A stretch of 64,000 nt of DNA from Amycolatopsis alba DSM 44262. Its GTDB lineage: Bacteria > Actinomycetota > Actinomycetes > Mycobacteriales > Pseudonocardiaceae. The stretch is taken from contig NZ_KB913032.1 of the NCBI RefSeq assembly GCF_000384215.1, positions 6,843,605 to 6,907,604 on the forward strand, written 5' to 3'. Positions 1 to 64,000 of the stretch are shown here, piece after piece. Position numbers and translations under genes: made by a program. Below the pieces are notes generated by a model, which was given only the letters and a program-made list of their open reading frames with translations, did not search any database and was not told the origin of the DNA. How positions within the stretch are numbered: the stretch's first letter is position 1; every line of letters starts with the position of its first letter.

Positions 1-2
1 AT

Positions 3-104
3 CGACAGCTGATCCGCGCCTGCCGGGCGAGCCTCGCCGCGGCGCATGACGATGGCCTCGCATACCCGGGCCTTTCGGCCCCAGAGCCGCGCACCACTCC
101 GTAA
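3..104 (+). other. possible 3' end of an upstream gene
   Basis: Frame 3 is open from the window edge to TAA at 102-104 and reads as an Arg/Ala-rich tail ending in LSAPEPRTTP. It could be the last 33 codons of a gene whose body lies outside the window. No family can be recognised, and it overlaps the promoter-like palindrome at 68-81, so it may equally be chance. Confidence 0.25.
68..81. promoter_or_regulatory. DosR-like palindrome upstream of the DoxX-like gene
   Basis: GGGCCTTTCGGCCC fits the GGGNC-N4-GNCCC pattern repeated across this island. It lies 66 bp upstream of the ATG at 148. The match to the M. tuberculosis DosR core GGGACTWWAGTCCC is partial, with the inner A of the left half changed to C. 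Function is inferred. Confidence 0.5.
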
Positions 105-147
105 CAGACTGGATTCGACCATCAAGGCAGAATTCGAGGAGAATTCC

Positions 148-732
148 ATGGCCACCACCGAAAGCGGCCACCGCCACACAGTTCCCGCCGGTGACCTGAA
201 CATCCACACAGGACAGAGCACGGGCGCCAAGAGTCTCGCGGTGCTCCGCATCGCGACCGGGTTGTTGTTCCTGTGGGCTTTCGCCGACAAGACCTTCGGC
301 TTCGGCTACGCGACGTCTTCCGGCAACGCGTGGATCAACGGCGGTTCGCCGACGAAAGGCTTCCTGAGCCGGGTCGACGTCGGCCCGTTCGCCGAGACGA
401 TGCGTTCCTGGGGCGGCACCTGGTGGGCGGACTGGCTGTTCATGGCCGGTCTGCTCGGCATCGGTCTCGCCGTGACCTTGGGGATCGCCCTGCGGCTTTC
501 CGCCGTCACCGGAACCGTGATGATGTTGCTGATGTGGGTGGCCGAGTGGCCGCCCTCCCGGACCACCGCCGCGGGCGAACCGACGATGTCGACCAACCCT
601 GTGATCGACTACCACCTCGTCTACGCCCTCGTCCTCATCGCGCTGGCCGCGACGGCTGCCGGGGTGACCTGGGGGCTCGGTAATCTCTGGTCCCGCATGC
701 GGTTCGTCGACCGCAACCACTGGCTCCGCTGA
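148..732 (+). CDS. DoxX-like integral membrane protein
   Basis: A 194-residue protein with about four predicted membrane segments: one following SLAVLRIATGLLFLWAF near residues 30-50, two in the middle (WLFMAGLLGIGLAVTLGIAL, then VTGTVMMLLMW) and one near the C-terminus. This matches the DoxX/DoxD-like family, whose members sit in redox complexes or serve as uncharacterised membrane subunits. The start at 148 is chosen because GAGGAG lies just upstream; an in-frame ATG at 46 has no ribosome site. The gene is alone, converges on the acetyltransferase gene, and has a DosR-like palindrome upstream. The electron partner is unknown. Confidence 0.8.
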   Translation: MATTESGHRHTVPAGDLNIHTGQSTGAKSLAVLRIATGLLFLWAFADKTFGFGYATSSGNAWINGGSPTKGFLSRVDVGPFAETMRSWGGTWWADWLFMAGLLGIGLAVTLGIALRLSAVTGTVMMLLMWVAEWPPSRTTAAGEPTMSTNPVIDYHLVYALVLIALAATAAGVTWGLGNLWSRMRFVDRNHWLR

Positions 733-753
733 ACCACGGCCGGCAAGTCCGTG

Positions 754-794
754 AAGGCCTCCTTGAGGGACTCTGGGTCCCTCAAGGAGGCCTT
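754..794. terminator. bidirectional hairpin terminator between convergent genes
   Basis: A perfect 18-bp inverted repeat (arms 754-771 and 777-794, loop TCTGG) begins AAGGCCTCCTTGAGGGAC. It sits between the convergent DoxX-like gene and the acetyltransferase gene, so it is best read as a shared terminator. The inner part contains GGGAC and GTCCC and superficially resembles a DosR box, but its position downstream of both genes argues against that. Confidence 0.7.
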
Positions 795-804
795 GACGGA
801 CCGT

Positions 805-3207
805 TCAGCGCAGCGCCCGAAGATACGGATCGCTATGCGGCCGGCGCCGGACGAGCACACGGGCCGCACCCACCGCAGCGCCTTCGGGGGAGGCCAGCAC
901 CGGATCGAGGTCGACGTCCACGACCTCGGGCGACGACTCCACCATCCGGCTCACCCGCAGCAGAAGGTTCCGCACCGCCGCCTTGTCGACAGAGCCGTCA
1001 CCGTCACCGAAGAGCAGGTGAGCCGACCGCAGGCCGTCCATCAGGCCGTCGACGCCGGCGGTCGTGAGCGGGCAGAGGGCGGTGGCGCGGTCGTCGAGCA
1101 GTGCCTCGTCCAGGCCGCCGAGACCGAGCACGATCACCGGACCGAAGGTCTCGTCGATCTGCGCGCGCACGATCAGTTCCGTGTCACCGAACCTGCGTCC
1201 CGTGCTCCGGATTCCGAAGCAGCCGACGAACTCCTCGCTGTCCTTTCGGGACAACCAGCCACCGTCGGGATGTGCCGCGAGGTACTCGTCGACGAGTCGG
1301 GCGGCTGTCACCAGGTCGGTGTCGTCCAAGTCGGGGATCACGCCCTCGGCCTTCTTCAGCCACAGGGAACGGACGGCCAGTTTCGCCATGATCACGGCTG
1401 CCTCTTCGACATCGCCATAGCAAGGGACGCCCGCGTGCGCGGTCACGGATTCCAGCTGACCGAGCCGTACCGCCAGAACAGGTTTTCCCTGTTCCGGCGG
1501 TTTGAGCGCGGCGAGTGGATCTCCGACGCCGGTCGGCACGCCGGCCGCGATCACCGCGTCGACGGCGTCGTCCGCGAGCACGGCCGACACGCAAGCGGCG
1601 AACGTCTCCGCGGTGACGGCGGCACTGGTGTCGAGTGGATTTCCCACGGTCGCGTGTCCGGGCAGCAGGCGGCGCAGTCCGGCGACGGTGTCCGCGCTCA
1701 ACTCCGGGGCTCGCAGACCGTGACGGGTACAGGCTTCGGCGCCGAGCACCGCGGCGCCGCCCGCGTTGCTCACCACGACCACCCGATCGCCCGCCGGGAG
1801 GGGCTGCCACGACAAGGCGGCGAGGAGCCCGACCACCTCGGTCACGGAATCCACGACGAGGGCACCTGCCTGCCCGAACAATGCTCCCTTCGTGGCGGCC
1901 GGGGTCGCTCGCGCCGATGTGTGCGCGGCCGCGGCTCGCTGAGCGGCCGCCGTGCCGGCACCGCGAATGGCCACCACCGGCTTCTCCCGCGCGAGTGCGC
2001 GGGCCAGTCTGCTGAACTTCTTCGGGTTGCCGAAGGATTCGAGGTACAACACGGCGATGTCGGTGTTCTCGTCCCGGCGCCACCAGCGCAGGAGGTCGTT
2101 CCCGCTGACGTCGTACTTGTCCCCGGTGGAGACCAGAGTGGACACACCGAGTCCCAACGCGGACAACGAATCCAGCAGAGCGATGCCGAATCCGCCGGAC
2201 TGGGTGACGACACCGATCCTGCCCGGCGGCGCGACTCCGTGCGCGAACGTGGTATCGAATCGCACGGAAGACGCCGTGTTGGCCACGCCGAAGCAGTTCG
2301 GTCCGACCAGTCGTATGCCGTGTCCGCGCACGCTTTCACGCACTCGCTCGCCGAGCGGCGTACCGGTCAGCCCCGCGGTGACGAGGACGATCGCCCGGAC
2401 GCCGTGACGGCCGCACTCTTCGACCACGCCGGGTACCGCTTCCGCGGGGACACAGATGACCACGAGGTCCACCGGCCCCGGCAGCGAGGAGATCTGCGGA
2501 ACAGCGGGGACTCCGAGGATCTCCGTGGCGCTCGGATTCACCACGTGCAGTTCGCCCGAGTAGCCGGAATCGACCAGGTTGCGCAGGACCGCGCGCCCCA
2601 CCGAGCCCTCGCGGCGTCCCGCTCCCACCACGGCGACGGACGCGGGTTCCAGGACCGCGCGCAGGCTCGCGACGTCCGCGATCCGCTCCCGTTCCTCGAT
2701 CCGTTCGAGATACGTCTCCGGTTCACCGAGTTGGATCTCCACATCACGTTCCGGACCCGTATGGCTGATGACGCAGGGCAGGCCCAGATCGGAGAACACG
2801 CGGACCATGCGGCTGTTCTCCGCGAGCACCAGGGCGAGGAACCGGCGGATCCCCTTCCCGAGGGCCAGGGAGACGAGGTGCTCCAGCAACAGGGTTCCGA
2901 CGCCGTGCGCCTGGGCGCTCCCGTCGACGGTGAGTGCCACCTCCGCCGTGTCCCCCTCACTCTGAACACGATAGTGGGCGACACCGAGCAGGTCGTCACC
3001 GCGAAAGGCCCCCAGGCCGGGACCTTCGAGCACCAAACGCGTCAGATGCTCCAACCCGGCCGGATGGGCCGTGAAGAACCGCAGATAGCGATCACGCTCG
3101 TCGAGTCGCCGATGCAGGTCCACCACGACGTCGAAGTCGTCCTCACGCAACAGGCGGACGGTGACCATGTCCCCGTCCGCCAGCAACGCCGTGATCTCCG
3201 CCGTCAT
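805..3207 (-). CDS. GNAT protein acetyltransferase with degenerate acyl-CoA synthetase (NDP-forming) domain, Pat-like
   Basis: An 800-residue fusion. Residues about 1-180 form a GNAT domain (acetyl-CoA loop around QAHGVGTLLLEHL). Residues about 190-460 are a CoA-binding Rossmann domain (VAVVGAGRREGSVGRAVL) plus a succinyl-CoA-ligase-like domain. The C-terminus resembles an ATP-grasp subunit. Pat enzymes of this layout acetylate lysines of acyl-CoA synthetases; an N-terminal GNAT order is known from Streptomyces lividans PatA. The ATP-grasp part looks shortened: the nucleotide-binding stretch (ALKxxG...HKTDxGG in the family) is missing between GCFGIRSTGRR and the SFGPV-like TFGPVIVLGLGG, so synthetase activity is unlikely. 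The ATG at 3207 overlaps the stop of the preceding CBS gene by 4 bp, indicating coupling. It is the last gene of a 7-8 gene operon. Confidence 0.88.
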   Translation of the reverse strand: MTAEITALLADGDMVTVRLLREDDFDVVVDLHRRLDERDRYLRFFTAHPAGLEHLTRLVLEGPGLGAFRGDDLLGVAHYRVQSEGDTAEVALTVDGSAQAHGVGTLLLEHLVSLALGKGIRRFLALVLAENSRMVRVFSDLGLPCVISHTGPERDVEIQLGEPETYLERIEERERIADVASLRAVLEPASVAVVGAGRREGSVGRAVLRNLVDSGYSGELHVVNPSATEILGVPAVPQISSLPGPVDLVVICVPAEAVPGVVEECGRHGVRAIVLVTAGLTGTPLGERVRESVRGHGIRLVGPNCFGVANTASSVRFDTTFAHGVAPPGRIGVVTQSGGFGIALLDSLSALGLGVSTLVSTGDKYDVSGNDLLRWWRRDENTDIAVLYLESFGNPKKFSRLARALAREKPVVAIRGAGTAAAQRAAAAHTSARATPAATKGALFGQAGALVVDSVTEVVGLLAALSWQPLPAGDRVVVVSNAGGAAVLGAEACTRHGLRAPELSADTVAGLRRLLPGHATVGNPLDTSAAVTAETFAACVSAVLADDAVDAVIAAGVPTGVGDPLAALKPPEQGKPVLAVRLGQLESVTAHAGVPCYGDVEEAAVIMAKLAVRSLWLKKAEGVIPDLDDTDLVTAARLVDEYLAAHPDGGWLSRKDSEEFVGCFGIRSTGRRFGDTELIVRAQIDETFGPVIVLGLGGLDEALLDDRATALCPLTTAGVDGLMDGLRSAHLLFGDGDGSVDKAAVRNLLLRVSRMVESSPEVVDVDLDPVLASPEGAAVGAARVLVRRRPHSDPYLRALR

Positions 3208-3779
3208 GTCTTGGCCGGCTTCCGGCCGGTCAACACCACCGCGACGACTCCCGGAACGGTCCGGGCCAACGCGTCCAGCACGCGCCGCTCCGCCTCGTCC
3301 CGGTACTCGCCGGAGATCTGTACGTAGCCTCCGTCCACCGAGACCGACCACCTCGGACGGTGACCGGCGTAGTCGCTGAGCAGATTGTGGACGTGGGCGG
3401 CGACGGTGTCGTCCGGCCGCACCAGCGGGCGGAGCAGGTCCCGCCTGCTGACGACCCCGACCAGCACCCCTTCCTCGACGACCGGCAGGCAGCGGAGCCG
3501 GTCGCCGAGCATCCGGCGGCCGATCTCCGCGACGTCGGTCTTCGGCGAGACGACCTCCACCGGGGTGGTCATCAGCTCGCCGACCATGATCCCGTTGCCA
3601 CCGGACCAGGCTCGCCGCAGCGCGTCGAACTCGGTGAAGGTCCCTACCACCTTGCCCTCGGTGTCGACGACCGGAAGCCCGGCGAACCCCCTCTCGATCA
3701 GCAAGGCGACCGCCTCACGGACAGGTGTGTCGGGTGTCGTCGCCACCGCCGGACTCGTCATGATCTCTGAAGCACGCAT
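3204..3779 (-). CDS. CBS-pair protein with C-terminal BON domain
   Basis: A 191-residue cytosolic protein. Two CBS motifs occupy residues about 1-125 (MRASEIMTSPAVATTPDTPV and GELMTTPVEVVSPKTDVAEI), followed by a BON-type domain ending in VPGVVAVVLTGRKPAKT. CBS pairs bind adenine nucleotides and usually act as energy sensors; BON domains bind lipid or other ligands. The start at 3779 is supported by GAGGAG just upstream; 22 more codons could be read without a ribosome site. Its stop overlaps the acetyltransferase start (ATGA). A second protein of the same architecture is encoded at 13874-14479. The regulated target is not known. Confidence 0.88.
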   Translation of the reverse strand: MRASEIMTSPAVATTPDTPVREAVALLIERGFAGLPVVDTEGKVVGTFTEFDALRRAWSGGNGIMVGELMTTPVEVVSPKTDVAEIGRRMLGDRLRCLPVVEEGVLVGVVSRRDLLRPLVRPDDTVAAHVHNLLSDYAGHRPRWSVSVDGGYVQISGEYRDEAERRVLDALARTVPGVVAVVLTGRKPAKT

Positions 3780-3805
3780 CGAAACTCCTCGTTCACGGTT
3801 CTGGT

Positions 3806-4192
3806 TCAAACGGCCGGGGTGCGACTGCGCAAGAAGCCTCGGCACGCCTCGATGAGCTCCTCACCGTCAGCGGTGACGACACGACTCTCCAAGCCCGGCG
3901 GGATCATCGGGCCGCAGGTCCCCGGCGCCGGGGTCAGGATGACCGGCACCCGCGCCCGGAGCGCGCAGATCACTCCGAACTCCCGCGTCGTCAGTTCGGG
4001 CTCGACCGAGCGGACGTCGACCGCGAGATCCGGTGCGTCGGCTTCGTCGAACGGACATCTCCCGCCCGGGGCCAACGCTCGGCAGAGCCCGGCCCGGCTG
4101 TGACAGGTGGATACGCGGCAGCCCAGTTCCCGCAAGGCTTTCCCGACGTCGTCGGCGTCTCCGAATACGGCCTCGGTCAGCAGAACTCGCAT
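3806..4192 (-). CDS. small conserved-looking protein, possibly receiver-like
   Basis: A 128-residue protein with no confident family. The N-terminus (MRVLLTEAVFGDADDVGKAL) and alternating hydrophobic strands suggest a receiver-like or flavodoxin-like alpha/beta fold, but the aspartate pocket of true response regulators is not evident. It contains three cysteines in its first half. AAGGAG precedes the ATG. It sits between the Rv1733c-like gene (13 bp upstream) and the CBS-BON gene (26 bp downstream) in the same operon, so a stress role is likely by context only. Confidence 0.65.
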   Translation of the reverse strand: MRVLLTEAVFGDADDVGKALRELGCRVSTCHSRAGLCRALAPGGRCPFDEADAPDLAVDVRSVEPELTTREFGVICALRARVPVILTPAPGTCGPMIPPGLESRVVTADGEELIEACRGFLRSRTPAV

Positions 4193-4205
4193 CGGTGCTC
4201 CTTTC

Positions 4206-4805
4206 TCAGGCGGCGGTCCAGTCCTTGGCGACCCGTTCCCACTCTCGGGTCAAGGCGGTCTCACGTGAGCGGCCGAGCAGCACGCGGCAGCCCAGGTACA
4301 GTCCGGCCAGGAGAGTCACGAACGCGAGCCAGGTCCCGACGCCGACGCCGATGCCGGTGCTCGTCGCGTCCGTGGGGGTCACGGGCGGATCGACCACCTT
4401 TCCCGCCGCGTCGAGCCAGATCCGGACCTCGTTTCCCGTCATGGCACCGGACTCGACGGCGACCACGCCCTCCCGGATCGGCCCGCCCGGCACGGTCCAG
4501 CGGGCGTGCACGTAGGCCGTCTCTTCGATCGGTACTCCGTCGAGGCGGATCCGCACGGGTGGCGCGTCGGCCAGCAACATCGCTGTCGTCTCACGCCGGT
4601 CCACGGTCTGCTCGGCCGCCTTGAGCATCTTGCGGGCGTAGGTGTCGGACCCGGCCGCGGCGGCGAACGGGATCGCCAGTAAGGCGGCCAGGACGGCTCC
4701 GACCGCGAGCGCGGCTTCACACCGGTCGGACCAGCGGGCGAGCGGATTACGCCCGAGGTGGAGCCGCCGCCACAGCATGGTGACGATTCCTGGCTGCTCT
4801 CGCAT
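4206..4805 (-). CDS. Rv1733c-family transmembrane protein
   Basis: A 199-residue membrane protein with one hydrophobic segment near residues 30-52 (ALAVGAVLAALLAIPFAAAA) and another near 150-175, with an extracytoplasmic region between. The signature HLGRNPLARWSDRCEA before the first segment and WxxVAKDW near the end are typical of the Rv1733c family, a DosR-regulon membrane protein of M. tuberculosis of unknown biochemical function. GGGAG lies at a suitable distance from the ATG. It is followed 26 bp after the USP gene in the operon. A paralogue is encoded at 7202-7798. Confidence 0.85.
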   Translation of the reverse strand: MREQPGIVTMLWRRLHLGRNPLARWSDRCEAALAVGAVLAALLAIPFAAAAGSDTYARKMLKAAEQTVDRRETTAMLLADAPPVRIRLDGVPIEETAYVHARWTVPGGPIREGVVAVESGAMTGNEVRIWLDAAGKVVDPPVTPTDATSTGIGVGVGTWLAFVTLLAGLYLGCRVLLGRSRETALTREWERVAKDWTAA

Positions 4806-4831
4806 GACATCGCTCCCGGATCAGGGCACCC

Positions 4832-5338
4832 TCAGAGAATCGGGCCCGGCTCGTAGGAAACGGAGTTCAGAAGGCGGCCCAGCCTGCTGCCCGGTGTCCG
4901 GGCGGGCGGCGGGATCACGACGATGGGACAGGTCGCGTTGTGCAGGCACGCGTTGCACACGGACCCCACGAGCAGTTCTCGTAGCTTCCCTGTCCCGTGG
5001 CTGCCGAGAACGAGTAAAGAGGCGCCCTTCGACTGCTCGACCAGGACGTCGCCCGGGTCTCCGACGGGCACCTCGTAGCGGACCTGAAGTGCTTCGTGAC
5101 CTTCGAGCAGTTTCGACGTCGCTGCTTCGAGAGCCTTCAGATGGACTGCTTTCGCCTGCCCGACGGAGCGGTTCGCCGATACGTCGTCCAGCATGGCGTC
5201 GTGGAACCACGCGTTGACCACCTGCAGCACGGCACCTTGCCGAGTCGCCTGCTCGGCCGCCCAGCGAACGGCCGCGGCGGAACTCGCCGAACCGTCCATT
5301 CCGACGACGATCCGGTTCTCCGTGGTGTCGTCTGTCAT
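4832..5338 (-). CDS. universal stress protein, single domain
   Basis: A 168-residue cytosolic USP. The N-terminal strand IVVGMDGSASSAAAVRWA and the C-terminal ATP-binding motif G-x2-G-x9-G-S (GSHGTGKLRELLVGS) are intact, so this member is expected to bind ATP. USPs of the DosR regulon are induced in hypoxia and adjust growth. There is a 20-residue Arg/Pro tail after the core. Its ATG overlaps the stop of the upstream Acg-like gene (ATGA at 5335-5338), so the two are translated together. Confidence 0.92.
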   Translation of the reverse strand: MTDDTTENRIVVGMDGSASSAAAVRWAAEQATRQGAVLQVVNAWFHDAMLDDVSANRSVGQAKAVHLKALEAATSKLLEGHEALQVRYEVPVGDPGDVLVEQSKGASLLVLGSHGTGKLRELLVGSVCNACLHNATCPIVVIPPPARTPGSRLGRLLNSVSYEPGPIL

Positions 5339-6147
5339 GACGTGTGTCCCTTCTCTGCCGGTGTTCCCTGGTGTTTCCGGACTATGACGACCAGTTGAGG
5401 AAGCCCCGCGGCCGCGCCGAGGCCGACGAGTGCGCCTCGGACCTCCGGTGCGTCGAAGGGCTCAGTGAGCGTGCAACTGCGCAATCCGTGCTCTGCGGCG
5501 GCGAGCCGTAAACGTTGAGTCACCGCACCGGCACGGACGAGGTGGGGGCGCGCTTCCGTTTCGCCGCCGACCACGAAGGCCGACCAGGTTTCGGCCCGGT
5601 CTTCGATCTCGGGCGCCGCCCTACGGCCGATCTGCCCGCCGACCTTGGGAAGTGCTCGCACGCCGCGCGGAGTCAGTGAGCCGACGTGCACTCCCCCTGA
5701 GGTGCATTCCTTCGCGACCCTCCGGCTCCACTCCGCCAAGGACGGGGGAAGGGGCTTCGACACTCGCCCGGACATCGCGCCGAACCGGGCGAAATCACCG
5801 GCCTCCGGACGTGTCCGGACCGACGCCTTGATGCGCGCGACCCGGTCGAGTGCGAGGAGGTCAGCGGACAGGTCCACGAGGGGCGACCAGCCCAGGACTC
5901 GGACCGTGAGCTCGAGATGGGCGAGCGCGGCTCCGCAGGCGATCAACCGGGCGCGACCGCCACGGTCGCGAAGCCAGTGAGTATCGCGCGGCTTCTCGAA
6001 GAGATCCACCGTGTCCCCGCGAAGGGAAAGGATCCATTCGTCGCCGAGCCATCGCCGTGCCGCGAGCCGAGCCGCCCCGACGAGGATTCGCTTCTCCTCG
6101 GCCGACCAGACATGAGCCGGGACCGCGGTCCGCAGGGAGCCGCTCAT
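5335..6147 (-). CDS. divergent Acg-type nitroreductase-family protein lacking the FMN-loop motif
   Basis: A 270-residue member of the Acg/Rv2032 branch of the nitroreductase superfamily, recognisable from LRGDTVDLFEKP, IACGAALAHLELTVRVLGWSP and the C-terminal CTLTEPFDAPEVRGAL. Normal members carry R-A-P-S-x-H-N-x-Q-P-W near the N-terminus to bind flavin; here the same position reads RLAARRWLGDEW, so the binding loop is lost. It is also shorter than the neighbouring paralogue (320 aa), with which it overlaps by 4 bp. It may bind flavin without turnover or pair with the intact paralogue; both ideas are inference. Confidence 0.85.
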   Translation of the reverse strand: MSGSLRTAVPAHVWSAEEKRILVGAARLAARRWLGDEWILSLRGDTVDLFEKPRDTHWLRDRGGRARLIACGAALAHLELTVRVLGWSPLVDLSADLLALDRVARIKASVRTRPEAGDFARFGAMSGRVSKPLPPSLAEWSRRVAKECTSGGVHVGSLTPRGVRALPKVGGQIGRRAAPEIEDRAETWSAFVVGGETEARPHLVRAGAVTQRLRLAAAEHGLRSCTLTEPFDAPEVRGALVGLGAAAGLPQLVVIVRKHQGTPAEKGHTS

Positions 6148-7106
6148 CGTGCTCCCCGCCGTTCCCGGACGACCGCGTCGATCGGCCGGCGTGGTGTCGG
6201 GACGCCGGGATAGCCGTATCCCAGCCGGAAGACGGTCTGCGGATGAACGGCGCCGCCGAGCAGAGCTCGGAGTTCCGCCTGGGTGGAAGGGATTTCCATC
6301 GGCTGCGAATAGAACGACGCGCTCAGTCCGGCGTCGCAGGCCGTGAGCAATACCCGCTGCATCGCCCGGCCCGCACGGACCTGCGACAGAGAGCCGTCGC
6401 TCGGGGTCGTCAGCACCGCGACCAGCGGATCCTGTTCGAAGACCCGGATCTCCTCGCTGCCGGCGAAATGCCGGACGGGGAGCAGGCCGCCCGCGGACCG
6501 GGGCCCGCCCGCGGAGTCCGGTACGCCGTCGTCTCCGCCGTGGCCCTTGGCCCAGGCGCGAAGCTCCGCTCGGAAGGCCTTGTCCTGGGTCTGTGTGTGG
6601 TCGGCCCGTCGGATGAGCGCCGCCACCGGCTCCAGCAGGCCGTGTTCGTCGAGAAGCACGAGACCGGCGCCTTCCTCGTGCGCCGCTTGGACGACCGCTG
6701 CCCGCGCCGCGGGCGGCACCGCCTGATCGGTGAACGGGCGCCGGTTGCTGAAGCGCCGCGGCACAGCGGTCGCGAGCCTCCGCTCAGCCGGACTCGGCCG
6801 ATGCCGGGGCCCCAGTTCCACCCTCGCGAGCAAAGAGGGCCGGTCACGCTCAGGTGCCAGTTCGACGTCCGCGACCCGCCCGGCCACGGCGATCGCGACT
6901 TCCAGGTTGAACAAGGCGGCACCACAGGCCAGCCGGGCCTCTCGCCCGTCGGGATCGCAGACGCCCAGTATCCGGTCCTCGTCGAGGATCAGATCGATCA
7001 CGTCCGGCGCCAGCTCGAAGATCCACGGCTGCGCGTTGTGCGGCGACGGCGCCCGGACGGCCGCTTCCAGCGCGGTCGTGACGACCGGCGACTGCGTGAC
7101 GACCAT
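6144..7106 (-). CDS. Acg-type FMN-dependent nitroreductase-family protein
   Basis: A 320-residue Acg-family protein. The flavin-loop motif RAPSPHNAQPWIFEL is present near residue 15, followed by LACGAALFNLEVAIAVAGR and a C-terminal half ending FRLGYGYPGVPTPRRPIDAV. In M. tuberculosis such proteins (Rv2032, Rv3127, Rv3131) belong to the DosR regulon; their substrates are unsettled. The start at 7106 follows AGAGGAG; in-frame upstream ATGs would run into the promoter-like stretch. It is the first gene after a 95-bp gap and overlaps the next, degenerate paralogue by 4 bp. Confidence 0.9.
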   Translation of the reverse strand: MVVTQSPVVTTALEAAVRAPSPHNAQPWIFELAPDVIDLILDEDRILGVCDPDGREARLACGAALFNLEVAIAVAGRVADVELAPERDRPSLLARVELGPRHRPSPAERRLATAVPRRFSNRRPFTDQAVPPAARAAVVQAAHEEGAGLVLLDEHGLLEPVAALIRRADHTQTQDKAFRAELRAWAKGHGGDDGVPDSAGGPRSAGGLLPVRHFAGSEEIRVFEQDPLVAVLTTPSDGSLSQVRAGRAMQRVLLTACDAGLSASFYSQPMEIPSTQAELRALLGGAVHPQTVFRLGYGYPGVPTPRRPIDAVVRERRGAR

Positions 7107-7185
7107 GATCCCGCTCCTCTGTTCGGTGCCTTTCAGCCTGCTCCGCGCGCGCACGGACCGGGAGTGCCGTGGGCCCCGGCGAGCC

Positions 7186-7199
7186 GGGACCTTCGGCAC
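7186..7199. promoter_or_regulatory. weak DosR-like half-palindrome before the nitroreductase operon
   Basis: GGGACCTTCGGCAC has an intact left half (GGGAC) and a poor right half. It lies 79 bp upstream of the ATG at 7106, overlapping the end region of the upstream Rv1733c-like gene. It may give the nitroreductase operon its own start, or the operon may simply be read from the upstream gene. Confidence 0.3.
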
Positions 7200-7201
7200 C
7201 G

Positions 7202-7798
7202 CTACCACGACGTCCATTTCGGGGCCGTCGCCCGCCATTCCTCCTGCCAGCGGGAAAGCCGAGCTCGATCGAGCCACAGCCGGACCAGCCCGTAGAGCAG
7301 CGAAGAGACCACGATCGCGGCCAGCCAGAGTGCGATGGCCGCACCGATCCCCATCAAGCGCGCGTCGGGCACGGTCAAGGGCGAGGCGACCGGATGCCCT
7401 ACACCGTCGAGCCAGACAGGTACCTTCGCGCCCGCTCGAGCACCACGGGACGCCGGCACCTCGCCGACTCGGACCTCTCCCCCATGAGTGGACCAGGTGG
7501 CTTCGGTGGGCTGTGTGTCCTTCGTCAAGCCCGCACGTCCCCCCATGGCGAGCGGCGCGCCGTCCTCCAGGAGTGTCGCCTCGCCGCGATACCGCTCACC
7601 CTGTTCGGCGGCGGCCCGCTCCGACTTCGCCACGAAGACCGCCGAGCCTGCTGCCGCGGCGAACGGCAAGGCGGCGAGCACGATGAGAACGGCGAGCAGG
7701 AGGGTGATCGCTTCGGCGCGATCTTCCCCGCGCGCCAGCGGATTGTGTCCGATGTGAACGGTGTGCCAGGCTCGCGCCCAACGTGACGACGCATCCAT
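7202..7798 (-). CDS. Rv1733c-family transmembrane protein (second copy)
   Basis: A 198-residue paralogue of the protein at 4206-4805. It keeps the family signature HIGHNPLARGEDRAEA, then a hydrophobic segment near residues 30-55 (LLLAVLIVLAALPFAAAAGS), an outer loop, and a second segment near 155-180 (MGIGAAIALWLAAIVVSSLL). The ATG at 7798 follows GGAGGT. It is divergent from the CBS gene at 7943; the 144-bp gap carries a DosR-like palindrome. Two copies within 3 kb of each other suggest local duplication. Confidence 0.85.
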   Translation of the reverse strand: MDASSRWARAWHTVHIGHNPLARGEDRAEAITLLLAVLIVLAALPFAAAAGSAVFVAKSERAAAEQGERYRGEATLLEDGAPLAMGGRAGLTKDTQPTEATWSTHGGEVRVGEVPASRGARAGAKVPVWLDGVGHPVASPLTVPDARLMGIGAAIALWLAAIVVSSLLYGLVRLWLDRARLSRWQEEWRATAPKWTSW

Positions 7799-7869
7799 GA
7801 CCTCGACCTCCGACGAATGTCCCCAGCGGTTGGTGTCGTCAGGGTCGCGCGGGTTCGCTCGCCTCGGGC

Positions 7870-7883
7870 AGGGTCGACCGTCC
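7870..7883. promoter_or_regulatory. DosR-like palindrome between divergent genes
   Basis: GGGTCGACCGTCCC fits GGGNC-N4-GNCCC. It lies 71 bp from the leftward start (7798) and 59 bp from the rightward start (7943), so one site could serve both. Regulator identity is inferred from the motif and the gene content. Confidence 0.55.
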
Positions 7884-7942
7884 CGGCTTGGCGGGACCTC
7901 CAGCGCTGTCGCCGGCACAACCGCGCGGCTGACACTGAGTCC

Positions 7943-8374
7943 ATGCGAGTACGTGATGTCATGACCACCCCGGTCGTCGCGGTGACGCCCTCGGCCACGA
8001 TCGGTGAGGCGATCGCCGTGTCGACCGGCAAGGGATTCACCTCGCTACCGGTCGTCGACGACCTCGGCAGGCTCATCGGGCTGCTCTCCGAGGAAGACAT
8101 CATCCGCGCGGGCTGTCTTCCCGATCCGCGGCTGGACGGTGGACCCGACGCCGGCGTTCACCTGGGTGCCCCGGTCACCGTCCGGGACATCATGCGGGCG
8201 CCCGGCGTGGGCGCTCATCCGGACACCGAACTCACCGATCTCGCGGACAGGATGCTCGAACACCGGCTCAGGTCGGTCCCGGTGCTCGAACTCGGCCAGG
8301 TGATCGGTGTCGTCACCTGGCAGGACCTCCTCCGCGCAAAGATCGACCTCCCGTCGCAAAGGAACGAACCATGA
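7943..8374 (+). CDS. CBS-pair domain protein
   Basis: A 143-residue protein that is little more than two CBS motifs: MRVRDVMTTPVVAVTPSATI with FTSLPVVDDLGRLIGLLSEED, then VRDIMRAPGVGAHPDTELT with RSVPVLELGQVIGVVTWQD. It resembles the stand-alone CBS proteins of the DosR regulon (Rv2626c type) and probably senses adenine nucleotides. Its stop overlaps the start of the next USP gene (ATGA at 8371-8374). The ATG at 7943 is preferred to upstream frames, which would cross the promoter palindrome. Confidence 0.9.
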   Translation: MRVRDVMTTPVVAVTPSATIGEAIAVSTGKGFTSLPVVDDLGRLIGLLSEEDIIRAGCLPDPRLDGGPDAGVHLGAPVTVRDIMRAPGVGAHPDTELTDLADRMLEHRLRSVPVLELGQVIGVVTWQDLLRAKIDLPSQRNEP

Positions 8375-8847
8375 ACGCAAGCCCGGAGAACGCGCGCCGC
8401 ATCGTCGTGGGCGCCGACGGGTCACCCGGTAGCGAGGAAGCGATCAGCTGGGCCGTCACCGAAGCCGCCGCCCGTGGTGATCGCGTCGAGGTCCTGCTCG
8501 TACTGCCACGAGAAGAACTTCTCCCCGGAACGTCGTTCGCCCTCCAGCCGCACGGCCGTGTGCCCGTCCGGAACGGATATTCGGTCAAGGACGCCGCCGA
8601 GCGGATCCGGGCGAAGCTCGACGCGGAGGTGACCGTGGAAACCTCCGTGCGACAGGGAAATCCGACCTCGGAACTCCTCGCCGCGGCGCATGGCGCCGAC
8701 CTTCTGGTGCTGGGATCACCCTCCCGGAAGCAGTGGGAGCGCCTCGTGTTCGGCAGTGTCGCCACGGCATGCGTCAAGCACGCCACTTGCCCGGTCGCGC
8801 TCGTCACGCCCGAAGCCGTGCACCGGTTCAGTCCGAGCGCTTCCTGA
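8371..8847 (+). CDS. universal stress protein with altered ATP motif
   Basis: A 158-residue USP (IVVGADGSPGSEEAISWAVT at the N-terminus, VFGSVATACVKHATCPVALV at the C-terminus). The usual G-x2-G-x9-G-S motif is changed: GSPSRKQWERLVFGS lacks the second glycine, so ATP binding may be weak or absent. It is translationally coupled to the CBS gene and ends just before a strong hairpin terminator. Confidence 0.88.
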   Translation: MNASPENARRIVVGADGSPGSEEAISWAVTEAAARGDRVEVLLVLPREELLPGTSFALQPHGRVPVRNGYSVKDAAERIRAKLDAEVTVETSVRQGNPTSELLAAAHGADLLVLGSPSRKQWERLVFGSVATACVKHATCPVALVTPEAVHRFSPSAS

Positions 8848-8849
8848 CC

Positions 8850-8903
8850 GGAAACCCGATGGCCACGGACGACGCTTCCTCCGTCCGTGGCCATCGGGTT
8901 TCC
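8850..8903. terminator. strong bidirectional terminator
   Basis: A perfect 22-bp inverted repeat (arms 8850-8871 and 8882-8903, 10-base loop) lies between the convergent USP and acetate kinase genes. There is no long T-run, as is common in high-GC actinomycetes. Confidence 0.85.
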
Positions 8904-8906
8904 CCG

Positions 8907-9995
8907 CTATACCTGCACCTCGTCGAGAGCGGTCTCCGCTTCAAGCGCCAGCTCGACATCCTCACCCGTGCCGAGGGCGAACACCGTGACCGGCGTGTCT
9001 TCGGGGCTGATCACCCGGTCACCGTCGCCGAGGCATCGAGCGGGATCGACCTCGATGCCCAGGACACTGAGGTTCTCCACCAGCCGACCGAGCAACTCGG
9101 GCTGATACTCGGCCACACCGCCGGTGAACACGACCGCGTCCAACCGATCAAGACTCATCGCCATCGCGCCGATCTCACGGCGGATCCGGTGCAGGTAGAC
9201 CTCCATCGCGATCACGGCATCGGGATCTCCGGCGGCCTCCAAGGTGAGAACGGCACGGAGATCCCCGTTCGTCCCGGTCATGCCCGCGAGTCCGGAGTGG
9301 TGATACAGAGTGTGCTCCATGTCGTCGGCCGACATCGGGACCGTCCGCATGACGTGCAGCAGCAGACCCGGATCGACCGAACCGGACCTGGTCGCCATGG
9401 CGGGCCCCTCCAGCGGTGTGAACCCCATACTGGTGTCGACGCTTCGCCCACCCCGGATCGCGGTCACCGAAACGCCGGCACCCAGGTGGCAGCAGAGAAG
9501 CTGCGGGGTTTGGACACCAAGGAGTTCCGCGGTCCGGCGGGCCGCGTGACGGCAGGACAAGCCGTGAAAACCGTAGCGGCGAAGTCTGCCCTGCCTGGTC
9601 CATTCCCTCGGGAGCGCGTACTGCGAGGACTTCCGTGGAAGATCCGCGTGAAATGCCGTGTCGAAAGCGGCGATCACCGGCAGGCCGGGCCGTAGCCGAA
9701 AGACCGCACGAGCCAGGGCGATCGCTTGCGGCTGGTGCAGGGGCGCGAGTGACGAGAGTCGTTCGAGCGCGTCCAGTGCCCTGGTGTCGACCCGCATCGG
9801 GCCGGACCGGGAACCACCGTGGACGAACCTGATCGCGACGGCATCCACGGTGGGCCATTGCGCGAGGGCTTGAGCGGCGGCGGAACCTTCATCCGCGTCG
9901 GTCGGGCTCGACGCCCACCATCCGACAGGGGTGCCGTCGACGACCAAAGCGGCCTTCAAGCTCGAAGAGCCCGGATTCAAGGTCAAGACACGCAT
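8907..9995 (-). CDS. ackA: acetate kinase
   Basis: A 362-residue acetate kinase that makes ATP and acetate from acetyl phosphate and ADP. Seen: the N-terminal NPGSSSLKAA, RFVHGG, the signature FDTAFHADLP, YGFHGLS, HLGAGVS and DTSMGFTPLEGPAMATRSG. It is about 40 residues shorter than typical enzymes, mainly in loops, but the catalytic motifs are present. It lies downstream of hsp20 in the same direction. In this island it would use acetyl phosphate from the phosphoketolase at 10594-12981, since no phosphotransacetylase gene is visible. Confidence 0.92.
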   Translation of the reverse strand: MRVLTLNPGSSSLKAALVVDGTPVGWWASSPTDADEGSAAAQALAQWPTVDAVAIRFVHGGSRSGPMRVDTRALDALERLSSLAPLHQPQAIALARAVFRLRPGLPVIAAFDTAFHADLPRKSSQYALPREWTRQGRLRRYGFHGLSCRHAARRTAELLGVQTPQLLCCHLGAGVSVTAIRGGRSVDTSMGFTPLEGPAMATRSGSVDPGLLLHVMRTVPMSADDMEHTLYHHSGLAGMTGTNGDLRAVLTLEAAGDPDAVIAMEVYLHRIRREIGAMAMSLDRLDAVVFTGGVAEYQPELLGRLVENLSVLGIEVDPARCLGDGDRVISPEDTPVTVFALGTGEDVELALEAETALDEVQV

Positions 9996-10019
9996 ACCGA
10001 CTCCTTCGAGCGCGGGAAT

Positions 10020-10059
10020 GCCGGGCGGACATGCCCTGGGGGTGGCACGTCCGCCCGGC
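10020..10059 (-). terminator. hairpin between hsp20 and ackA
   Basis: An 11-bp inverted repeat (GCCGGGCGGAC, 10020-10030 and 10049-10059) with an 18-base loop lies just after the hsp20 stop. It could be a partial terminator that lowers ackA relative to hsp20, or a stabilising hairpin. Confidence 0.5.
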
Positions 10060-10068
10060 CGGGAAGGG

Positions 10069-10476
10069 TCAGCTCTTGCCGACCTTGATCTTCACCTGCT
10101 TCTCGTGCGGTTTGTCGGACAGCGGCATGGAGATTTCCAGGATGCCGTCCTTGTAGGCCGCGGTGATCTTCGTGGCGTCCGCACCGGGCGGCAGCGAAAC
10201 CGAACGGCTGAATTTGCCGTAATAGAACTCGCTGCGGCCGTGCTCGACAGTCTTCGCCTCGCGCTCCGCGCTGATCGTCAGCAGGCCTTCGTGCGCGGTC
10301 ACCGAGATGTTCTTTTCCGGGTCGAATCCCGGAAGCTCGGCCCGGATCAGATACTTGCCGTCCTCCGCCGACTCCTCGACCCGAACCGGGTTGTGTTCCG
10401 AGAACGGCCACGGGTTCTCCAGCCAGGCCGCGATGCTCGGCAGGGTCAGCCGGGGGCCGGGAATGAGAGACGTCAT
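10069..10476 (-). CDS. Hsp20 / alpha-crystallin family small heat shock protein
   Basis: A 135-residue small heat shock protein. The alpha-crystallin domain covers residues about 30-125, with ISAERE, FSRSVSLPPGADATKI and YKDGILEISMPLSD characteristic; a short I/V-x-I/V tail (VKIKV) closes the protein. It would hold unfolding proteins without ATP in the cytosol, like HspX (Acr) of the DosR regulon. AAAGGAA precedes the ATG. A DosR-like palindrome lies about 95 bp upstream, and the gene has its own 117-bp leader after the phosphoketolase stop. Confidence 0.93.
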   Translation of the reverse strand: MTSLIPGPRLTLPSIAAWLENPWPFSEHNPVRVEESAEDGKYLIRAELPGFDPEKNISVTAHEGLLTISAEREAKTVEHGRSEFYYGKFSRSVSLPPGADATKITAAYKDGILEISMPLSDKPHEKQVKIKVGKS

Positions 10477-10568
10477 TGCCTTGGTTCCTTTCCTCGCCGG
10501 GAAAACGTCACACCTTCAGCAAACCTGTGTCGTGCCGGTACCGAAGCGGCCGGACATCCCGATCGAGT

Positions 10569-10582
10569 GGGTCGAAAGACCC
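10569..10582. promoter_or_regulatory. DosR-like palindrome upstream of hsp20
   Basis: GGGTCGAAAGACCC is a symmetric GGGNC-N4-GNCCC site in the gap between phosphoketolase and hsp20, 93 bp before the hsp20 ATG. It differs from the DosR core mainly in carrying T rather than A at the fourth base. Confidence 0.5.
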
Positions 10583-10593
10583 TTCCGAGAGCT

Positions 10594-12981
10594 TCACGAC
10601 TCCCAGGCCCATTCGCGGATCTCTGGAAGATCCTCGCCTTCTTCGACGATCCACCGGCGGTGTCGCTCCTGCGCGTCGGCCATCCGCTGCCGGGCGATGC
10701 CGGCTCTGGCCAGGAGCCCGGGAACACGGTCGATGACGTCGATCACGAACTGGAAGCGGTCCATGCTGTTGCGTACCAACATGTCGAACGGAGTGGTGGT
10801 GGTGCCGTGCTCGATGTATCCGCGCACGTGGAAGTTATCGTGATTCGTGCGCCGGTAGGCGAGGCGGTGAATCAGCCAGGGGTAGCCGTGATAGGCGAAG
10901 ATCACCGGCCGATCGGCGGTGAACAGGGCGTCGAATTCGCGGTCTCCCATCCCGTGCGGATGTTCCGCAGCCGGCTGGAGCCGCATCAGGTCGACCACGT
11001 TGACCACCCGCACCGCGACCTCGGGAAGCAGTTCCCGCAGCAGTTTGGCCGCGGCGAGGACTTCGAGAGTCGGAGCGTCACCGGCGCAGGCCAGCACGAC
11101 GTCGGGTTCACGCTCGGTATGCGTACTCGCCCAGTCCCAGATGCCGACGCCGCGGGCACAGTGCACGGCTGCTTCCTCATCGTCGAGCCATACAGGACTG
11201 TCGTTCTTGCCCGCCACGATCACGTTGACGTAGTCCCTGCTCTTCAGGCAGTGCTCCGCGACGTGGAGGAGTGTGTTCGCGTCCGGAGGGAAGTACACAC
11301 GGACGACTTCCGCGCTCTTGTTCGCCACATGATCCACAAAGCCGGGGTCCTGGTGCGAGAACCCGTTGTGGTCCTGACGCCAGACGTGGGAGGTCAGCAG
11401 ATAGTTCAGTGAAGCCACCGGACGCCGCCACGGTATCCCCTGATGCACCTTCAGCCACTTGACGTGCTGGTTCAGCATCGAATCGATGATGTGCACGAAC
11501 GCTTCGTAGCAGGAAAACAGCCCGTGTCTGCCCGAAAGCAGGTAGCCCTCCAGCCAGCCCTGGCACAGGTGCTCGGAGAGCACCTCCATGACCCGGCCGC
11601 CCGGAGCGAGGTTCTCGTCCGTCGGCTCGATCTCTTCGGTCCACGTCTTCGCGGTCACTTCGAACACCGCGTCGAGCCGGTTCGACGCGGTCTCGTCCGG
11701 CCCGAAGAGCCGGAAGTTCACCGCCTTGCGGTTCAAGGAGAACACGTCTCGCAGGTAGCGACCCAGAACGCGGGTCGGCTCCGCGACCGCGGAACCGGGA
11801 CGCACGGCGGCGACGGCGTGGGCGGAGACCCGGGGCAGGTTCAGCGGGCGCAGAGTCAGGCCGCCGTTGGCGTGCGGGCTCGAGCCCATTCGCCGCCCTC
11901 CCCGCGGTATCAGCGCGGTGACCTCGTCCGACGGCCTGCCGTCGGAGTCGAACAGCGTCTCGGGTCGATACGACCGGAGCCATTCTTCCAGCTGCAGCAG
12001 ATGTTCCGGGTTCTTCCTGGCATCGGGAATGGGTACCTGGTGCGACCGCCACGTCCCTTCGACCGGCTTTCCATCCACAAAGGACGGTCCGGTCCACCCT
12101 TTCGGCGTCCGGAGGACGATCATCGGCCATCGGGGCCGGTCCCGCATATGGCCGAGGGACCGCGCACGCACTTGGATCCCGTCGATCTCGTCGAGCGCCA
12201 CATCGAGAGCCGCGGCCATGACCTGATGCAGGACGGCGGGATCATCCCCTTCCACATACTTCGGCGCGTAGCCGTATCCCCGCAAGAGTTCGTCGAGCTC
12301 CGTCTGTGAGATCCGGGACAGCACTGTGGGGTTCGCGATCTTGTAGCCGTTGAGGTGCAGGATCGGCAGGACCGCACCGTCACGAACAGGATCGAGGAAC
12401 TTCCCCGAATGCCAGGACGCGGCCAACGGGCCCGTCTCCGCCTCACCGTCACCGACCACACAGGCGACCAGCAGGTGCGGGTTGTCGAACGCCGCGCCAT
12501 ACGCGTGAGCGAGCGAATAGCCGAGTTCGCCGCCTTCGTGGATCGATCCCGGCACCTGCGGTGCGACATGACTGGGCACGCCACCGGGAAACGAGAACTG
12601 CCGGCAGAGCTTACGCAGCCCTGCCTCGTCGTACGACACCTCCGGCCACGCCTCCGAATAGCTGCCCTCCAACCAGGTGTGCGCGTACAGTGCGGGGCCT
12701 CCGTGTCCCGGCCCGGTGACGAACAACGCTCGCAGATCCCGGCGGACGATCGTCCGGTTGAGATGCGCGTAGACGAAGTTGAGGCCCGGCGACGTCCCCC
12801 AGTGGCCGAGTAACCGCGGCTTGATGTGCTCCGGCTTCAACGGCTCGGTCAGCAGCGGATTGTCCATCAGGTAGATCTGGCAGGCGGCGAGATAGTTCGC
12901 CGCCCGCCATTGAGCGTCCACCTGGGACTGCTCCACCGCCGTCAGCACCGCGGCCCCCGTGGGAGCACCCAGTGCGGTCAC
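10594..12981 (-). CDS. xfp: xylulose-5-phosphate/fructose-6-phosphate phosphoketolase
   Basis: A 795-residue thiamine-diphosphate enzyme that splits xylulose 5-phosphate (or fructose 6-phosphate) with phosphate into acetyl phosphate and glyceraldehyde 3-phosphate (or erythrose 4-phosphate). Seen: [11 protein letters not shown], the phosphoketolase signatures [16 protein letters not shown] and [24 protein letters not shown], and [19 protein letters not shown]. Length is normal for the family. The GTG at 12981 overlaps the upstream USP stop (GTGA), which fixes the start. It is the last gene of a five-gene operon starting at 15903 and feeds acetate kinase at 8907-9995. Confidence 0.95.
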
Positions 12982-13877
12982 GTCTTCTTCTCCGTGCGAA
13001 CCACCATCACCGGGCATTCGGCGTGATGCGCGAGCGCCTGGCTGGTCGAGCCGAGCAACTGCCCGGTGAAGCCACCGTGACCACGGCTGCCGACCAGGAC
13101 CAGTTGCGCCTTCGCGCTCCATTCGAGCAGGGTGTGCCGAGGCTTGTCACGGACGAGCACTCGCTGGACGTCGACGTCGGGGTACTTCTCGCCCCAGCCT
13201 GCCAGGCGTTGCGCCAGCAGGCGCTTCTCCTCGTCCTCGATGGTCTCCCATTGCACGACGAGCCTGGCCATGCCGAAGGCGTCGTCGTAGGTGACGTCGC
13301 GCCACGCGTGCACGGCCACCAGCCCGGTATTGCGCCACGACGCCTCTTCGAAGGCGATCTCGAGCGCACGCTCGCTCAGCGGGCTCCCGTCGACACCGAC
13401 GACCACTGGCCCCTCCTTGGGATAGTCGGCCGTTCCTTTCCTGCCCCGGATCACGACCACCGGGCAGTGCGCGTGCGCGATCACCGCCGACGCGGTCGAT
13501 CCGATCGTCATTTCGCTGAAGAATCCACGCCCCGTGCCGCCGACGACGACCATCACCGCCTTCTTCGAGGCATCGATGAGGAACGGCACGGGCGAGTCGG
13601 CGGGCATGACCGTATCCACGGCCACCTCCGGTGCGACGGCACGGACCTGCTGAACGACCTCTTCGATGATCCGCTCACCCTCGCCGGCCAGCACGTCGAA
13701 CCACGGTGCCGGACCCGCCAGGCCGCCTCCATAGGAGAGCTGCTCGACTCGCAGCGCATGCACGATCAGCAATCCGAGTCCGCGCTGCTCCGCGACCCTC
13801 GCGGCCCACCGGGCGGCTTCCCGTCCAGGTTCGGTCCCGTCCACCCCGACGACGATCTTCAGTCCTGTCGTGCTCAT
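12978..13877 (-). CDS. tandem-domain universal stress protein
   Basis: A 299-residue protein made of two USP domains. The second domain has an intact ATP motif ([15 protein letters not shown]); the first has a variant ([15 protein letters not shown]). This matches the two-domain USPs of the mycobacterial DosR regulon (Rv1996/Rv2005c/Rv2623 type), of which Rv2623 binds ATP and slows growth. It overlaps genes on both sides by 4 bp (ATGA with the CBS-BON gene, GTGA with phosphoketolase). Confidence 0.93.
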
Positions 13878-14479
13878 CGTTCGTCCTCCTGGTAGATCAC
13901 TTTCGCTTCGACGACGCCCGGTACGGCTTCGGCCAGCAGCTTCGCCACGTGCCGGTCGGTGCCGCTGTCGTATCGGTCGGCGATCCGGACCGCGCCGTCA
14001 TCGACCTCGACGGTCCAGCGTCCCGGGCCTCCGTAGATCTCGAGGTGGTGGCGGACGTCGGCTTCGATGGCGGTATCGGACCGCGCGAACGCCCGGACGA
14101 AGTCGCCTCGGGTGAGGATTCCGACCACCGTCGAGCCGTCCACCACGGGCATCGCGCGGATTCGGCCGTCCAGCAACGCCCTGCCGACCTCGGCGAGATC
14201 CGAACCGGCGCTCATCCCCGTCGCCGGCGACGTCATCACCTGGGCGACGATCGCGCCCGGACGGGGGTGCTGCTCGTGGTCCCGCCGGGAACGGATGTCC
14301 GGGGGAAACCGATCCCGGATCAGATCGGCCTCGGTCACGATGCCGACCAGCCTGCCATCGTCGTCGACCACCGGCAACGCGGTGAACCCCTTTTCCGCCA
14401 GCAACTCGGCCGCGTGTTTGGCCGTCGTCTCCGGTGTCACCGTGACGACGGGGGCCGACATCAAGTCCCTTGCTCGCAT
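13874..14479 (-). CDS. CBS-pair protein with C-terminal BON domain (second copy)
   Basis: A 201-residue protein with two CBS motifs (MRARDLMSAPVVTVTPETTA; VAQVMTSPATGMSAGSDLAE) and a BON-like tail ending [16 protein letters not shown]. It is a paralogue of the protein at 3204-3779 and again sits next to USP genes. The ATG at 14479 starts the conserved domain; the upstream frame runs into the preceding USP gene. It lies 13 bp after the USP gene and overlaps the next by 4 bp. Confidence 0.88.
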   Translation of the reverse strand: MRARDLMSAPVVTVTPETTAKHAAELLAEKGFTALPVVDDDGRLVGIVTEADLIRDRFPPDIRSRRDHEQHPRPGAIVAQVMTSPATGMSAGSDLAEVGRALLDGRIRAMPVVDGSTVVGILTRGDFVRAFARSDTAIEADVRHHLEIYGGPGRWTVEVDDGAVRIADRYDSGTDRHVAKLLAEAVPGVVEAKVIYQEDER

Positions 14480-14492
14480 TACGCTCCCTGTC

Positions 14493-15395
14493 TCAGCTCG
14501 CGACCGCGGGGCGGACGACCGCCACCGGGCAACTCGAATGCGCCACCAGCGCCTGACTGGTCGAGCCGAGCAACATGCCCTCGAAACCGCCACGCCCACG
14601 GCAGCCGACGACCAGCAACCGCGCCCGCTCGCCGAAGCGGAGCAGCGCGCGCACCGGCCGGTCACGGACGATCTCGACCGTCGTCGGCACTTCGGGGAAC
14701 TTCTCCCGCCACGGCGCGAGCTGTTCCTCGACGGCCGCACGCTCGGCGGCCTCGACCTCGTCGGGCCGGATCGCCAGAGGATGGGACCGCATCGACTCGT
14801 GGTCGAAGATCTCGTTCCACGCCCGGACCACGGTCAGCGCCGCGCTCTGAAGCATCGCCTCGTCGAACGCGAACGCCAGGGCGACGTCGCCGGCCGCCGA
14901 GCCGTCCGTTCCGACGACGACCGGGCCGGTCTCAGGTGGCGCGTCGTCCGGCCGCCTGCCCCTGGCGACCACGATCGGGCAGTGACCGTGCTGCGCCAGC
15001 GCCACCGCGGTCGAACCGATGAGCAGACCGGTGAAGCCGCCGAGCCCCCGTGATCCGAGCACGACCATGTTCGCCGACACCGACTCCTCGATCAGCGCCG
15101 CCACCGGGCTCCACTCACGTGCCGCCGTCTCGACGACAAGATCCGGGTAGCGCTCCGACACGGCGTCCTGTGCTTCCGTGAGCCACTTTCTGCCTCGGGT
15201 CTCGAAAGCGACCCGGACCGTCTCGGAGGACGGCAGCACGGCAGGCACCCGCACCTGCGGGATCCCGTAGATGTGCACCAGTCTCAGGAGTAGACCGCGA
15301 CGCACTGCCTCGCCGGCCGCCCAGACGGCGGCGTGGCGAGCGGACCCCGAACCGTCGACCCCGACGACCACCGCGCCCTCAGCCACGCCCGACAT
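14493..15395 (-). CDS. tandem-domain universal stress protein
   Basis: A 300-residue two-domain USP. Both halves carry the ATP motif: GSRGLGGFTGLLIGS in the first and GCRGRGGFEGMLLGS in the second. Each half begins with a VVVGxDGS strand. It is a paralogue of the protein at 12978-13877. Its ATG lies inside the last 17 bp of the flavodoxin gene, so the genes are co-transcribed and probably coupled. Confidence 0.93.
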   Translation of the reverse strand: MSGVAEGAVVVGVDGSGSARHAAVWAAGEAVRRGLLLRLVHIYGIPQVRVPAVLPSSETVRVAFETRGRKWLTEAQDAVSERYPDLVVETAAREWSPVAALIEESVSANMVVLGSRGLGGFTGLLIGSTAVALAQHGHCPIVVARGRRPDDAPPETGPVVVGTDGSAAGDVALAFAFDEAMLQSAALTVVRAWNEIFDHESMRSHPLAIRPDEVEAAERAAVEEQLAPWREKFPEVPTTVEIVRDRPVRALLRFGERARLLVVGCRGRGGFEGMLLGSTSQALVAHSSCPVAVVRPAVAS

Positions 15396-15903
15396 GACCG
15401 CTCCCTTCCGTCGCTTTCAGCTGTGCGGCGATCTCGGTCGCCCAGTTCCGGATCGCCGTCCAATCCCGGTAGTCGCCGTCCTTGACACGCAGCGCCGCCA
15501 CCATCGCCCGCTCGGCGAACCGCAGCCGGCTCCGATCGATCCGGCCCTGGAAGACACGGTGCCCGTGCGCCCGGGACAGCGTCATCAACCCGGCGACGTC
15601 CAGGGGCTCGTCCGCGGGCTTCGGCGGCTCCCCCACCGGGCCACTCGAGAACAGCCACACGTCCTTGTGACGCAGGACTTCATGCTGTTCGATCAGCGTC
15701 TTCGCCCCGTCGAGCCAATGCCCCATGTACACGGCACTGCCCAGCAGCACCACGTCGTAGTCTTCGACCGAGACGACATCCTCGGCGGACTGCACCTCCA
15801 CGACGGCTCGGCCACCCAGCTCGGAGCCCAGGCACCGGCCGATCTCGTCGGCGATGTCCCGCGTCGCGCCGTGGCGACTCGCGGCCGCTACGAGGATCTT
15901 CAT
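15379..15903 (-). CDS. flavodoxin-domain protein (HemG-like)
   Basis: A 174-residue FMN protein. The phosphate-binding loop AAASRHGATRDIA near the N-terminus and YDVVLLGSAVYMGHWL in the middle match the flavodoxin domain found in HemG-type menaquinone-dependent protoporphyrinogen oxidases and small flavodoxins. It could carry electrons or act in low-oxygen haem synthesis; the sequence does not decide. The ATG at 15903 follows GGGAGAG. It heads the operon of USP, CBS-BON, USP and phosphoketolase, with two DosR-like sites upstream. Confidence 0.88.
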   Translation of the reverse strand: MKILVAAASRHGATRDIADEIGRCLGSELGGRAVVEVQSAEDVVSVEDYDVVLLGSAVYMGHWLDGAKTLIEQHEVLRHKDVWLFSSGPVGEPPKPADEPLDVAGLMTLSRAHGHRVFQGRIDRSRLRFAERAMVAALRVKDGDYRDWTAIRNWATEIAAQLKATEGSGHVGRG

Positions 15904-15959
15904 CTTCGCTCTCCCGTCTGGTCGCTTCCCAGCTTCTAGCAGCACGGGAACGCACGGGA

Positions 15960-15973
15960 GGGCCCGAAGTCCC
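15960..15973. promoter_or_regulatory. DosR-like palindrome, flavodoxin operon (proximal)
   Basis: GGGCCCGAAGTCCC (reverse strand GGGACTTCGGGCCC) fits the island motif and ends 57 bp upstream of the ATG at 15903. It abuts a perfect 20-bp palindrome (15972-15991, CCGTCGGCCCGGGCCGACGG) that may be a second regulatory site. Confidence 0.55.
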
Positions 15974-16000
15974 GTCGGCCCGGGCCGACGGTCCCGCGCC

Positions 16001-16014
16001 AGGACCACAGTCCC
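16001..16014. promoter_or_regulatory. DosR-like palindrome, flavodoxin operon (distal)
   Basis: AGGACCACAGTCCC (reverse strand GGGACTGTGGTCCT) has an intact GGGACT half and one change in the other. Together with the site at 15960 it gives the tandem arrangement seen at strongly induced DosR promoters in mycobacteria. Confidence 0.5.
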
Positions 16015-16179
16015 TGGTTCCCCGGCGATGACCTCCACCTGGGGAGCCGGACACTCTCGACTCTCCATCGCGCCGTGAATAGGGAAATTCGGCCCGGAAA
16101 TCGAAAACGTCGGCCACTGGGTGCGCGTCAGTCACCGGATGAGGCTGAGAGTCCGGCACAGACCGGGAGGGAGCGTGTC

Positions 16180-17340
16180 ATGTTCGGTCTCACAGGTCCT
16201 CGACTGTGGCGGGTGACGGCGGCGGCTTTGCTGCTGTCGGGCTTGGCCGCCGGGCCCGCGGAAGCACACGACCCGGGCAACACCAGGGCGCCGGCGGTCG
16301 TCGATCTGGGCGCTTTGCCGGGAGGCAGAAGTGCGGCCACAGCCTTGAACGACAACGGCGTCGTGGTCGGCGACTCCACGACTGCGGGGAGCACGACCTC
16401 TCACGCCGTCCGCTGGAACAGGGCTCGACGGATCACGGACTTGGGTTCGGTCGACGGGCATGACACGTTCGCGCTCGGGGTGAACCAGCGGGGCACGGTG
16501 TTCGGCTTCGCGGAGAACTGCTCCACCGATCCCCTGTTCGACTGCGCGCTGCGGTGGTCCGCGGCAGGGACATTGACCCGGCTGGCCCCGCTCGCCGCGG
16601 GAAAGGGAGCGCGTCCCGTCGCGATGAACGACTTCGACACGGTCGTCGGCCATGCCGACAGCGCGTCCGGCGGGCACCGCCATCCCGTGCGCTGGACTTC
16701 CGGCGGCCAGGTCGTCGATCTCGGGCTTCCGTCAGGCGCCATCGACGCGGTCGCCACCGGTATCAACAACCAGGGCCTGATCGCCGGCCTCGCCGAGTAT
16801 CCGAGCGGGCCGCGTGCGCTCCTCTGGGATCGCGACGATGCGGTGGTCGAGCTACCGTCCGCCCCGCATCAGGCGACCAGCTGGACCACGGGGGTCACCG
16901 ATGACGGTCTCGTCATCGGTGAGATCGCTCGGCTCGACGGCTTTCACATGGCGCGCTGGCGATACCGGCGCGAAGGCACGCGGCCGCCCGAGGTAATCGA
17001 GGCGATCAGCTACACGTTCGGGATGAGCAGATCCGGCATCAGCTTCGGGGCGGAATTCCGCTGGGATCGCTCCGGCCGGGTCACCGTGCTGGCGCCGCCA
17101 CGGGTGGATGGCGTCGGTCAGCCCGCCGCCGTCAACGACGCCGGAGTCGTCATCGGGTCCGTGGTCGCGCCCGACGGGACCGGGGCGGCGCCCGTCTGGT
17201 GGGACCGGTCAGGTATCGCGCACGAGTACCCCAAGCCGACTCCGAACGCCGAAGCGAGAGCCCACGCGATCAACAATGCCGGGATCACGGTCGGCCGAGC
17301 CGACTTCTCCGCCGGGCAGCACGCGGCGCTCTGGCACTAG
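16180..17340 (+). CDS. secreted HAF-repeat protein
   Basis: A 386-residue exported protein. Residues 1-29 are a Sec signal peptide (VTAAALLLSGLAAGPAEA). The mature part is built from repeats of about 45-50 residues such as VVDLGALPGGRSAATALNDN, VVGDS, VDLGLPSGAIDAVATGINNQ and AAVNDAGVVIGSV, which is the HAF repeat of extracellular actinobacterial and proteobacterial proteins of unknown function; a beta-propeller fold is likely. The ATG at 16180 follows GGGAGGGAG. It is divergent from the flavodoxin operon and 30 bp before another secreted protein gene. Confidence 0.85.
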   Translation: MFGLTGPRLWRVTAAALLLSGLAAGPAEAHDPGNTRAPAVVDLGALPGGRSAATALNDNGVVVGDSTTAGSTTSHAVRWNRARRITDLGSVDGHDTFALGVNQRGTVFGFAENCSTDPLFDCALRWSAAGTLTRLAPLAAGKGARPVAMNDFDTVVGHADSASGGHRHPVRWTSGGQVVDLGLPSGAIDAVATGINNQGLIAGLAEYPSGPRALLWDRDDAVVELPSAPHQATSWTTGVTDDGLVIGEIARLDGFHMARWRYRREGTRPPEVIEAISYTFGMSRSGISFGAEFRWDRSGRVTVLAPPRVDGVGQPAAVNDAGVVIGSVVAPDGTGAAPVWWDRSGIAHEYPKPTPNAEARAHAINNAGITVGRADFSAGQHAALWH

Positions 17341-17370
17341 GACCGTGAACCACGACCTGTGGAGGTTGAG

Positions 17371-17814
17371 ATGACCACCTGGAGGACCCGTTCGGCAGTG
17401 GCCTTGGCGATCCCCTGCGTGTTGCTCGGCATGACATCGACGCTCGCCCACGCCGACGAGTCGACGGTCACCATCACCGTGGGCAAGGCCGCGAACCTGC
17501 TCGATCCGACCCTCGTGCGCGTCCCGGTCGCCCTCACCTGCCCCTCGATGGAGGTCGCCACGAACCAGGGAGGCGCGAGCCTCCGGCAGGCGGTGTCCGG
17601 CCGCATCGCGTTCGGCTCCGGCCGGCCGGAAAAGCCCGTGGTCTGCGATGGCACTCCGCACCCCAACAGCTACCTGATCTGGGTCGACACCACCAGCCCC
17701 GCCCCGTTCCGGGTGGGCAATGCCACCGCGATGATCTCCGCGTATCTCTGCTCACCGACGTTCACCTGTGTGAGCGGCGGTTCGGGCGTCCAGGTCATCC
17801 GCGTCAAGCGCTAG
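17371..17814 (+). CDS. small secreted protein of unknown function
   Basis: A 147-residue protein with a clear signal peptide (SAVALAIPCVLLGMTSTLAHA) and a mature part of about 115 residues holding four cysteines, probably two disulfides, and a beta-rich pattern (STVTITVGKAANLLDPTLVR). GGAGG lies just before the ATG at 17371. It follows the HAF-repeat gene by 30 bp, so the two are probably co-transcribed. No family is recognised. Confidence 0.8.
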   Translation: MTTWRTRSAVALAIPCVLLGMTSTLAHADESTVTITVGKAANLLDPTLVRVPVALTCPSMEVATNQGGASLRQAVSGRIAFGSGRPEKPVVCDGTPHPNSYLIWVDTTSPAPFRVGNATAMISAYLCSPTFTCVSGGSGVQVIRVKR

Positions 17815-17821
17815 GTCTCGG

Positions 17822-17840
17822 CCGCCGAACGGTTCGGCGG
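17822..17840 (+). terminator. short hairpin after the secreted-protein gene
   Basis: CCGCCGAA-CGG-TTCGGCGG forms an 8-bp stem with a 3-base loop just after the stop at 17814 and before the SPFH gene. It may act as a terminator, but it is short. Confidence 0.4.
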
Positions 17841-17871
17841 TCAATCCTCTCACCGTCGAACGGAGAATCTC

Positions 17872-18729
17872 ATGAGTGGCTGGATCATCGCCGCCGGTGC
17901 CGCCGCCGTGTTGCTGGTGGCGAGTTTGTCGATCAGGATCGTGAAGCAGTACGAGAAGGGTGTCCTGTTCAGGTTGGGCCGGGTGGTCGGGGTGCGTGAA
18001 CCCGGACTGCGGCTGATCGTCCCGGTGATCGACGTGCTGCGGCGGGTGTCGCTGCGGATCGTGACGATGCCGATCCAGTCGCAGGGGATCATCACCCGCG
18101 ACAATGTCAGTGTCGACGTGTCCGCGGTCGCCTACTTCCGGGTCGTGGACGCGGTGAAGTCGGTGGTCGCGATCGAAAACGTCTACGCGGCGATCGACCA
18201 GATCGCGCAGACGACGCTGCGCAAGGTGGTCGGGCAGCACACGCTGGACGAGACCCTGTCCGAGACCGATGCCATCAACCGCGACATCCGCCAGATCTTG
18301 GACGTGACCACGCTCGACTGGGGTGTGGAGGTCACTTTGGTGGAGCTGAAGGACATCCAGCTGCCGGAGTCGATGAAGCGGGCGATGGCCAAGCAGGCCG
18401 AGGCCGAGCGGGAGAAGCGAGCCAAGATCATCAACGCCGAAGGTGAGGCCCAGGCCGCCGCCGCGCTGGGCGAGGCGTCGGACACGATGATGGAGCACCC
18501 TCTGGCGCTGCAGTTGCGGAATCTGCAGAGCCTGGTCGAGATCGGGGTCGACAAGAACACCACGGTCGTGTTCCCCGCGCCGTTGATGAGCACCATCGGC
18601 GAGCTGGGTTCGTTCCTGGCCCGCGAAGCCGCGGCGGCGACCGCGCCACACCCCATCCCGGACACGCTTGTCACGGTGCCGGCCCAGGAGACGCCGGCCA
18701 ACGGCGGACCCGTTCCGACGCCCGCCTGA
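17872..18729 (+). CDS. SPFH/band 7 (slipin-like) membrane protein
   Basis: A 285-residue protein with one N-terminal membrane anchor ([17 protein letters not shown]), then the SPFH domain ([39 protein letters not shown]) and a coiled region rich in Ala/Glu/Lys ([20 protein letters not shown]). Slipins form membrane scaffolds and often work with NfeD or with stress responses; no nfeD is next to it. The C-terminal 30 residues are Pro/Ala-rich. Placed in the stress island between secreted proteins and the Rv2004c-like gene. Confidence 0.92.
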
Positions 18730-18876
18730 CAATGTTTCTCCGCGACGGGAACGGCGCACCTCATGGAGCGCACCAGGACCTTGCGCCGTCCTCGCCGCTG
18801 AAGCGAAGGTCCTCCGTCGCCATGACAGGGACCTAACGCACTTCGCCCACGACAGCGACGGGCCGATGCTCGATCC

Positions 18877-20373
18877 ATGAACGATCCGTCACCCGGCTGG
18901 GCTGGTATGCACGAAACCCACATCGGCGTGGTCTTCCTGGTCGGAGAACTCGCTTACAAGCTCAAGAAACCGGTCGATCTCGGCTTCCTCGACTTTTCCG
19001 AACGCAAGACCCGCGAGCAGGTATGCCACCGCGAGGTGGTGCTGAACCGGCGGCTCGCGCCGGACGTCTACCTGGGCGTCGCCGACGTCACCGGGCCGGA
19101 CGGTGACATCTGCGACCACCTCGTCGTCATGCGCCGAATGCCCGAGGACCGCAGACTGTCCACTCTGGTCGACACCGGTGCACCCCTGCGCGCGACGATC
19201 CGGCAACTGGCCAGGCAGCTCGCGTCCTTCCACTCCCGAGCCGAACGCGGGCCCGCGATCGACGCCGACGAGACCCGCGACGCGGTGCGCGGGCGCTGGC
19301 GGGACAGCTTCGAGCAGGTCCGGCCGTTCCACGACACCGTGCTCGACGCGGGCACCGCGATCGAAATCGAGGCGCTGGCCGAAGAATTCCTCGCCGGACG
19401 CGAAACGCTGTTCGACCGCCGGATCACCGAAGGGCGCGTCGTCGACGGCCACGGCGACCTGCTCGCCGACGACATCTTCTGCCTCGACGACGCCCCTCGC
19501 GTGCTCGACTGCCTCGAGTTCGACGACCATCTCCGCCACGTCGACGTACTCGACGACATCGCCTTCCTCGCCATGGACCTCGAACGGCTCGGCGTCCCGG
19601 AACTGGCCGCGCACCTCGTCGCCGACTACCGCGAGTTCACCGGCGACCCCGCGCCCCCGGCACTGCTGCACCACTACCTCGCCTACCGTGCCTTCGTCCG
19701 GGTCAAGGTCGCCTGCCTGCGCTCGGCTCAGGGCGACACCGAGTCCGCCGAACTGGCCCGCGACTACGCCGGCATCGCATTGCGGCACCTGCGGCTCGGC
19801 CAGGTCAGGCTGATCCTCGTCGGCGGCGCGCCCGGTACCGGCAAGTCCACGGTCGCCGGCGGGCTGGCCGACTCGCTCGGCGCGACGCTCCTGCAGTCGG
19901 ACCGGCTCCGCAAAGAACTCTCCGGGCTGGCCCCTGCCCGGCGCCCCGCCGAGAACTACCGGCGGGGCCTTTACGACAGAACCCGCACCGACTCGACCTA
20001 CGCGGAACTCGCGCACCGTGCGGGTGCGCTGCTGGCGCTCGGCGAAACCGTCGTGGTGGACGCGTCGTGGTCCACCGTCCGGCACCGGCTGCTCGCCACC
20101 GCGGCCGCCGAGCCCACCAGCTGCCCGGTACTGGCCATCCGCTGCGAAGTACCGGAAAACTTGGCGACGGAAAGAATCGCGACTCGGACCGACACCCTTT
20201 CCGACGCCACCCCCGAAATCGCGCACCTGATGGCCGCCGACGCCGAGCCGTGGCCCGAGGCCCGCGCACTGAGCACCACCGGCTCCCCACAAGAGTCGAT
20301 CGCGCGGGCGATGGCGCTCCTTTCCCTCGCGCGCGGGCGAGGTGATCAAGCTGAGCACGCCTTCACCGCATGA
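18877..20373 (+). CDS. Rv2004c-like protein: APH-type kinase fold fused to P-loop ATPase
   Basis: A 498-residue two-domain protein. The N-terminal half resembles aminoglycoside-phosphotransferase-type kinases (VDGHGDLLADDIFCLDD, then LDCLEFDDHLRHVDVLDDIA). The C-terminal half has a Walker A loop, GGAPGTGKSTVAG, near residues 316-328 and resembles AAA_33 zeta-toxin/kinase-like domains. The same fusion occurs in Rv2004c, a member of the DosR regulon, of unknown substrate. The leader 18730-18876 holds GGGACC and GGTCC half-sites (for example 18828-18841) but no clean palindrome. The downstream GAPDH gene follows closely. Confidence 0.88.
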   Translation: MNDPSPGWAGMHETHIGVVFLVGELAYKLKKPVDLGFLDFSERKTREQVCHREVVLNRRLAPDVYLGVADVTGPDGDICDHLVVMRRMPEDRRLSTLVDTGAPLRATIRQLARQLASFHSRAERGPAIDADETRDAVRGRWRDSFEQVRPFHDTVLDAGTAIEIEALAEEFLAGRETLFDRRITEGRVVDGHGDLLADDIFCLDDAPRVLDCLEFDDHLRHVDVLDDIAFLAMDLERLGVPELAAHLVADYREFTGDPAPPALLHHYLAYRAFVRVKVACLRSAQGDTESAELARDYAGIALRHLRLGQVRLILVGGAPGTGKSTVAGGLADSLGATLLQSDRLRKELSGLAPARRPAENYRRGLYDRTRTDSTYAELAHRAGALLALGETVVVDASWSTVRHRLLATAAAEPTSCPVLAIRCEVPENLATERIATRTDTLSDATPEIAHLMAADAEPWPEARALSTTGSPQESIARAMALLSLARGRGDQAEHAFTA

Positions 20374-20396
20374 GGCGCCCTTCCGCCCCGGCTGCG

Positions 20397-20410
20397 AGGA
20401 CCAAGGTCCC
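20397..20410. promoter_or_regulatory. DosR-like palindrome upstream of GAPDH
   Basis: AGGACCAAGGTCCC (reverse strand GGGACCTTGGTCCT) fits the island motif with one end change. It lies about 60-75 bp before the proposed GAPDH start, at the same distance as at other genes here, which supports a start near 20471 rather than at 20342. Confidence 0.5.
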
Positions 20411-20470
20411 TGTGGGCGCGTTCGCGCGCCGCACATCATCGAGACGAGCAGCCGGCGACAGGAGAAGCTG

Positions 20471-21490
<1,020 letters not shown>

Positions 21491-21506
21491 GCCCACTCGG
21501 GTGGGC
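21491..21506. terminator. hairpin between convergent gap and adh genes
   Basis: GCCCAC-TCGG-GTGGGC immediately follows the GAPDH stop and lies between convergent genes, consistent with a small bidirectional terminator. Confidence 0.5.
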
Positions 21507-21551
21507 CGCCCGCCGCTGCGGAACGCGTCGTGAGGTGTCGGAGGCACCGGG

Positions 21552-22568
21552 TCAGCAGGGATCCGGTGTCGCTCTCAGCACGGCGGCACCGTTCACCCGG
21601 TCCGCCGCCAGATCCGAGAGCGCCTGATCAGCCCTGGACAAGGGATAGGGCACCGTGCTCACCGCCAGCCGATGAGCCCCTGCGAAGTCCAGGAACTCCC
21701 GGGCGTCAGCGCGGGTGTTCGCGGTGACGCTGCGGACCTGACGCTCCTGGAACAGGTGTCGCTGATAGTTCAAGGACGGGATGTCCGACAAGTGGATCCC
21801 CGCGATTGCCAAGGTACCCCCGCGATCAAGCGCCTCGAGCGCGGGAGGCACCAGCTCCCCTACCGGGGCGAACAGGATCGCCGAATCCAAAGGCTCCGGC
21901 GGCGGATCGGCGGCGTCCCCGGCCGAGGCCACGCCGAGCTCCAACGCCAGCTTCCGGGCTTCCGCACTGCGAGTCATCACGTGCACCGTGGCACCACGGG
22001 CGATCGCTACCTGCGTGGTCAGATGCGCGCTGCCGCCGAAGCCGTAGATTCCGAGGCGTCCGCGTTCGGGCAGGTCCGCCCGCGCCAGCGCGTGATAGCC
22101 GATCAATCCGGCGCACAGCAGCGGTGCCAGTTCGTCATCGGTGTATCCGCTGGGCAACGGCAGGGCGTAAGCGGCCGGCACGACAGCGAACTCGGCGTAC
22201 CCGCCGTCTGCGTCCCAACCGGTGTACCGCGACTCCGGGCACAGGTTCTCCCCGCCACGTAGGCAATACCGACACGTTCCGCATGTCTCGCGGAGCCAAG
22301 CGACCCCGACCCGGTCGCCGTCGGCGAATCCCGTGACGCCCTCGCCGACGATCTCGTGCCCCGGCGTGACCGCCGGCCGGTGGACGGGCAGATCACCCTC
22401 GGCGACGTGCAGATCGGTGCGACACACCCCGCACACCAGCACCCTGACGAGCACTTCGCCGGCGGAAGGCCGCGGGACCGCCACCAGCGACCACTCGAGG
22501 GGCCCGGAGGCCATCGGCCCTGGCCGGGTGACCCGCCAGGCATGCATCTCCGGTGGCAGATTCTTCAC
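21552..22568 (-). CDS. zinc-dependent alcohol dehydrogenase (AdhA-like)
   Basis: A 338-residue medium-chain dehydrogenase. Catalytic zinc ligands are in CGVCRTDLH and GHEIVGEG; the structural zinc site is [15 protein letters not shown]; the nucleotide loop is YGFGGSAHL. It probably interconverts alcohols and aldehydes with NAD(H) in the cytosol. The GTG at 22568 is chosen because AGGAGG lies 6 bp upstream; the Met at 22547 is an alternative. The gene has its own promoter with a DosR-like site and would re-oxidise NADH in the fermentative scheme suggested by the island. Confidence 0.92.
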
Positions 22569-22631
22569 GATCGACCTCCTCCGGAACAGCATCGCGAACT
22601 CGCGCCGGCGACGCTACGCCGCGTGGTCCCA

Positions 22632-22645
22632 GGGACCTTCGGCCC
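22632..22645. promoter_or_regulatory. DosR-like palindrome upstream of adh
   Basis: GGGACCTTCGGCCC fits GGGNC-N4-GNCCC and lies 63 bp upstream of the GTG at 22568. It is followed by GTCCC, giving a second overlapping half-site, and preceded by GGTCCC-A-GGGACC, a tight palindrome. Confidence 0.55.
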
Positions 22646-22728
22646 GTCCCGCCGTTTCAGCGGGCGTGAGAACGCGTCCGCAGGTTCCAACTCGGGGCGC
22701 TGCCATCCTGACCTGTCCGTTCGATGGG

Positions 22729-23235
22729 TCACGAACACACCCGCGAGATGACGAAGTGACCGCGCGATGCCGTCGCGGCCCAGGTATCACGCCGGTACTG
22801 CAGCAGCCGAGCCTTCACGTGGTCGCGATCGGCTCGCGGCGCCGGTGGAACGGGAGCTGTGGACGCACCGCCGGCAGCTTGAATCGCGGTCACGAACCGG
22901 CCGACGGCGTCCGGCGAGGGCACGAGTTCACCTCCGAAGTAGGCGAGCACCAGCAGGTCCTCTCCGGAATGCGTCTCCATGGAGAAGGCCCAGCCGTGGC
23001 GCTCGTCCCACAGCAGGGCCATGTCCCGCTCCGGATGGCGGGGCAACCGCTGGTCCAGGGCGATGTAGGCGGACGCGGGGTGATCGAGGTCCATGGCACA
23101 GGACTCTTGTCCCACTCCCACCGCGGCGCTCACCGCGGCCAGGTAGCCCGCCAGCCCGCACCTCAGGTCGTGATCGAGTTCGATTCCGGTCAGCAGGGAA
23201 ATCACCCTCCGTGGAGTCTGAACGTCACCGGCCAC
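22729..23235 (-). CDS. DUF6292-family protein
   Basis: About 168 residues. The core (ELDHDLRCGLAGYLAAVSAA, ERDMALLWDERHGWAFSMET, VLAYFGGELVPSPDAVGRF) matches small actinobacterial proteins annotated as DUF6292, of unknown function. The start is uncertain: GTG at 23235 or 23205 lie downstream of the palindrome at 23308-23321, while ATG codons further up would include that palindrome in the coding region. Its 5' end overlaps the 3' end of the CHAD gene, so it is read either with that gene or from a promoter inside it. Confidence 0.72.
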   Translation of the reverse strand: MAGDVQTPRRVISLLTGIELDHDLRCGLAGYLAAVSAAVGVGQESCAMDLDHPASAYIALDQRLPRHPERDMALLWDERHGWAFSMETHSGEDLLVLAYFGGELVPSPDAVGRFVTAIQAAGGASTAPVPPAPRADRDHVKARLLQYRRDTWAATASRGHFVISRVCS

Positions 23236-23815
23236 TTCGGACCGGTTCCCGCCCGACCGTACGAGTGCGCCGCGTCCGCCGGATGGCGTCAAAGTGCCCT
23301 TGGGCGAGGGACTTTCGTCCCTCGCAGCGCCCGGCGCACCAGGTCCATAACGGACGAAGGGCATCGCGGAGTTCACGCCAGGCCTTCGGCAGGGCGGCCA
23401 CGCATCGATCGGCGTTGGCCGTCTCCTGCGCCTGGACCGCCGTCAAGGTACCGTCAGCGACCTCCAAGGCGCTCAAGAGCTCGCGGGCGACGACAGCGTC
23501 TTGGAATTCCCCGAGGAGGTCCTGGAAGGCACGCAGTGCGGGCTTGGCCTCGACCGGCAGCGCTTCGGCACCTGCCTCCAACGCGTACCGCAGCCGCTTG
23601 GCCGCTTTCCGCACACCGTGAACGGCGCGGTCACGGTCCGGACCGGCCGGTAGCGCAGCGATCCCGGACACGCGAGCGTCGACTCTCCCGGCCACCGCAC
23701 GAGCCAGGTGAGGAAGTACTCGCCTGGCAGGTCGCCGGGCCGCTGTGGGCCGCTGCCGCAGAGACACCGTATCGAAGTACACGGTGCCGGGTGCGGTCAC
23801 GACGGTCGCGCTCAT
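23225..23815 (-). CDS. CHAD-domain protein
   Basis: A 196-residue helical protein of the CHAD family. Conserved basic residues appear in VHGVRKAAKRLRYALEAG, followed by acidic and basic helices (FQDLLGEFQDAVVARELL). CHAD domains bind inorganic polyphosphate and often lie beside polyphosphate enzymes. Its ATG at 23815 (with GAAGGAG upstream) overlaps the stop of the PPK2 gene by 4 bp, so the two are coupled and likely act together on polyphosphate. A perfect-looking DosR box lies inside the last third of the gene. Confidence 0.88.
   Translation of the reverse strand: MSATVVTAPGTVYFDTVSLRQRPTAARRPARRVLPHLARAVAGRVDARVSGIAALPAGPDRDRAVHGVRKAAKRLRYALEAGAEALPVEAKPALRAFQDLLGEFQDAVVARELLSALEVADGTLTAVQAQETANADRCVAALPKAWRELRDALRPLWTWCAGRCEGRKSLAQGHFDAIRRTRRTRTVGREPVRSGR
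23308..23321. promoter_or_regulatory. best DosR-like box, inside the CHAD gene
   Basis: GGGACTTTCGTCCC is the closest match in the window to the DosR core (GGGACTWWAGTCCC; mycobacterial variants include GGGACTTTNGTCCC). It lies within the CHAD coding region, 73 bp before the proposed DUF6292 start at 23235, so an internal promoter for DUF6292 is likely. Confidence 0.6.
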
Positions 23816-24702
23816 GATTTTGGCTCCTTCAAGGTCGCCGCGTGGTCCGGGACGTAGTTCTGCAGCAGCCGGTCGGGGCGGCAATAGCCGTTCGATTCCG
23901 GACGTGCGGGGAGCGAAACCGCCTCATGGACGACGTCGTGGTAGGGCACGCTCGAGAGAAGGTGCGCGATCATGTTGAGCCGCCCGCGCCGCTTCTCCTC
24001 GCTTTCGACCACGTGCCAAGGAGAGCCAGCGGTATCGGTATGCACGAACATGTCGTCCTTCGCCCGCGAGTAGTCCTCCCATTGCGTCACGGATCGCAGG
24101 TCCATCGCGGACAGTTTCCAACGACGCATCGGATCGTCGATCCGGTTTCGGAACCGCCGCTCCTGCTCGTCCCGGCTGACCGAGAACCAGTACTTCCGCA
24201 GGAGGATGCCGTCGTCGACCAGCAGCCGCTCGAAGATGGGGCACTGCTGAAGGAAGCGCCTGTGTTCTTCGGGAGTGCAGAACCCCATCACCCGCTCGAC
24301 GCCGGCACGGTTGTACCAGCTGCGGTCGAACAGCACGATCTCACCGGCCGCGGGCAGGTATTCGATGTAGCGCTGGAAATACCACTGCGTCCGTTCACGA
24401 TCGGTAGGCTTCGGCAGAGCCGCGATCCGCACGACGCGCGGGTTCAGATGTTCGGTGACCCGCTTGATCGTGCTCCCCTTCCCCGCCGCGTCCCTTCCCT
24501 CGAACACCACCACCAGCCGGGCGCCCTCGTGCCGCACCCACTCCTGAAGCTTGACCAGCTCGGCCTGCAACCGCAGCAGTTCCCGTTCGTACGTCACGCG
24601 CGGGATCCGCGCCTTGTCCTTGCCGGCCATACCCTCGACGGTACGAATCCAGGAGGCATCGGGATTCGGCCGTACGTCGACGGCGGAGAGGACTTTGGTC
24701 AT
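23812..24702 (-). CDS. ppk2: polyphosphate kinase 2
   Basis: A 296-residue PPK2 that moves phosphate between polyphosphate and nucleotides (NDP to NTP or GDP to GTP). Seen: Walker A GRDAAGKGSTIKRV, the lid region RFRNRIDDPMRRWKLS and Walker B FDRSWYNRAGVERVMGFC, then YWFSVSRDEQERRF. It has a single domain of normal class I length. The ATG at 24702 gives this length and leaves a DosR-like site about 62 bp upstream; a later ATG at 24630 is possible. Coupled to CHAD downstream and divergent from an Acg-type nitroreductase gene. Confidence 0.93.
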   Translation of the reverse strand: MTKVLSAVDVRPNPDASWIRTVEGMAGKDKARIPRVTYERELLRLQAELVKLQEWVRHEGARLVVVFEGRDAAGKGSTIKRVTEHLNPRVVRIAALPKPTDRERTQWYFQRYIEYLPAAGEIVLFDRSWYNRAGVERVMGFCTPEEHRRFLQQCPIFERLLVDDGILLRKYWFSVSRDEQERRFRNRIDDPMRRWKLSAMDLRSVTQWEDYSRAKDDMFVHTDTAGSPWHVVESEEKRRGRLNMIAHLLSSVPYHDVVHEAVSLPARPESNGYCRPDRLLQNYVPDHAATLKEPKS

Positions 24703-24764
24703 AGGCGACGAGAGACATCCGACTCTCTCTCCATCAGCCACTATGGACGGTTCCCACGACGGAA

Positions 24765-24778
24765 GGGTCGAAGGACCC
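24765..24778. promoter_or_regulatory. DosR-like palindrome between ppk2 and nitroreductase genes
   Basis: GGGTCGAAGGACCC lies 62 bp from the leftward ppk2 start and 81 bp from the rightward start at 24860. It nearly repeats the hsp20 site (GGGTCGAAAGACCC) and could serve both directions. Confidence 0.55.
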
Positions 24779-24859
24779 TCGGCTCCGTCTCGTTCGCCTC
24801 TGTGATCGCGATCCGTAGTCGGTGAGCATGAGAACGGTCCGATCCGAGGAGGAAAAGCG

Positions 24860-25864
24860 ATGGACCAGAACCTGCCCGACGCGTACACGGTGAGGGCGGC
24901 CGTCGCACTGGCTGTACGCGCCCCTTCGGTGCACAACAGCCAGCCCTGGGACTGGCGGTTCAGCGGCCGCACGATCGAACTGCGCGCGGACACGGGCCGC
25001 AGGCTGCGGCGGGCCGATCCCGAGGGCCGCGATCTGCTCATCAGCTGCGGGTGCGTACTCCATCACTTCACGATCGCGGCCGCCGCGCTCGGCTGGGCCA
25101 CCCATATCGACCGGATGCCCGCTCCTGACGTGCTGGCCCGGATGGAACTCACCCCTGAGGAACCGCACGAAGAGGACATCGCGCTGGCCACGGCGATACC
25201 CCGACGCCGGTCGGATCGCCGCCTGTATGCCACCAGGCCGTTGACAGCCTGGGAGGAGAACCGCCTCGTACGAAGCGCGACAGACCACGCCGCGATGCTG
25301 CGATTCGTGGACGACGCTCCACGGCGTGCGGCGTTGACGGCCGCCGCGGTGGAAGCTCGGGGCCTGCACCGGGCAGACCCGGACTATGGAATCGAGCTCG
25401 CGTCCTGGAGCGGACGGCGGTACGCCGCAGACGGCGTACCCGCACGAAACGCGGTCCTGACCACCGCGGCACCGCTGGTACGAGACTTCTCCGACGCCCT
25501 GCTCACCGACACCGACGCCCAGGATGGCGCCGCGCTGACCGTACTTTCGACCGCAGATGACACTCCACTCAACAGGCTACGAGCAGGCGAAGCCGCCAGC
25601 GCCGTAGTGCTGACGGCGACCCGGCTGAACCTCGCGTCCTGCCTGGTCACGGAACCACTTGAGCTGACCTGCACCCGCGGCCTGGTCCGCGATTGCGTCG
25701 TCGCCGAGGGAGCCGAACCGCAGCTCGTCGTGCGAATCGGCCACCTACCCGAAGGCACTCCCCCGCTCCCTGCCACCCCACGACGCCCGATCGCGGAAGT
25801 CCTGCGGCCACTGGGCCACTACGGGATCGGCCTGCCGATACCGGTACAGCAGCGCGAAAGCTGA
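24860..25864 (+). CDS. Acg-type FMN-dependent nitroreductase-family protein
   Basis: A 334-residue Acg-family protein with the intact flavin-loop motif RAPSVHNSQPWDWRF near residue 21, LLISCGCVLHHFTIAAAALG and RRRSDRRLYATRPL, and the usual C-terminal RIGHLPEG...PRRPIAEVL. It is the third member in the window (with 5335-6147 and 6144-7106). GAGGAGG precedes the ATG. Divergent from ppk2 across a 157-bp gap with a DosR-like site. Substrate unknown; in M. tuberculosis these are among the most strongly DosR-induced proteins. Confidence 0.92.
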   Translation: MDQNLPDAYTVRAAVALAVRAPSVHNSQPWDWRFSGRTIELRADTGRRLRRADPEGRDLLISCGCVLHHFTIAAAALGWATHIDRMPAPDVLARMELTPEEPHEEDIALATAIPRRRSDRRLYATRPLTAWEENRLVRSATDHAAMLRFVDDAPRRAALTAAAVEARGLHRADPDYGIELASWSGRRYAADGVPARNAVLTTAAPLVRDFSDALLTDTDAQDGAALTVLSTADDTPLNRLRAGEAASAVVLTATRLNLASCLVTEPLELTCTRGLVRDCVVAEGAEPQLVVRIGHLPEGTPPLPATPRRPIAEVLRPLGHYGIGLPIPVQQRES

Positions 25865-25906
25865 CACCCCACACGCGAACGCACCGACAACCCCTGGGAG
25901 CACCTC

Positions 25907-26260
25907 ATGAACGTCGACGAACTGCTGACGAAAGCCAAAGACGGCCTCGAAACCAAGATGGTCTACGGCGAGCCGTACCACGCCGACGGGGTCACGGTGA
26001 TCGTGGCCGCCACGGTCGGCACCGGTGGCGGTGGCGGCGACAGCCGCGACGAGAAGGGCCGCTCAGGCGAAGGTGCCGGGTTCGGCCTGTCGGCCAAGCC
26101 TGTCGGGGCGTACGTCATCAAGGACGGCAAGCTGCGCTGGGAACCTGCCATCGACGTGAACCGCCTCATGACCACGTTCGGCATGATCGCGGTGGCGGCA
26201 CTGTTCGCGGCCACACGTTTCGCGAAACTCAAGCGGGACACCGAGCCGGAGCTTTCCTGA
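25907..26260 (+). CDS. GerW/YtfJ-family protein
   Basis: A 117-residue protein. LETKMVYGEPYHADGVTVIV followed by a glycine-rich run and FGLSAKPVGAYVIKDGKL is the pattern of the GerW (YtfJ) sporulation family, which in actinomycetes occurs outside sporulation loci and is of unknown role. One hydrophobic segment near the C-terminus (MIAVAALFAATRFA) would anchor it. It follows the nitroreductase gene by 42 bp and marks the right edge of the stress island. Confidence 0.85.
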   Translation: MNVDELLTKAKDGLETKMVYGEPYHADGVTVIVAATVGTGGGGGDSRDEKGRSGEGAGFGLSAKPVGAYVIKDGKLRWEPAIDVNRLMTTFGMIAVAALFAATRFAKLKRDTEPELS

Positions 26261-26515
26261 CAGCCGGGTTGAGGCGGCGAACATTCATGCAATCGGCACG
26301 GAATCCCAGGAGGCGCAGGAAGAACGTGAACGCCAAGCTGCGAACCGCGCGTGTCTCTGCGTTTCCTCGCCCCGATCGCCGAGACGGGGATGCAGGTTAT
26401 GAGAGCAGTTGCGAAAGCGGCTCATCACCAACTCCGAGCGGCGAGTTCGTGCTGAGGAGGAGCGTCGACGGCGACATCGGCGCGGATTCCACTGATCCAC
26501 GAACGTTCAGTGATG

Positions 26516-27067
26516 TCAAAGACGTCCTCCGCGGTAGAGAGCACCCCTGAGCACCTCCGGCTGGCTCATCAAGTCCAAGAGGTACAGGTATCCCAGGAAT
26601 CCGATGTCATGGGGCACATCACCATCGTGGTGCGCAAGCAGCGTGTTCGTCAGGCCGACGCGTCGCGAATTGTTCGAGCCGAACCCGTGGGTAGCGTTCC
26701 GCAGCATCTCAAGGTATTCGCTGGGCGCATCCTCCAGGTTCAACTTCCCCGTCGCCGCACCACTGTTCACAACATCGATCTCGTCTCGGCCGAACTGCCG
26801 AGCGAGATAGAAGCCGTCTTGGACCTTACGCAAGGCTGTCACAGCACGTTCCGCTGCGGGGAGCAGCACCTCCGCGGCCTCCGCGGAGGTGCTATGTCCA
26901 GGACTTTCAACGTGTTTATGACTGAAGACAGGATCTGGCAGAACTTTGTTGCAGATCATGAGACCAACAAAGGAAAGAAGATCGGAGCACTCTTCCTGCA
27001 ATTGTTTTTCCCGCTGTTGCAATCGAAACTTGGTCTCTGCTTCCTCATCGGCTATGCGCTGCCGCAT
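26516..27067 (-). CDS. hypothetical protein, lower-GC, possibly acquired
   Basis: A 183-residue protein with no firm family. The last 120 residues look coding: YLEMLRNATHGFGSNNSRRV then LLAHHDGDVPHDIGFLGYLY. The LRNATHGF stretch recalls the helical HEPN-type or Abi-type folds, but the usual R-x4-6-H spacing is not met. The first third is charged and lower in GC than the rest of the window, and a 13-bp inverted repeat (26865-26877/26881-26893) lies inside the coding region near residues 58-67, so the true start may be further in. A gene transferred into this accessory stretch is likely. Confidence 0.5.
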   Translation of the reverse strand: MRQRIADEEAETKFRLQQREKQLQEECSDLLSFVGLMICNKVLPDPVFSHKHVESPGHSTSAEAAEVLLPAAERAVTALRKVQDGFYLARQFGRDEIDVVNSGAATGKLNLEDAPSEYLEMLRNATHGFGSNNSRRVGLTNTLLAHHDGDVPHDIGFLGYLYLLDLMSQPEVLRGALYRGGRL

Positions 27068-28403
27068 TAATCTCTCTATTTAATCGCCGCTCGCCACTCT
27101 TCGGTTCCCTTCGTAGTCTCAACAGTATCGGTTGAACCAGGCCCCTAGCTACACCGGGATTTGACTTCGCGGACCAGTTGCAGTGGTCACTGCCTGTGAG
27201 AGTCGGTGGTGACCGGCCAGATCGGAGAGTCAGCTTCGGCGTGTTTGCCCGCGTCGAACCGCGCGGCGTTCAGTATGACCGGCCGAACGACAGCCGAGGA
27301 CACGGTTCACGACGCCGCAGTGAGGTTCTGCAGCTGGATACCGACAGCCAGGACGGCGAACGTCCCGCTCCAGCGGTCGGGGCGTTTGCCGACGCTGAGC
27401 ACGTGACGCGAATGGTCATCTGCGGCCGCGACGAAAACAACACGCAGTGCAGGGGCAGTTGGACCCGGTCGGTCTACCACCTGACACGCACGCATACCTG
27501 GTCGAGTGTCTTCCGATGCCGGCGCGCATCCGCGAGCATCTGGGTTATGGCGTTCGAACGATGTTTCGACGATGTGTGCAGCTGTCCACTCGGATTACCG
27601 AGGCCGGGAGGATGGACTCCCGCGAACAGGCCGTGGTCGACCTGATCAACCCGCCGGCGTGTTGCTCCCGTTCTGTGCGCGGCCGGGATGACCTGGTTTA
27701 GGTATCTGGGCGTGGTGTCAGTGCCGGCGTCGCCCGACCACATCTCGCGCCGGCGAACGGTCTCCGCGACAGGGCCGCCCGGTCTCGATGACGCTGGCCC
27801 GCAGCGAGGGGAAGACTGCCGCGGCCAGCAGCAGACCATCGCCAGTTTCCCGAAAGTTGTCACGGCGCGGCGGTGACCGTCGCGCGGGACCGGATCACCA
27901 GACCATGTCGCCATCGCTCCCGGGACAGCGGCGGTCGGCCACAGCCGAGTCCCATGTAGTAAGTCGATACCTGCGATGGGGGTGTCGGCCGGGGTTTCCG
28001 GCGTTGTCCAGGTCAGGTCGCGGATGGCCCGGTTCGCCAGGCGGATCAGGCAGCACGTCATCGATGCCGTGAAGCCCTCACCCTTCCTGCCGCGGCCCGC
28101 CACATGCGCGGCATCGAACCTGATCGGCCTCTCGTCCTCGCCGCCTCGATCCACGAACAGCTTTTCATCGTCCACTCCGGCACGACCGTCGCCGTCTCCT
28201 GACCGAGCAATACCGCGACGTAATGAGACTGGGTCATGACCCTGACCCCGCCCAGGTCCTCGCCGGCAGCGACCCGATCTTGGTCCATCCCTGACTTACA
28301 CGGTGGGCATGACACGGCCCGCGTCTCGAGGGCAGATATGACCGGAGTAACACGCAGAGCAGCACATACGACTATGAATCACCTCGTGCCAAGGAGGATC
28401 CTC
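27068..28403. other. stretch without a confident gene (eroded DNA)
   Basis: No frame in these 1.3 kb gives a recognisable protein. Weakly protein-like pieces occur on the minus strand (for example HYVAVLLGQETATVV around 28200 and DEKLFVDRGGEDERPIRFD just downstream in another frame, and ADDHSRHVLSVGKRPDRW around 27400), which suggests one or more genes broken by frameshifts. No terminal repeats or complete transposase could be found. Confidence 0.4.
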
Positions 28404-28979
28404 ATGATCAAGGGCGTCGTTCTCTTCGCCGCGGCGGTGGTCACTCTCACCGCCTGTTCCGGTCGTGACGCCGGCGATCCCGTTGTCGGCGTCACGACTC
28501 CCGTCCCTGTTTCGACGCCCAGCTACACGCCGCAAGCGTCCTGCCCTCCGCTGCAGACCGGACAGTCATGCATCAACGGGCAACTGCTCCAGTCCAGCTC
28601 GACCAGCGAAGCTCCGCCGTCACTGCCCCAGGTCGAATCCAGTCCAGCCAGCAGGGCTCCGCAGTACCCGCCCCAGGTCGAGCAGGCCCGCGGGTCCGCG
28701 GAGTCGTATCTCGACTACAGCGCTTTCTCGCGAAACGGCTTGATCGATCAACTGTCCTCGAAGTACGGCGATAGCTACCCGAAGAACATCGCCACCCAGG
28801 CAGTGGACAGCCTGAAGGTCGACTGGAACGCGCAGGCAGCCAAATCGGCACAGTCCTACCTGGACTACACCTCATTCTCGTGCACCGGCCTGATCCAGCA
28901 GCTGTCATCGAGGTACGGCGGGCAATTCACCAACGCCCAGGCCAAGTTCGGCGCACACCAGACAAAGGCCTGCAAATGA
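28404..28979 (+). CDS. Ltp-family surface lipoprotein with two Ltp repeats
   Basis: A 191-residue lipoprotein. A signal with lipobox VTLTAC leads to a Ser/Pro-rich linker and two repeats of about 45 residues: SAESYLDYSAFSRNGLIDQL and SAQSYLDYTSFSCTGLIQQL, each followed by SSKYG or SSRYGG. This is the Ltp (host cell surface-exposed lipoprotein) domain, first described in the Streptococcus thermophilus phage TP-J34 protein that blocks phage DNA injection; bacterial versions are common and mostly untested. AAGGAGG stands just before the ATG. It stands alone in an accessory stretch. Confidence 0.88.
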   Translation: MIKGVVLFAAAVVTLTACSGRDAGDPVVGVTTPVPVSTPSYTPQASCPPLQTGQSCINGQLLQSSSTSEAPPSLPQVESSPASRAPQYPPQVEQARGSAESYLDYSAFSRNGLIDQLSSKYGDSYPKNIATQAVDSLKVDWNAQAAKSAQSYLDYTSFSCTGLIQQLSSRYGGQFTNAQAKFGAHQTKACK

Positions 28980-29411
28980 AGTCCCTGCGATACCCGGACA
29001 GGGCGACACAGAGGCCGTGACTGGGTGTGACACTGTGCCGTTTCATCACTCCCCCAATCTGACTGAAGAGAGCGCGATGAGCGTCAGTCAACGGGCGAAG
29101 GATCTCCGGCATACGAGCTTCGAAACGCATCGAACCACGCCGGACCACTAACAACCTCGGACCTCTCGCCCAGCACCGCCCACTCAATCTAGCGATAGCG
29201 CACCCCGACGACGAGTGCCACGATATAGAGGCACTGCGACCTTTGCTCGCTGACGAGCTGGTCGCAGGCGAACCAAAAGTTATCGTCCTGTAACTTTTTT
29301 TGGCGGCCCAGAAACGGCCCAGAGATCCATTGTGGACGTTCGCGACAGCTAACACGGCAGGTGAAGGGTGTATCCAGGCGACACCCTATGCCAAGTTTCG
29401 CTTAGTGCGAC
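28980..29411. other. intergenic stretch with nothing recognised
   Basis: Between the Ltp lipoprotein and the next small gene there is no convincing coding frame, RNA gene or repeat. It includes a run TAACTTTTTTT near 29292-29302, which could serve as a simple terminator-like tail, and AT content is higher than in neighbours. Confidence 0.5.
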
Positions 29412-29729
29412 ATGATCCCCAACGCCGAGCACTGGCGGGTTTCCGTGCACGAGGCACAGGAACTGCAGCACGCGATCATGGGCTACCTGCCCGGCTACGC
29501 CACCCCGCGGATCGTTTGCGATGTCCCGTACGTGGGCAAGCGGTGGGTCCACCAGCTCGCCGAGTACGACCGCGAGCTCGGCATCTCCTACTGGACCAAG
29601 AACTACCGCAACGGGATCGAACACGAAGACCCCGAAGCCTTGCAGCGTCGCTACCCGTACTACGACCCGATCTCAACCCTTCCTGAAGCCGGCCAGCGTT
29701 GGTGGCGCGACCAGCCTCAGACTCCCTAG
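29412..29729 (+). CDS. small hypothetical protein
   Basis: A 105-residue soluble protein rich in aromatic and charged residues (WVHQLAEYDRELGISYWTKN, RYPYYDPISTLP). Codon use is typical of the genome (G/C in third positions), which supports coding. No family is recognised and no clear ribosome site precedes the ATG. It may be an intact small gene or the tail of a longer one. Confidence 0.55.
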   Translation: MIPNAEHWRVSVHEAQELQHAIMGYLPGYATPRIVCDVPYVGKRWVHQLAEYDRELGISYWTKNYRNGIEHEDPEALQRRYPYYDPISTLPEAGQRWWRDQPQTP

Positions 29730-29851
29730 CGGGCCCGACGCCAGGAGGATCTGTCGAGGGGGCGTTTGGGCTCACGTGGGAGCTTCAAACGCCCTCTCGG
29801 TGGATGCCAGTTCTGTCCGGAACCGTCAGTCGGCGTGGACAGCTACCTGCG

Positions 29852-30448
29852 TCAGCGCAGTGCGCGCACAACGAACGCGGACAGCCTCCGCAGGCCCTCG
29901 CCCTCCGTGACGGTCCCGCCGTGCACCGTGGTCCACCAGAACGGGACGCTGCCCAATGCGTCCAGCGCCAGTTCGATCTCCGCCGGTTCGTCGCGGATCT
30001 CGCCTCGCCCGACGGCCCGGTCGAACGCGATCCGGGCCCAGGCCCGCCGGGGTGCGGCGACCCTGGTGGTGAACGCCTCGGCGAGTTCGGGTGAGCGCCG
30101 GGTCTCCGCCAGCAGGTCCGGGATGATCATCGCCGAGCGCGGGTCTGCCGGTTGTCGGTGAAGGCGGACGAGCATGCAGTGGATGTCGTCCTCGAGGTCG
30201 CCGGTGTCTTCGGGTTCGCCGTCGGGCACGGTGAGGCGGCTGATCGCCTCCATGACCATGTCGAGCTTGCCCGGCCACCGGCGGTAGAGCGCGCTTTTGC
30301 CGACTCCGGCGTGCTGCGCGACCTGCTGCATCGACAACCGCCCGACGCCGCCTTGGGCCAGCTGGTCAAGGGTGGCGTCGAGCACTGCCTCGGTCAGTTC
30401 AGGCCGGAGTACGGCGGCCCCGGCCACGGGACGACGGGACGTGTTCAC
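29852..30448 (-). CDS. TetR-family transcriptional regulator
   Basis: A 198-residue repressor. The helix-turn-helix (LSMQQVAQHAGVGKSALYRR) lies near residues 38-60, and the C-terminal half is the ligand/dimer domain. The GTG at 30448 is preferred because longer starts would read through the operator-like palindrome. It is divergent from the SnoaL-like and NAD(P)-binding genes and probably represses them and itself through the site at 30471-30482. Confidence 0.9.
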   Translation of the reverse strand: MNTSRRPVAGAAVLRPELTEAVLDATLDQLAQGGVGRLSMQQVAQHAGVGKSALYRRWPGKLDMVMEAISRLTVPDGEPEDTGDLEDDIHCMLVRLHRQPADPRSAMIIPDLLAETRRSPELAEAFTTRVAAPRRAWARIAFDRAVGRGEIRDEPAEIELALDALGSVPFWWTTVHGGTVTEGEGLRRLSAFVVRALR

Positions 30449-30470
30449 GCGACGAGCATAGCGACGACGG

Positions 30471-30482
30471 GACGGTACCGTC
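30471..30482. promoter_or_regulatory. TetR operator candidate
   Basis: GACGGTACCGTC is a perfect 12-bp palindrome flanked by GACGA and TCGTC, in the gap between the divergent TetR and SnoaL-like genes. Position and symmetry suit a TetR operator. Confidence 0.55.
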
Positions 30483-30537
30483 TCATCGTCCGGTAGGCTG
30501 ACGTCGGAACGGAACCGCATCGACGCAACGGAGAACC

Positions 30538-30978
30538 GTGGACGACACGCAACGCCGAGCCCGCGCCAACAAGACCATCGACGCCGCCCTAGACCGCGTC
30601 CTCGCGCACGACATGGCGGGATTCGCCGCGCTGTGGGCGTCCGACGGCACGATGAGCTTCCCCTTCGCCGCGCCTGGGACGATCGAACACGTCACGGGCC
30701 GAGACTCGGTCACCACACATCTGTCCGGCTACAACGATCTGCTGCTGCCGGGCGAGATCGTCGAGCAGACCCGGCACGACACCGCGGACCCGGACACGGT
30801 CGTGCTGGAGTTCGCGATGGCCGGGACCGTGACCGCCACCGGCAGGCCCTACACACTGCGCTACATCTGCGTGATCACTGTCGGGGACGAAGGCATCACC
30901 GCCTACCGCGACTACTGGAGTCCCGCTGCCGCAGCCGACCTGATCGGCACCCCCGGCCTCCCGGACGCCGCCGCATGA
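30538..30978 (+). CDS. SnoaL/NTF2-like protein
   Basis: A 146-residue alpha+beta barrel protein (LDRVLAHDMAGFAALWASDG near the N-terminus; YICVITVGDEGITAYRDYW near the end), of the SnoaL-like polyketide-cyclase/isomerase superfamily with no specific function assignable. It starts with GTG at 30538 (GGAG upstream). Its stop overlaps the ATG of the next gene (ATGA). Confidence 0.85.
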   Translation: MDDTQRRARANKTIDAALDRVLAHDMAGFAALWASDGTMSFPFAAPGTIEHVTGRDSVTTHLSGYNDLLLPGEIVEQTRHDTADPDTVVLEFAMAGTVTATGRPYTLRYICVITVGDEGITAYRDYWSPAAAADLIGTPGLPDAAA

Positions 30979-31796
30979 TCACGCTGATCACGGGCGCGAG
31001 CGGCATGACCGGGTCCCGTGTCGCCGACCTGGTCGAGCAGGCAGGCGTCGCCGTCCGGCGCGTGAGCCGCTCTTCCCCCGCCCGCTTCGACTGGTACGAC
31101 GCCACGACCCACGACGCCGCGTTCGACGGGGTCGAGGCGCTCTACCTCATCCCCCCGATAGGCGAGGCACGACCGGCGGCGGTCGTCGAACCGGTGCTCG
31201 ACCGCGCCGTCCACCGTGGACTGCGGCGGACCGTCCTGCTCAGTTCGTCCGCGGTGGAGCGAGGACAGGAGGGCCCTGGCGAGCTGCACGACCTGGTCGC
31301 CCGGATCGTCCCCGAAGCGGTGGTGCTGCGGCCTTCCTGGTTCACCCAGAACTTCATCAGCCGCGCACCTGGCGTGCGCAGCCTGTGGTCAGGCGAGATC
31401 GTGACAGCCACCGGCGACGGCAGGCTCCCGTTCGTCGACGTCGAAGACATCGCCGCAGTCGCGGCCGTCGCTCTCCAAGCCCCTGCCGCACCAGATCCGG
31501 AGCTGGTCATCACGGGCCCCGAGGCGTTGAGCTACGACGACGTCTGCCGGATCTGGACAGAGCACACGGGCGACCCGGCCCGGCACGTCCGATTGAGCGA
31601 ACAGGAGCTGGCCGCCCGGTTCACCGCGAACGGCGTCCCCGCCGACTTCGCAGCGGTGCTCGCCGCACTCGACACGATCGTCGCCTCAGGAGCCCAGGCC
31701 ACTGTCACCGACACGGTTCCCTCGCTCACCGGCCGCCCGGCGCGATCCGTCCGGGAGACGCTCGCCGCGGCACTGACACCCGGCCGCCGGACCTGA
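30975..31796 (+). CDS. NmrA-like NAD(P)-binding protein
   Basis: A 273-residue atypical short-chain dehydrogenase. The nucleotide loop ITGASGMTGSRVADLV is at the very N-terminus; VLLSSSAVERG and VVLRPSWFTQNFISR follow, as in NmrA/azoreductase-like proteins. The classical Tyr-x3-Lys pair is absent, so it may be a reductase of another type or a redox sensor. Translated together with the SnoaL-like gene (4-bp overlap), likely under the divergent TetR. Confidence 0.88.
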   Translation: MITLITGASGMTGSRVADLVEQAGVAVRRVSRSSPARFDWYDATTHDAAFDGVEALYLIPPIGEARPAAVVEPVLDRAVHRGLRRTVLLSSSAVERGQEGPGELHDLVARIVPEAVVLRPSWFTQNFISRAPGVRSLWSGEIVTATGDGRLPFVDVEDIAAVAAVALQAPAAPDPELVITGPEALSYDDVCRIWTEHTGDPARHVRLSEQELAARFTANGVPADFAAVLAALDTIVASGAQATVTDTVPSLTGRPARSVRETLAAALTPGRRT

Positions 31797-31853
31797 TCAG
31801 ACGGCGAAGACCAAAAGCGTCTCCGTCCCGGCCACGATCCCAGCGCTGCGGAT

Positions 31854-32603
31854 TCAGAGGAGCGCGCCGCCGGACACCTCGATGCGTTCGGCGGTCAGCC
31901 AGCGGAGGTCGTCGGAGACGACAGCGGCGATCGCGTCACCGATCTCCTCCGGTCGCCCGACCCGGCCCAGAGCGGTCTGCGCGGCGAGGGTGCCCCGCAG
32001 GTCCGGGTCGTCCCTCATGGCGCCGCCGTTGAAATCGGTGGCGGTGGGACCGGGCGCGATCGAGTTGATCCGGATGCCGCGCGCGCCGAGTTCGGAGGCG
32101 AGGCTGCGGGACATCGCTTCGACGGCCGCTTTCGAGGCCGCGTAGACCGACGTACCGGGGCTGACGTGGCGAGTGAGCGACGTCGTGACGTTGACGATCC
32201 GGCCGCTGTCGGCCAAGTGCGGCGCCAGCGCTTGGATGAGGAAGAACGTGCCGCGGAAGTTCGTGCCCACCAGCGCGTCGAAGTCCTCCACCGTCACGTG
32301 CTCCAGCGCTCCGAACACGCCGATGCCGGCGTTGTTGACCAGGACGTCGAAGGTCCCGGTCCCCCAGCGGTCCTGGAGTTCTCTCGTCAAACCAGCCGCG
32401 AAGGCCTGGAACGAACCGACGTCGCTGATGTCGAGGCGCGAGGAGAAGGCGTCACCACCCGATTCCTTGACCGCGCGTTCGACTTCCGCCGCGCCTTCCG
32501 CGTCGCCGCGGTGGGTCACCACGACCTTCGCCCCTCGGCGGGCGAGCGCGAGCGCGGTGTCGCGGCCGAGTCCCCTGTTCGCTCCGGTGACCAGGGCGAT
32601 CAT
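31854..32603 (-). CDS. short-chain dehydrogenase/reductase
   Basis: A 249-residue classical SDR: TGANRGLGRD cofactor loop, NNAG, catalytic Ser in NVTTSLTRH, and YAASK. The cofactor is probably NADP (Arg in the first loop) but this is not certain. The ATG at 32603 overlaps the stop of the upstream DUF385 gene by 4 bp. Substrate unknown. Confidence 0.92.
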   Translation of the reverse strand: MIALVTGANRGLGRDTALALARRGAKVVVTHRGDAEGAAEVERAVKESGGDAFSSRLDISDVGSFQAFAAGLTRELQDRWGTGTFDVLVNNAGIGVFGALEHVTVEDFDALVGTNFRGTFFLIQALAPHLADSGRIVNVTTSLTRHVSPGTSVYAASKAAVEAMSRSLASELGARGIRINSIAPGPTATDFNGGAMRDDPDLRGTLAAQTALGRVGRPEEIGDAIAAVVSDDLRWLTAERIEVSGGALL

Positions 32604-33034
32604 CGGTTCACTCCTTTCTTGACGTCCTCGAAGTCGACGCGGACGAGCGGGCTGCCCGCCAGCCATTCGGCCAGGGGCTGGACCGGTTGCCCGATACCGG
32701 CGGGATTGGCCGGCTGGTTCAGGTCGGCGATGACGGCACGGAAGACGGCCTCGCGTTCGCCGGGTTCGGAGATCGACGTGCCGACGGCGGCCAGGTCGGC
32801 CCGCACACCGTGCTTGAGATGAAAGGTGAACGAGCGATTCGCGAGGATGTTCGCGTACCAGCTCCTCCTCGCCGGATGCGTGGTCAGGTAGATCCGGCCG
32901 TCGACCCGGTAGAACCACACCTCGATGCGCCGGGGCAGGCCCGTCCGCGCGCCGATGGTCGTGATGTCGATCGTGCGCTCCCTTGCCGACGACGTCGGCG
33001 TGATCGCCAGGGCCCGTTCGATTCCGGGGTCCAT
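32600..33034 (-). CDS. deazaflavin (F420)-type nitroreductase-family protein
   Basis: A 144-residue protein with the DUF385/DDN fold: TIDITTIGARTGLPRRIEVW, then GRIYLTTHPARRSWYANILA and FTFHLKHGVRADL. Family members use F420 or flavin. Coupled to the SDR gene; the pair is divergent from a TetR gene across an AT-rich operator-like palindrome. Confidence 0.85.
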   Translation of the reverse strand: MDPGIERALAITPTSSARERTIDITTIGARTGLPRRIEVWFYRVDGRIYLTTHPARRSWYANILANRSFTFHLKHGVRADLAAVGTSISEPGEREAVFRAVIADLNQPANPAGIGQPVQPLAEWLAGSPLVRVDFEDVKKGVNR

Positions 33035-33042
33035 GCACCCTC

Positions 33043-33068
33043 CAAGTAAGTAAGTATTTATTTACTTG
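33043..33068. promoter_or_regulatory. TetR operator candidate, AT-rich
   Basis: CAAGTAAGTAAGTATTTATT continuing to TACTTG forms a 26-bp imperfect palindrome (CAAGTAA...TTACTTG) in the gap between the divergent DUF385 and TetR genes. It stands out as strongly AT-rich in this GC-rich DNA. Confidence 0.65.
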
Positions 33069-33124
33069 TAGAGTAGGGACACCCCGGACGGACTGTCAAA
33101 CATCCCAGACGAGCAGGAGAACCG

Positions 33125-33703
33125 ATGCCCGCACGCGACGCCCAGGCGACGAAAGCCAGAATCCTGCAGGTCGCGGTCGCCGAGTTCGCCGAGCACGGGC
33201 ACGCGGGCGGGCGGATCGAGCGGATCGCCCGTGAGGCCGGGACCAACGTCCGGATGATCTACGCCTACTTCGGCAACAAGGACGGGCTCTTCGACGCGGC
33301 GCTCACCAGCGCGGTCCAGTCAATGGCGGCAAAGGTCCCGCCGCGCCCGGAGGACCTGCCCGGCTGGGCGGGCGAACTGTTCGACTACCACCGGCGCGAG
33401 CCCACGGCGCTGCGGATCAACCTGTGGGCACAACTCGAGCGCCCCCAGGCCGCCTCCGAACCCCTGGAGACCTACCTCGCGAAGACCACCGTCGTGTCCG
33501 ACGGCGACAGCGCACCTCTCAACGCCGTCGATCTGCTGACGTTCATCTACGCGATCTCCCAGGCCTGGCACCTGACCCCTGTCGGCCTGCTCAAGGCGGA
33601 CGGTTCGGACCCCGACGACCCGGCGAGGATCGCCGCGCACCGGGAATCCGTCGTCGCCGCCGTCACCCGCATCCTCCGTCCGTCCACTGTGGATGGCGAG
33701 TGA
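33125..33703 (+). CDS. TetR-family transcriptional regulator
   Basis: A 192-residue repressor with helix-turn-helix RIERIAREAGTNVRMIYAYF near residues 30-50 and a C-terminal TetR-type domain. Divergent from the DUF385-SDR operon and likely its repressor via the palindrome at 33043-33068. Confidence 0.92.
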   Translation: MPARDAQATKARILQVAVAEFAEHGHAGGRIERIAREAGTNVRMIYAYFGNKDGLFDAALTSAVQSMAAKVPPRPEDLPGWAGELFDYHRREPTALRINLWAQLERPQAASEPLETYLAKTTVVSDGDSAPLNAVDLLTFIYAISQAWHLTPVGLLKADGSDPDDPARIAAHRESVVAAVTRILRPSTVDGE

Positions 33704-33740
33704 TTCCTTCGCTCCCTTGCTGATTCGTTCTGGACCTCGG

Positions 33741-34037
33741 TCAGTCGAGGCCTTCGACGATGCGGAAGTCGCGCTCGAAGCCGTCGGGAAGTGCGGCCAG
33801 TGCCTTCTGGTACGCCGCACTCTCGTATGCGGCGACGGCTTGTTCGAAGCTGTCGAACTCGATCAGGACGACACGCTCGGCGATTCCGGCTTCGTGTGCG
33901 ACGACCCGGCTGCCGCCGCGGGCGAACGTCCGCCCGCCTGCGGCCTTGACGGCGAGACCGGCCAGTCCGTTGTAGACATCAAGACTCTCAGGGTCTGTGA
34001 TGATGGGGTAGACGCTGACCCAGTAGCCCTTGGGCAT
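33741..34037 (-). CDS. DUF1330-family protein
   Basis: A 98-residue ferredoxin-like-fold protein (GYWVSVYPIITDPESLDVYN; VLIEFDSFEQAVAAYESAAY) of the DUF1330/EthD-like group, often beside oxidoreductases, function unknown. GGAGG precedes the ATG at 34037. It follows the MFS gene by 23 bp and is probably in its operon. Confidence 0.88.
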   Translation of the reverse strand: MPKGYWVSVYPIITDPESLDVYNGLAGLAVKAAGGRTFARGGSRVVAHEAGIAERVVLIEFDSFEQAVAAYESAAYQKALAALPDGFERDFRIVEGLD

Positions 34038-34060
34038 GGAACCTCCAGTGTTGGGATGAG

Positions 34061-35425
34061 TTACAGGTTGGTCTTGACCGAGCGTCGGCGGACGAGGGCG
34101 AGGCTTGTCAGCGTCGTGATCGCCATGGCGCCGATGCCGGCCAGCGCCGCGGTGGTGTAGGCGCCGTCGTCGGGGAAGAGGCGGCCGGGGCCGGTGCCCG
34201 CGGCGAGGATCAGGCCGCCGATGGCGCTGCCCAGGGAGTACCCGACGCTGCGGACGACGTAGTTGAAGCTCATGGCGCTCGACGTCTCGCTCTTGGGGGT
34301 GACGGCCAGGATGACACCGGGCATCGCGGCCGCGAAGCCGCCGACGCCGAAGCCCAGCACGCCCATGGCCGCGAACAGCTCGGCCAGGTCGGACCGGGCG
34401 GTGGCGAACAGGACGAACCCGCCGCCCACCACGACGGCGCTGCCGGCCAGGAGCAGGGGGTCGGCGATCCGCGTCCGGACCCCCGGCGTGAGCTTCCCGG
34501 CCACGAACCCCAGCACTGAAAACGGGATGAGGACCAGCCCGGCGACGAAAGTCGTCAGCCCGAAGCCGTAGCCGGCGCCGTGCGGCGTCTGCGCGTACCG
34601 GGTGATGAGCGTAAGCAAGAGGTACATGCCGATCCCGCCGACGAACATGGCGAGGTTCGCCCCGGCGACCGCCGGGTGCCGCACCGCCCGCACATCGACC
34701 AGGGGCGTCGTGCTGCGCAGCTCGATGACGACCCAGACGCAAAGCAGCACGATCGCGACGACGGCGAGGCCTGCCGCCACGGCGAGGTGCCGGCTCCACA
34801 GAGTCCGTTCGCCGGCGAGGAACAGCACCAGGAGCAGCGCGGCGGCCAGGACGACCGCGCCCGCCACGTCCACGCGGGTGGAGCGGCCTTCGGGGGCTTC
34901 GGGAATGGAGCACCACGCGGTCAGGAGGGCGGCGGCGGTGACGACCAGGCCGAGGCCGTAGGCGGCCCGCACCCCGCCGAGCTCGGCGAGCAGAGCGGCC
35001 AGCGGATAGCCGACACCGGCCCCGATGATCGAGACCACCGAGATCAGGGCGATCACGGCCGCGCTGCGCTCCTCGGGAAGGTGGTCCCGAGCCACGCCCA
35101 TCATCAGCGCCGTCAGCCCGAGCCCGACGCCCTGGGCCGCCCTGCCGGCCAGCAGCCATGCAAACGGCAATGGCAGCACGGTGAGCGCACTGCCGGCGAC
35201 GACTACTGCCAGCGTGGTGAGAATCGCGGCCCGCCGGTGCGGTCCTGCTCCAAGCCGCCCCAGGACCGGCGTGGCGACGGCGCCGCTGAGCAGCGCGACG
35301 GTCAGTGTCCACTGCGCGCCGCCGAGCGAGACAGCGAACGAGGTCGCCACACTGGTGATGAGCGGCGCCCCGAGGCTGGCGACCGCCGCCACGACCAGAG
35401 CGATGAACATCAGGGCGGGCACCAC
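34061..35425 (-). CDS. MFS transporter, drug-efflux type
   Basis: A 454-residue integral membrane protein with at least 12 predicted membrane segments; the motif GRLGAGPHRRAAI after the second segment and LAGRAAQGVGLGLTALMMGV match DHA-type efflux permeases. It starts with GTG at 35425, 55 bp after the MarR stop. Being downstream of a MarR gene suggests ligand-induced export of a small molecule. Confidence 0.88.
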   Translation of the reverse strand: MVPALMFIALVVAAVASLGAPLITSVATSFAVSLGGAQWTLTVALLSGAVATPVLGRLGAGPHRRAAILTTLAVVVAGSALTVLPLPFAWLLAGRAAQGVGLGLTALMMGVARDHLPEERSAAVIALISVVSIIGAGVGYPLAALLAELGGVRAAYGLGLVVTAAALLTAWCSIPEAPEGRSTRVDVAGAVVLAAALLLVLFLAGERTLWSRHLAVAAGLAVVAIVLLCVWVVIELRSTTPLVDVRAVRHPAVAGANLAMFVGGIGMYLLLTLITRYAQTPHGAGYGFGLTTFVAGLVLIPFSVLGFVAGKLTPGVRTRIADPLLLAGSAVVVGGGFVLFATARSDLAELFAAMGVLGFGVGGFAAAMPGVILAVTPKSETSSAMSFNYVVRSVGYSLGSAIGGLILAAGTGPGRLFPDDGAYTTAALAGIGAMAITTLTSLALVRRRSVKTNL

Positions 35426-35480
35426 AGCCGCGCCTCGGAACGCGCCACCGGGAACGCCTTCGCCGCGACCGGCTGCCCGG

Positions 35481-35939
35481 TCACTGCTTCGGCCCTTCGC
35501 GCTCCTGACTTTCTAGCTCTGCCAGATGTTTCAGCGCCGGAAGGGCCGCCACCAGCGCCTCGACCTCGTCGCCGGTGAGCTCGCCGATCAACCGCTCGAA
35601 CGCGTGGACACCCGCCTGGCGCCGCGTCCGGACATAAGAGGAGCCGGCCTCGGTCAGGCACACCAGCGTGACCCGCTTGTCGGACGCGTCGCCCTGCCGC
35701 TCGACCAGTCCGGCCTCCTCCATCACCCGGACCAGGGCGGTCATCGCGGGCTGGGTGACGCCCTCGACCACGGCCAGATCGGTGATGCGCCGCGGGCCTG
35801 TCCGGTCCAAGGTGGCCAGGGTGGCGGCGGACGTCAGGCTCATGTCACGGGGCAGGCGTCTCGTGGCCCTGGTGGCCAGGCCGTAGAGGGCCGCCCCGAT
35901 GGCGGCGGACGCGCCAGGAGCGGCGGCTTGACAACTCAT
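35481..35939 (-). CDS. MarR-family transcriptional regulator
   Basis: A 152-residue winged-helix regulator. The DNA-binding part is RITDLAVVEGVTQPAMTALV followed by VERQGDASDKRVTLVCLTEA (wing). It precedes the MFS and DUF1330 genes and probably represses its own operon at the AT-rich stretch 35941-35979. Confidence 0.92.
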   Translation of the reverse strand: MSCQAAAPGASAAIGAALYGLATRATRRLPRDMSLTSAATLATLDRTGPRRITDLAVVEGVTQPAMTALVRVMEEAGLVERQGDASDKRVTLVCLTEAGSSYVRTRRQAGVHAFERLIGELTGDEVEALVAALPALKHLAELESQEREGPKQ

Positions 35940-35940
35940 G

Positions 35941-35979
35941 TTTGAAGCATAGCACTTTTATATTCATAGTTTATGCAAC
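35941..35979. promoter_or_regulatory. AT-rich promoter/operator region of the MarR operon
   Basis: A 39-bp AT-rich stretch just upstream of the MarR ATG with GCATA and TATGC arms (35947-35951 and 35972-35976) and a central TATATTCATA. It is a plausible promoter with MarR site; the symmetry is imperfect. Confidence 0.4.
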
Positions 35980-36089
35980 CCGGCGAGGGTCTTCGGCGAA
36001 GGGGTCTCCGCCGCCCGCGCGTGCCGAGGTCGGTCTCCATCTCCACATCAGCGACACTGAGTACCTGTTTCCGGCCCCCTCGAACACAG

Positions 36090-36377
36090 CGGAGTACGGC
36101 CGGTTTCCTGAAGGTGCTCACCAGCCTCGGCTACATCGCCGGGCGGCACACCGAGGCCCTCGACTACTACCGCCAATCCCCCACACTGCTGCGCACCCTC
36201 GGAAATGCCTGCGAAGAAGCCAACACCTTGACCCATATCGGCGAGGCACACCTTGCTCTCGGCGACCAGCGCCAAACCCGCGACTGCTGGGAACAAGCCG
36301 CAGACCTGTACCAAGCCCAGCACCGAGACGACGACGCCCGCTACCTCCGGGACATGGTCATCGCAATCGAGTCGTGA
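36090..36377 (+). pseudogene. C-terminal TPR remnant of an AfsR/SARP-type regulator
   Basis: About 95 codons read as TPR repeats (LGYIAGRHTEALDYYRQSPT, then ANTLTHIGEAHLALGD and CWEQAADLYQAQ), the usual end of large AfsR/SARP-type regulators with BTAD and TPR domains. The DNA-binding and ATPase parts are absent; upstream codons are unrelated basic sequence. It is therefore a decayed 3' fragment. Confidence 0.65.
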
Positions 36378-36423
36378 AACCGGCAGGGCGAAGCCGCAGA
36401 TGACAGGTCTCTAGGATTGAGGC

Positions 36424-37380
36424 GTGTTCTCTTTGGCGGAGCCGCCGCTGTTCGCCCGGTTGAAGCCCGCGTCGAGTGTCCTTCTTGCCGGAGCGGGTGG
36501 AGGATTCGACATTTACGCCGGTCTGCCGCTGGCTTTCGCGTTGCGCGCGATGGGTAAACGGGTGCATCTGGCGAACCTGTCGTTCAGCGACCTCGCGCGC
36601 CTCGATCTCGACGACTGGCTGGCACCGGACGTCGCGGCGGTCAGAGCCGACAGCCAGGGCAACGACGACTACTTCCCGGAACGCACGCTCGCCCGCTGGT
36701 TGCATGCCCGGCAACTACCCTCGACCGTGCACGCGTTCCCTCGCACCGGCGTCCGGCAACTGACAGCGGCGTACCGCACGCTTGTCCAGCATCTGGCCGT
36801 CGACGCGGTCGTCCTGGTGGACGGCGGCACGGACATCCTCATGCGCGGAGACGAGTCCGGGATCGGGACACCCGAAGAAGACATGACCAGCCTCGCCGCC
36901 GTCTCCGCGATCGAAGAGGTCGACAAGCTCGTGGTGTGCCTGGGTTTCGGGATCGACGCCTACCACGGCGTCTCCCACACTCAGGTCCTGGAAAACCTCG
37001 CCGCGCTCGATCGGGCGGGCGGTTACCTGGGTGCGCTGTCGATTCCATCAGCCGCGCCGGAAACACAGGCCTACCTCGACGCAGTCGCGCACGCGCAAGC
37101 AGCCACCCCACTGCGGCCGAGCATCGTGAACGGCCAGGTCGCGGCCTCGCTGCGAGGCGAGTTCGGCAACGTGGCGTTCACTTACCGCACGGCGGACAGC
37201 GACCTGTTCGTGAACCCCCTGATGAGCCTGTACTTCACCATTGACCTGCCCGCACTGGCCGCCTCCGTCGGCTACCTCGACCGGATCCGGAACACCGAAA
37301 CGATGATCGACGTGGCGCAGGTGATCAAGGCACACCGCGGCACCGTGCCACTACGACCAGGGCGGGTCTTCCCCCACTGA
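36424..37380 (+). CDS. DUF1152-family protein
   Basis: A 318-residue protein with a Rossmann-like start (VLLAGAGGGFDIYAGLPLAF) and conserved VVLVDGGTDILMRGDE and VVCLGFGIDAYHGVSH, characteristic of DUF1152, whose function is unknown. It starts with GTG at 36424. It is free-standing, 43 bp before a broken DUF4240 gene. Confidence 0.88.
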   Translation: MFSLAEPPLFARLKPASSVLLAGAGGGFDIYAGLPLAFALRAMGKRVHLANLSFSDLARLDLDDWLAPDVAAVRADSQGNDDYFPERTLARWLHARQLPSTVHAFPRTGVRQLTAAYRTLVQHLAVDAVVLVDGGTDILMRGDESGIGTPEEDMTSLAAVSAIEEVDKLVVCLGFGIDAYHGVSHTQVLENLAALDRAGGYLGALSIPSAAPETQAYLDAVAHAQAATPLRPSIVNGQVAASLRGEFGNVAFTYRTADSDLFVNPLMSLYFTIDLPALAASVGYLDRIRNTETMIDVAQVIKAHRGTVPLRPGRVFPH

Positions 37381-37422
37381 CCAGAGCGACAACCAACAGA
37401 CCCGACTGACATGCTGACCGTC

Positions 37423-37880
37423 ATGGACACTCATCAGTTCTGGACGCTGATCGAAGGCGCCCGCGGCCAGGTTTCCGACTCCGCGGACGGCGAGGCGGTC
37501 GCCGACCGCGCCAGTGTCTTGCTCGCTGGGCCGCCGCCTACATGATCAACGGCGGCTGCTCCGACGACGGCTTCGACTACTTCCGCGGGTGGCTGATCGT
37601 TCAAGGTCGCGACGTGTTCGAGCGCGTCGTGGCCGACCGTGACGCACTCGCCGATCTGCCGGCCATCCGTGTGGCGGCGGCTGACGGGAACGAGATGGAG
37701 TGTGAAGACGCTTTGAGCATTGCCCGGAACGCGCACCTCAGGGCAACCGGAGAGCAACCTCCCGCTGACGCATACACCATCCGGTACCCAGAACTGGACT
37801 CCGCCTGGGATTTCGACTTCGACGATCAGGCCGAGCTGAAGCGTCGCCTGCCCCGCTTGGCAGCGCTCTACCTGGACTGA
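37423..37880 (+). pseudogene. DUF4240 gene broken by an internal deletion and frameshift
   Basis: The family's N-terminus is seen from ATG 37423 (MDTHQFWTLIEGARGQV) up to SVLLA at about 37530, where this frame runs into a stop at 37543. The family's second half begins in another frame at the same point: RWAAAYMINGGCSDDGFDYF and onward to 37880. In intact DUF4240 proteins about 25-30 residues separate these segments. So a deletion removed them and shifted the frame. An ATG at 37542 could still yield the C-terminal 112 residues. Its 3' end overlaps the convergent carboxylesterase gene. Confidence 0.75.
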
Positions 37881-39079
37881 TGATCGGCCTGGGAACCGAT
37901 CCATTCATCGTGGCCGAACCTGATGGGATGACCCGCGACCGGAGTGGGGTCAAGAGTGCCGGTGCGAGCGAAGGTCGCCCAGACGGCGCGGAGGGCGGCA
38001 CCGAAGGCGTCGACCTCCGGCCACGGGACCTTCCCGAGCATCGGGCTGTCCTGCCAGGCCCGCTGGGTACCGAGCAGCAGCGGCAGTTCCAGACAGTGGG
38101 TGGCGCCGAACTCGGACCCCTCGGGCCGCCAGTCCAGGCGATACGACCGGACGACGGCTCCGGCGTCGCGAAGCCGGTCGCCGAGAGCGGCCAGCGGTTC
38201 GGCGTAGATCTCGTCGGTGCCCTGGGCGCCGGGGAACGCGGTCATGTCGTCGGCGTTCCAGCCGTACAGCACGTCGAGGTCGCTCACGTTGTCCGCGAAG
38301 GACCCCTTGTCCAACGTGTCCACCGGAACGAACGCCGGTTCCATCGGGTTACCGGTGAGCCGCAGGTTGGTCAGCGCGGTCTCCTTGTGCGCGGCGAGGA
38401 TTTCCGTGATCCCGGCGGTGCGCGGGTCGCTGCCGAGCGCGTCGGCGAACACCCGGCCGACTTGCGCCGCATGAGCGGGCTGGCGGGCAGCGAGGCCGAG
38501 CGGCGCGCTCTGCAGGATCGCCCGCCGGAACAGTCCGCGCGCCTCGGGCATCTCCATCAGGAGCCGGATGGAGATGCCGCCTGCCGACTGCCCGGCGACC
38601 GTCACGTTGTCCGGGTCCCCACCGTAGGCCGCGATGTTGGCCCTCACCCAGCGCAGCGCCTCGAGCTGGTCGGCCGGCCCGAGGTTGCCGGGGCTGACCC
38701 CGTCCAGGTACAGGTAGCCGAATGCGCCGAGCCGGTAGTTGACGCCGACCACCACCAGGTCACCTTCGGCCGTCAGCGCGCCGCCGTCGTACCACTCCAG
38801 CAACCCGCCACCGCTGGAGAAGCCGCCGCCGTGGAGCCACACCAGTACCGGCCGGTGCCCGTCGTCCAGACCAGGGGTGCTGATCGTCAGGTTGAGACAG
38901 TCCTCGCCCTGCGGGATGCGCTCGCGCGGCGGCCCCATCACGTGATCCAGCCGGGACGGCGGTTGCGGGCTGATCTCCCCACTGGACGGCGTCTGTTCCG
39001 AAACGGCGACCGGCGGCGCGAACCGTGCCGCTGTGGCATAGCGAATCGGTCCGGTTCGGACAGTCATGGTCATACGCAC
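37868..39079 (-). CDS. type-B carboxylesterase
   Basis: A 403-residue alpha/beta hydrolase. Seen: EDCLNLTISTPG, the oxyanion loop WLHGGGFSSGG, the nucleophile elbow VAGQSAGGISIRLLM and a C-terminal His region (GATHCLELPLL). No signal peptide, so probably intracellular; about 80-100 residues shorter than typical type-B enzymes. It is divergent from the LysR gene with only 20 bp between starts, so the LysR protein may control it. Its 3' end overlaps the DUF4240 remnant. Confidence 0.9.
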   Translation of the reverse strand: MRMTMTVRTGPIRYATAARFAPPVAVSEQTPSSGEISPQPPSRLDHVMGPPRERIPQGEDCLNLTISTPGLDDGHRPVLVWLHGGGFSSGGGLLEWYDGGALTAEGDLVVVGVNYRLGAFGYLYLDGVSPGNLGPADQLEALRWVRANIAAYGGDPDNVTVAGQSAGGISIRLLMEMPEARGLFRRAILQSAPLGLAARQPAHAAQVGRVFADALGSDPRTAGITEILAAHKETALTNLRLTGNPMEPAFVPVDTLDKGSFADNVSDLDVLYGWNADDMTAFPGAQGTDEIYAEPLAALGDRLRDAGAVVRSYRLDWRPEGSEFGATHCLELPLLLGTQRAWQDSPMLGKVPWPEVDAFGAALRAVWATFARTGTLDPTPVAGHPIRFGHDEWIGSQADHQSR

Positions 39080-39099
39080 CTCGCGGGTAGGATCGGCTG

Positions 39100-40044
39100 G
39101 TGTTCTTGCCTCGTCTGTTGGACGGCCGACTGAAGTTCCGTCATCTCGTCCTGCTCGACGCGCTGGCCAGACAGGGCACCGTGGTCGGGGCCGCGGCCGA
39201 GTTGCATGTGACGCAGCCGGTGGCGACCAGGAGTCTGCATGAGCTCGAAGAGATCCTCGACGTGCGGCTGTTCGAACGCGGCCCGCGCGGCATCACCCCG
39301 ACGGTGTTCGGCGAGGCGTTCACCGGGCATGCCCGTGCGGTGCTCGCGCAGCTCGAACAGGCGGGGCGGCATGTCGCCGAGCTGGCCGACGCGGAGCGCG
39401 GCACGGTGGTGGTCGGCACCCATCTCGCGGGGTCGAACATGTTGCTGCCGCGCGCGATCGCGGCGATCAAGACCGAACGGCCGTACCTGACCATCGTGGT
39501 ACGGGAGGGTTCTCCCGAAGCGCTGCTGGTGGAGCTGGAGGCGGGCCGGGTCGACCTGATCATCGGCAGGTTGACCGCGCCGTCGGATGAGCGGATCGAA
39601 CGACGCAAACTGTACGACGAGTCGGTGGATCTGGTGGTCCGCACCACGCATCCGCTGGCGGGCGCGACCGGCGTCGAACTGGCCGACCTCGCGGAATACC
39701 CGTGGATCCTGCCCGGAGCGGAGACCGCGCTGCGCCGTGAGCTGGAGGGGTTGTTCACCCGTAACGGCTTCCCGCTACCGGCGAACCGCGTGGAGACCAC
39801 GTCGTTCCTCACTGTGCGGCAGCTGCTGCTGGAAACCGATGTGATCGCCGCCCTGCCCAGCCTGATCACCAAGGACGATCCGAGGATAACCAGGGTCGCG
39901 CTGGCACTGGAGCCCATCGGGCACAGCGTCGGACTCACCCTGCCCGCCCAGCGCACGCTCAGCCCGTCGGTGGACGCGCTGATCCGCAGCCTGACCGACG
40001 TCGCCACCGGCATGTCGCATCAGGATTGTCCGATCACGACGTGA
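39100..40044 (+). CDS. LysR-family transcriptional regulator
   Basis: A 314-residue regulator. Helix-turn-helix at residues about 22-45 (GTVVGAAAELHVTQPVATRS), followed by the periplasmic-binding-protein-like effector domain (GTVVVGTHLAGSNMLLPRAI; VDLIIGRL). It starts with GTG. It converges on the ACMS decarboxylase gene with an 11-bp overlap and is divergent from the carboxylesterase. It may respond to an aromatic or muconate-type intermediate of the neighbouring cluster. Confidence 0.92.
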   Translation: MFLPRLLDGRLKFRHLVLLDALARQGTVVGAAAELHVTQPVATRSLHELEEILDVRLFERGPRGITPTVFGEAFTGHARAVLAQLEQAGRHVAELADAERGTVVVGTHLAGSNMLLPRAIAAIKTERPYLTIVVREGSPEALLVELEAGRVDLIIGRLTAPSDERIERRKLYDESVDLVVRTTHPLAGATGVELADLAEYPWILPGAETALRRELEGLFTRNGFPLPANRVETTSFLTVRQLLLETDVIAALPSLITKDDPRITRVALALEPIGHSVGLTLPAQRTLSPSVDALIRSLTDVATGMSHQDCPITT

Positions 40045-41029
40045 AGAGAAAGCGTTCGGCGTTCCCGCTGGTGATCAGCTGCCGCTCGGTCTCGCTCAGG
40101 AAGCCGCTCTTGCGCACCACCTCGCCGACCGGGCGTTCGCCGAGCGGGTACGGGTAGTCACTGCCGACCATCACCCGCTCGGCGCCGAGTGTGTCCACGA
40201 GCAGCCGCAGCGCCCGCTCGTCGAAGACCACCGAGTCGACGTGGAACCGATCGAGGTAGTGCGACGGCGGGAACTCCGAGGTGCCGATCACGTCGTTCCG
40301 CCGATGCCAGGCGTTCTCCATCCGGCCGAGCCAGAACGCGAACGACCCGCCGCCGTGCGCGAAGCAGATCTTCAGGCTCGCGTCGATCCGGTCGAAGACC
40401 CCGCCGAGCACCAGGGCCAGGATCGACAGATGCGTCTCCGCGGGCATCGCGGTCAGCCACCGCGCCATCCACCGGTCCAGCCGGGGTGAATCGGCCATGT
40501 CCCACGGGTGCACGAACACCGGGACCCCGAGCGACGCGCAATGCTGCAGGAAGGTTTCCACCCCGGCGCTGTCCAGATCCTGGTCCCCGACGTGGTTGCC
40601 GATCTCCACCCCGCGATGCCCCGCGGCCAGGCAGCGTTCCAGTTCACGGCATGCCGCGTCGGTGTCCTGCAACGGGACCTGGCAGAACGGGATCAGCCGG
40701 TCGGGTGCCGGTGCGACGATCTCCAGCGCCAGGTCGTTGAAGATCCGGGCGATCCGGCCCGCCTGCTCGCCGGTCCGGCCGTAGTTGAAGAAGGCGGGCG
40801 TCGGCGAGACCACCTGGGTGCGCACGCCATCGGCGTCCATGTCCAGCAGCCGGGTCTCCGCGTTCCAGCAGTCCGCGCCGATCCGGCGGAACTCCTTGTC
40901 CCCCATCATGATCATCGCCTCGGACTCGGTTTCCGCGCGCAGCCACGGCGCGTCCGGCCCGGCGTCCGCGCGCAGATCCGGCCAGCCGTTCGGCACGTAA
41001 TGCGTGTGGATGTCGATCAGGCCGGTCAT
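40034..41029 (-). CDS. 2-amino-3-carboxymuconate-6-semialdehyde decarboxylase
   Basis: A 331-residue amidohydrolase-fold enzyme that decarboxylates ACMS to 2-aminomuconate 6-semialdehyde. Zinc ligands are in DIHTHYVP; FAHGGGSFAFWLGRMENAW and GSDYPYPLGER hold the conserved His and Asp. This pattern is specific to ACMSD (NbaD type). The ATG at 41029 lies 1 bp after the dioxygenase stop, so the genes are one operon. It takes the product of the dioxygenase encoded next to it and stops quinolinate formation. Confidence 0.92.
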   Translation of the reverse strand: MTGLIDIHTHYVPNGWPDLRADAGPDAPWLRAETESEAMIMMGDKEFRRIGADCWNAETRLLDMDADGVRTQVVSPTPAFFNYGRTGEQAGRIARIFNDLALEIVAPAPDRLIPFCQVPLQDTDAACRELERCLAAGHRGVEIGNHVGDQDLDSAGVETFLQHCASLGVPVFVHPWDMADSPRLDRWMARWLTAMPAETHLSILALVLGGVFDRIDASLKICFAHGGGSFAFWLGRMENAWHRRNDVIGTSEFPPSHYLDRFHVDSVVFDERALRLLVDTLGAERVMVGSDYPYPLGERPVGEVVRKSGFLSETERQLITSGNAERFLFTS

Positions 41030-41030
41030 C

Positions 41031-41552
41031 TCAGCCCTTTCCGGGGTGGAGTGCGCCGCAGCCGCCGCAGGTGCGAGCCTGCTCGTCGCCGTAGAAGGCG
41101 GTGAACACCGGCGGCAGATCCTCGACGATGTCGCGCACCTGGAGTTCCACCTCGTGCACCAACGAAGCACATTCGGGGCAGTACCACTGGAACTTCTCCA
41201 GCGTGCCCTCCTCGCGGACGCGTTCGATGACCAGGCCGATCGAGTCGGCCTCCGGGCGCTGTGGCGAGTGCGGGATGTCGCCCGGCAGCAGCCACGTGTC
41301 GCCTTCGGAGATACGGATGGTCTTCTGGCCCTCGTCGGTCATGATGTTCACGTGCATGGTGCCCTTGAGCTGGTAGAACCATTCCTCATAGGGGTCGACG
41401 TGGAAATCGGTGCGCTGGTTCGGCCCACCCACGACCTGCACGATGAAATCGCTGCCGAGCGCCATGGTCCGGTTGTTCACCGGCGGCTTGAGCAGATGCT
41501 CGTGCTCGGCGATCCAGGCCTGGAAATTGACGACCTCGGGAATGCCGGTCAT
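41031..41552 (-). CDS. 3-hydroxyanthranilate 3,4-dioxygenase
   Basis: A 173-residue cupin that opens the ring of 3-hydroxyanthranilate to ACMS. Iron ligands are His and Glu in DFHVDPYEEWFYQLKG and His in GDIPHSPQRP. A rubredoxin-like second iron site typical of the bacterial enzyme is present at the C-terminus: CPECASL with CGGCG. The ATG at 41552 overlaps the deaminase stop (ATGA). It is the first enzyme of the pathway encoded here (NbaC type). Confidence 0.93.
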   Translation of the reverse strand: MTGIPEVVNFQAWIAEHEHLLKPPVNNRTMALGSDFIVQVVGGPNQRTDFHVDPYEEWFYQLKGTMHVNIMTDEGQKTIRISEGDTWLLPGDIPHSPQRPEADSIGLVIERVREEGTLEKFQWYCPECASLVHEVELQVRDIVEDLPPVFTAFYGDEQARTCGGCGALHPGKG

Positions 41553-41977
41553 CGCGGAACCTCCGTATCTTTCGGTATATGAGCGATTGCCTGGATTTCG
41601 ATCAGCAGATGCGGATGCGGCAGCTGATGGACCGCGACCGTGGTGCGGGCAGGGCCTGTTTCGTCGAAGTATTCGCCGTAGATCTCGTTGTAGCCGCCGA
41701 AATCGTTCATCGAAACCAGGAAGGTGGTGATCTGCGTGATGTCGGAGAGGTCGGCGCAGACCTCGTGCAGGATGCCGCGGAGGTTGTCGATCACCGCGCG
41801 GGTCTGCGCCCGGATGTCCAGGTTCGTGGTGCCGAGTTCGTCCACCTCGACGCCGGCGAACGTGTTGTCCGGGCGTCGAGAGCTGGTGCCGGACACGTAG
41901 ATCAGCTCTCCCGCGACCTTCACATGCGGGAACCGGCCCCTCGGTTTCGCCCGTCCGGGAATCACCAGCCCGCTCAT
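41549..41977 (-). CDS. RidA-family 2-aminomuconate deaminase
   Basis: A 142-residue RidA-fold protein: LIYVSGTSSRRPDNTFAGVE, IRAQTRAVIDNLRGILHEVC and TTVAVHQLPHPHLLIEIQAI. In this operon it is best read as the 2-aminomuconate deaminase (NbaF/AmnD type) giving 4-oxalocrotonate. The fold alone would also fit a general imine deaminase; the operon decides. It overlaps both neighbours by 4 bp. Confidence 0.88.
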   Translation of the reverse strand: MSGLVIPGRAKPRGRFPHVKVAGELIYVSGTSSRRPDNTFAGVEVDELGTTNLDIRAQTRAVIDNLRGILHEVCADLSDITQITTFLVSMNDFGGYNEIYGEYFDETGPARTTVAVHQLPHPHLLIEIQAIAHIPKDTEVPR

Positions 41978-42741
41978 GCCAGCCCCCGCACCGAAACCCG
42001 GCCGAGTCCGGCGATATCCGCCTCGGCGACGCCGGGCGCGAACGGCACCGCTTCGGTCGCCGCCCCGGCCAGCACCACCTGCCCGGCTCGCAACGGGATG
42101 TCCCGCTTCCGGCACAGCTCGACCAGCGCATGCAGCGCGCGCACCGGATCGCCGAGGATCGCCGCCGTCGAGCCGATCACCTGGCGATCCCCGGAACTGA
42201 GCCGCACCGCCCGGTTCGCCACCTCGCCGAACGCGCGCCAAGGGCCGAGCACGAACCCGGCGGCCGAGGTGTTGTCCGCGACCACATCGGTGTGGGTGAA
42301 CCGGAAATCCCGGTACCGGGAGTCGATGATCTCGATCGCCGGGGCCATCGCGTCCACCGCGGACTCCACGTCGAACGCGGGGTCGGTGAGATCGACGTCG
42401 CGAGCCAGCCGGTACGCGACCTCCGGCTCCACCTTGGGATGAATGAAGCCCGCCAACGAGACCTCGCCGCCGTCGGCGACCCGCATCGCGTCGGTGAGCC
42501 TGCCGGCGATCACTTCGGACACGCCCATCTGTGCCATCTTCGCCTTGCTGGTCAGGCCCAGTTTGACCCCGAGCACCCGCTCGCCACGACTCTCCCGGCG
42601 GGCCACCAACGCGGCCTGGACGGCGTACGCGTCGGCGATGTCCAACTCGTGATCGTCGGCGAGGCTCGGGGTGTCCGCGCACGTGATCTGCGCGGTGTCC
42701 AGCCGCTCGGCGAGCGCCGAGATCTCCGCGATGGCCATCAT
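41974..42741 (-). CDS. 4-oxalocrotonate decarboxylase (hydratase/decarboxylase family)
   Basis: A 255-residue protein of the 2-oxopent-4-enoate hydratase/4-oxalocrotonate decarboxylase family: GVKLGLTSKAKMAQMGVSE, GRLTDAMRV, KVEPEVAYRLARDV and EIIDSRYRDF. After the deaminase the expected step is decarboxylation of 4-oxalocrotonate to 2-oxopent-4-enoate, so decarboxylase is favoured over hydratase. The first ATG at 42741 follows GGAGGGGAG. No separate hydratase or aldolase gene is in the window. Confidence 0.85.
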   Translation of the reverse strand: MMAIAEISALAERLDTAQITCADTPSLADDHELDIADAYAVQAALVARRESRGERVLGVKLGLTSKAKMAQMGVSEVIAGRLTDAMRVADGGEVSLAGFIHPKVEPEVAYRLARDVDLTDPAFDVESAVDAMAPAIEIIDSRYRDFRFTHTDVVADNTSAAGFVLGPWRAFGEVANRAVRLSSGDRQVIGSTAAILGDPVRALHALVELCRKRDIPLRAGQVVLAGAATEAVPFAPGVAEADIAGLGRVSVRGLA

Positions 42742-42808
42742 GTGCTGCTCCCCTCCAGGTCGAGTACGACGTTCTGCCGTCACTGAGCCTCCTCCTCGAT
42801 CGGCGCGG

Positions 42809-44278
42809 TCACAGCCGCACGCACACATTCGTCGGCTCGGTGTAGAAGTGCAGCGAAGAGGCGCCGCCCTCCCGGCCGATCCCGGAAAGCCCCATCCCGC
42901 CGAACGGCGAGCGCAGGTCGCGCAGGAACCAGGTGTTCACCCAGGACATGCCGACGTGCATGGCCTGTGCGACGCGGTGTCCCCGACGCAGGTCTTGTGT
43001 CCACACCGAGGAAGCCAGCCCGTACTCGGTGTCGTTGGCCAACGCGACCGCCTCGTCCTCGGTGTCGAACGGGATCAGCGCGGCCACCGGACCGAAAATC
43101 TCCTCCCGCACCGGCCGGTCCTTGTTGGTCAAGCCGGTCCACAGAGTCGGCTCCAGCCACGAGCCGCCGTCGAATTCCGGGCCGATCTCGGGGATCCCGC
43201 CGCCGGCCAGGGTTTCGGCGCCGGCCTCCGTGGCGAGCGCGAGGTAGTCCAGCACTTTGCGCCGGTGCTCCGGAGAGATCAGCGGGCCGGTGGTCGTCCG
43301 CTCGGCCGACGGGTCGCCGAGCCGCAGCCCGCGCGCCCGCTCCACCAAACCGCCCGCCACCTCTTCGAATACCGAACGCTGCACGTACACCCGCTCGGTG
43401 CACAGGCACACCTGCCCGGTGTTCGCGAACACGGACCGGGTCAGCCCGGCGAGCGTCTCGTCGAGATCCGCGTCGTCGAACACGATGGCGGCGTTCTTCC
43501 CGCCGAGTTCGAACGAGACCGGCCGGACCCGTGGCGCGACCGTGCGCATCACCTGGGTTCCCGTGGCCGACGAGCCGGTGAACGTCACCCCGTCGATACC
43601 GGGATGCTCGGTCAGGTACTGCCCCGCCGAGTCGCCCCCGAACCCGTGCACCACGTTGTAGGCGCCCGCGGGCAATCCGACTTCGGCCAGCACCTCGGCC
43701 AACAGGGTCGCGGTGGACGGGGTCTGGTCGCTCGGCTTGACCACGACCGCGTTGCCGCAGCCGAGCGCGGGTGCGACTTTCCAGGTCAGCAACAGCAGCG
43801 GCAGGTTCCACGGCACGATCACCGCGACCACGCCGAGCGGCTTGCGCACCGCGTAGTTCAGCGCCTGTGCCCCACCGGGCAGATCGGTGACGAACGATTC
43901 CTGGCCTGCGGCCGCGATCACATCGGCGAACGTGCGGAAGTTCGCCACCGCGCGGGCCACGTCCAGTTCGCGGGCCTGAGTGACCGGCTTTCCGGTGTCG
44001 GCGACCTCGGCCGCCACGAACTCCTCGAACCGGGCCTCGATCCGATCGGCCGCCCGGCGCAGCAACGCGGTCCGCTCCCGCACCGGAGTGTCCGCCCAGC
44101 CATCGTGCAACGCGGCGCGGGCACCGGTGACCGCGCGGTGCACCAGCTGCCGGTCGGCCTCGTGCACCCTGGCGAACTCCGTGCCGGTCGCCGGATCGAC
44201 CGCCGGGAACCCCGGCCCGTCCGGCTCGGCGAACTCACCGTCCACGAAGTTGCGGATCCACCGCCCTGACTGCGTCAT
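42809..44278 (-). CDS. 2-aminomuconate-6-semialdehyde dehydrogenase
   Basis: A 489-residue aldehyde dehydrogenase. Seen: VIVPWNLPLLLLTWKVAPAL, FTGSSATGTQVM, the general base in FELGGKNAAIVF and the nucleophile in NTGQVCLCTERVYV. It oxidises aminomuconate semialdehyde with NAD to 2-aminomuconate. The ATG at 44278 gives a normal length; a GTG three codons earlier is possible. It is the first gene of the leftward operon and is divergent from the transporter gene across 226 bp. Confidence 0.92.
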   Translation of the reverse strand: MTQSGRWIRNFVDGEFAEPDGPGFPAVDPATGTEFARVHEADRQLVHRAVTGARAALHDGWADTPVRERTALLRRAADRIEARFEEFVAAEVADTGKPVTQARELDVARAVANFRTFADVIAAAGQESFVTDLPGGAQALNYAVRKPLGVVAVIVPWNLPLLLLTWKVAPALGCGNAVVVKPSDQTPSTATLLAEVLAEVGLPAGAYNVVHGFGGDSAGQYLTEHPGIDGVTFTGSSATGTQVMRTVAPRVRPVSFELGGKNAAIVFDDADLDETLAGLTRSVFANTGQVCLCTERVYVQRSVFEEVAGGLVERARGLRLGDPSAERTTTGPLISPEHRRKVLDYLALATEAGAETLAGGGIPEIGPEFDGGSWLEPTLWTGLTNKDRPVREEIFGPVAALIPFDTEDEAVALANDTEYGLASSVWTQDLRRGHRVAQAMHVGMSWVNTWFLRDLRSPFGGMGLSGIGREGGASSLHFYTEPTNVCVRL

Positions 44279-44504
44279 GCCGTTCACTCTGACCGGCCGC
44301 GCCATGCGGAACAAATGCGCATCTGCTCGCCAGCTATACCCAAAAGAGCATATCGACTTTGGTGCTCGACCTCGGAGACATACCTGTTTGGGCATACCAG
44401 AACGGCAATTCGGCATTTGTGGCCTATGCCTCACGGTGTCAGGCTTCTGCCCAATCGCCAGCAGCCGCGGTCGGCTGTCACCAGAGTCGATTGGGTTTTC
44501 GCAG
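44279..44504. promoter_or_regulatory. divergent promoter region of the 3-HAA cluster
   Basis: This 226-bp gap is AT-richer than its surroundings. It contains inverted elements ATACCCAAA (44336-44344) and TTTGGGCAT (44387-44395), about 40 bp apart, which could be regulator half-sites for both the degradation operon and the transporter. The regulator is not known; the LysR at 39100-40044 is the nearest candidate. Confidence 0.45.
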
Positions 44505-45857
44505 ATGAACGCACCCGCGCCCCGCAAGATCGCCGCCGCCACACTCGCCGGGACCACCCTCGAGTGGTACGACTTCTTCCTCTACGGCACCGCGTCCGCG
44601 CTGATCTTCAACAAGCAGTTCTTCCCCTCGCTGAGCCCGACGGTCGGCACCCTCGCCGCGTTCAGCACCTTCGCCGTCGGGTTCATCGCGCGCCCGCTCG
44701 GCGGCCTGGTGTTCGGCCACTTCGGCGATCGGATCGGCCGCAAGTCCACGCTCGTGGTGTCGCTGATGCTGATGGGCATCGGCTCCACACTGATCGGGTT
44801 GATCCCGAACTACCAGGCGATCGGCATCTGGGCGCCGATCCTGCTGGTCGCGATGCGGATCGTGCAGGGCATCGGGCTCGGCGGAGAAGGGGCGGGCGCG
44901 ACCCTGATGTCGATGGAACACGCGCCCGCCGATCAACGGAACCGCTACGCCGGGTTCCCGCAGATGGGCACCCCGGCCGGTCTGGTGCTGGCGAACCTGC
45001 TGTTCCTCGGCAGCAGCGCGCTGATGCCCGCGAGCGCGTTCGCCACGTGGGGCTGGCGGATCCCGTTCCTGCTGAGCTTCGTACTGGTCGCGATCGGCCT
45101 GATGATCCGGCTGCGGATCACCGAATCACCGTCGTTCGCGCGGATGACCCGGAACGACCAGGTGGTCCGGTTCCCGCTCGGCGCGGCACTCAAGGTCGGC
45201 GTCGGCAGGCTCGCGCTGACCCTGCTGGTCGGCGTGGCGAACTCGGCGGTCGCCTACGTGTTCATGGTCTTCACCCTGTCCTACGGAACCCAGAACCTCC
45301 ACTACGACCGGCAGTTCCTGATCCTGTCGGTGACCGGATCGGCGGCGCTGTGGTTCGCCACCATTCCGGTCTGGACCCGGATCGCCGACCGCCACGGCAG
45401 GCGCACCATGTTCGTCGCCGGATCAGCCGCGCTCCTGCTGTGGTGCCTCGCGTTCTTCCCGTTGCTGAACACCGGCAACACCGGGCTCGCGTTGCTCGCA
45501 CTGGCGGGCATGGGCCTGGTCGTCCCGATCACCCACTGCGTACAGGGCGCGATCATCGCGGACACCTTCCCGGTCAACGTCCGGTTCTCCGGCATGTCGC
45601 TGCTGCTGCAGGGCGGCGCGATCCTCGGCGGCGGGCTCGCCCCGATGATCGCCACCGCGGTGCTCAACGCCACCGGCGCGACCACCGGCATCACCTGGTA
45701 TCTGGCCGCGATCTGCGGCGTCAGCATGATCAGCGCGATGGCCCTGTTCCGCCTGACACCTTCCCGTGCTGCGGAATCCACTGTGGACGGACTACGCGAC
45801 CGTGATGCCGTTCCGCCGGCCGTGCACACCCGTCCGGCCGGGCGCGACGATCATTAG
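44505..45857 (+). CDS. MHS-family (MFS) metabolite:H+ symporter
   Basis: A 450-residue permease with 12 predicted membrane segments. The start TTLEWYDFFLYGTASALIF, GHFGDRIGRKSTLVVSLMLM and the GEGAGATLMSME stretch are typical of the metabolite:H+ symporter branch that takes up organic or aromatic acids. Divergent from the 3-HAA operon, so uptake of 3-hydroxyanthranilate or a related acid is a reasonable inference. Confidence 0.9.
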   Translation: MNAPAPRKIAAATLAGTTLEWYDFFLYGTASALIFNKQFFPSLSPTVGTLAAFSTFAVGFIARPLGGLVFGHFGDRIGRKSTLVVSLMLMGIGSTLIGLIPNYQAIGIWAPILLVAMRIVQGIGLGGEGAGATLMSMEHAPADQRNRYAGFPQMGTPAGLVLANLLFLGSSALMPASAFATWGWRIPFLLSFVLVAIGLMIRLRITESPSFARMTRNDQVVRFPLGAALKVGVGRLALTLLVGVANSAVAYVFMVFTLSYGTQNLHYDRQFLILSVTGSAALWFATIPVWTRIADRHGRRTMFVAGSAALLLWCLAFFPLLNTGNTGLALLALAGMGLVVPITHCVQGAIIADTFPVNVRFSGMSLLLQGGAILGGGLAPMIATAVLNATGATTGITWYLAAICGVSMISAMALFRLTPSRAAESTVDGLRDRDAVPPAVHTRPAGRDDH

Positions 45858-46033
45858 AGTCCGTTTTCCGCCGGTGAATCTCATGCCCTGACGCCCGGAC
45901 CGGGTAGGTGGCGGGGGCCTGCCGTAGGGCGGGTGACCAGCGCGTTCCAGGCTGATTGCAGATTTCCCTCAGGCGCGTCAGCCAGCTTTGGTCGGCCGCC
46001 CGGATCCGGGCGGCCGACCGGGAGGGAAACGAC

Positions 46034-46510
46034 ATGAGAAACCGGGGAACCAGAATCACGGGCTTCGCCGCAGCGCCGCTGCTGGCGATCGCGGGCATGC
46101 TGGCGGGCGGCGCGCCGTCTGCCGCGTCCGACGGGGTGTCGGCGCTGGCCACCGAGTACAACGAGGCGGTACTGGGTGGTCCCATACAGAACACATATGG
46201 CTGCACGGAATCGGCGTATGGCGAAGCGTGCTTCGTGAAGTACGGCGACCAGATCTACCTGGTGGCGCAAAGCACCGGCGTGTACGCGCGCTGGAGCAAC
46301 TGGCTGTGGGACGGCAGCAGCTGGCGGCAGTACCGGCAGGGTGAATGCTCGATCAGCACCCAGAACACCTGGGGCCACTGCAACAAGGACTTCTACGAGG
46401 ACAGCACCAACCCCAACGCCTTCGGCGGGAAGGGAAGCGGAATCAGGCTGTCGCTCTGCAAGTCCGGTGCGGGTTGCTCGACCGAGACCTGGACGTGGAA
46501 CGACGGCTGA
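46034..46510 (+). CDS. small secreted protein of unknown function
   Basis: A 158-residue protein. GGGAGGG precedes the ATG at 46034, and a signal peptide (GFAAAPLLAIAGMLAGGAPS) is clear. The mature part has six cysteines and is rich in Trp/Tyr/Asn (STGVYARWSNWLWDGSSWRQ), which suggests a compact disulfide-bonded extracellular domain. No family is recognised. Followed by a strong terminator. Confidence 0.8.
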   Translation: MRNRGTRITGFAAAPLLAIAGMLAGGAPSAASDGVSALATEYNEAVLGGPIQNTYGCTESAYGEACFVKYGDQIYLVAQSTGVYARWSNWLWDGSSWRQYRQGECSISTQNTWGHCNKDFYEDSTNPNAFGGKGSGIRLSLCKSGAGCSTETWTWNDG

Positions 46511-46540
46511 TCCCGTTCGCTTCGCGCATGCTCGACCGAG

Positions 46541-46570
46541 AGCGGGAGCCCGGCGCGCCGGGCTCCCGCT
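46541..46570. terminator. perfect palindromic terminator
   Basis: A 30-bp perfect palindrome (AGCGGGAGCCCGGCG and its complement) lies between the convergent secreted-protein and APH-kinase genes. Confidence 0.8.
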
Positions 46571-46590
46571 CCCATGAGCTGTGCCATGGG

Positions 46591-47523
46591 CTATCGCTCC
46601 TCGGCGTCGAGCCGGGCCAGCGCGGCGCTGAGGAACGCGTCCCGGCGCTCCCCAAGAACGTCGGCATCGAGGTCTGGTCGCCCCTGGTCATGCATGGCCG
46701 GGACGCAGAACGCCATGTCGGCCAAAGTGCAGGACGCCGCCACGACATCCCAGTAGGCGACCTGATCCGCCCGTCGCCCGGCGGCCCGCTGCCAACCCTG
46801 CAGCACTTGGTCGGCGGCAGGGATCCCGAACATCAAGGCTGCGTCGAATCGTGCCCCGCTCAGGTCGATTCCCGGTGACCCGGCACCCGCACAGTCCCAA
46901 TCGACAAGGCCTGTGCAGCGATCGCCGGACCACAGCGTGTTCCCGTGCCACAGATCTCCGTGAACGAAAACCGTCGGGCCTTCGGGCACCGGAAGTCGGT
47001 CGAGGCGTTCCTCGGCGGCCTTCAGCAGCTGAGTGGTGCCCTTCTCGCGACGGCAGGCCGCGAAGTCCACATCCGCTATCGACCGGGTCCGTAACGGCAG
47101 GGCGGCCCGAGGCGCCAACGGGACCGTCTGCAGTGCGGCCGCCACAGCTCCCAGGCAGCGCAGCCGCCTGGCAGAGGCGACCGGAGGAATCTTGCTGTCC
47201 CCTGGCAGAACCGTGGTCAGCAGCGCCAAAGTACCTGTTTCAGCACCGTCGAGATCCGCGGCGATCAGTTGGGCGGCGGGCAACCGGTAATCACCGGCAA
47301 CCCGCAACGCCGCCACCTCGGTGCCGAAACGCCGGCAATGGTCGGGGTCGGCCGGGTCCCCGAGCCGCAGCACCACCGCTTCGACCTGATCCGCCGGTTC
47401 GAACCTCAACAGCCACGGATTCGCGCCCTCGCGCAAGCCAGTGACAGCGGCCACCCGAACACCGCCGCCCACCGCGCCGACTGCCCAGCGCAGGACCTCC
47501 TCAGACAGCCCTGACATCGCCAT
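46591..47523 (-). CDS. aminoglycoside phosphotransferase-family protein
   Basis: A 310-residue APH/ChoK-type kinase fold. The catalytic loop VHGDLWHGNTLW and the metal-binding GLVDWDCAGAGSPGIDLS are intact, so small-molecule phosphorylation is expected; the substrate cannot be told. The start may be ATG 47523, GTG 47526 or ATG 47517. It stands alone. Confidence 0.85.
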   Translation of the reverse strand: MAMSGLSEEVLRWAVGAVGGGVRVAAVTGLREGANPWLLRFEPADQVEAVVLRLGDPADPDHCRRFGTEVAALRVAGDYRLPAAQLIAADLDGAETGTLALLTTVLPGDSKIPPVASARRLRCLGAVAAALQTVPLAPRAALPLRTRSIADVDFAACRREKGTTQLLKAAEERLDRLPVPEGPTVFVHGDLWHGNTLWSGDRCTGLVDWDCAGAGSPGIDLSGARFDAALMFGIPAADQVLQGWQRAAGRRADQVAYWDVVAASCTLADMAFCVPAMHDQGRPDLDADVLGERRDAFLSAALARLDAEER

Positions 47524-47663
47524 CACACCCCCGCGCCAGACTAACGCGCGGACCGAACTCGTGGGCCCAGACCGCCTCCACCTGCAGGACCTCTGATCCC
47601 GAACTCCTTCGCCGACGCGGCGACCGGTTTGTCACCCGGACAGGCCAACTCGACGGGACCGTG

Positions 47664-49856
47664 TCATTCGGTCAACGACTTCGGGTGATCCGGCGACGCG
47701 GTGGGCGTGGTCTCCGCTGCGAGGTGGTCTTGCAGCGTGGCGTGGCGGAATTGGTAGAGCGGGCCGACCGTTCTGAGGATGTGCCGTGAGCGCGCGTCTT
47801 CGAGGAACCGCAGGAATCGGAAGGGCGTCCGGTACCGGACGGTGAGATAGAGCTGGCCGCAGGCCGATCGCATCGTCTTCGACAGGGCCGTCCACACCGC
47901 GATGGCGATCGCTGCCCCGACGAACGCGCCGATGACGGCTTCTTCCAGCCCGCTCTGAACACCCCCGACCACGCCCCCGAGAAGCCCGAAAACGAGCGCG
48001 CCCGCCGAAGCGAAGGTCACGAGCAGCAGGGGAACGGTCGCGAGTTCAGCGCGCCAGAGGTTCACCGGAGTGGGCGGGTTGACGTCGTTTCGTCCTTGCT
48101 GAGCCAGATGGTCGAGTAGACCGACCGTCACGCCACCCACCAGGCCGACGGGCACGCACACCCCAAGCCCTCCCACGTACCCGGAGGCGAAACCTCCTGC
48201 GAATCCTCCCTGCGAGCCTGCCACAACCCCGAAACCGAGGCCCAGAGACAGCCCCAGCTGGACCCCTCGCCTGAGGTTCCGCGACTGGAATGAGCCCCCG
48301 AGTGTGAGGGGGTACTTGGCAGCCGGTGCCAGGAACTTGGCCGCGACCCCGATGCCGGCCAGGGCGCCTGAAATGACCCAGAACAGGTCGTCCGCCAGGA
48401 CGGCGATCAGTGTCCCCGCGGTCAGCACCGCAGGAATCGTGAACAAGACCGTTGGTATCAAGGAGGCGAGGCGGCCGGACATCGGCGACCACGCGGCCGT
48501 CCCCCACCAGGTGAAGTCACGGGTGCGGTCCCGGTGAAGCCTGCCGGCGATGACGCCGAGGGTGCGGCGGACCGTGGCGGGAGTGTAGGGCGACGGCTTC
48601 TCCCACGGCCGGCTCGTGTAAGCGGCGGCGATCGCCTGGTCGAGTAGGTGCTGGGTGATGGTTCTGGAGTCGGTGAACCGATCGGTGTCGAGCAGTTCGT
48701 CGACGGTGGCGTCCAGTTTTCCCAGCGGCGGGTAGATGTCGTGCAGAAGACTCACCCACAACGGGCTGCTCAGCACCGACGCCACGGGACTGGAACGGTC
48801 GTCCTTCATCGTCTCGGCAAGCGATTTCCACTCGGACGGAGCCGGTGAGGCCAGCGGGCCGAGCAGGTAGCGGAGGGTGGCCGCGGGCGTCAACGGCTCC
48901 AGCCTCACCGCCACCGCGCCGACAAGCAGGTGCTGCCGTGCTGCGTCGGCCATCTCGTCCGTGCGGCTGAGCAGAATCACACGGAACGTTGCCTGGTCGC
49001 TGAGCACCTGCAGCGCGATCGGCCGCAGATGTTCCGGGATCTCATCGAGCCCGTCGAGGATGACGGTGATGTGCCGCTCCAGCAAGGCCCGCGCGTGACG
49101 GGCACCCCCACGGCCGCGCAGCAACGGAATCAGGGTCAGTCTGCTCACCAGCCAGTCCATGACCGAGGTGGTCTCCGGATCCCAGCCGTGCAGGGTGAGG
49201 ATCACCGGAACCGGGATCCGCCACCGGTCGTGGTCACCGGCAGCGGATTCCCGGTACTGCAGGGCGTCCAGCTGGAGCAGCACGGCCGCCGAGCTCTTGC
49301 CCGAGCCCGCCGGCCCGACGAGGATCAACCGTCCTGACGGAAGAGCGCCATAGACCCTGTGCAGCTTCTCGCGGTTACCCGACCGCAGGTCCGCCGACGT
49401 TATGGGGCCAAGGCCCGGCAAGGGCTGGAACCACGCCTCCGCACCGCGTGACGCCGTCGCCGCGGCGACACTCCCAGTGATTCCCTTCGCCACTCCCGAC
49501 CACCGGAGGGGCAAGGGAGAAGGCTGCATCAAGCCACGCTCCAGCGCCGCCGTCACGCTTTGCGCGCGCATCACCGTCGCGAACCGGTCCGACAGCTCGT
49601 CGAGCCCTGTCGACGGCGGGAGTACCGCCTTCCACAACCCGACGACGCTGACGGCGAGACCCACCGCGGCGAGGACGAACTGTCCATAGGTAGCGGCGTT
49701 ACCCCGTGCTTCCGACGGCAGGAAAGCGACCTCGACAACCCACCAGACCAACGCCACGGCAAGCAAACCGAGGCCGAGCAGCAAACCCTGTCGTCTTCTC
49801 ACTGCCGATCCATCGGAACGCGACCACGCGGCATCACAAACAGACCACCTGCTCAC
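47664..49856 (-). CDS. membrane-anchored NACHT-type NTPase
   Basis: About 730 residues. Two membrane segments at about 24-45 and 58-76 precede a NACHT ATPase: Walker A LVGPAGSGKSSAAVLL near residue 182, Walker B ITVILDGLDEIPE near 265, and a sensor-like VILLSRTDEM. The last third has several further hydrophobic segments that are very rich in Gly/Ala/Val (SGYVGGLGVCVPVGLVGGVT), then the actinobacterial motif YQFRHATLQDHLA. Proteins of this layout are widespread in actinomycetes; related STAND NTPases act in phage defence or signalling. The exact start is unclear (GTG 49856 or GTG 49802). Confidence 0.82.
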   Translation of the reverse strand: MSRWSVCDAAWSRSDGSAVRRRQGLLLGLGLLAVALVWWVVEVAFLPSEARGNAATYGQFVLAAVGLAVSVVGLWKAVLPPSTGLDELSDRFATVMRAQSVTAALERGLMQPSPLPLRWSGVAKGITGSVAAATASRGAEAWFQPLPGLGPITSADLRSGNREKLHRVYGALPSGRLILVGPAGSGKSSAAVLLQLDALQYRESAAGDHDRWRIPVPVILTLHGWDPETTSVMDWLVSRLTLIPLLRGRGGARHARALLERHITVILDGLDEIPEHLRPIALQVLSDQATFRVILLSRTDEMADAARQHLLVGAVAVRLEPLTPAATLRYLLGPLASPAPSEWKSLAETMKDDRSSPVASVLSSPLWVSLLHDIYPPLGKLDATVDELLDTDRFTDSRTITQHLLDQAIAAAYTSRPWEKPSPYTPATVRRTLGVIAGRLHRDRTRDFTWWGTAAWSPMSGRLASLIPTVLFTIPAVLTAGTLIAVLADDLFWVISGALAGIGVAAKFLAPAAKYPLTLGGSFQSRNLRRGVQLGLSLGLGFGVVAGSQGGFAGGFASGYVGGLGVCVPVGLVGGVTVGLLDHLAQQGRNDVNPPTPVNLWRAELATVPLLLVTFASAGALVFGLLGGVVGGVQSGLEEAVIGAFVGAAIAIAVWTALSKTMRSACGQLYLTVRYRTPFRFLRFLEDARSRHILRTVGPLYQFRHATLQDHLAAETTPTASPDHPKSLTE

Positions 49857-49904
49857 TCGAATGGACCAACCGCCGGCGCTCCGGAACGAGACACGATGAC
49901 CATC

Positions 49905-49943
49905 ATGGCCGCCTCACCGTCTGCTCGACGGTGAGGCGGCCAT
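49905..49943 (-). terminator. hairpin terminator downstream of the thioesterase gene
   Basis: A 17-bp perfect stem (arms 49905-49921 and 49927-49943, loop TGCTC; inner sequence GGCCGCCTCACCGTC) lies between the thioesterase stop and the NACHT gene, separating the two leftward units. Confidence 0.7.
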
Positions 49944-50037
49944 TCTCGAAATGGTCGTCGCCAGGTGCGATCCGACAGACGCGATCGTCACCCCCCGCGG
50001 ACCACGCTGGAGAAACCGTTCCGGGAGCGCCGACGGG

Positions 50038-50559
50038 TCAGTGAGAGATTTTGCCTGGGCGGCCGGGCGGCCGTTTCCCGGAACCGGTGCTGCGCTGCCG
50101 ATGCAGGTCCTCGGATGACGATCGGGTCGCAGGCACCGGTGTCGCGGGCCGCGGCGTTCCGGTGGAGTCGATGGCCACGAACACCAGATCCGCCGAAGCC
50201 ACTGGTGTCGGGGGCTCTGGGACGTCTTCAGGGCTGTCCGCCCAACCCGTCCAGTAGGTGGCGGTAACCTTCACGCAGACTTCGATCGAGGTGTTGTTGA
50301 CCTGTTCGATCCGGGCATAGGCATGCAGCAGCGCGCCTTCCTTGACCCGGTTCAGGAACTCCATCCGCTTCACGGCACGGGTGGCTGTCGGGCCGTTGCT
50401 CTGCTCGAGCGTGGCCACCCATGCCGCGTGGTCGATCAGCCGGAAAATAACGAAACCGCTGACATCTCCCTGGTGGTTGAGGTCAGCCGACTGGGCAAGA
50501 TGAGTCAGGGTGCACTTCGTCAATGTTCTCGACGCAAACCCTGGCGGACTGTGGTTCAT
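50038..50559 (-). CDS. hotdog-fold acyl-CoA thioesterase-like protein
   Basis: A 173-residue protein. NHQGDVSGFVIFRLIDHAAW and the later strands (LLHAYARIEQVNNTSIEVCV, ADLVFVAIDSTG) are typical of the YciA/acyl-CoA thioesterase hotdog fold; the substrate is unknown. The last 30 residues are basic and Pro-rich with an AT-hook-like RPPGRPGK. It is alone, with a terminator downstream. Confidence 0.75.
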   Translation of the reverse strand: MNHSPPGFASRTLTKCTLTHLAQSADLNHQGDVSGFVIFRLIDHAAWVATLEQSNGPTATRAVKRMEFLNRVKEGALLHAYARIEQVNNTSIEVCVKVTATYWTGWADSPEDVPEPPTPVASADLVFVAIDSTGTPRPATPVPATRSSSEDLHRQRSTGSGKRPPGRPGKISH

Positions 50560-51299
50560 CTCACTATCCTTCCGATCATGAGTTGATTACTTGACTCCCT
50601 GCGACATGCCAGTGCCGCAGGGAGCTGGGAAATGCCAATCCCAAGGCACGCCGCGGAAAAGACCGCGCGACAGTGCCTGCCGTCGTCACAGGGACGACCG
50701 GGCTACTGGAAATCCCCGTCGAACGCCGACGGCGTCAATTCAAACGACTTGTTTCTGGTTCAGGAATTACGCTGACCCGGCCACCGGATTTCGATAGTCA
50801 GTGCGGGCATCTCGCAGAGAAGAGTATCAACACAGAGTCAGCGTTGCCAACTTACAGTAACAGCTTCACACGAACGGTGAATCGCCCACGATGCGGAACC
50901 AGTCGCCGTTGAGCGACGGAGAACGACAGCTTGGTCGGGACTTTCGAACGTCGTCGGCATTCCCGCCAGGGCCAGGGATGGCCCGCACTCCCGGTCTGGG
51001 CCGGTTCGACGAGGTGGTCCCGGCTTTTGGCGCCCGACCTCGGCAAGAATCGGACTGTTGCCATTCACGGAGAATGCCTCTCGACACCTTTAACCATGCG
51101 CCAAAAGCCATGCTTCGAGCAGTTCGGTATGCGAACGGGTGTTCGCCAAAGTTGCCGACGATTCGGCGCGTGAAGCGACGACAGCCGAATACCTCACCAG
51201 TCTCGACCCCGGCCGTGAAAGGTATTCGTGTTGCGGGCCCACGGTCGGCCCATTCCTTGCATTCCTGCTGGATGGGGCAGGACTCTCGACGCGTCCCAC
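50560..51299. other. intergenic stretch without a recognised gene
   Basis: Seven hundred bases with no frame that looks coding on either strand; short overlapping open frames have no recognisable domains and poor codon use. The GC content is lower than around it. No repeat or RNA gene was recognised. Confidence 0.5.
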
Positions 51300-51696
51300 G
51301 TGACGTACTGTGCCACCAAAAGACTCTCGGTCGGCCTCTTCGTAATGGTCGGCGTCCTCGTTCTGGCCGCGTGCGACGGCTCTGCCGCGCCGGACGCCCG
51401 ACAGGACGCTGCCGACCTCGACCCCGCGAAGTGCGCTGACCCGAATTTCGCCAGTGCTCACAAGGACTTTTGCGTCGACAACGCCTCCGTGTCAGAGAGG
51501 CCGGCAGCCGAAGCCGCTACGTTGTCCAACGGCTTGAAGGTACGGACCCGGCCATTCGGGAGGGCGGCTCCACCGACCTGCCGGAGCAGCTCGTCGCGGG
51601 CAGCTCGGCGACGATGACGTCGTCTTCCGGTTCAACCCTGACACCACCTCCACAGGCGACATCACCTTCACGAACGTCCAGACCTTGTGCAAGTAG
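51300..51696 (+). pseudogene. lipoprotein gene broken by two frameshifts
   Basis: From GTG 51300 the first frame gives a lipoprotein signal (SVGLFVMVGVLVLAAC) and KCADPNFASAHKDFCVDN up to LSNGLKV. Sense then continues in a second frame (TDPAIREGGSTDLPEQLV, about 51540-51595) and a third (GDDDVVFRFNPDTTSTGDIT, ending FTNVQTLCK at TAG 51694-51696). The three parts join into one plausible extracellular domain, so two single-base indels, or sequencing errors, are likely. No family is named with confidence. Confidence 0.6.
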
Positions 51697-51762
51697 CGCT
51701 CGCCCGCGTCGATGCTTCTTCTGCCCGGTACACCGGGTCCACTTCCGAACGGGGCTCGGCGA

Positions 51763-52251
51763 TCACAGCTCCAACCGCCGGTTGGCACTCTCCGCCGCCT
51801 CGGTGATCTTCGACAGGAACGTGGTGACGACACGAAGTTCCTCGGGGTCGGCGGCGCGGAGTGTGGCCGCGATCTCGGCGCCGGCGAAGGTGAGGAACCG
51901 GCGGGCGTGTTCGCGCGCGGCGGGGGTCGGGCGCAGGGTGACACGGCGACGGTCGCTGCTCTCGCGGCTGCGCTGGACATGACCGGCGTCCTCGAGCCGG
52001 TTCAGCAGAATCGTGGTGGCCCCGGTGGTCATGGCGATCCGCCGGGACAGCTCCACCGGCGAGAGCGGTGTCCCCGCTTCGGCGGCCCAGGTGATCTGCC
52101 CCAGCGCATGGGCGTCCGAAGCGGGCAGCCGCATCCAGACGGCGAGATGGCGATTCAGGTCACCGAAGCCGGCCGCCCAGTCTCGAAGCCGCTGCATCAC
52201 TTCGATCTGGATCGGCGTCCAGCTCTCGGTCAGCGGGTCGACATCGGCCAT
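51763..52251 (-). CDS. MarR-family transcriptional regulator
   Basis: A 162-residue winged-helix protein: LSPVELSRRIAMTTGATTIL (recognition region) and VQRSRESSDRRRVTLRPTPA (wing). The ATG at 52251 is chosen because the longer frame would cover the operator-like repeat. Divergent from the FAD monooxygenase across a 69-bp gap holding a perfect 13-bp inverted repeat, so it most likely represses both genes. Confidence 0.92.
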   Translation of the reverse strand: MADVDPLTESWTPIQIEVMQRLRDWAAGFGDLNRHLAVWMRLPASDAHALGQITWAAEAGTPLSPVELSRRIAMTTGATTILLNRLEDAGHVQRSRESSDRRRVTLRPTPAAREHARRFLTFAGAEIAATLRAADPEELRVVTTFLSKITEAAESANRRLEL

Positions 52252-52266
52252 GCGATCACCTTTGCA

Positions 52267-52297
52267 GCGTAGTAGCTTTGCAGTAAAGCTACTACGC
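52267..52297. promoter_or_regulatory. MarR operator candidate (perfect 13-bp inverted repeat)
   Basis: GCGTAGTAGCTTT (52267-52279) and its exact complement (52285-52297) are separated by 5 bases, midway between the divergent MarR and FAD-monooxygenase genes. AGTAGCTTT/AAAGCTACT is AT-richer than its surroundings, as usual for MarR sites. Confidence 0.8.
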
Positions 52298-52320
52298 CCG
52301 CTATCGACAGGGGAACTCTG

Positions 52321-53523
52321 ATGACCACTCGACACGCCGTGGTGTCCGGCGCGAGTATCGCCGGACTCTCGGCCGCTTTCTGGCTGCGGCGCACCGGCTG
52401 GGAGGTGACCGTGCTGGAGAGGGCGACGGAGTTTCGCGACGGCGGGCAGAACGTCGACGTCCGCGGCGTCGGCCGCGAGGTACTCGCCAGGATGGGCTTG
52501 ACCGACGCGGTGAGAGCGCAGAACACCACCGAGACCGGCACCGTTTTCGTGGGTGCCTCCGGTGAGGTCCTCGTGGAGCTGCCCTCTGACGGCCCCGACG
52601 GCGCGACCGCCGAACTCGAAATCCTGCGTGGCGATTTTGCCTGCACGATCCTGCAGCAGCTGCCCGAAGGGGTCGAGATCGGTTACGGCGACACCATCGT
52701 CGCGGTCGAGGAAGAGACCGACAGGGTCACCCTGACCACGAACGCCGGTCGGGTCCTACACGCCGACCTGCTGGTCGTCGCCGAAGGCGTCCGCTCCACC
52801 ACCCGCGACCTGCTCTTCGAGGGCCAGGTCGACCGCCGCGCGCTGGGCATCACCATGGTCTTCGGCACCATCCCGCGCGCCACCGACGACGACAGCCGAT
52901 GGCGCTGGTACACCACGGTCGGCGGCAGGCAGGTGCATTTACGCCCGGATGATCACGGCACCACGCGCGCCATCCTCGCCTGCACCGAGGCCGAAGACCC
53001 GACCCGGCTCGACCGGGCAGAGGCACTGTCCAGGATCCGTGACCGCTTCTCCGGCGTGGGCTGGGAAGCGCCCCGGATCCTGGACGGGTTCGACGGCTCC
53101 GACGACGTCTACTTCGACCACCTCACCCAGATCCGCATGCCGGTCTGGCACCGCGGGCGGGTATGCCTGGCCGGTGACGCCGCCTGGTGCGTGACCCCGC
53201 TGGGTGGCGGCGGTGCCTCGCTCGCGCTCGTCAGCGGTTACGTCCTCGCGGCCAGCTTGTCCGGCACCGGATCCGGCTCCCTCACGCCCGGCCTCACGGC
53301 TTACGAGAACTGGATGCGGCCACTCGTCGACGACGTCCAGCAACTCCCCCGCTGGATCAAACCGTTCGCCTTCCCCCGGACCCGGCTCGGCCTGACACTG
53401 CGCAGAATGGCCGACAAGGTACTCGTGTCACCGGTACTGGCGCCCTTGACGGCGAGGTTCGCCAGGATCGCCGATACCGACCGTGCGCTGCCGTCCATCG
53501 CGGCAACGGGGACGGTGAGCTGA
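52321..53523 (+). CDS. FAD-dependent monooxygenase
   Basis: A 400-residue group A flavin hydroxylase: FAD loop VVSGASIAGLSAAFWLRRTG at the N-terminus, HADLLVVAEGVRSTTRD (DG-type motif with variation), and CLAGDAAWCVTPLGGGGASL near residue 285. It resembles TetX/RebC-like oxygenases acting on aromatic compounds or antibiotics; the substrate is unknown. Control by the divergent MarR suggests induction by that substrate. Confidence 0.9.
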   Translation: MTTRHAVVSGASIAGLSAAFWLRRTGWEVTVLERATEFRDGGQNVDVRGVGREVLARMGLTDAVRAQNTTETGTVFVGASGEVLVELPSDGPDGATAELEILRGDFACTILQQLPEGVEIGYGDTIVAVEEETDRVTLTTNAGRVLHADLLVVAEGVRSTTRDLLFEGQVDRRALGITMVFGTIPRATDDDSRWRWYTTVGGRQVHLRPDDHGTTRAILACTEAEDPTRLDRAEALSRIRDRFSGVGWEAPRILDGFDGSDDVYFDHLTQIRMPVWHRGRVCLAGDAAWCVTPLGGGGASLALVSGYVLAASLSGTGSGSLTPGLTAYENWMRPLVDDVQQLPRWIKPFAFPRTRLGLTLRRMADKVLVSPVLAPLTARFARIADTDRALPSIAATGTVS

Positions 53524-53590
53524 AGAGCAGATGTTCCCCGCCGAACACGGCGACGTCGACAGGGATGCCGTGTTGTGGCTCGGCTGGGTG

Positions 53591-54403
53591 TCAGATCAGC
53601 AGACGGGCCTTCAACGCGTCGATGGTCGCATCGTCGAGGCGCAGTCCTTGGCGGGCGTAGGCGTCCATGGACCCGTAGAGATGGTCGACCTCGTCGAACG
53701 CCGCGCGCAGCCAGCTCAGCTCGACAGCCTTCGGATCACCCAGCTTGTCATTGCTGAGCATGAAGTCGGCCTCGATGGCCGCACGTGGCACACCGAGCAG
53801 GCTCAGGAGGATCGCCGTCCCCCAGCCGGTACGGTCCTTGCCCGCCGAACAATGAAATACGGTGGCGCCGGAACCGTTCGCCGCGATGGCCCGCAGCAGG
53901 TCGCCGAACGCGTGGTCCGCGCCCACGAAGTCGACCATGAACGGGTAGCCGATCGACTGGCCCAGGTTGTCGGATCCGTTGAGCAGCCCGGCCGCGATGG
54001 CCTTCACCAGCGTGACGGCGGCGTTGTCGTGGAACCGCAGCCCGTGTTCGAGCGAGACCACGTCGGCCACCTGGTAACGGGCGCCCGCGGGCACTCGGTC
54101 CGGCTCGTCGTGGCGTTCCTTCACGTTGCGCAGATCGACATCCAGCGAGACGTTCGCGGCGGTGAGCCGCCGGAGATCCGCGTCGGTGAGCCGGGACAGC
54201 TTGTCGGACCGGAAGACCACGCCGGTACGCACCGTGCGGCCGTCGGTCGTCGTGTACCCGCCGACATCGCGGAAGTTCTTGGCGCCCTCCAGGTTCACCG
54301 CGACGGCACCTGGGGCCTCGCTGCTCGCCCACGCCGGCACGGTCACCCCGCCGGCGACCGCGGTCGCCGCGGTGACGGCCACGAGTAGCTTTCGCACGCG
54401 CAT
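53591..54403 (-). CDS. secreted tyrosine/serine phosphatase
   Basis: A 270-residue exported protein: signal peptide to about residue 28 (LLVAVTAATAVAGGVTVPAW), then a phosphatase of the PtpB/LipA type with NFRDVGGYTTTDGRTVRTGV and the signature FHCSAGKDRTGWGTA near residue 183. These enzymes act on phospho-amino acids or phosphoinositides. The ATG at 54403 starts the signal peptide. Transcribed alone. Confidence 0.9.
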   Translation of the reverse strand: MRVRKLLVAVTAATAVAGGVTVPAWASSEAPGAVAVNLEGAKNFRDVGGYTTTDGRTVRTGVVFRSDKLSRLTDADLRRLTAANVSLDVDLRNVKERHDEPDRVPAGARYQVADVVSLEHGLRFHDNAAVTLVKAIAAGLLNGSDNLGQSIGYPFMVDFVGADHAFGDLLRAIAANGSGATVFHCSAGKDRTGWGTAILLSLLGVPRAAIEADFMLSNDKLGDPKAVELSWLRAAFDEVDHLYGSMDAYARQGLRLDDATIDALKARLLI

Positions 54404-54515
54404 ATCGCTCCCTCCGACAACATCCAGACCAAACGCGAACAATTCCCGCATACGCCGGGGGCGGCAACCGTAACCGGCGAAGGATTCGCGAGGAGTTCAA
54501 CGAGCGGACACGGAG

Positions 54516-55682
54516 TCAGGCGAACTCGACCCTCATCGTCAAGCCGCCATCCTGCCTCGGTGTCGCCGTGACCGGCATGTCATGAGCGGTGGCGATCGCC
54601 TGCACGATCGACAGGCCCAGCCCCAGGCCTTGCCCTGTCCGTGCTCTCCCCAGCCGCTGGAAGGGCTGGAAAAGACGGTCCACCTCGGTCGCGGGCACGA
54701 CCGGGCCCGAGTTGGTCACGGTCAGCACGCCCGAGCCGCAGGACACCTCGACCCACCCGCCGGGCACGTTGTGCCGGATCGCGTTGTCCACCAGGTTCAC
54801 GACCAGCCGCTCGGCGAGCGCGCGGTGCCCGGACACGAGACACGGTTCGATCGTGGTCCGCAGCGTGAGGTCTGGCGGACGGTGGACGTCGACCACCTCG
54901 GTGACCATCTCGCCGAGATCGAAGGGATGCCGGACGTCGATGCCGCCGTGGCCGCGGGTCAAGGTGAGCATGGCTTCGATCAGCCGTTCCTGCTGAGCAC
55001 CCGCCACGAGAATCCGCTCGTGCGCCGCACGCAGGGATGCCATCGTCGCGTCCGGGTCGTCGAGCGCCACCTGCCCGATAGTGCGCTGGCGGGCGAGCGG
55101 TGTGCGCAGCTCGTGCGACGCGTTGGCCACGAACTGGCGCTGCGCCTGGAATGCCGCCTCGAGCCTCCCGAGCAGTTCGTCGAAGGTGTCCCCCAGCTCC
55201 TTCAGCTCGTCGTCCGGGCCGGACGGCGCGAGGCGCTGGTGCAGGTTGGTCGCCGAGATCTTCCGTGCCGCCGCGGTGATCGTGCGCAGCCTGCGCAGGA
55301 CGCGGCCTGCCACCCACCAGCCGAGTGCGAGCGCGAGCGCCACCATCATGGCCAGCGCGATTCCGGACTGGACCAGCAGCTGGTGCAGCACCTCCTGCCG
55401 TTGCGCCGCCAAGGCTTCTTCGGCCTTCGCGGCGACCTGCTCGGCCTCGACGCCCAGCATGGGGAGCGAGCTACCCGCCGGGGCCGGGGCGGCGGAGTCC
55501 AGGGGATACCGGAACAGCCGCACGTTGCCCGCCGGCTGCACCGCGTGACGCACCAGGAAGTACGTGGCCGTCAGGACGCCCGCGCCGCAGAGCAGGAACA
55601 GCCCGCCGTACAGGAGGGTCAGCCGCAGCCGGACGGTTCGGCGCGGCAGGCAGCGGCCGGCGAGCCGGAGGAACAGGCCCAT
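54516..55682 (-). CDS. sensor histidine kinase
   Basis: A 388-residue membrane kinase. Two membrane segments (LLYGGLFLLCGAGVLTATYF and IALAMMVALALALGWWVAGR) flank an outer domain of about 80 residues; then HAMP, the H-box ANASHELRTPLARQRT near residue 189, and an ATPase domain with NLVDNAIRHN and GLGLGLSIV. Its ATG overlaps the regulator's stop by 1 bp (TGATG). Partner of the response regulator encoded upstream. Confidence 0.93.
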   Translation of the reverse strand: MGLFLRLAGRCLPRRTVRLRLTLLYGGLFLLCGAGVLTATYFLVRHAVQPAGNVRLFRYPLDSAAPAPAGSSLPMLGVEAEQVAAKAEEALAAQRQEVLHQLLVQSGIALAMMVALALALGWWVAGRVLRRLRTITAAARKISATNLHQRLAPSGPDDELKELGDTFDELLGRLEAAFQAQRQFVANASHELRTPLARQRTIGQVALDDPDATMASLRAAHERILVAGAQQERLIEAMLTLTRGHGGIDVRHPFDLGEMVTEVVDVHRPPDLTLRTTIEPCLVSGHRALAERLVVNLVDNAIRHNVPGGWVEVSCGSGVLTVTNSGPVVPATEVDRLFQPFQRLGRARTGQGLGLGLSIVQAIATAHDMPVTATPRQDGGLTMRVEFA

Positions 55683-56335
55683 CAGATTCGGTAGCCGCTC
55701 TTGGGCACGGTCTCGATGACCTGCGGGGCACCGAGCCGGGCCCGCAGCCTGCTGATCGTGATCTTCACGGCGTTGGTGAACGGGTCGGTCGCCTCGTCCC
55801 ACACCCGTTCCAGCAGTTCCTCCGCCGATACGGCCCTGCCTTCCGCGGCCAGCAACAGCTCCAGCACACCGAACTCCTTCGGCGCGAGCTCCAGCGGCCG
55901 GTCACCACGAGTGGCCAGGCGCCGGGCCGTGTCGACCACGAGGTCACCGTGGCGCAGCACTGGCGGCACGGCGGGATGCGCCCGTCGCGCCAGCACCCCG
56001 ACCCGAGCCACGAGCACCCGGAAGTCGAACGGCTTGGGCAGGTAGTCGTCCGCACCGAGGCCGAGGCCGTCGACGAGGTCTTCGGTCGTGGCCGCCGCGG
56101 TCAGCATCAGGATCCGGCTGCGGCACCGGGCCGCGATCAGCTCCGCGCACACCTCGTCGCCGTGTAGTCCCGGCAGATCCCGGTCCAGCACGATCACGTC
56201 GTAGTCGGTGTGCAGCGCGCGTTCGAGCCCACCGGTCCCGTCCAACGCCACGTCGACGGCCATCCGCGCACGCCGCAGCCCGGTGGCCACCGTGTACGCC
56301 ATTTCCTCGTCGTCCTCGACGACCAGCACTCGCAC
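55682..56335 (-). CDS. OmpR-family response regulator
   Basis: A 217-residue regulator: receiver with acidic pocket VEDDEEM, phospho-acceptor Asp in VIVLDRDLPG near residue 49 and Lys in LPKPFDFR, then a winged-helix DNA-binding domain (FGVLELLLAAEGRAVSAEEL, ITISRLRARLG). The GTG at 56335 is chosen from family alignment; GTG at 56341 is possible. Divergent from the Tat-exported hydrolases; the 51-bp inverted repeat at 56355-56405 lies between them. Confidence 0.92.
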   Translation of the reverse strand: MRVLVVEDDEEMAYTVATGLRRARMAVDVALDGTGGLERALHTDYDVIVLDRDLPGLHGDEVCAELIAARCRSRILMLTAAATTEDLVDGLGLGADDYLPKPFDFRVLVARVGVLARRAHPAVPPVLRHGDLVVDTARRLATRGDRPLELAPKEFGVLELLLAAEGRAVSAEELLERVWDEATDPFTNAVKITISRLRARLGAPQVIETVPKSGYRI

Positions 56336-56354
56336 GCGCACCAGTATCACCAGC

Positions 56355-56405
56355 CGAGGGTTTCGGCACCGTTTCTTCGCGGATGAAACCGTGCCGAAAC
56401 CCTCG
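56355..56405. promoter_or_regulatory. long inverted repeat in the regulator/carboxypeptidase gap
   Basis: Arms 56355-56375 and 56385-56405 (21 bp each, one mismatch, 9-base loop) read CGAGGGTTTCGGCAC outward. The repeat fills nearly the whole gap between the divergent response-regulator gene (start 56335) and the carboxypeptidase gene (start 56426). Binding site for the response regulator is the simplest reading. Confidence 0.6.
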
Positions 56406-56425
56406 TCCGCGTAGAACTCGCTCTC

Positions 56426-57994
56426 GTGAAACATTCCGGCCAGGTCCAGACCGGCGACCACTCACGTCGCACCGTGCTCAAGCTCCTCGGCGCCACCCCC
56501 ATCGCCGCGGCGGGTCTGCTGTCGGCAGGTGCGACGGCACGCGCCGACACCTCCGAGCGCACCCTCGCGGCCAAGATCGCCGACATCATCAAGCGGCCCG
56601 AGTTCGCCGGTTCCCAGTGGGGTATGCGGTTCCAGCCTGCCGGGGCCGAACCCGTCTTCACCATGAACCCCGAGCAGCGATTCGTCGCGGCCTCCGCCTT
56701 CAAGGTGTTCGTCGCGGGCTCCGCCTTCTCCGCGCTCGGCGCCGGCCACCGGTTCCGCACGACCGTCCACCGCACCGGCCCGGTGGTCAACGGTGCCCTC
56801 AGGGGAGATCTGGTGCTGGTGGCCGGCGGCGACCTGCTGCTGGGCCCGAGGATCCGGCCGGACGGCACGCTCGCGCTGCCGTTACCCGACCATTCCTACG
56901 GCAGCGCGACCGCCCCGATACACGGGGACCCCCTCCAGCAGCTGCGCCACCTGGCCGGCCAGGTGGCGTGCCGGGGCATCCGCCGCGTCGAGGGCCGGGT
57001 GACCGTGGACGCCTCGTTGTTCCGGCAGGGCCGTGAGCAGATCGCCATCGGGAACATCTCGATCCCGGTCTCGCCCATGATGGTCAACGACAACATCGTC
57101 GACGTGGTGGTGACGCCCGGCGGTCAGGCCGGTGCCCCGGCCGGGCTCCGGGTGTGGCCGGACATCGCCTACCTGACCGTCGTCAACGACGTCACCACCG
57201 TCTTGAACCCCTTGCGACGGCTGACTTTCACCGAGGTCTCGACTGCGCCGGACGGTACGCGCACCGTGCGGCTCACCGGTGACGTGCGGCTGGGCGGCCC
57301 GCCGGTCGTGTCCCCGTATTTCGTGCCCGACCCGGTTCGTTTCGCGGAGATCGCCTTCGCCGAGGCACTGCACGACGCGGGCGTCGACGTCATCGGTCAC
57401 CTGTCCAGATTGGACAGTGGCCGTCGGACGCAGGTGGCCGAGTACATCTCTCCGCCCTTGTCGGAACAGGTGAAGGTCATGCTCAAGATCAGCTCGAACC
57501 CGCACACCGTCCACTTCCCCTATCTCGTCGGCGCCGTCGCCGGTCACGATCCCGACACCCCGAAGGTGACGGGAGAGCGTTACCAGCGGGAGCTGTTCGA
57601 GCGGGCCGGTGTCGACCCCGACGACCCGGTGGGCGACCGCTACACATCGGACTTCTTCGTCCGTTTCCTCAGCCATATGGCGCGGCAGAAGTACTTCGTC
57701 CCGTACCGGCAAGCGCTGCCGATCATGGGACGGGACGGATCGATCGCCCACGTTCTGCCCGATTCACCGGCCGCGGGCCGGGTCTTCGCCAAAACCGGCA
57801 CCGCCAGCATGGGCGATGTCCTCCACAAGGCGCTGGCAGGCTACATCGTGCTGCCGGACGGCAGGCTGGTCATGTTCGCCCAGTTCATGAACAAATCCGT
57901 CGGCTCCGTCGACGAGGCGATGGCGCTGCAGAGCGTCGTCGAGACCGCGCAGGGCGAGATCGCCGCGGCCGTCTACGAATCGCTTACCCGGTGA
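56426..57994 (+). CDS. Tat-exported D-alanyl-D-alanine carboxypeptidase (PBP4/DacB, S13 family)
   Basis: A 522-residue serine peptidase that trims peptidoglycan peptides outside the membrane. The N-terminus has a Tat-like SRRTVLKLLGATPIAAAG. The S-x-x-K motif is AASAFKVF near residue 90, the second motif is ISSNPHT near 355 (Ser-Ser-Asn where Ser-x-Asn is expected), and the third is FAKTGTAS near 455, so all three are present. It begins with GTG at 56426. It precedes the class-C-like hydrolase by 11 bp and is divergent from the two-component genes, which may control it in response to cell-wall stress. Confidence 0.9.
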   Translation: MKHSGQVQTGDHSRRTVLKLLGATPIAAAGLLSAGATARADTSERTLAAKIADIIKRPEFAGSQWGMRFQPAGAEPVFTMNPEQRFVAASAFKVFVAGSAFSALGAGHRFRTTVHRTGPVVNGALRGDLVLVAGGDLLLGPRIRPDGTLALPLPDHSYGSATAPIHGDPLQQLRHLAGQVACRGIRRVEGRVTVDASLFRQGREQIAIGNISIPVSPMMVNDNIVDVVVTPGGQAGAPAGLRVWPDIAYLTVVNDVTTVLNPLRRLTFTEVSTAPDGTRTVRLTGDVRLGGPPVVSPYFVPDPVRFAEIAFAEALHDAGVDVIGHLSRLDSGRRTQVAEYISPPLSEQVKVMLKISSNPHTVHFPYLVGAVAGHDPDTPKVTGERYQRELFERAGVDPDDPVGDRYTSDFFVRFLSHMARQKYFVPYRQALPIMGRDGSIAHVLPDSPAAGRVFAKTGTASMGDVLHKALAGYIVLPDGRLVMFAQFMNKSVGSVDEAMALQSVVETAQGEIAAAVYESLTR

Positions 57995-58005
57995 AAGGAA
58001 CAACC

Positions 58006-59184
58006 GTGTCCACTGCCCCATCACGACGCTCGGTCCTCGGCCTGCTCGGCGCCGCACCGATCGCCGCGGCAGGCCTGCTCGCCACGTCAGGCACCGGCGA
58101 TGCGAGCGAAGCGGGGTACCGGCTGCCGCGCGACCTCCTGCCGGGCGGGCGCTTCGACCGGTTCGTTGCCGAACGCGCCGCGGCGGACCAGTTCTCCGGC
58201 ACCGTTCTGGTGGCGTACCGGGGCAAGCAAGTGCTGACGAGATCCCACGGCATGGCCCACAAGACCCAAGGTGTCGCCAACGACACGACCACGAGTTTCG
58301 ACCTCGCCTCGATGACGAAGTCGTTCACCGCGGTGGCCGTCGCCCGGCTCGCGCAGGAGGGCCGACTCGCGTTCCACGAGCCGCTCGGCACCTATCTCGA
58401 CGGATTCCCCGCCGACGTCGCCACGGTCACCGTGCACCAGCTGCTCACTCATACCGCGGGCGCGGGCAGGCCGGGCAGGACCAACCAGCGTCCGCCCGGC
58501 GAGGACGAGTGGGACAGCGAGAACGACATCTGGCAGGGCATGTCGGCCTATCTGCGCACACTGCCCTTGCAGTTCACCCCCGGAACCCGCTTCGGCTACA
58601 GCAATGACGGCTACTTCATCCTCGGCGCCATCGTCGCCGCGGTTTCGGGGCAGTCCTATTACGACTACGTGCGGCGGCACGTGTTCACGCCGGCGGGGCT
58701 CACCGACACCGACTTCTACCTCAAGCCGACGGTGATCGCCGACGGTGGCATCGCCCACGGCTACCTGACCCAGCCCTCCGGAGAGCGGGTGGACATCACG
58801 ACCACCCCCTGGCTCCCCTACATCGGAAGCCCGTACCACGGCGCGTTCTCGTCGGCGCCCGATCTTCTCCGTTTCGCGAAGGCGCTGCACGGCAACCAGT
58901 TGCTCAATCCGCCGTTCACCAGGGTCGTCACCGAGGGCAAGCACGCGCTCAGCCCGGCGGACCGTCCGTCCGGTGACGGCGAACTCCAGTTCTACGGGTA
59001 CGGCCACGTCGAGGCCGTCACGGCGGCCCGCCGCGTCGTCGGGCACTCCGGCAGCGGCCCCGGCCGGGCGACCAACCTGGATGTGTTCCCGGACGCGGGC
59101 TGGGTGATCGTGGTCCTCGGCAACTACGACACCACCATCCAGCCGATCGTGGCGCTGGGACGGCAGCTGGTCACGCAGGGGTGA
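58006..59184 (+). CDS. Tat-exported class C beta-lactamase-like serine hydrolase
   Basis: A 392-residue protein with a Tat-like signal PSRRSVLGLLGAAPIAAAGL. Motifs: DLASMTKSFTAV (S-x-x-K near 102), YSNDGYF (Y-x-N near 198) and VVGHSGSGPG (H-x-G near 346). These fit the beta-lactamase/DD-peptidase/esterase superfamily; real beta-lactamase activity is not shown by sequence. The GTG at 58006 follows AAGGAA and lies 11 bp after the carboxypeptidase stop, so the two form an operon. The signal sequences of the two proteins are nearly identical, suggesting duplication. Confidence 0.9.
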   Translation: MSTAPSRRSVLGLLGAAPIAAAGLLATSGTGDASEAGYRLPRDLLPGGRFDRFVAERAAADQFSGTVLVAYRGKQVLTRSHGMAHKTQGVANDTTTSFDLASMTKSFTAVAVARLAQEGRLAFHEPLGTYLDGFPADVATVTVHQLLTHTAGAGRPGRTNQRPPGEDEWDSENDIWQGMSAYLRTLPLQFTPGTRFGYSNDGYFILGAIVAAVSGQSYYDYVRRHVFTPAGLTDTDFYLKPTVIADGGIAHGYLTQPSGERVDITTTPWLPYIGSPYHGAFSSAPDLLRFAKALHGNQLLNPPFTRVVTEGKHALSPADRPSGDGELQFYGYGHVEAVTAARRVVGHSGSGPGRATNLDVFPDAGWVIVVLGNYDTTIQPIVALGRQLVTQG

Positions 59185-59247
59185 GGCGAGCGGGTTCGGC
59201 TTCGAATATCGCTCGTCGTTCGCCGTGCGGTAGCCGACACTCTGTGA

Positions 59248-59859
59248 GTGGGAACAGACATCAATGGCGTCATCGAGTACCGCCGGGCTTCGGCCTGCGC
59301 CGGGCACGGTCCCGGCTCTTGGGCGCAGGCCATCGACCTGGACATCTTGAACGACACCCGAAACTACGACGCGTTCGCCTGCCTGTTCGGTGTCCGCAAC
59401 TTCGCCAACTTCCGGCCCATCGCGGCCGACCGCGGCTTGCCCGACGACGCCACGGACTTCACCGTGGCCCACATGGCGCGATGGGGATGCTTCGGCGCCA
59501 CTTGGATCGGCTGGTCCGAGGTCGAGGCCGTCGACTGGGACGAGCTCGCCGACCTGCCCGACAGTCGCATTCACGAGTATCGACGGCAGCCGGACGGCAG
59601 CCTGGCTTTCCGCGGCAAAGCGGGCCATAACACGCGGTTCGCCAAGGTCAGTGGCACTCCGATCGGGGCGCAGGGCGAGGGAAAGATCTGGCCGGAGGGC
59701 ACCGAATGGATCGACGGCGACGCGGTCTTCCGCAGTGAACGCCTGAGCCGGAGCCAGGCGGTAACCCTGGAATGGGCGCCGGTCTGGGCTGTCATGCGAG
59801 CTCTGGCCGGCGTCCACGGCGACGACAACGTGAGGCTCATCGTCTGGTTCGACGACTAG
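59248..59859 (+). CDS. conserved-looking hypothetical protein
   Basis: A 203-residue soluble protein with GTDINGVIEYRR at the start and YDAFACLFGVRNFANFRPIA in the middle, typical of an uncharacterised family found in actinomycetes and some phages. It starts with GTG. No function can be named. It is followed by a hairpin (59868-59876/59896-59904). Confidence 0.75.
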   Translation: MGTDINGVIEYRRASACAGHGPGSWAQAIDLDILNDTRNYDAFACLFGVRNFANFRPIAADRGLPDDATDFTVAHMARWGCFGATWIGWSEVEAVDWDELADLPDSRIHEYRRQPDGSLAFRGKAGHNTRFAKVSGTPIGAQGEGKIWPEGTEWIDGDAVFRSERLSRSQAVTLEWAPVWAVMRALAGVHGDDNVRLIVWFDD

Positions 59860-59867
59860 CCAGGGGC

Positions 59868-59904
59868 TTTCACGGCGGTGCGGGTCTGACGGCGTGCCGT
59901 GAAA
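59868..59904 (+). terminator. hairpin after the hypothetical gene
   Basis: TTTCACGGC (59868-59876) pairs with GCCGTGAAA (59896-59904). It follows the hypothetical gene at 59248-59859 and precedes the transposase remnant; a terminator is likely, but an insertion-element end cannot be excluded. Confidence 0.45.
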
Positions 59905-59980
59905 GGAGAATGGTGCTCTGAGCTGCGATGATACGGCTTGCCAAAGGTCGTATCGCTTGTAGTTGAGGAGCACAATTCAG

Positions 59981-60572
59981 GTGGGCAAGTGTAGTTCGCC
60001 GTATCCGCAGCTGGTGGTAGGCGGGTCAGGTTCGGGTGTCGTGTCGCAGGCCGGGGCGGCGTTGCTGCTGAGAACGGCCGAATCGGTCGGGCTGATCACG
60101 GCTTTTGTCGAGGGTGTTGTCGCCGTTGCGGAAACCCCTCGCAGTGCACGATCCGGGCAAGATCGTGTTGGATTTGGCGGTCGCGGTCGCGCTGGGCGTG
60201 TTTGGGCTGGTGGCCTCGGATCCAACCGTGTCGCGGCTGATCACCGCGCTGGCCGAGGATCCGCGTAAGGCGGTGACCGCCATCCGCGGCATGGGAATGC
60301 GCCGGTGATCATGGACCCGACCACGGGGTCGACGCCGACGATCCGCTGATCATCGATCTGGACGCGACGTTGGTGACCGCGCACTCGGACAAGGAACGCG
60401 CCGCACCGAATTTCAAGCAGGGCTTCGGGTTTCATCCGCTGGGCGCTTGGCACAGGCGTTGACGCAGTTGCCATTCCAACCGGGATATCGGTCGGCCAGA
60501 AAGTCTTGATGCGCACCGATTCCGGCGGCGACACGCACGACTTCGTGCAGTACTGCCACCGACACGTGAAGC
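59981..60572 (+). pseudogene. IS1380-type transposase remnant, copy 1
   Basis: Pieces of one transposase lie in different frames: VSQAGAALLLRTAESVGLIT, then LAVHDPGKIVLDLAVAVALG, a small deletion, VASDPTVSRLITALAEDP, IDLDATLVTAHSDKERAAP and KVLMRTDSGGDTHDFVQYC. The order and words match IS1380-family DDE transposases. Several frameshifts and deletions make it non-functional. It ends against a fragment of another gene at 60573. Confidence 0.75.
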
Positions 60573-60671
60573 ATGGCGCGCGGCCAGTACTGGATTCACC
60601 CGGCGATGCCGGAGTTGATCGAGAACGCGCTGCTGAACCTGCCACTCGACGAGATCGCCGATCGCGTGTTG
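60573..60671 (+). pseudogene. 3' fragment resembling mycothione reductase
   Basis: MARGQYWIHPAMPELIENAL followed by LNLP resembles the C-terminal dimer-interface tail of mycothione reductase (a flavoprotein disulfide reductase of actinomycetes). Only about 25-30 codons remain, joined upstream to the IS1380 remnant and downstream directly to the glycosyltransferase gene in another frame. Identification is from memory of the family tail and is moderate only. Confidence 0.4.
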
Positions 60672-60672
60672 A

Positions 60673-61806
60673 ATGGGAATCGTGCGCGCACTCTTCGCGA
60701 CCTCCCCCGGTCTTGGCCATGTGTTCCCGACGATCTCCCTGGCACACGCGCTGCGTGCCGCCGGCCACGAGGTGCTGGTGGCGACCGCGGGCGGCAAGGA
60801 GGCCGCGAACGCCGGCCTGCACGTCGTGGACACCGCGCCGGGTGTCGACATCGGCGCGGTGTTCCACCAGGCGGCCAGCGAGCAACCCGAGGAATTCGAC
60901 TACAGCACGGACGTCGACACCGAGAAGGGGTTGGAGTTCGTCGGCGCGATCTTCGCCAAGTTGTCCGGCGTGTCGGTGGACCTGACCGTGTCGGCGGCCG
61001 AATCGTGGCGGCCGGACGTGGTCGTGTACTCGTCGATGGAGGGCACCGGGCCGCTGGTCGCCGCGAAGCTCGGCGTGCCGGCCGTGTCGCACGGCTTCGG
61101 GTTCGCCGACGAGGCGCCGATGACCGAGGTGATCTTCAAGAAGATGGTCGAGGAACGCGAACGGCATGGCGTGCAAGGGTTTCCCGAGGTGTGTGAGTCG
61201 ATCGACGTGGCGCCGCCGAGCATGGTCGACCGGCCGGTGCGCGGCTGGCCGATGCGGTACGTGCCGTACAACGGAGGCGGCGTGCTGCCCGAGTGGGTGC
61301 TCGAACGGCCCGCGCGCCCGCGCGTCGCGGTGACACTCGGCACGGTGCTGACCCAGGTCGGCGCGCTCACGTCGTTGACCAAACTCGTCGATGTGGCACG
61401 GCATCTGGACGCCGAGTTCGTACTCGCCCTCGGCGACGCGGACCCGTCGCCGCTGGGAGAACTGCCGGACAACGTGCGGGCGGCCGGGTGGGTGCCGCTG
61501 TCCGCGCTGCTGCCGACCTGCGCGGCGCTGGTGCACCACGGCGGGGCAGGCTCGACGCTGACCGCGATCGACGCCGGAGTCACGCAGCTCGTGCTGCCGC
61601 ACGGCGCGGACCAGTACGTGAATGCGGACGCCGTGGCGCGGCGCGGGCTCGGTCTGCGTTCGGAGCCGGATCAGGTGGACGCGGAGCTGATCGACCGCCT
61701 GCTCACCGACCCTGGGCTGGGCCGGGCCGCCTCCGAGGTGGCCGACGAGATCGCGACCCTGCCGAGGCCCGCCGACCTCGTACCGAAAATCGCCGGCCTT
61801 GCCTGA
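60673..61806 (+). CDS. GT1-family glycosyltransferase
   Basis: A 377-residue glycosyltransferase of the MGT/EryCIII-like kind: LFATSPGLGHVFPTISLAHA at the N-terminus, VAVTLGTVLTQ in the middle, and the nucleotide-sugar loop AALVHHGGAGSTLTAIDAGV near residue 280. It would glycosylate a small molecule using an activated sugar, but no biosynthetic cluster is nearby. The start is ATG 60673 or GTG 60682. It is flanked by two IS1380 remnants and may have been moved by them. Confidence 0.88.
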   Translation: MGIVRALFATSPGLGHVFPTISLAHALRAAGHEVLVATAGGKEAANAGLHVVDTAPGVDIGAVFHQAASEQPEEFDYSTDVDTEKGLEFVGAIFAKLSGVSVDLTVSAAESWRPDVVVYSSMEGTGPLVAAKLGVPAVSHGFGFADEAPMTEVIFKKMVEERERHGVQGFPEVCESIDVAPPSMVDRPVRGWPMRYVPYNGGGVLPEWVLERPARPRVAVTLGTVLTQVGALTSLTKLVDVARHLDAEFVLALGDADPSPLGELPDNVRAAGWVPLSALLPTCAALVHHGGAGSTLTAIDAGVTQLVLPHGADQYVNADAVARRGLGLRSEPDQVDAELIDRLLTDPGLGRAASEVADEIATLPRPADLVPKIAGLA

Positions 61807-61849
61807 CTTTGCCAGGGGTGCACACCGTGGCGTGCACTAATCTCTTGGG

Positions 61850-62620
61850 CTGACGCCGCCGCCCGTGCGAGGGCACGTGCCGGGGCGTGGAAGCTGGCCG
61901 GTGCGCACGCCCCGGACCGTGGCATCAGTGGCGATCATCCGGTGATCGTCGATGTGGACGCGACGTTGGTGACCGCGCATTCGGACAAGGAGAAGGCGGC
62001 GCCCGACGTTCAAGCGGGGCTACGGCTTCCACCCGCTGTGCGCGTTTGTCGATCACGGTGCCGAGGGCACCGGCGAACCCCTATCCATCCTGCTGCGACC
62101 GGGTAACGCCGGCTCGAACACGGCGGCCGATCACATCAGCGTAGCGCGGGATGCGTTGCGGCAATTGCCGTTCACCGGCAAGGGCGGCCGGATCGGCCGC
62201 AAGGTGCTGATCCGCGCCGACTCCGGCGGCGGCACCCACGAGTTCGTGGATTGGCTGCACGCACGGAAACTGGGCTACTCGCTCGGGTTCACCCTGCCCG
62301 ATGACGCGGTGCAGCGCATCGCCCAGATCCCCGACCAGGCGTGATGACGAGCGCACACCCCGCGACGGCGCCGGGGTGGCCGAGGCCACCGGACTATCGA
62401 ACCTGCCCCTACACGGATTCGCCCACAACCAGATCTGGGTCGCGATCGTCGCACTCGCCCTCGAACTGACCGCGTGGATGCAGATGCTCGCCCTCACCGG
62501 CCACCAAGCCCGACGCTGGGAACCCAAACGCCTGCGGCTACGGCTGTTCACCATCGCCGGACGCATCGCCCACCACGCCCACCAGCGCCTGACCACCCTG
62601 CCCGCACCGACCTGACCAGC
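61850..62620 (+). pseudogene. IS1380-type transposase remnant, copy 2
   Basis: A second decayed transposase lacking its N-terminal half: WKLAGAHAPDRGISGDHPVI, VDATLVTAHSDKEKAAP, a frameshift, then LLRPGNAGSNTAADHISVA, KVLIRADSGGGTHEFVDWLH, a stop at 62342, and in another frame SNLPLHGFAHNQIWVAIVAL and RWEPKRLRLRLFTIAGR. Overlapping segments with copy 1 show that the two are separate copies and not one split element. Confidence 0.78.
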
Positions 62621-63152
62621 CCGAACCGTCCCTACCAACAAGCACCACCACCGGACACGTGGAACCCGGCGACACCCCAGTCGACAAAGGGCAAACCCGC
62701 CTACCCCGAACACAAAAAGGAGGTCGCCGAGCCGCCAACGCCGCGGCGCGGGGCGAGGCCCTCACCTGCGCGAAAGATCCGGGCTAGACGGCCAACGCCT
62801 CTTTGCAGTGGAACGTGGTTTTCGCTTCCGGCAGGCACCGTTGAGAGGACGGATTTCGGAGACGGCCTTCTCAGGCCATCGGATTTGCGTAGAGTTCGGC
62901 ACTCTCGACGATCGCTTGCCAGAGAACGGAAGGCGATTTGATGCCACCCATACGTTCAGTGCCGATATGCGGGACCGACACACAGATGTCCGAATCGTGC
63001 AGAAGTCGCGGCGGACAGGGCCGTTCCATATAGAGCAAATGCCAATTTTGCTTACGCCCGCAGGCCTATTGTGATCACTGGTCAATTCGCGCAAAAATAC
63101 CTCCGCACCTCATGGAAGATCCCCCCAACCCGACGGAAACGAGCTGATTCTG
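62621..63152. other. intergenic stretch without a recognised gene
   Basis: After the transposase remnant there is about 530 bp with no recognisable coding frame. The part from 62950 to 63100 is AT-richer and probably holds the promoter of the secreted-protein gene at 63153. Confidence 0.5.
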
Positions 63153-63704
63153 ATGCGAAGATCACGACTCACGTCAGTTCTGGCAATAATGGGAAGCACC
63201 CTTATCGCATTCCTGCTCATTTCCCCTGCCGCATCTGCCACTAATGGCGACCTCGGTGGCATGATGATCCGCGAAGCCTGCCAGGCCGCAGGATTCAACG
63301 ACGCCGTGCGTCGTTCCGATGTCTGGTTCTGCACGGGGAACAAGCCCGACCAGGCCATACTGCTGAGCAACGTCTGCCGGTGGCAATTCTCCGACCTGGT
63401 CGCGGCCGGATTCACCGTCACCAACAACGGCGGCCGTTGCTGGACCAACCCGTCCGCTTACAGCGATGTCGGCGGAATCGCCGTCAACCAGTACTGCAAC
63501 TCCCTCGGGTACTCCGACGCAACGGTCGGGGAAACCGTCGCGTCCTGGCGGTGTGCCGGGCACGGAACCTCGGTGCCGATCGACTTCCACGCCGCCTGCC
63601 GCTGGCAGTATCCGGTCTGGGTCGGCAGAGGATTCAGCCTGGTGTCTTACTTCAACAGCTATGGCGACCGGTTCGGGATCAAGTGCCTCGCCTTGCTGCG
63701 CTGA
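63153..63704 (+). CDS. secreted cysteine-rich protein with two internal repeats
   Basis: A 183-residue exported protein with a signal peptide to about residue 29 (VLAIMGSTLIAFLLISPAAS). The mature part contains two copies of a 60-70 residue unit: EACQAAGFNDAV...VWFCTG...NVCRWQF and QYCNSLGYSDAT...SWRCAG...AACRWQY, each with three cysteines at matching places, plus extra cysteines between. The units probably form disulfide-bonded modules. No family is recognised. Confidence 0.82.
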   Translation: MRRSRLTSVLAIMGSTLIAFLLISPAASATNGDLGGMMIREACQAAGFNDAVRRSDVWFCTGNKPDQAILLSNVCRWQFSDLVAAGFTVTNNGGRCWTNPSAYSDVGGIAVNQYCNSLGYSDATVGETVASWRCAGHGTSVPIDFHAACRWQYPVWVGRGFSLVSYFNSYGDRFGIKCLALLR

Positions 63705-63759
63705 CGGTGACCGACCGGAGGCAGGGAACGCCGGCGTGGCGGTCTCGTAGTATCCGGCG

Positions 63760-64000
63760 ATGCCGATCAAGTGGTCACGAATCCATGCCGAGCTGGGGGA
63801 ATCGCCCACCGCCTTGACGTACGCGATGGTGGATCGCGCGGTGCGCCTGGATATGGCCGAGACCGACGATCTCGAGTGGAAGCGGGCGTTGCCGCAGGGC
63901 CCGGACAAGAAGCTCGAGGAGTTCGCCAAGGACCTCGCGGCGATGGCCAACACCGGCGGCGGCCTGATCGTGTACGGGGTGAGCGAGGACGCCGACGAGC
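63760..64000 (+). CDS. AlbA_2/Schlafen-type ATP-binding protein, 5' part (cut by window end)
   Basis: The first 80 codons read MPIKWSRIHAELGE... then DLEWKRALP and FAKDLAAMANTGGGLIVYGV, the pattern of the Schlafen AlbA_2 domain at the N-terminus of many predicted transcriptional regulators and some defence proteins. The rest lies beyond the window, so the full domain content is unknown. Confidence 0.75.
   Translation, partial: MPIKWSRIHAELGESPTALTYAMVDRAVRLDMAETDDLEWKRALPQGPDKKLEEFAKDLAAMANTGGGLIVYGVSEDADE

Follow-up and report, generated by a model that had tools for sequence, protein, structure and literature searches.

The DosR (DevR) dormancy system of mycobacteria is marked by a characteristic gene set encoding Hsp20, universal stress proteins (USPs), the Acg/Rv3131 and Rv1733c families and, near Acg, WS/DGAT. 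Some of its promoters carry two boxes that are bound cooperatively, and tgs1 and Rv3131 have divergent promoters (PMC3029386); the phosphorylation site in the receiver of the regulator is Asp54 (PMC4082495, PMC3029386). OsdKR of Streptomyces coelicolor (around SCO0167-SCO0219), as described in PMC5069765, uses the same box, with consensus AGGGCCGATCGGCCCT, and boxes predicted for Rhodococcus equi (NNNGGGHCNWWNGNCCCBNN; PMC2947987) resemble those reported below; the island described here is thus not the first outside mycobacteria.

We analysed a 64-kb stretch of Amycolatopsis DNA (the window) and its surroundings, where regulator, apparent heme-type sensor, boxes and many signature genes of a probable DosR-type dormancy island lie together. 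Amycolatopsis is a genus known for antibiotic producers, and the existence of the island there means that a DosR-type system can be studied outside pathogens.

Palindromic sites and genes in the window

The palindrome GGGNCN4GNCCC has nine exact matches in the window, all inside 68-24778. The putative DosR-type boxes and related matches are as follows, with their retention in same-genus relatives and, for some, their score in a matrix built from published OsdR sites:

68..81, box before the DoxX-like gene (start 148); exact; kept in 4/4 usable relatives
3909..3922, pattern match inside a 128-aa ORF; exact; kept in 0/3 relatives
7186..7199, one-mismatch box before an Acg gene (start 7106); kept in 4/5 relatives, background 0.28
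7871..7884, box in the middle between the divergent starts 7798 (-) and 7961 (+); exact; kept in 4/4 relatives
10569..10582, box before hsp20, 93 bp from the start; exact; kept in 0/3 relatives
15960..16014, tandem boxes of the flavodoxin promoter: 15960 and 15982 (22 bp apart; pair kept in 7/7 relatives, at -63/-85 and with no more than one altered letter) and one-mismatch 16001
16082..16095, one-mismatch box before the HAF-repeat gene (start 16180); matrix score 9.4
20397..20410, one-mismatch box upstream of the GAPDH coding sequence; position kept in 3/3 relatives with one further letter changed
22632..22645, box before adh; exact; matrix score 13.8; kept in 1/3 relatives
23308..23321, box before DUF6292; exact; matrix score 15.0, the highest among those listed for the window; kept in 2/3 relatives
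24765..24778, box between divergent PPK2 (24702) and Acg (24860); exact

An earlier sequence-only reading had named nine firm sites, seven of which are exact (68, 7871, which it placed at 7870, 10569, 15960, 22632, 23308 and 24765) while two, 16001 and 20397, carry one mismatch (AGGAC...); its "weak" box at 7186 is likewise a one-mismatch match, and it overlooked the exact sites 15982 and 3909. The spacing of 55-100 bp before starts that it gave agrees with the 57-93 bp from box edge to start codon at its seven exact sites, measured on gene calls from our own script with both starts counted at divergent pairs. The centre of the 7871 box lies 80 and 84 bp from its two starts.

The genes of the island within the window are:

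148..732, +, DoxX-like membrane protein (Pfam DoxX E=1.4e-4, 22.9 bits, just below the cutoff of 23.6)
805..3207, -, NDP-forming acyl-CoA ligase-GNAT acetyltransferase fusion (Pfam Succ_CoA_lig, ATP-grasp_5, CoA_binding, Acetyltransf_1)
3204..3779, -, CBS-BON protein (Pfam CBS above cutoff, BON slightly below)
4206..4805, -, Rv1733c-family protein (NCBIfam NF050032, 160 bits, cutoff 80)
4832..5338, -, universal stress protein (Pfam Usp)
5335..6147, -, partial Acg homologue, under the family cutoff (NCBIfam NF047509, 78 bits, cutoff 199)
6144..7106, -, Acg (Rv3131) family FMN oxidoreductase (NF047509, 316 bits)
7202..7798, -, second Rv1733c-family protein (NF050032, 153 bits)
7961..8374, +, CBS-domain protein (Pfam CBS)
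8907..9995, -, acetate kinase (Pfam Acetate_kinase 5e-90; N-terminus MRVLTLNPGSSSLK)
10069..10476, -, Hsp20/alpha-crystallin (Pfam HSP20 5e-20)
10594..12981, -, phosphoketolase, Xfp (Pfam XFP_N, XFP, XFP_C)
12978..13877, -, tandem universal stress protein (Pfam Usp, two stretches)
13874..14461, -, CBS-domain protein (Pfam CBS)
14493..15395, -, tandem universal stress protein (Pfam Usp, two stretches)
15379..15903, -, flavodoxin, first gene of a presumed operon to Xfp (Pfam Flavodoxin_5)
18907..20373, +, AAA_33 protein (Pfam AAA_33 1e-21)
20474..21490, +, glyceraldehyde-3-phosphate dehydrogenase, GAPDH, start uncertain (Pfam Gp_dh_N/C); start taken from comparison with relatives, the gene caller having chosen GTG 20342
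21552..22568, -, zinc-type alcohol dehydrogenase (Pfam ADH_N, ADH_zinc_N)
22729..23235, -, DUF6292 protein (Pfam DUF6292 3e-33)
23812..24702, -, polyphosphate kinase 2, PPK2 (Pfam PPK2 3e-104)
24860..25864, +, Acg (Rv3131) family FMN oxidoreductase (NF047509, 303 bits, cutoff 199)

The island as a whole encodes the signature set: Hsp20, USPs, a WS/DGAT, five proteins of the Acg/Rv3131 family and two of the Rv1733c family. The Hsp20, USP, Acg and Rv1733c genes named by the sequence-only reading were all found, as were its additional members phosphoketolase, PPK2 and DUF6292, but its CHAD gene is a mere fragment; the 23308 box sits inside a 148-aa ORF that matches just the C-terminal part of CHAD. 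The AAA_33 protein, presumably the Rv2004c homologue, as that reading labelled it, has matches in four mycobacterial dosR loci at 43-44%. To our knowledge, Xfp, acetate kinase (AckA), flavodoxin, PPK2 and DUF6292 are not members of the classical mycobacterial DosR regulon.

The regulator, its kinase and the signal

A DosR/DevR orthologue is encoded at G000:C1:6835576-6836250, 7 kb left of the window (best PDB match 3c3w DevR, 1e-86). It keeps the receiver Asp and the EKTVKN helix of DevR, D55 and K180/K183/N184 corresponding to DevR D54 and K179/K182/N183, the last three of which we take to be DNA-contact residues. A DosR-type box precedes dosR itself, and the gene is adjoined by that of a kinase whose GAF-A domain matches DosT at 2e-63 and whose H145 aligns with the heme-ligand histidine of DevS, His149, features that point to a DosS/DosT-type heme-GAF sensor. 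The island therefore carries its own regulator; it begins left of the window and spans ~45 kb (about 6823600-6869500) rather than the 24 kb first proposed. Orthologue, kinase and OsdR-matrix hits in the same island strengthen the proposed link to DosR, and we regard the island as a relative of the known dormancy system because its DNA switch is of the mycobacterial kind and genes for a fitting regulator and sensor adjoin it.

Mycobacteria and Streptomyces have regulator and kinase in a codirectional operon, a non-essential mark of DosR/DevR/OsdR regulons; in the present island dosR and dosS are convergent. We compared 80 named dosR-like loci: a kinase within 1.3 kb is convergent in 37 and codirectional in 19, with neither arrangement in 24. 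The 19 codirectional loci all come from mycobacteria or Nocardia; L014, a record under the name Nocardia, belongs to the convergent group.

We put at roughly 0.85 the probability that the palindromes are DosR/DevR/OsdR boxes, read by the island DosR after phosphorylation by the kinase and activating the dormancy island. The adjacent heme-GAF kinase would phosphorylate DosR, which would then bind the boxes and activate about a dozen transcription units of the ~45-kb island; boxes about midway between divergent genes probably drive both, and the 22-bp distance between the flavodoxin-promoter boxes would suit cooperative binding. Sites, genes, regulator genes, enrichment and a partial conservation are what we observe; box binding, activation, operons, a low-oxygen or NO signal and the metabolic role are what we infer. 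It is possible, if somewhat unlikely, that DosR controls the island but that development, redox state or starvation, and not hypoxia, is the natural trigger: such a role has been proposed in part for S. coelicolor OsdR, which affects development and stress genes (PMC5069765), and PPK2 and USPs would fit starvation, whereas the DosT/DevS heme-ligand position is retained in the kinase sequence and a flavohemoprotein-like gene has an exact box in front of it.

Conservation, enrichment and placement of the boxes

In same-genus relatives (identity of 55% or more, coverage of 60% or more and an alignment that begins no later than residue 9, other rows being dropped), the box is kept in 53/74 site-relative pairs against 18.4 expected, a count in which some boxes enter twice, once per divergent gene, and the relatives are not independent. 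The set is thus conserved apart from 3909, 10569 and, by position, 24765, with 22632 weak as well; 16082 was left out of the count, the HAF-repeat gene having no usable relative. By position the 24765 box is kept in 0/2 relatives of either gene; a box lies at a shifted distance in relative G031 and, before Acg, in G016, and G018 has no box before PPK2.

The boxes could also be real operators read mainly by another NarL-type regulator, or by several together; candidates are the DosR-like proteins encoded at 7422714 (63%) and 2028086 (58%). The genome encodes four DosR-like regulators at E<=1e-60, the island's own included, and the PNPOx-kinase-regulator genes at 2028086 have one strict box 78 bp ahead of them. 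This reading is nonetheless distinctly improbable, as boxes cluster around DosR orthologues of at least 78% identity (13 boxes in 47.6 kb around 13 orthologues) and not around paralogues of 63-67% (two in 57.7 kb around 16), and the locus of the 7422714 paralogue, L149, has one box in 20 kb. Against the main reading, no enrichment of spacing 4 is seen in six islands of the same genus that belong to the 64-65% DosR lineage: 120 kb hold 9 such matches, and 2-11 at other spacings. A search for another palindrome near the 63-67% paralogues yielded word counts dominated by coding sequence shared between homologous loci.

The pattern is commoner here than elsewhere in the genome: 278 matches in 9.81 Mb predict 0.70 in 24.7 kb, against nine observed (Poisson 6e-8, an optimistic value because the region was picked for its sites). 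Sixty evenly spaced 20-kb genome tiles hold 0, 1 or 2 sites in 31, 26 and 3 cases and never more, against six at 1-20000 and seven at 5001-25000 of the window; in window 1-25 kb, spacing 4 gives nine matches and the ten other spacings from 0 to 10 give 0-3 each. Whole-window shuffles average 6.1 matches and 16/100 reach nine, so that they alone are unimpressive and not decisive against chance. Loci linked to Xfp seemed enriched in spacing 5 as well (29 matches, as many as the 29 for spacing 4), but this was rejected, since many are spacing-4 boxes flanked by one more G or C.

A matrix built from published OsdR sites gives at scores of at least 13 three sites in the window and three in L002, the 20 kb directly left of it, against seven in a 1.2-Mb control. 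The published DosR consensus occurs at five positions in the window, two in L002, one in L003 and none in L001, against four strand-counted matches in the control. The strict pattern has 30 sites in the genome, seven of them in 35.7 kb of island sequence (0.11 expected). Most of the 23 beyond it look like chance, because 11 of the 22 fetched with flanks (52677 omitted) lie inside genes and, of the 11 outside called genes, only seven have a start no more than 150 bp away, in one case just 8 bp. Strict matches exceed a reversed-pattern control in only 4/60 genus genomes, this one included; the box signal is therefore local.

All 12 exact sites in window 1-25 kb and L002 lie outside called genes, and for 11 a called start is no more than 150 bp away, against 9/32 and 4/32 in the 1.2-Mb control; the coding fraction called by our script in controls (0.81) is probably low, which would, if anything, raise the control's share outside genes. 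The twelfth, 23308, is centred 79 bp before the DUF6292 ORF, which has a Pfam match and was called in one run but omitted from the placement-test run, as was the 128-aa ORF around 3909. A -10 element at a fixed distance finds no support: TA at offsets 17-24 accompanies 5/20 oriented boxes against 3.5 expected (P 0.27), and TANNNT is likewise sparse.

That the set consists of GC-rich hairpins, for instance terminators, or has arisen by chance is very improbable indeed. Some window shuffles do reach nine, and GGGCCTTTCGGCCC, for one, could fold into a hairpin as RNA. Terminators are nevertheless rejected, because several boxes lie between divergent starts, with no gene end called there, and chance is ruled out for the whole set by the controls on genome, tiles and spacing, in line with conservation in relatives. 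For 3909 it stays likely, this site being probably a chance match.

A phosphoketolase branch and comparison with known systems

The flavodoxin-USP-CBS-USP-Xfp genes overlap at 3/4 junctions, the fourth gap being 31 bp. This presumed operon and the Hsp20-AckA genes behind it would yield acetyl phosphate, ATP and acetate when respiration stops, and the fermentation genes hint at a way in which such aerobes may obtain ATP once oxygen runs out. In other actinomycete families, too, phosphoketolase is linked to DosR-like genes: the two lie within 25 kb in 6/51 other class members having both, against 0.74 expected. It is tempting, if quite unlikely, that acetyl phosphate is coupled to the dormancy switch of the island: DosR would drive phosphoketolase, acetate kinase would turn its product, acetyl phosphate, into ATP and acetate, and acetyl phosphate, by which OsdR is phosphorylated in vitro (PMC5069765), could act back on DosR, holding the dormant state without the sensor. 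If so, the recurring linkage would be a trace of this loop. We came across no description of a phosphoketolase-DosR link in the portion of the literature searched.

With the mycobacterial regulon the island shares the box, DosR, a DosS/DosT-type kinase, Hsp20, Acg, Rv1733c, USPs and WS/DGAT near Acg; it differs in forming one island, in its convergent dosR-dosS and in the addition of Xfp, AckA, flavodoxin, PPK2 and DUF6292. Paired boxes and divergent promoters are likewise common to both (PMC3029386). OsdKR, as presented in PMC5069765, is also a two-component pair within a stress island with USPs, nitroreductase, alcohol dehydrogenase and many boxes 50-160 bp before starts, but osdR-osdK form one operon, whereas regulator and kinase converge here, and nitrate reductase genes belong to that system, whereas none is among the genes scanned here. 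Phosphoketolase does not occur in the main text of that paper, and the R. equi report discusses Xfp apart from DosR boxes in the part that bears on it (PMC2947987). The phosphoketolase/acetate-kinase branch and the convergent dosR-dosS pair are thus the less familiar features of an otherwise recognisable system.

Box frequency and placement

The genome is a single contig of 9.81 Mb in which the window sits at G000:C1:6843605-6907604, and a pattern scan of the whole window for GGGNCN4GNCCC, the DosR-type box, returned nine matches, every one of them within 68-24778. The sequence-only reading had proposed that such palindromes link most units of this segment; seven of its nine firm sites are exact, those at 16001 and 20397 carry one mismatch each, as does the site at 7186, and its list lacked the exact sites 15982 and 3909. 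At the genome frequency (278 sites, versus 709 for the reversed pattern) 24.7 kb should hold 0.70 sites rather than the nine seen; the shuffled window yields 6.1 matches on average, each of 60 evenly spaced 20-kb tiles contains at most two sites, and half-sites are not enriched at spacings other than 4. The strict form, GGGHCNWWNGDCCC, occurs 30 times genome-wide, and seven of these sites fall within 35.7 kb across the left flank and the island in the window, where 0.11 would be expected, the Poisson values being optimistic because the region was chosen for its sites. Among 22 strict sites outside the island that were fetched with their surroundings, 11 lie in genes and seven are intergenic and at most 150 bp from a start; strict matches elsewhere in the genome mostly look like chance.

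All 12 exact boxes in the first 25 kb of the window and the 20 kb directly to its left (L002) are intergenic, compared with 9 of 32 in a 1.2-Mb control (Fisher 1.4e-5), as scored on gene calls made for this analysis and with the status of 3909 and 23308 hinging on which small ORFs count as genes. Box 23308 falls in the end of a CHAD-like ORF (23225-23671) that matches the C-terminal part of the domain only (profile 167-227 of 228) and is perhaps a CHAD remnant. The gene caller starts GAPDH at GTG 20342, a choice that would make box 20397 intragenic; at 20474-20476 three relatives (G016, G018, G019) have an ATG start, and the aligned stretch here reads ...GATAAAGGTACGG, without ATG. Boxes lie between divergent genes at 7871, 24765, 15960-16001, L002:9044, L002:11867 and L002:2117/2139, and in two pairs, L002:2117/2139 and 15960/15982, the boxes are spaced by 22 bp, a distance that is also the most frequent between boxes in the relatives' tiles (7 counts, followed by 35 bp with 6). 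For DevR, cooperatively bound box pairs have been described, as has a divergent promoter region (PMC3029386).

Regulator and kinase

Two genes to the left of the window supply a candidate regulatory pair:
L002:11972-12649, 7 kb left of the window: response regulator (dosR)
L002:12641-14362, convergent with dosR: GAF-GAF-HisKA_3-HATPase kinase (dosS), by domain matches

The dosR product retains the EKTVKN helix as well as the receiver Asp, and its best PDB match is DevR 3c3w (1e-86), followed by VraR (5e-38); the nearest named DosR loci are those of Amycolatopsis keratiniphila (89%) and A. azurea (86%). The first GAF domain of the kinase matches DosT (2e-63) and DevS (2e-55 to 2e-54), and its H145 aligns with DevS His149, the heme ligand (PMC4082495). 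An exact box lies upstream of dosR, its centre 98 bp away. The link to DosR, previously drawn from motif and gene set, thereby becomes a concrete hypothesis comprising a DosR orthologue, a DosT/DevS-like kinase and a box before dosR. By analogy with the mycobacterial and Streptomyces systems, a kinase heme losing oxygen or binding NO would lead to phosphorylation of DosR, which would bind single or paired boxes near promoters and so switch on the island units.

Across 80 named DosR-like loci the regulator and kinase are convergent in 37 and codirectional in 19, the latter exclusively mycobacteria or Nocardia. The strand of dosS carries, upstream of it (L002:14459-18217), genes for an Acg-family protein, a SulP permease and a lycopene-cyclase-like protein, which may form a single operon with dosS; a conserved one-mismatch box, L002:18286, goes with the lycopene-cyclase-like gene. 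A possible second, smaller DosR-type unit lies elsewhere in the genome, at L088:235-2930 (G000:C1:2028083-2030778). Its genes code for a PNPOx protein, for a kinase whose ATPase part is DosT/DevS-like and which matches the DosT GAF over a short stretch, and for a DosR-like regulator (58%); a strict box lies 78 bp upstream of the first of them. At G000:C1:7420252-7429506 (mostly L149) a 63% DosR-like regulator lies near two HisKA_3 kinases (open frames of 608 and 623 aa), in a 20-kb tile with one box only.

Conservation of the boxes

Box conservation was scored over 74 site-relative pairs from seven genomes of the genus that have related islands. Counting a box as kept when no more than one of its eight fixed letters differs, within 3 bp, 53 pairs keep it, with 18.4 predicted from other positions of those upstream regions. 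The box is kept before DoxX (4/4), flavodoxin (7/7, both boxes) and GAP (3/3) and at 7186 (4/5) and L002:18286 (4/4), in one of three relatives before adh, and in none of three each at 3909 and 10569 (hsp20). Before PPK2 and Acg4 it is kept by position in neither of two relatives; a box at a shifted distance precedes both genes in G031 and Acg4 in G016, and G018 has none before PPK2. The island flavodoxin itself is patchy across the genus: by listed identities 21 of 60 genomes, A. alba counted, have a match of at least 47%, nine give no match at E<=0.001, and the remainder have weaker matches only.

Thirteen DosR orthologues of at least 78% identity have 13 spacing-4 boxes nearby in 47.6 kb, versus two in 57.7 kb for 16 paralogues of 63-67%; six same-genus islands of the 64-65% DosR lineage contain nine boxes in 120 kb, without enrichment. 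In the 1.54 Mb covered by the 80 named loci there are 180 matches at spacing 4, 67-101 at each of the other spacings and 164 to the reversed pattern; 20 loci have a box within 350 bp upstream of the DosR-like gene.

Gene content and relation to known systems

The island encodes Hsp20, USPs, two Rv1733c-family proteins, Acg/Rv3131-family proteins (L002:2222, L002:10754, L002:14459, window 6144 and window 24860, all five exceeding the NCBIfam cutoff) and a WS/DGAT acyltransferase, whose gene is downstream of L002:2222. Outside it, two of the seven intergenic strict sites close to starts lie 88 bp before a further Acg-family gene (L098) and 100 bp before a flavohemoprotein-like gene (L003:4049), which scores 370 bits against the NO-inducible flavohemoprotein model, below its cutoff of 432.

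A presumed operon (15903-10594) holds flavodoxin, USP, CBS, USP and Xfp, with overlapping gene ends at three of four junctions, and is followed by the Hsp20 and acetate kinase genes; together they suggest a fermentation branch giving ATP and acetate. Of 51 other class members that have both Xfp and a DosR-like gene, 6 have the two no more than 25 kb from each other (0.74 expected, P 1e-4), the placements being taken by eye from match lists; five of these pairs were seen again, each on one fetched stretch, and in G169 the genes are split over adjoining stretches. Xfp falls inside the fetched flanks of four of the 80 named loci, those of A. keratiniphila, Herbidospora, Acrocarpospora and Actinomadura (L004, L032, L037 and L070). 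In two other stretches, L246 and L249, a box lies 141 bp and 91 bp, respectively, upstream of the Xfp match.

OsdR of S. coelicolor is described as controlling an island around its own gene and recognising the same element as the A. alba boxes (PMC5069765), and DosR boxes of nearly the pattern used here have been predicted in R. equi (PMC2947987), so that the A. alba island belongs to a known kind of system. Its less familiar features, judged from sequence, are its convergent regulator pair and its putative phosphoketolase branch.
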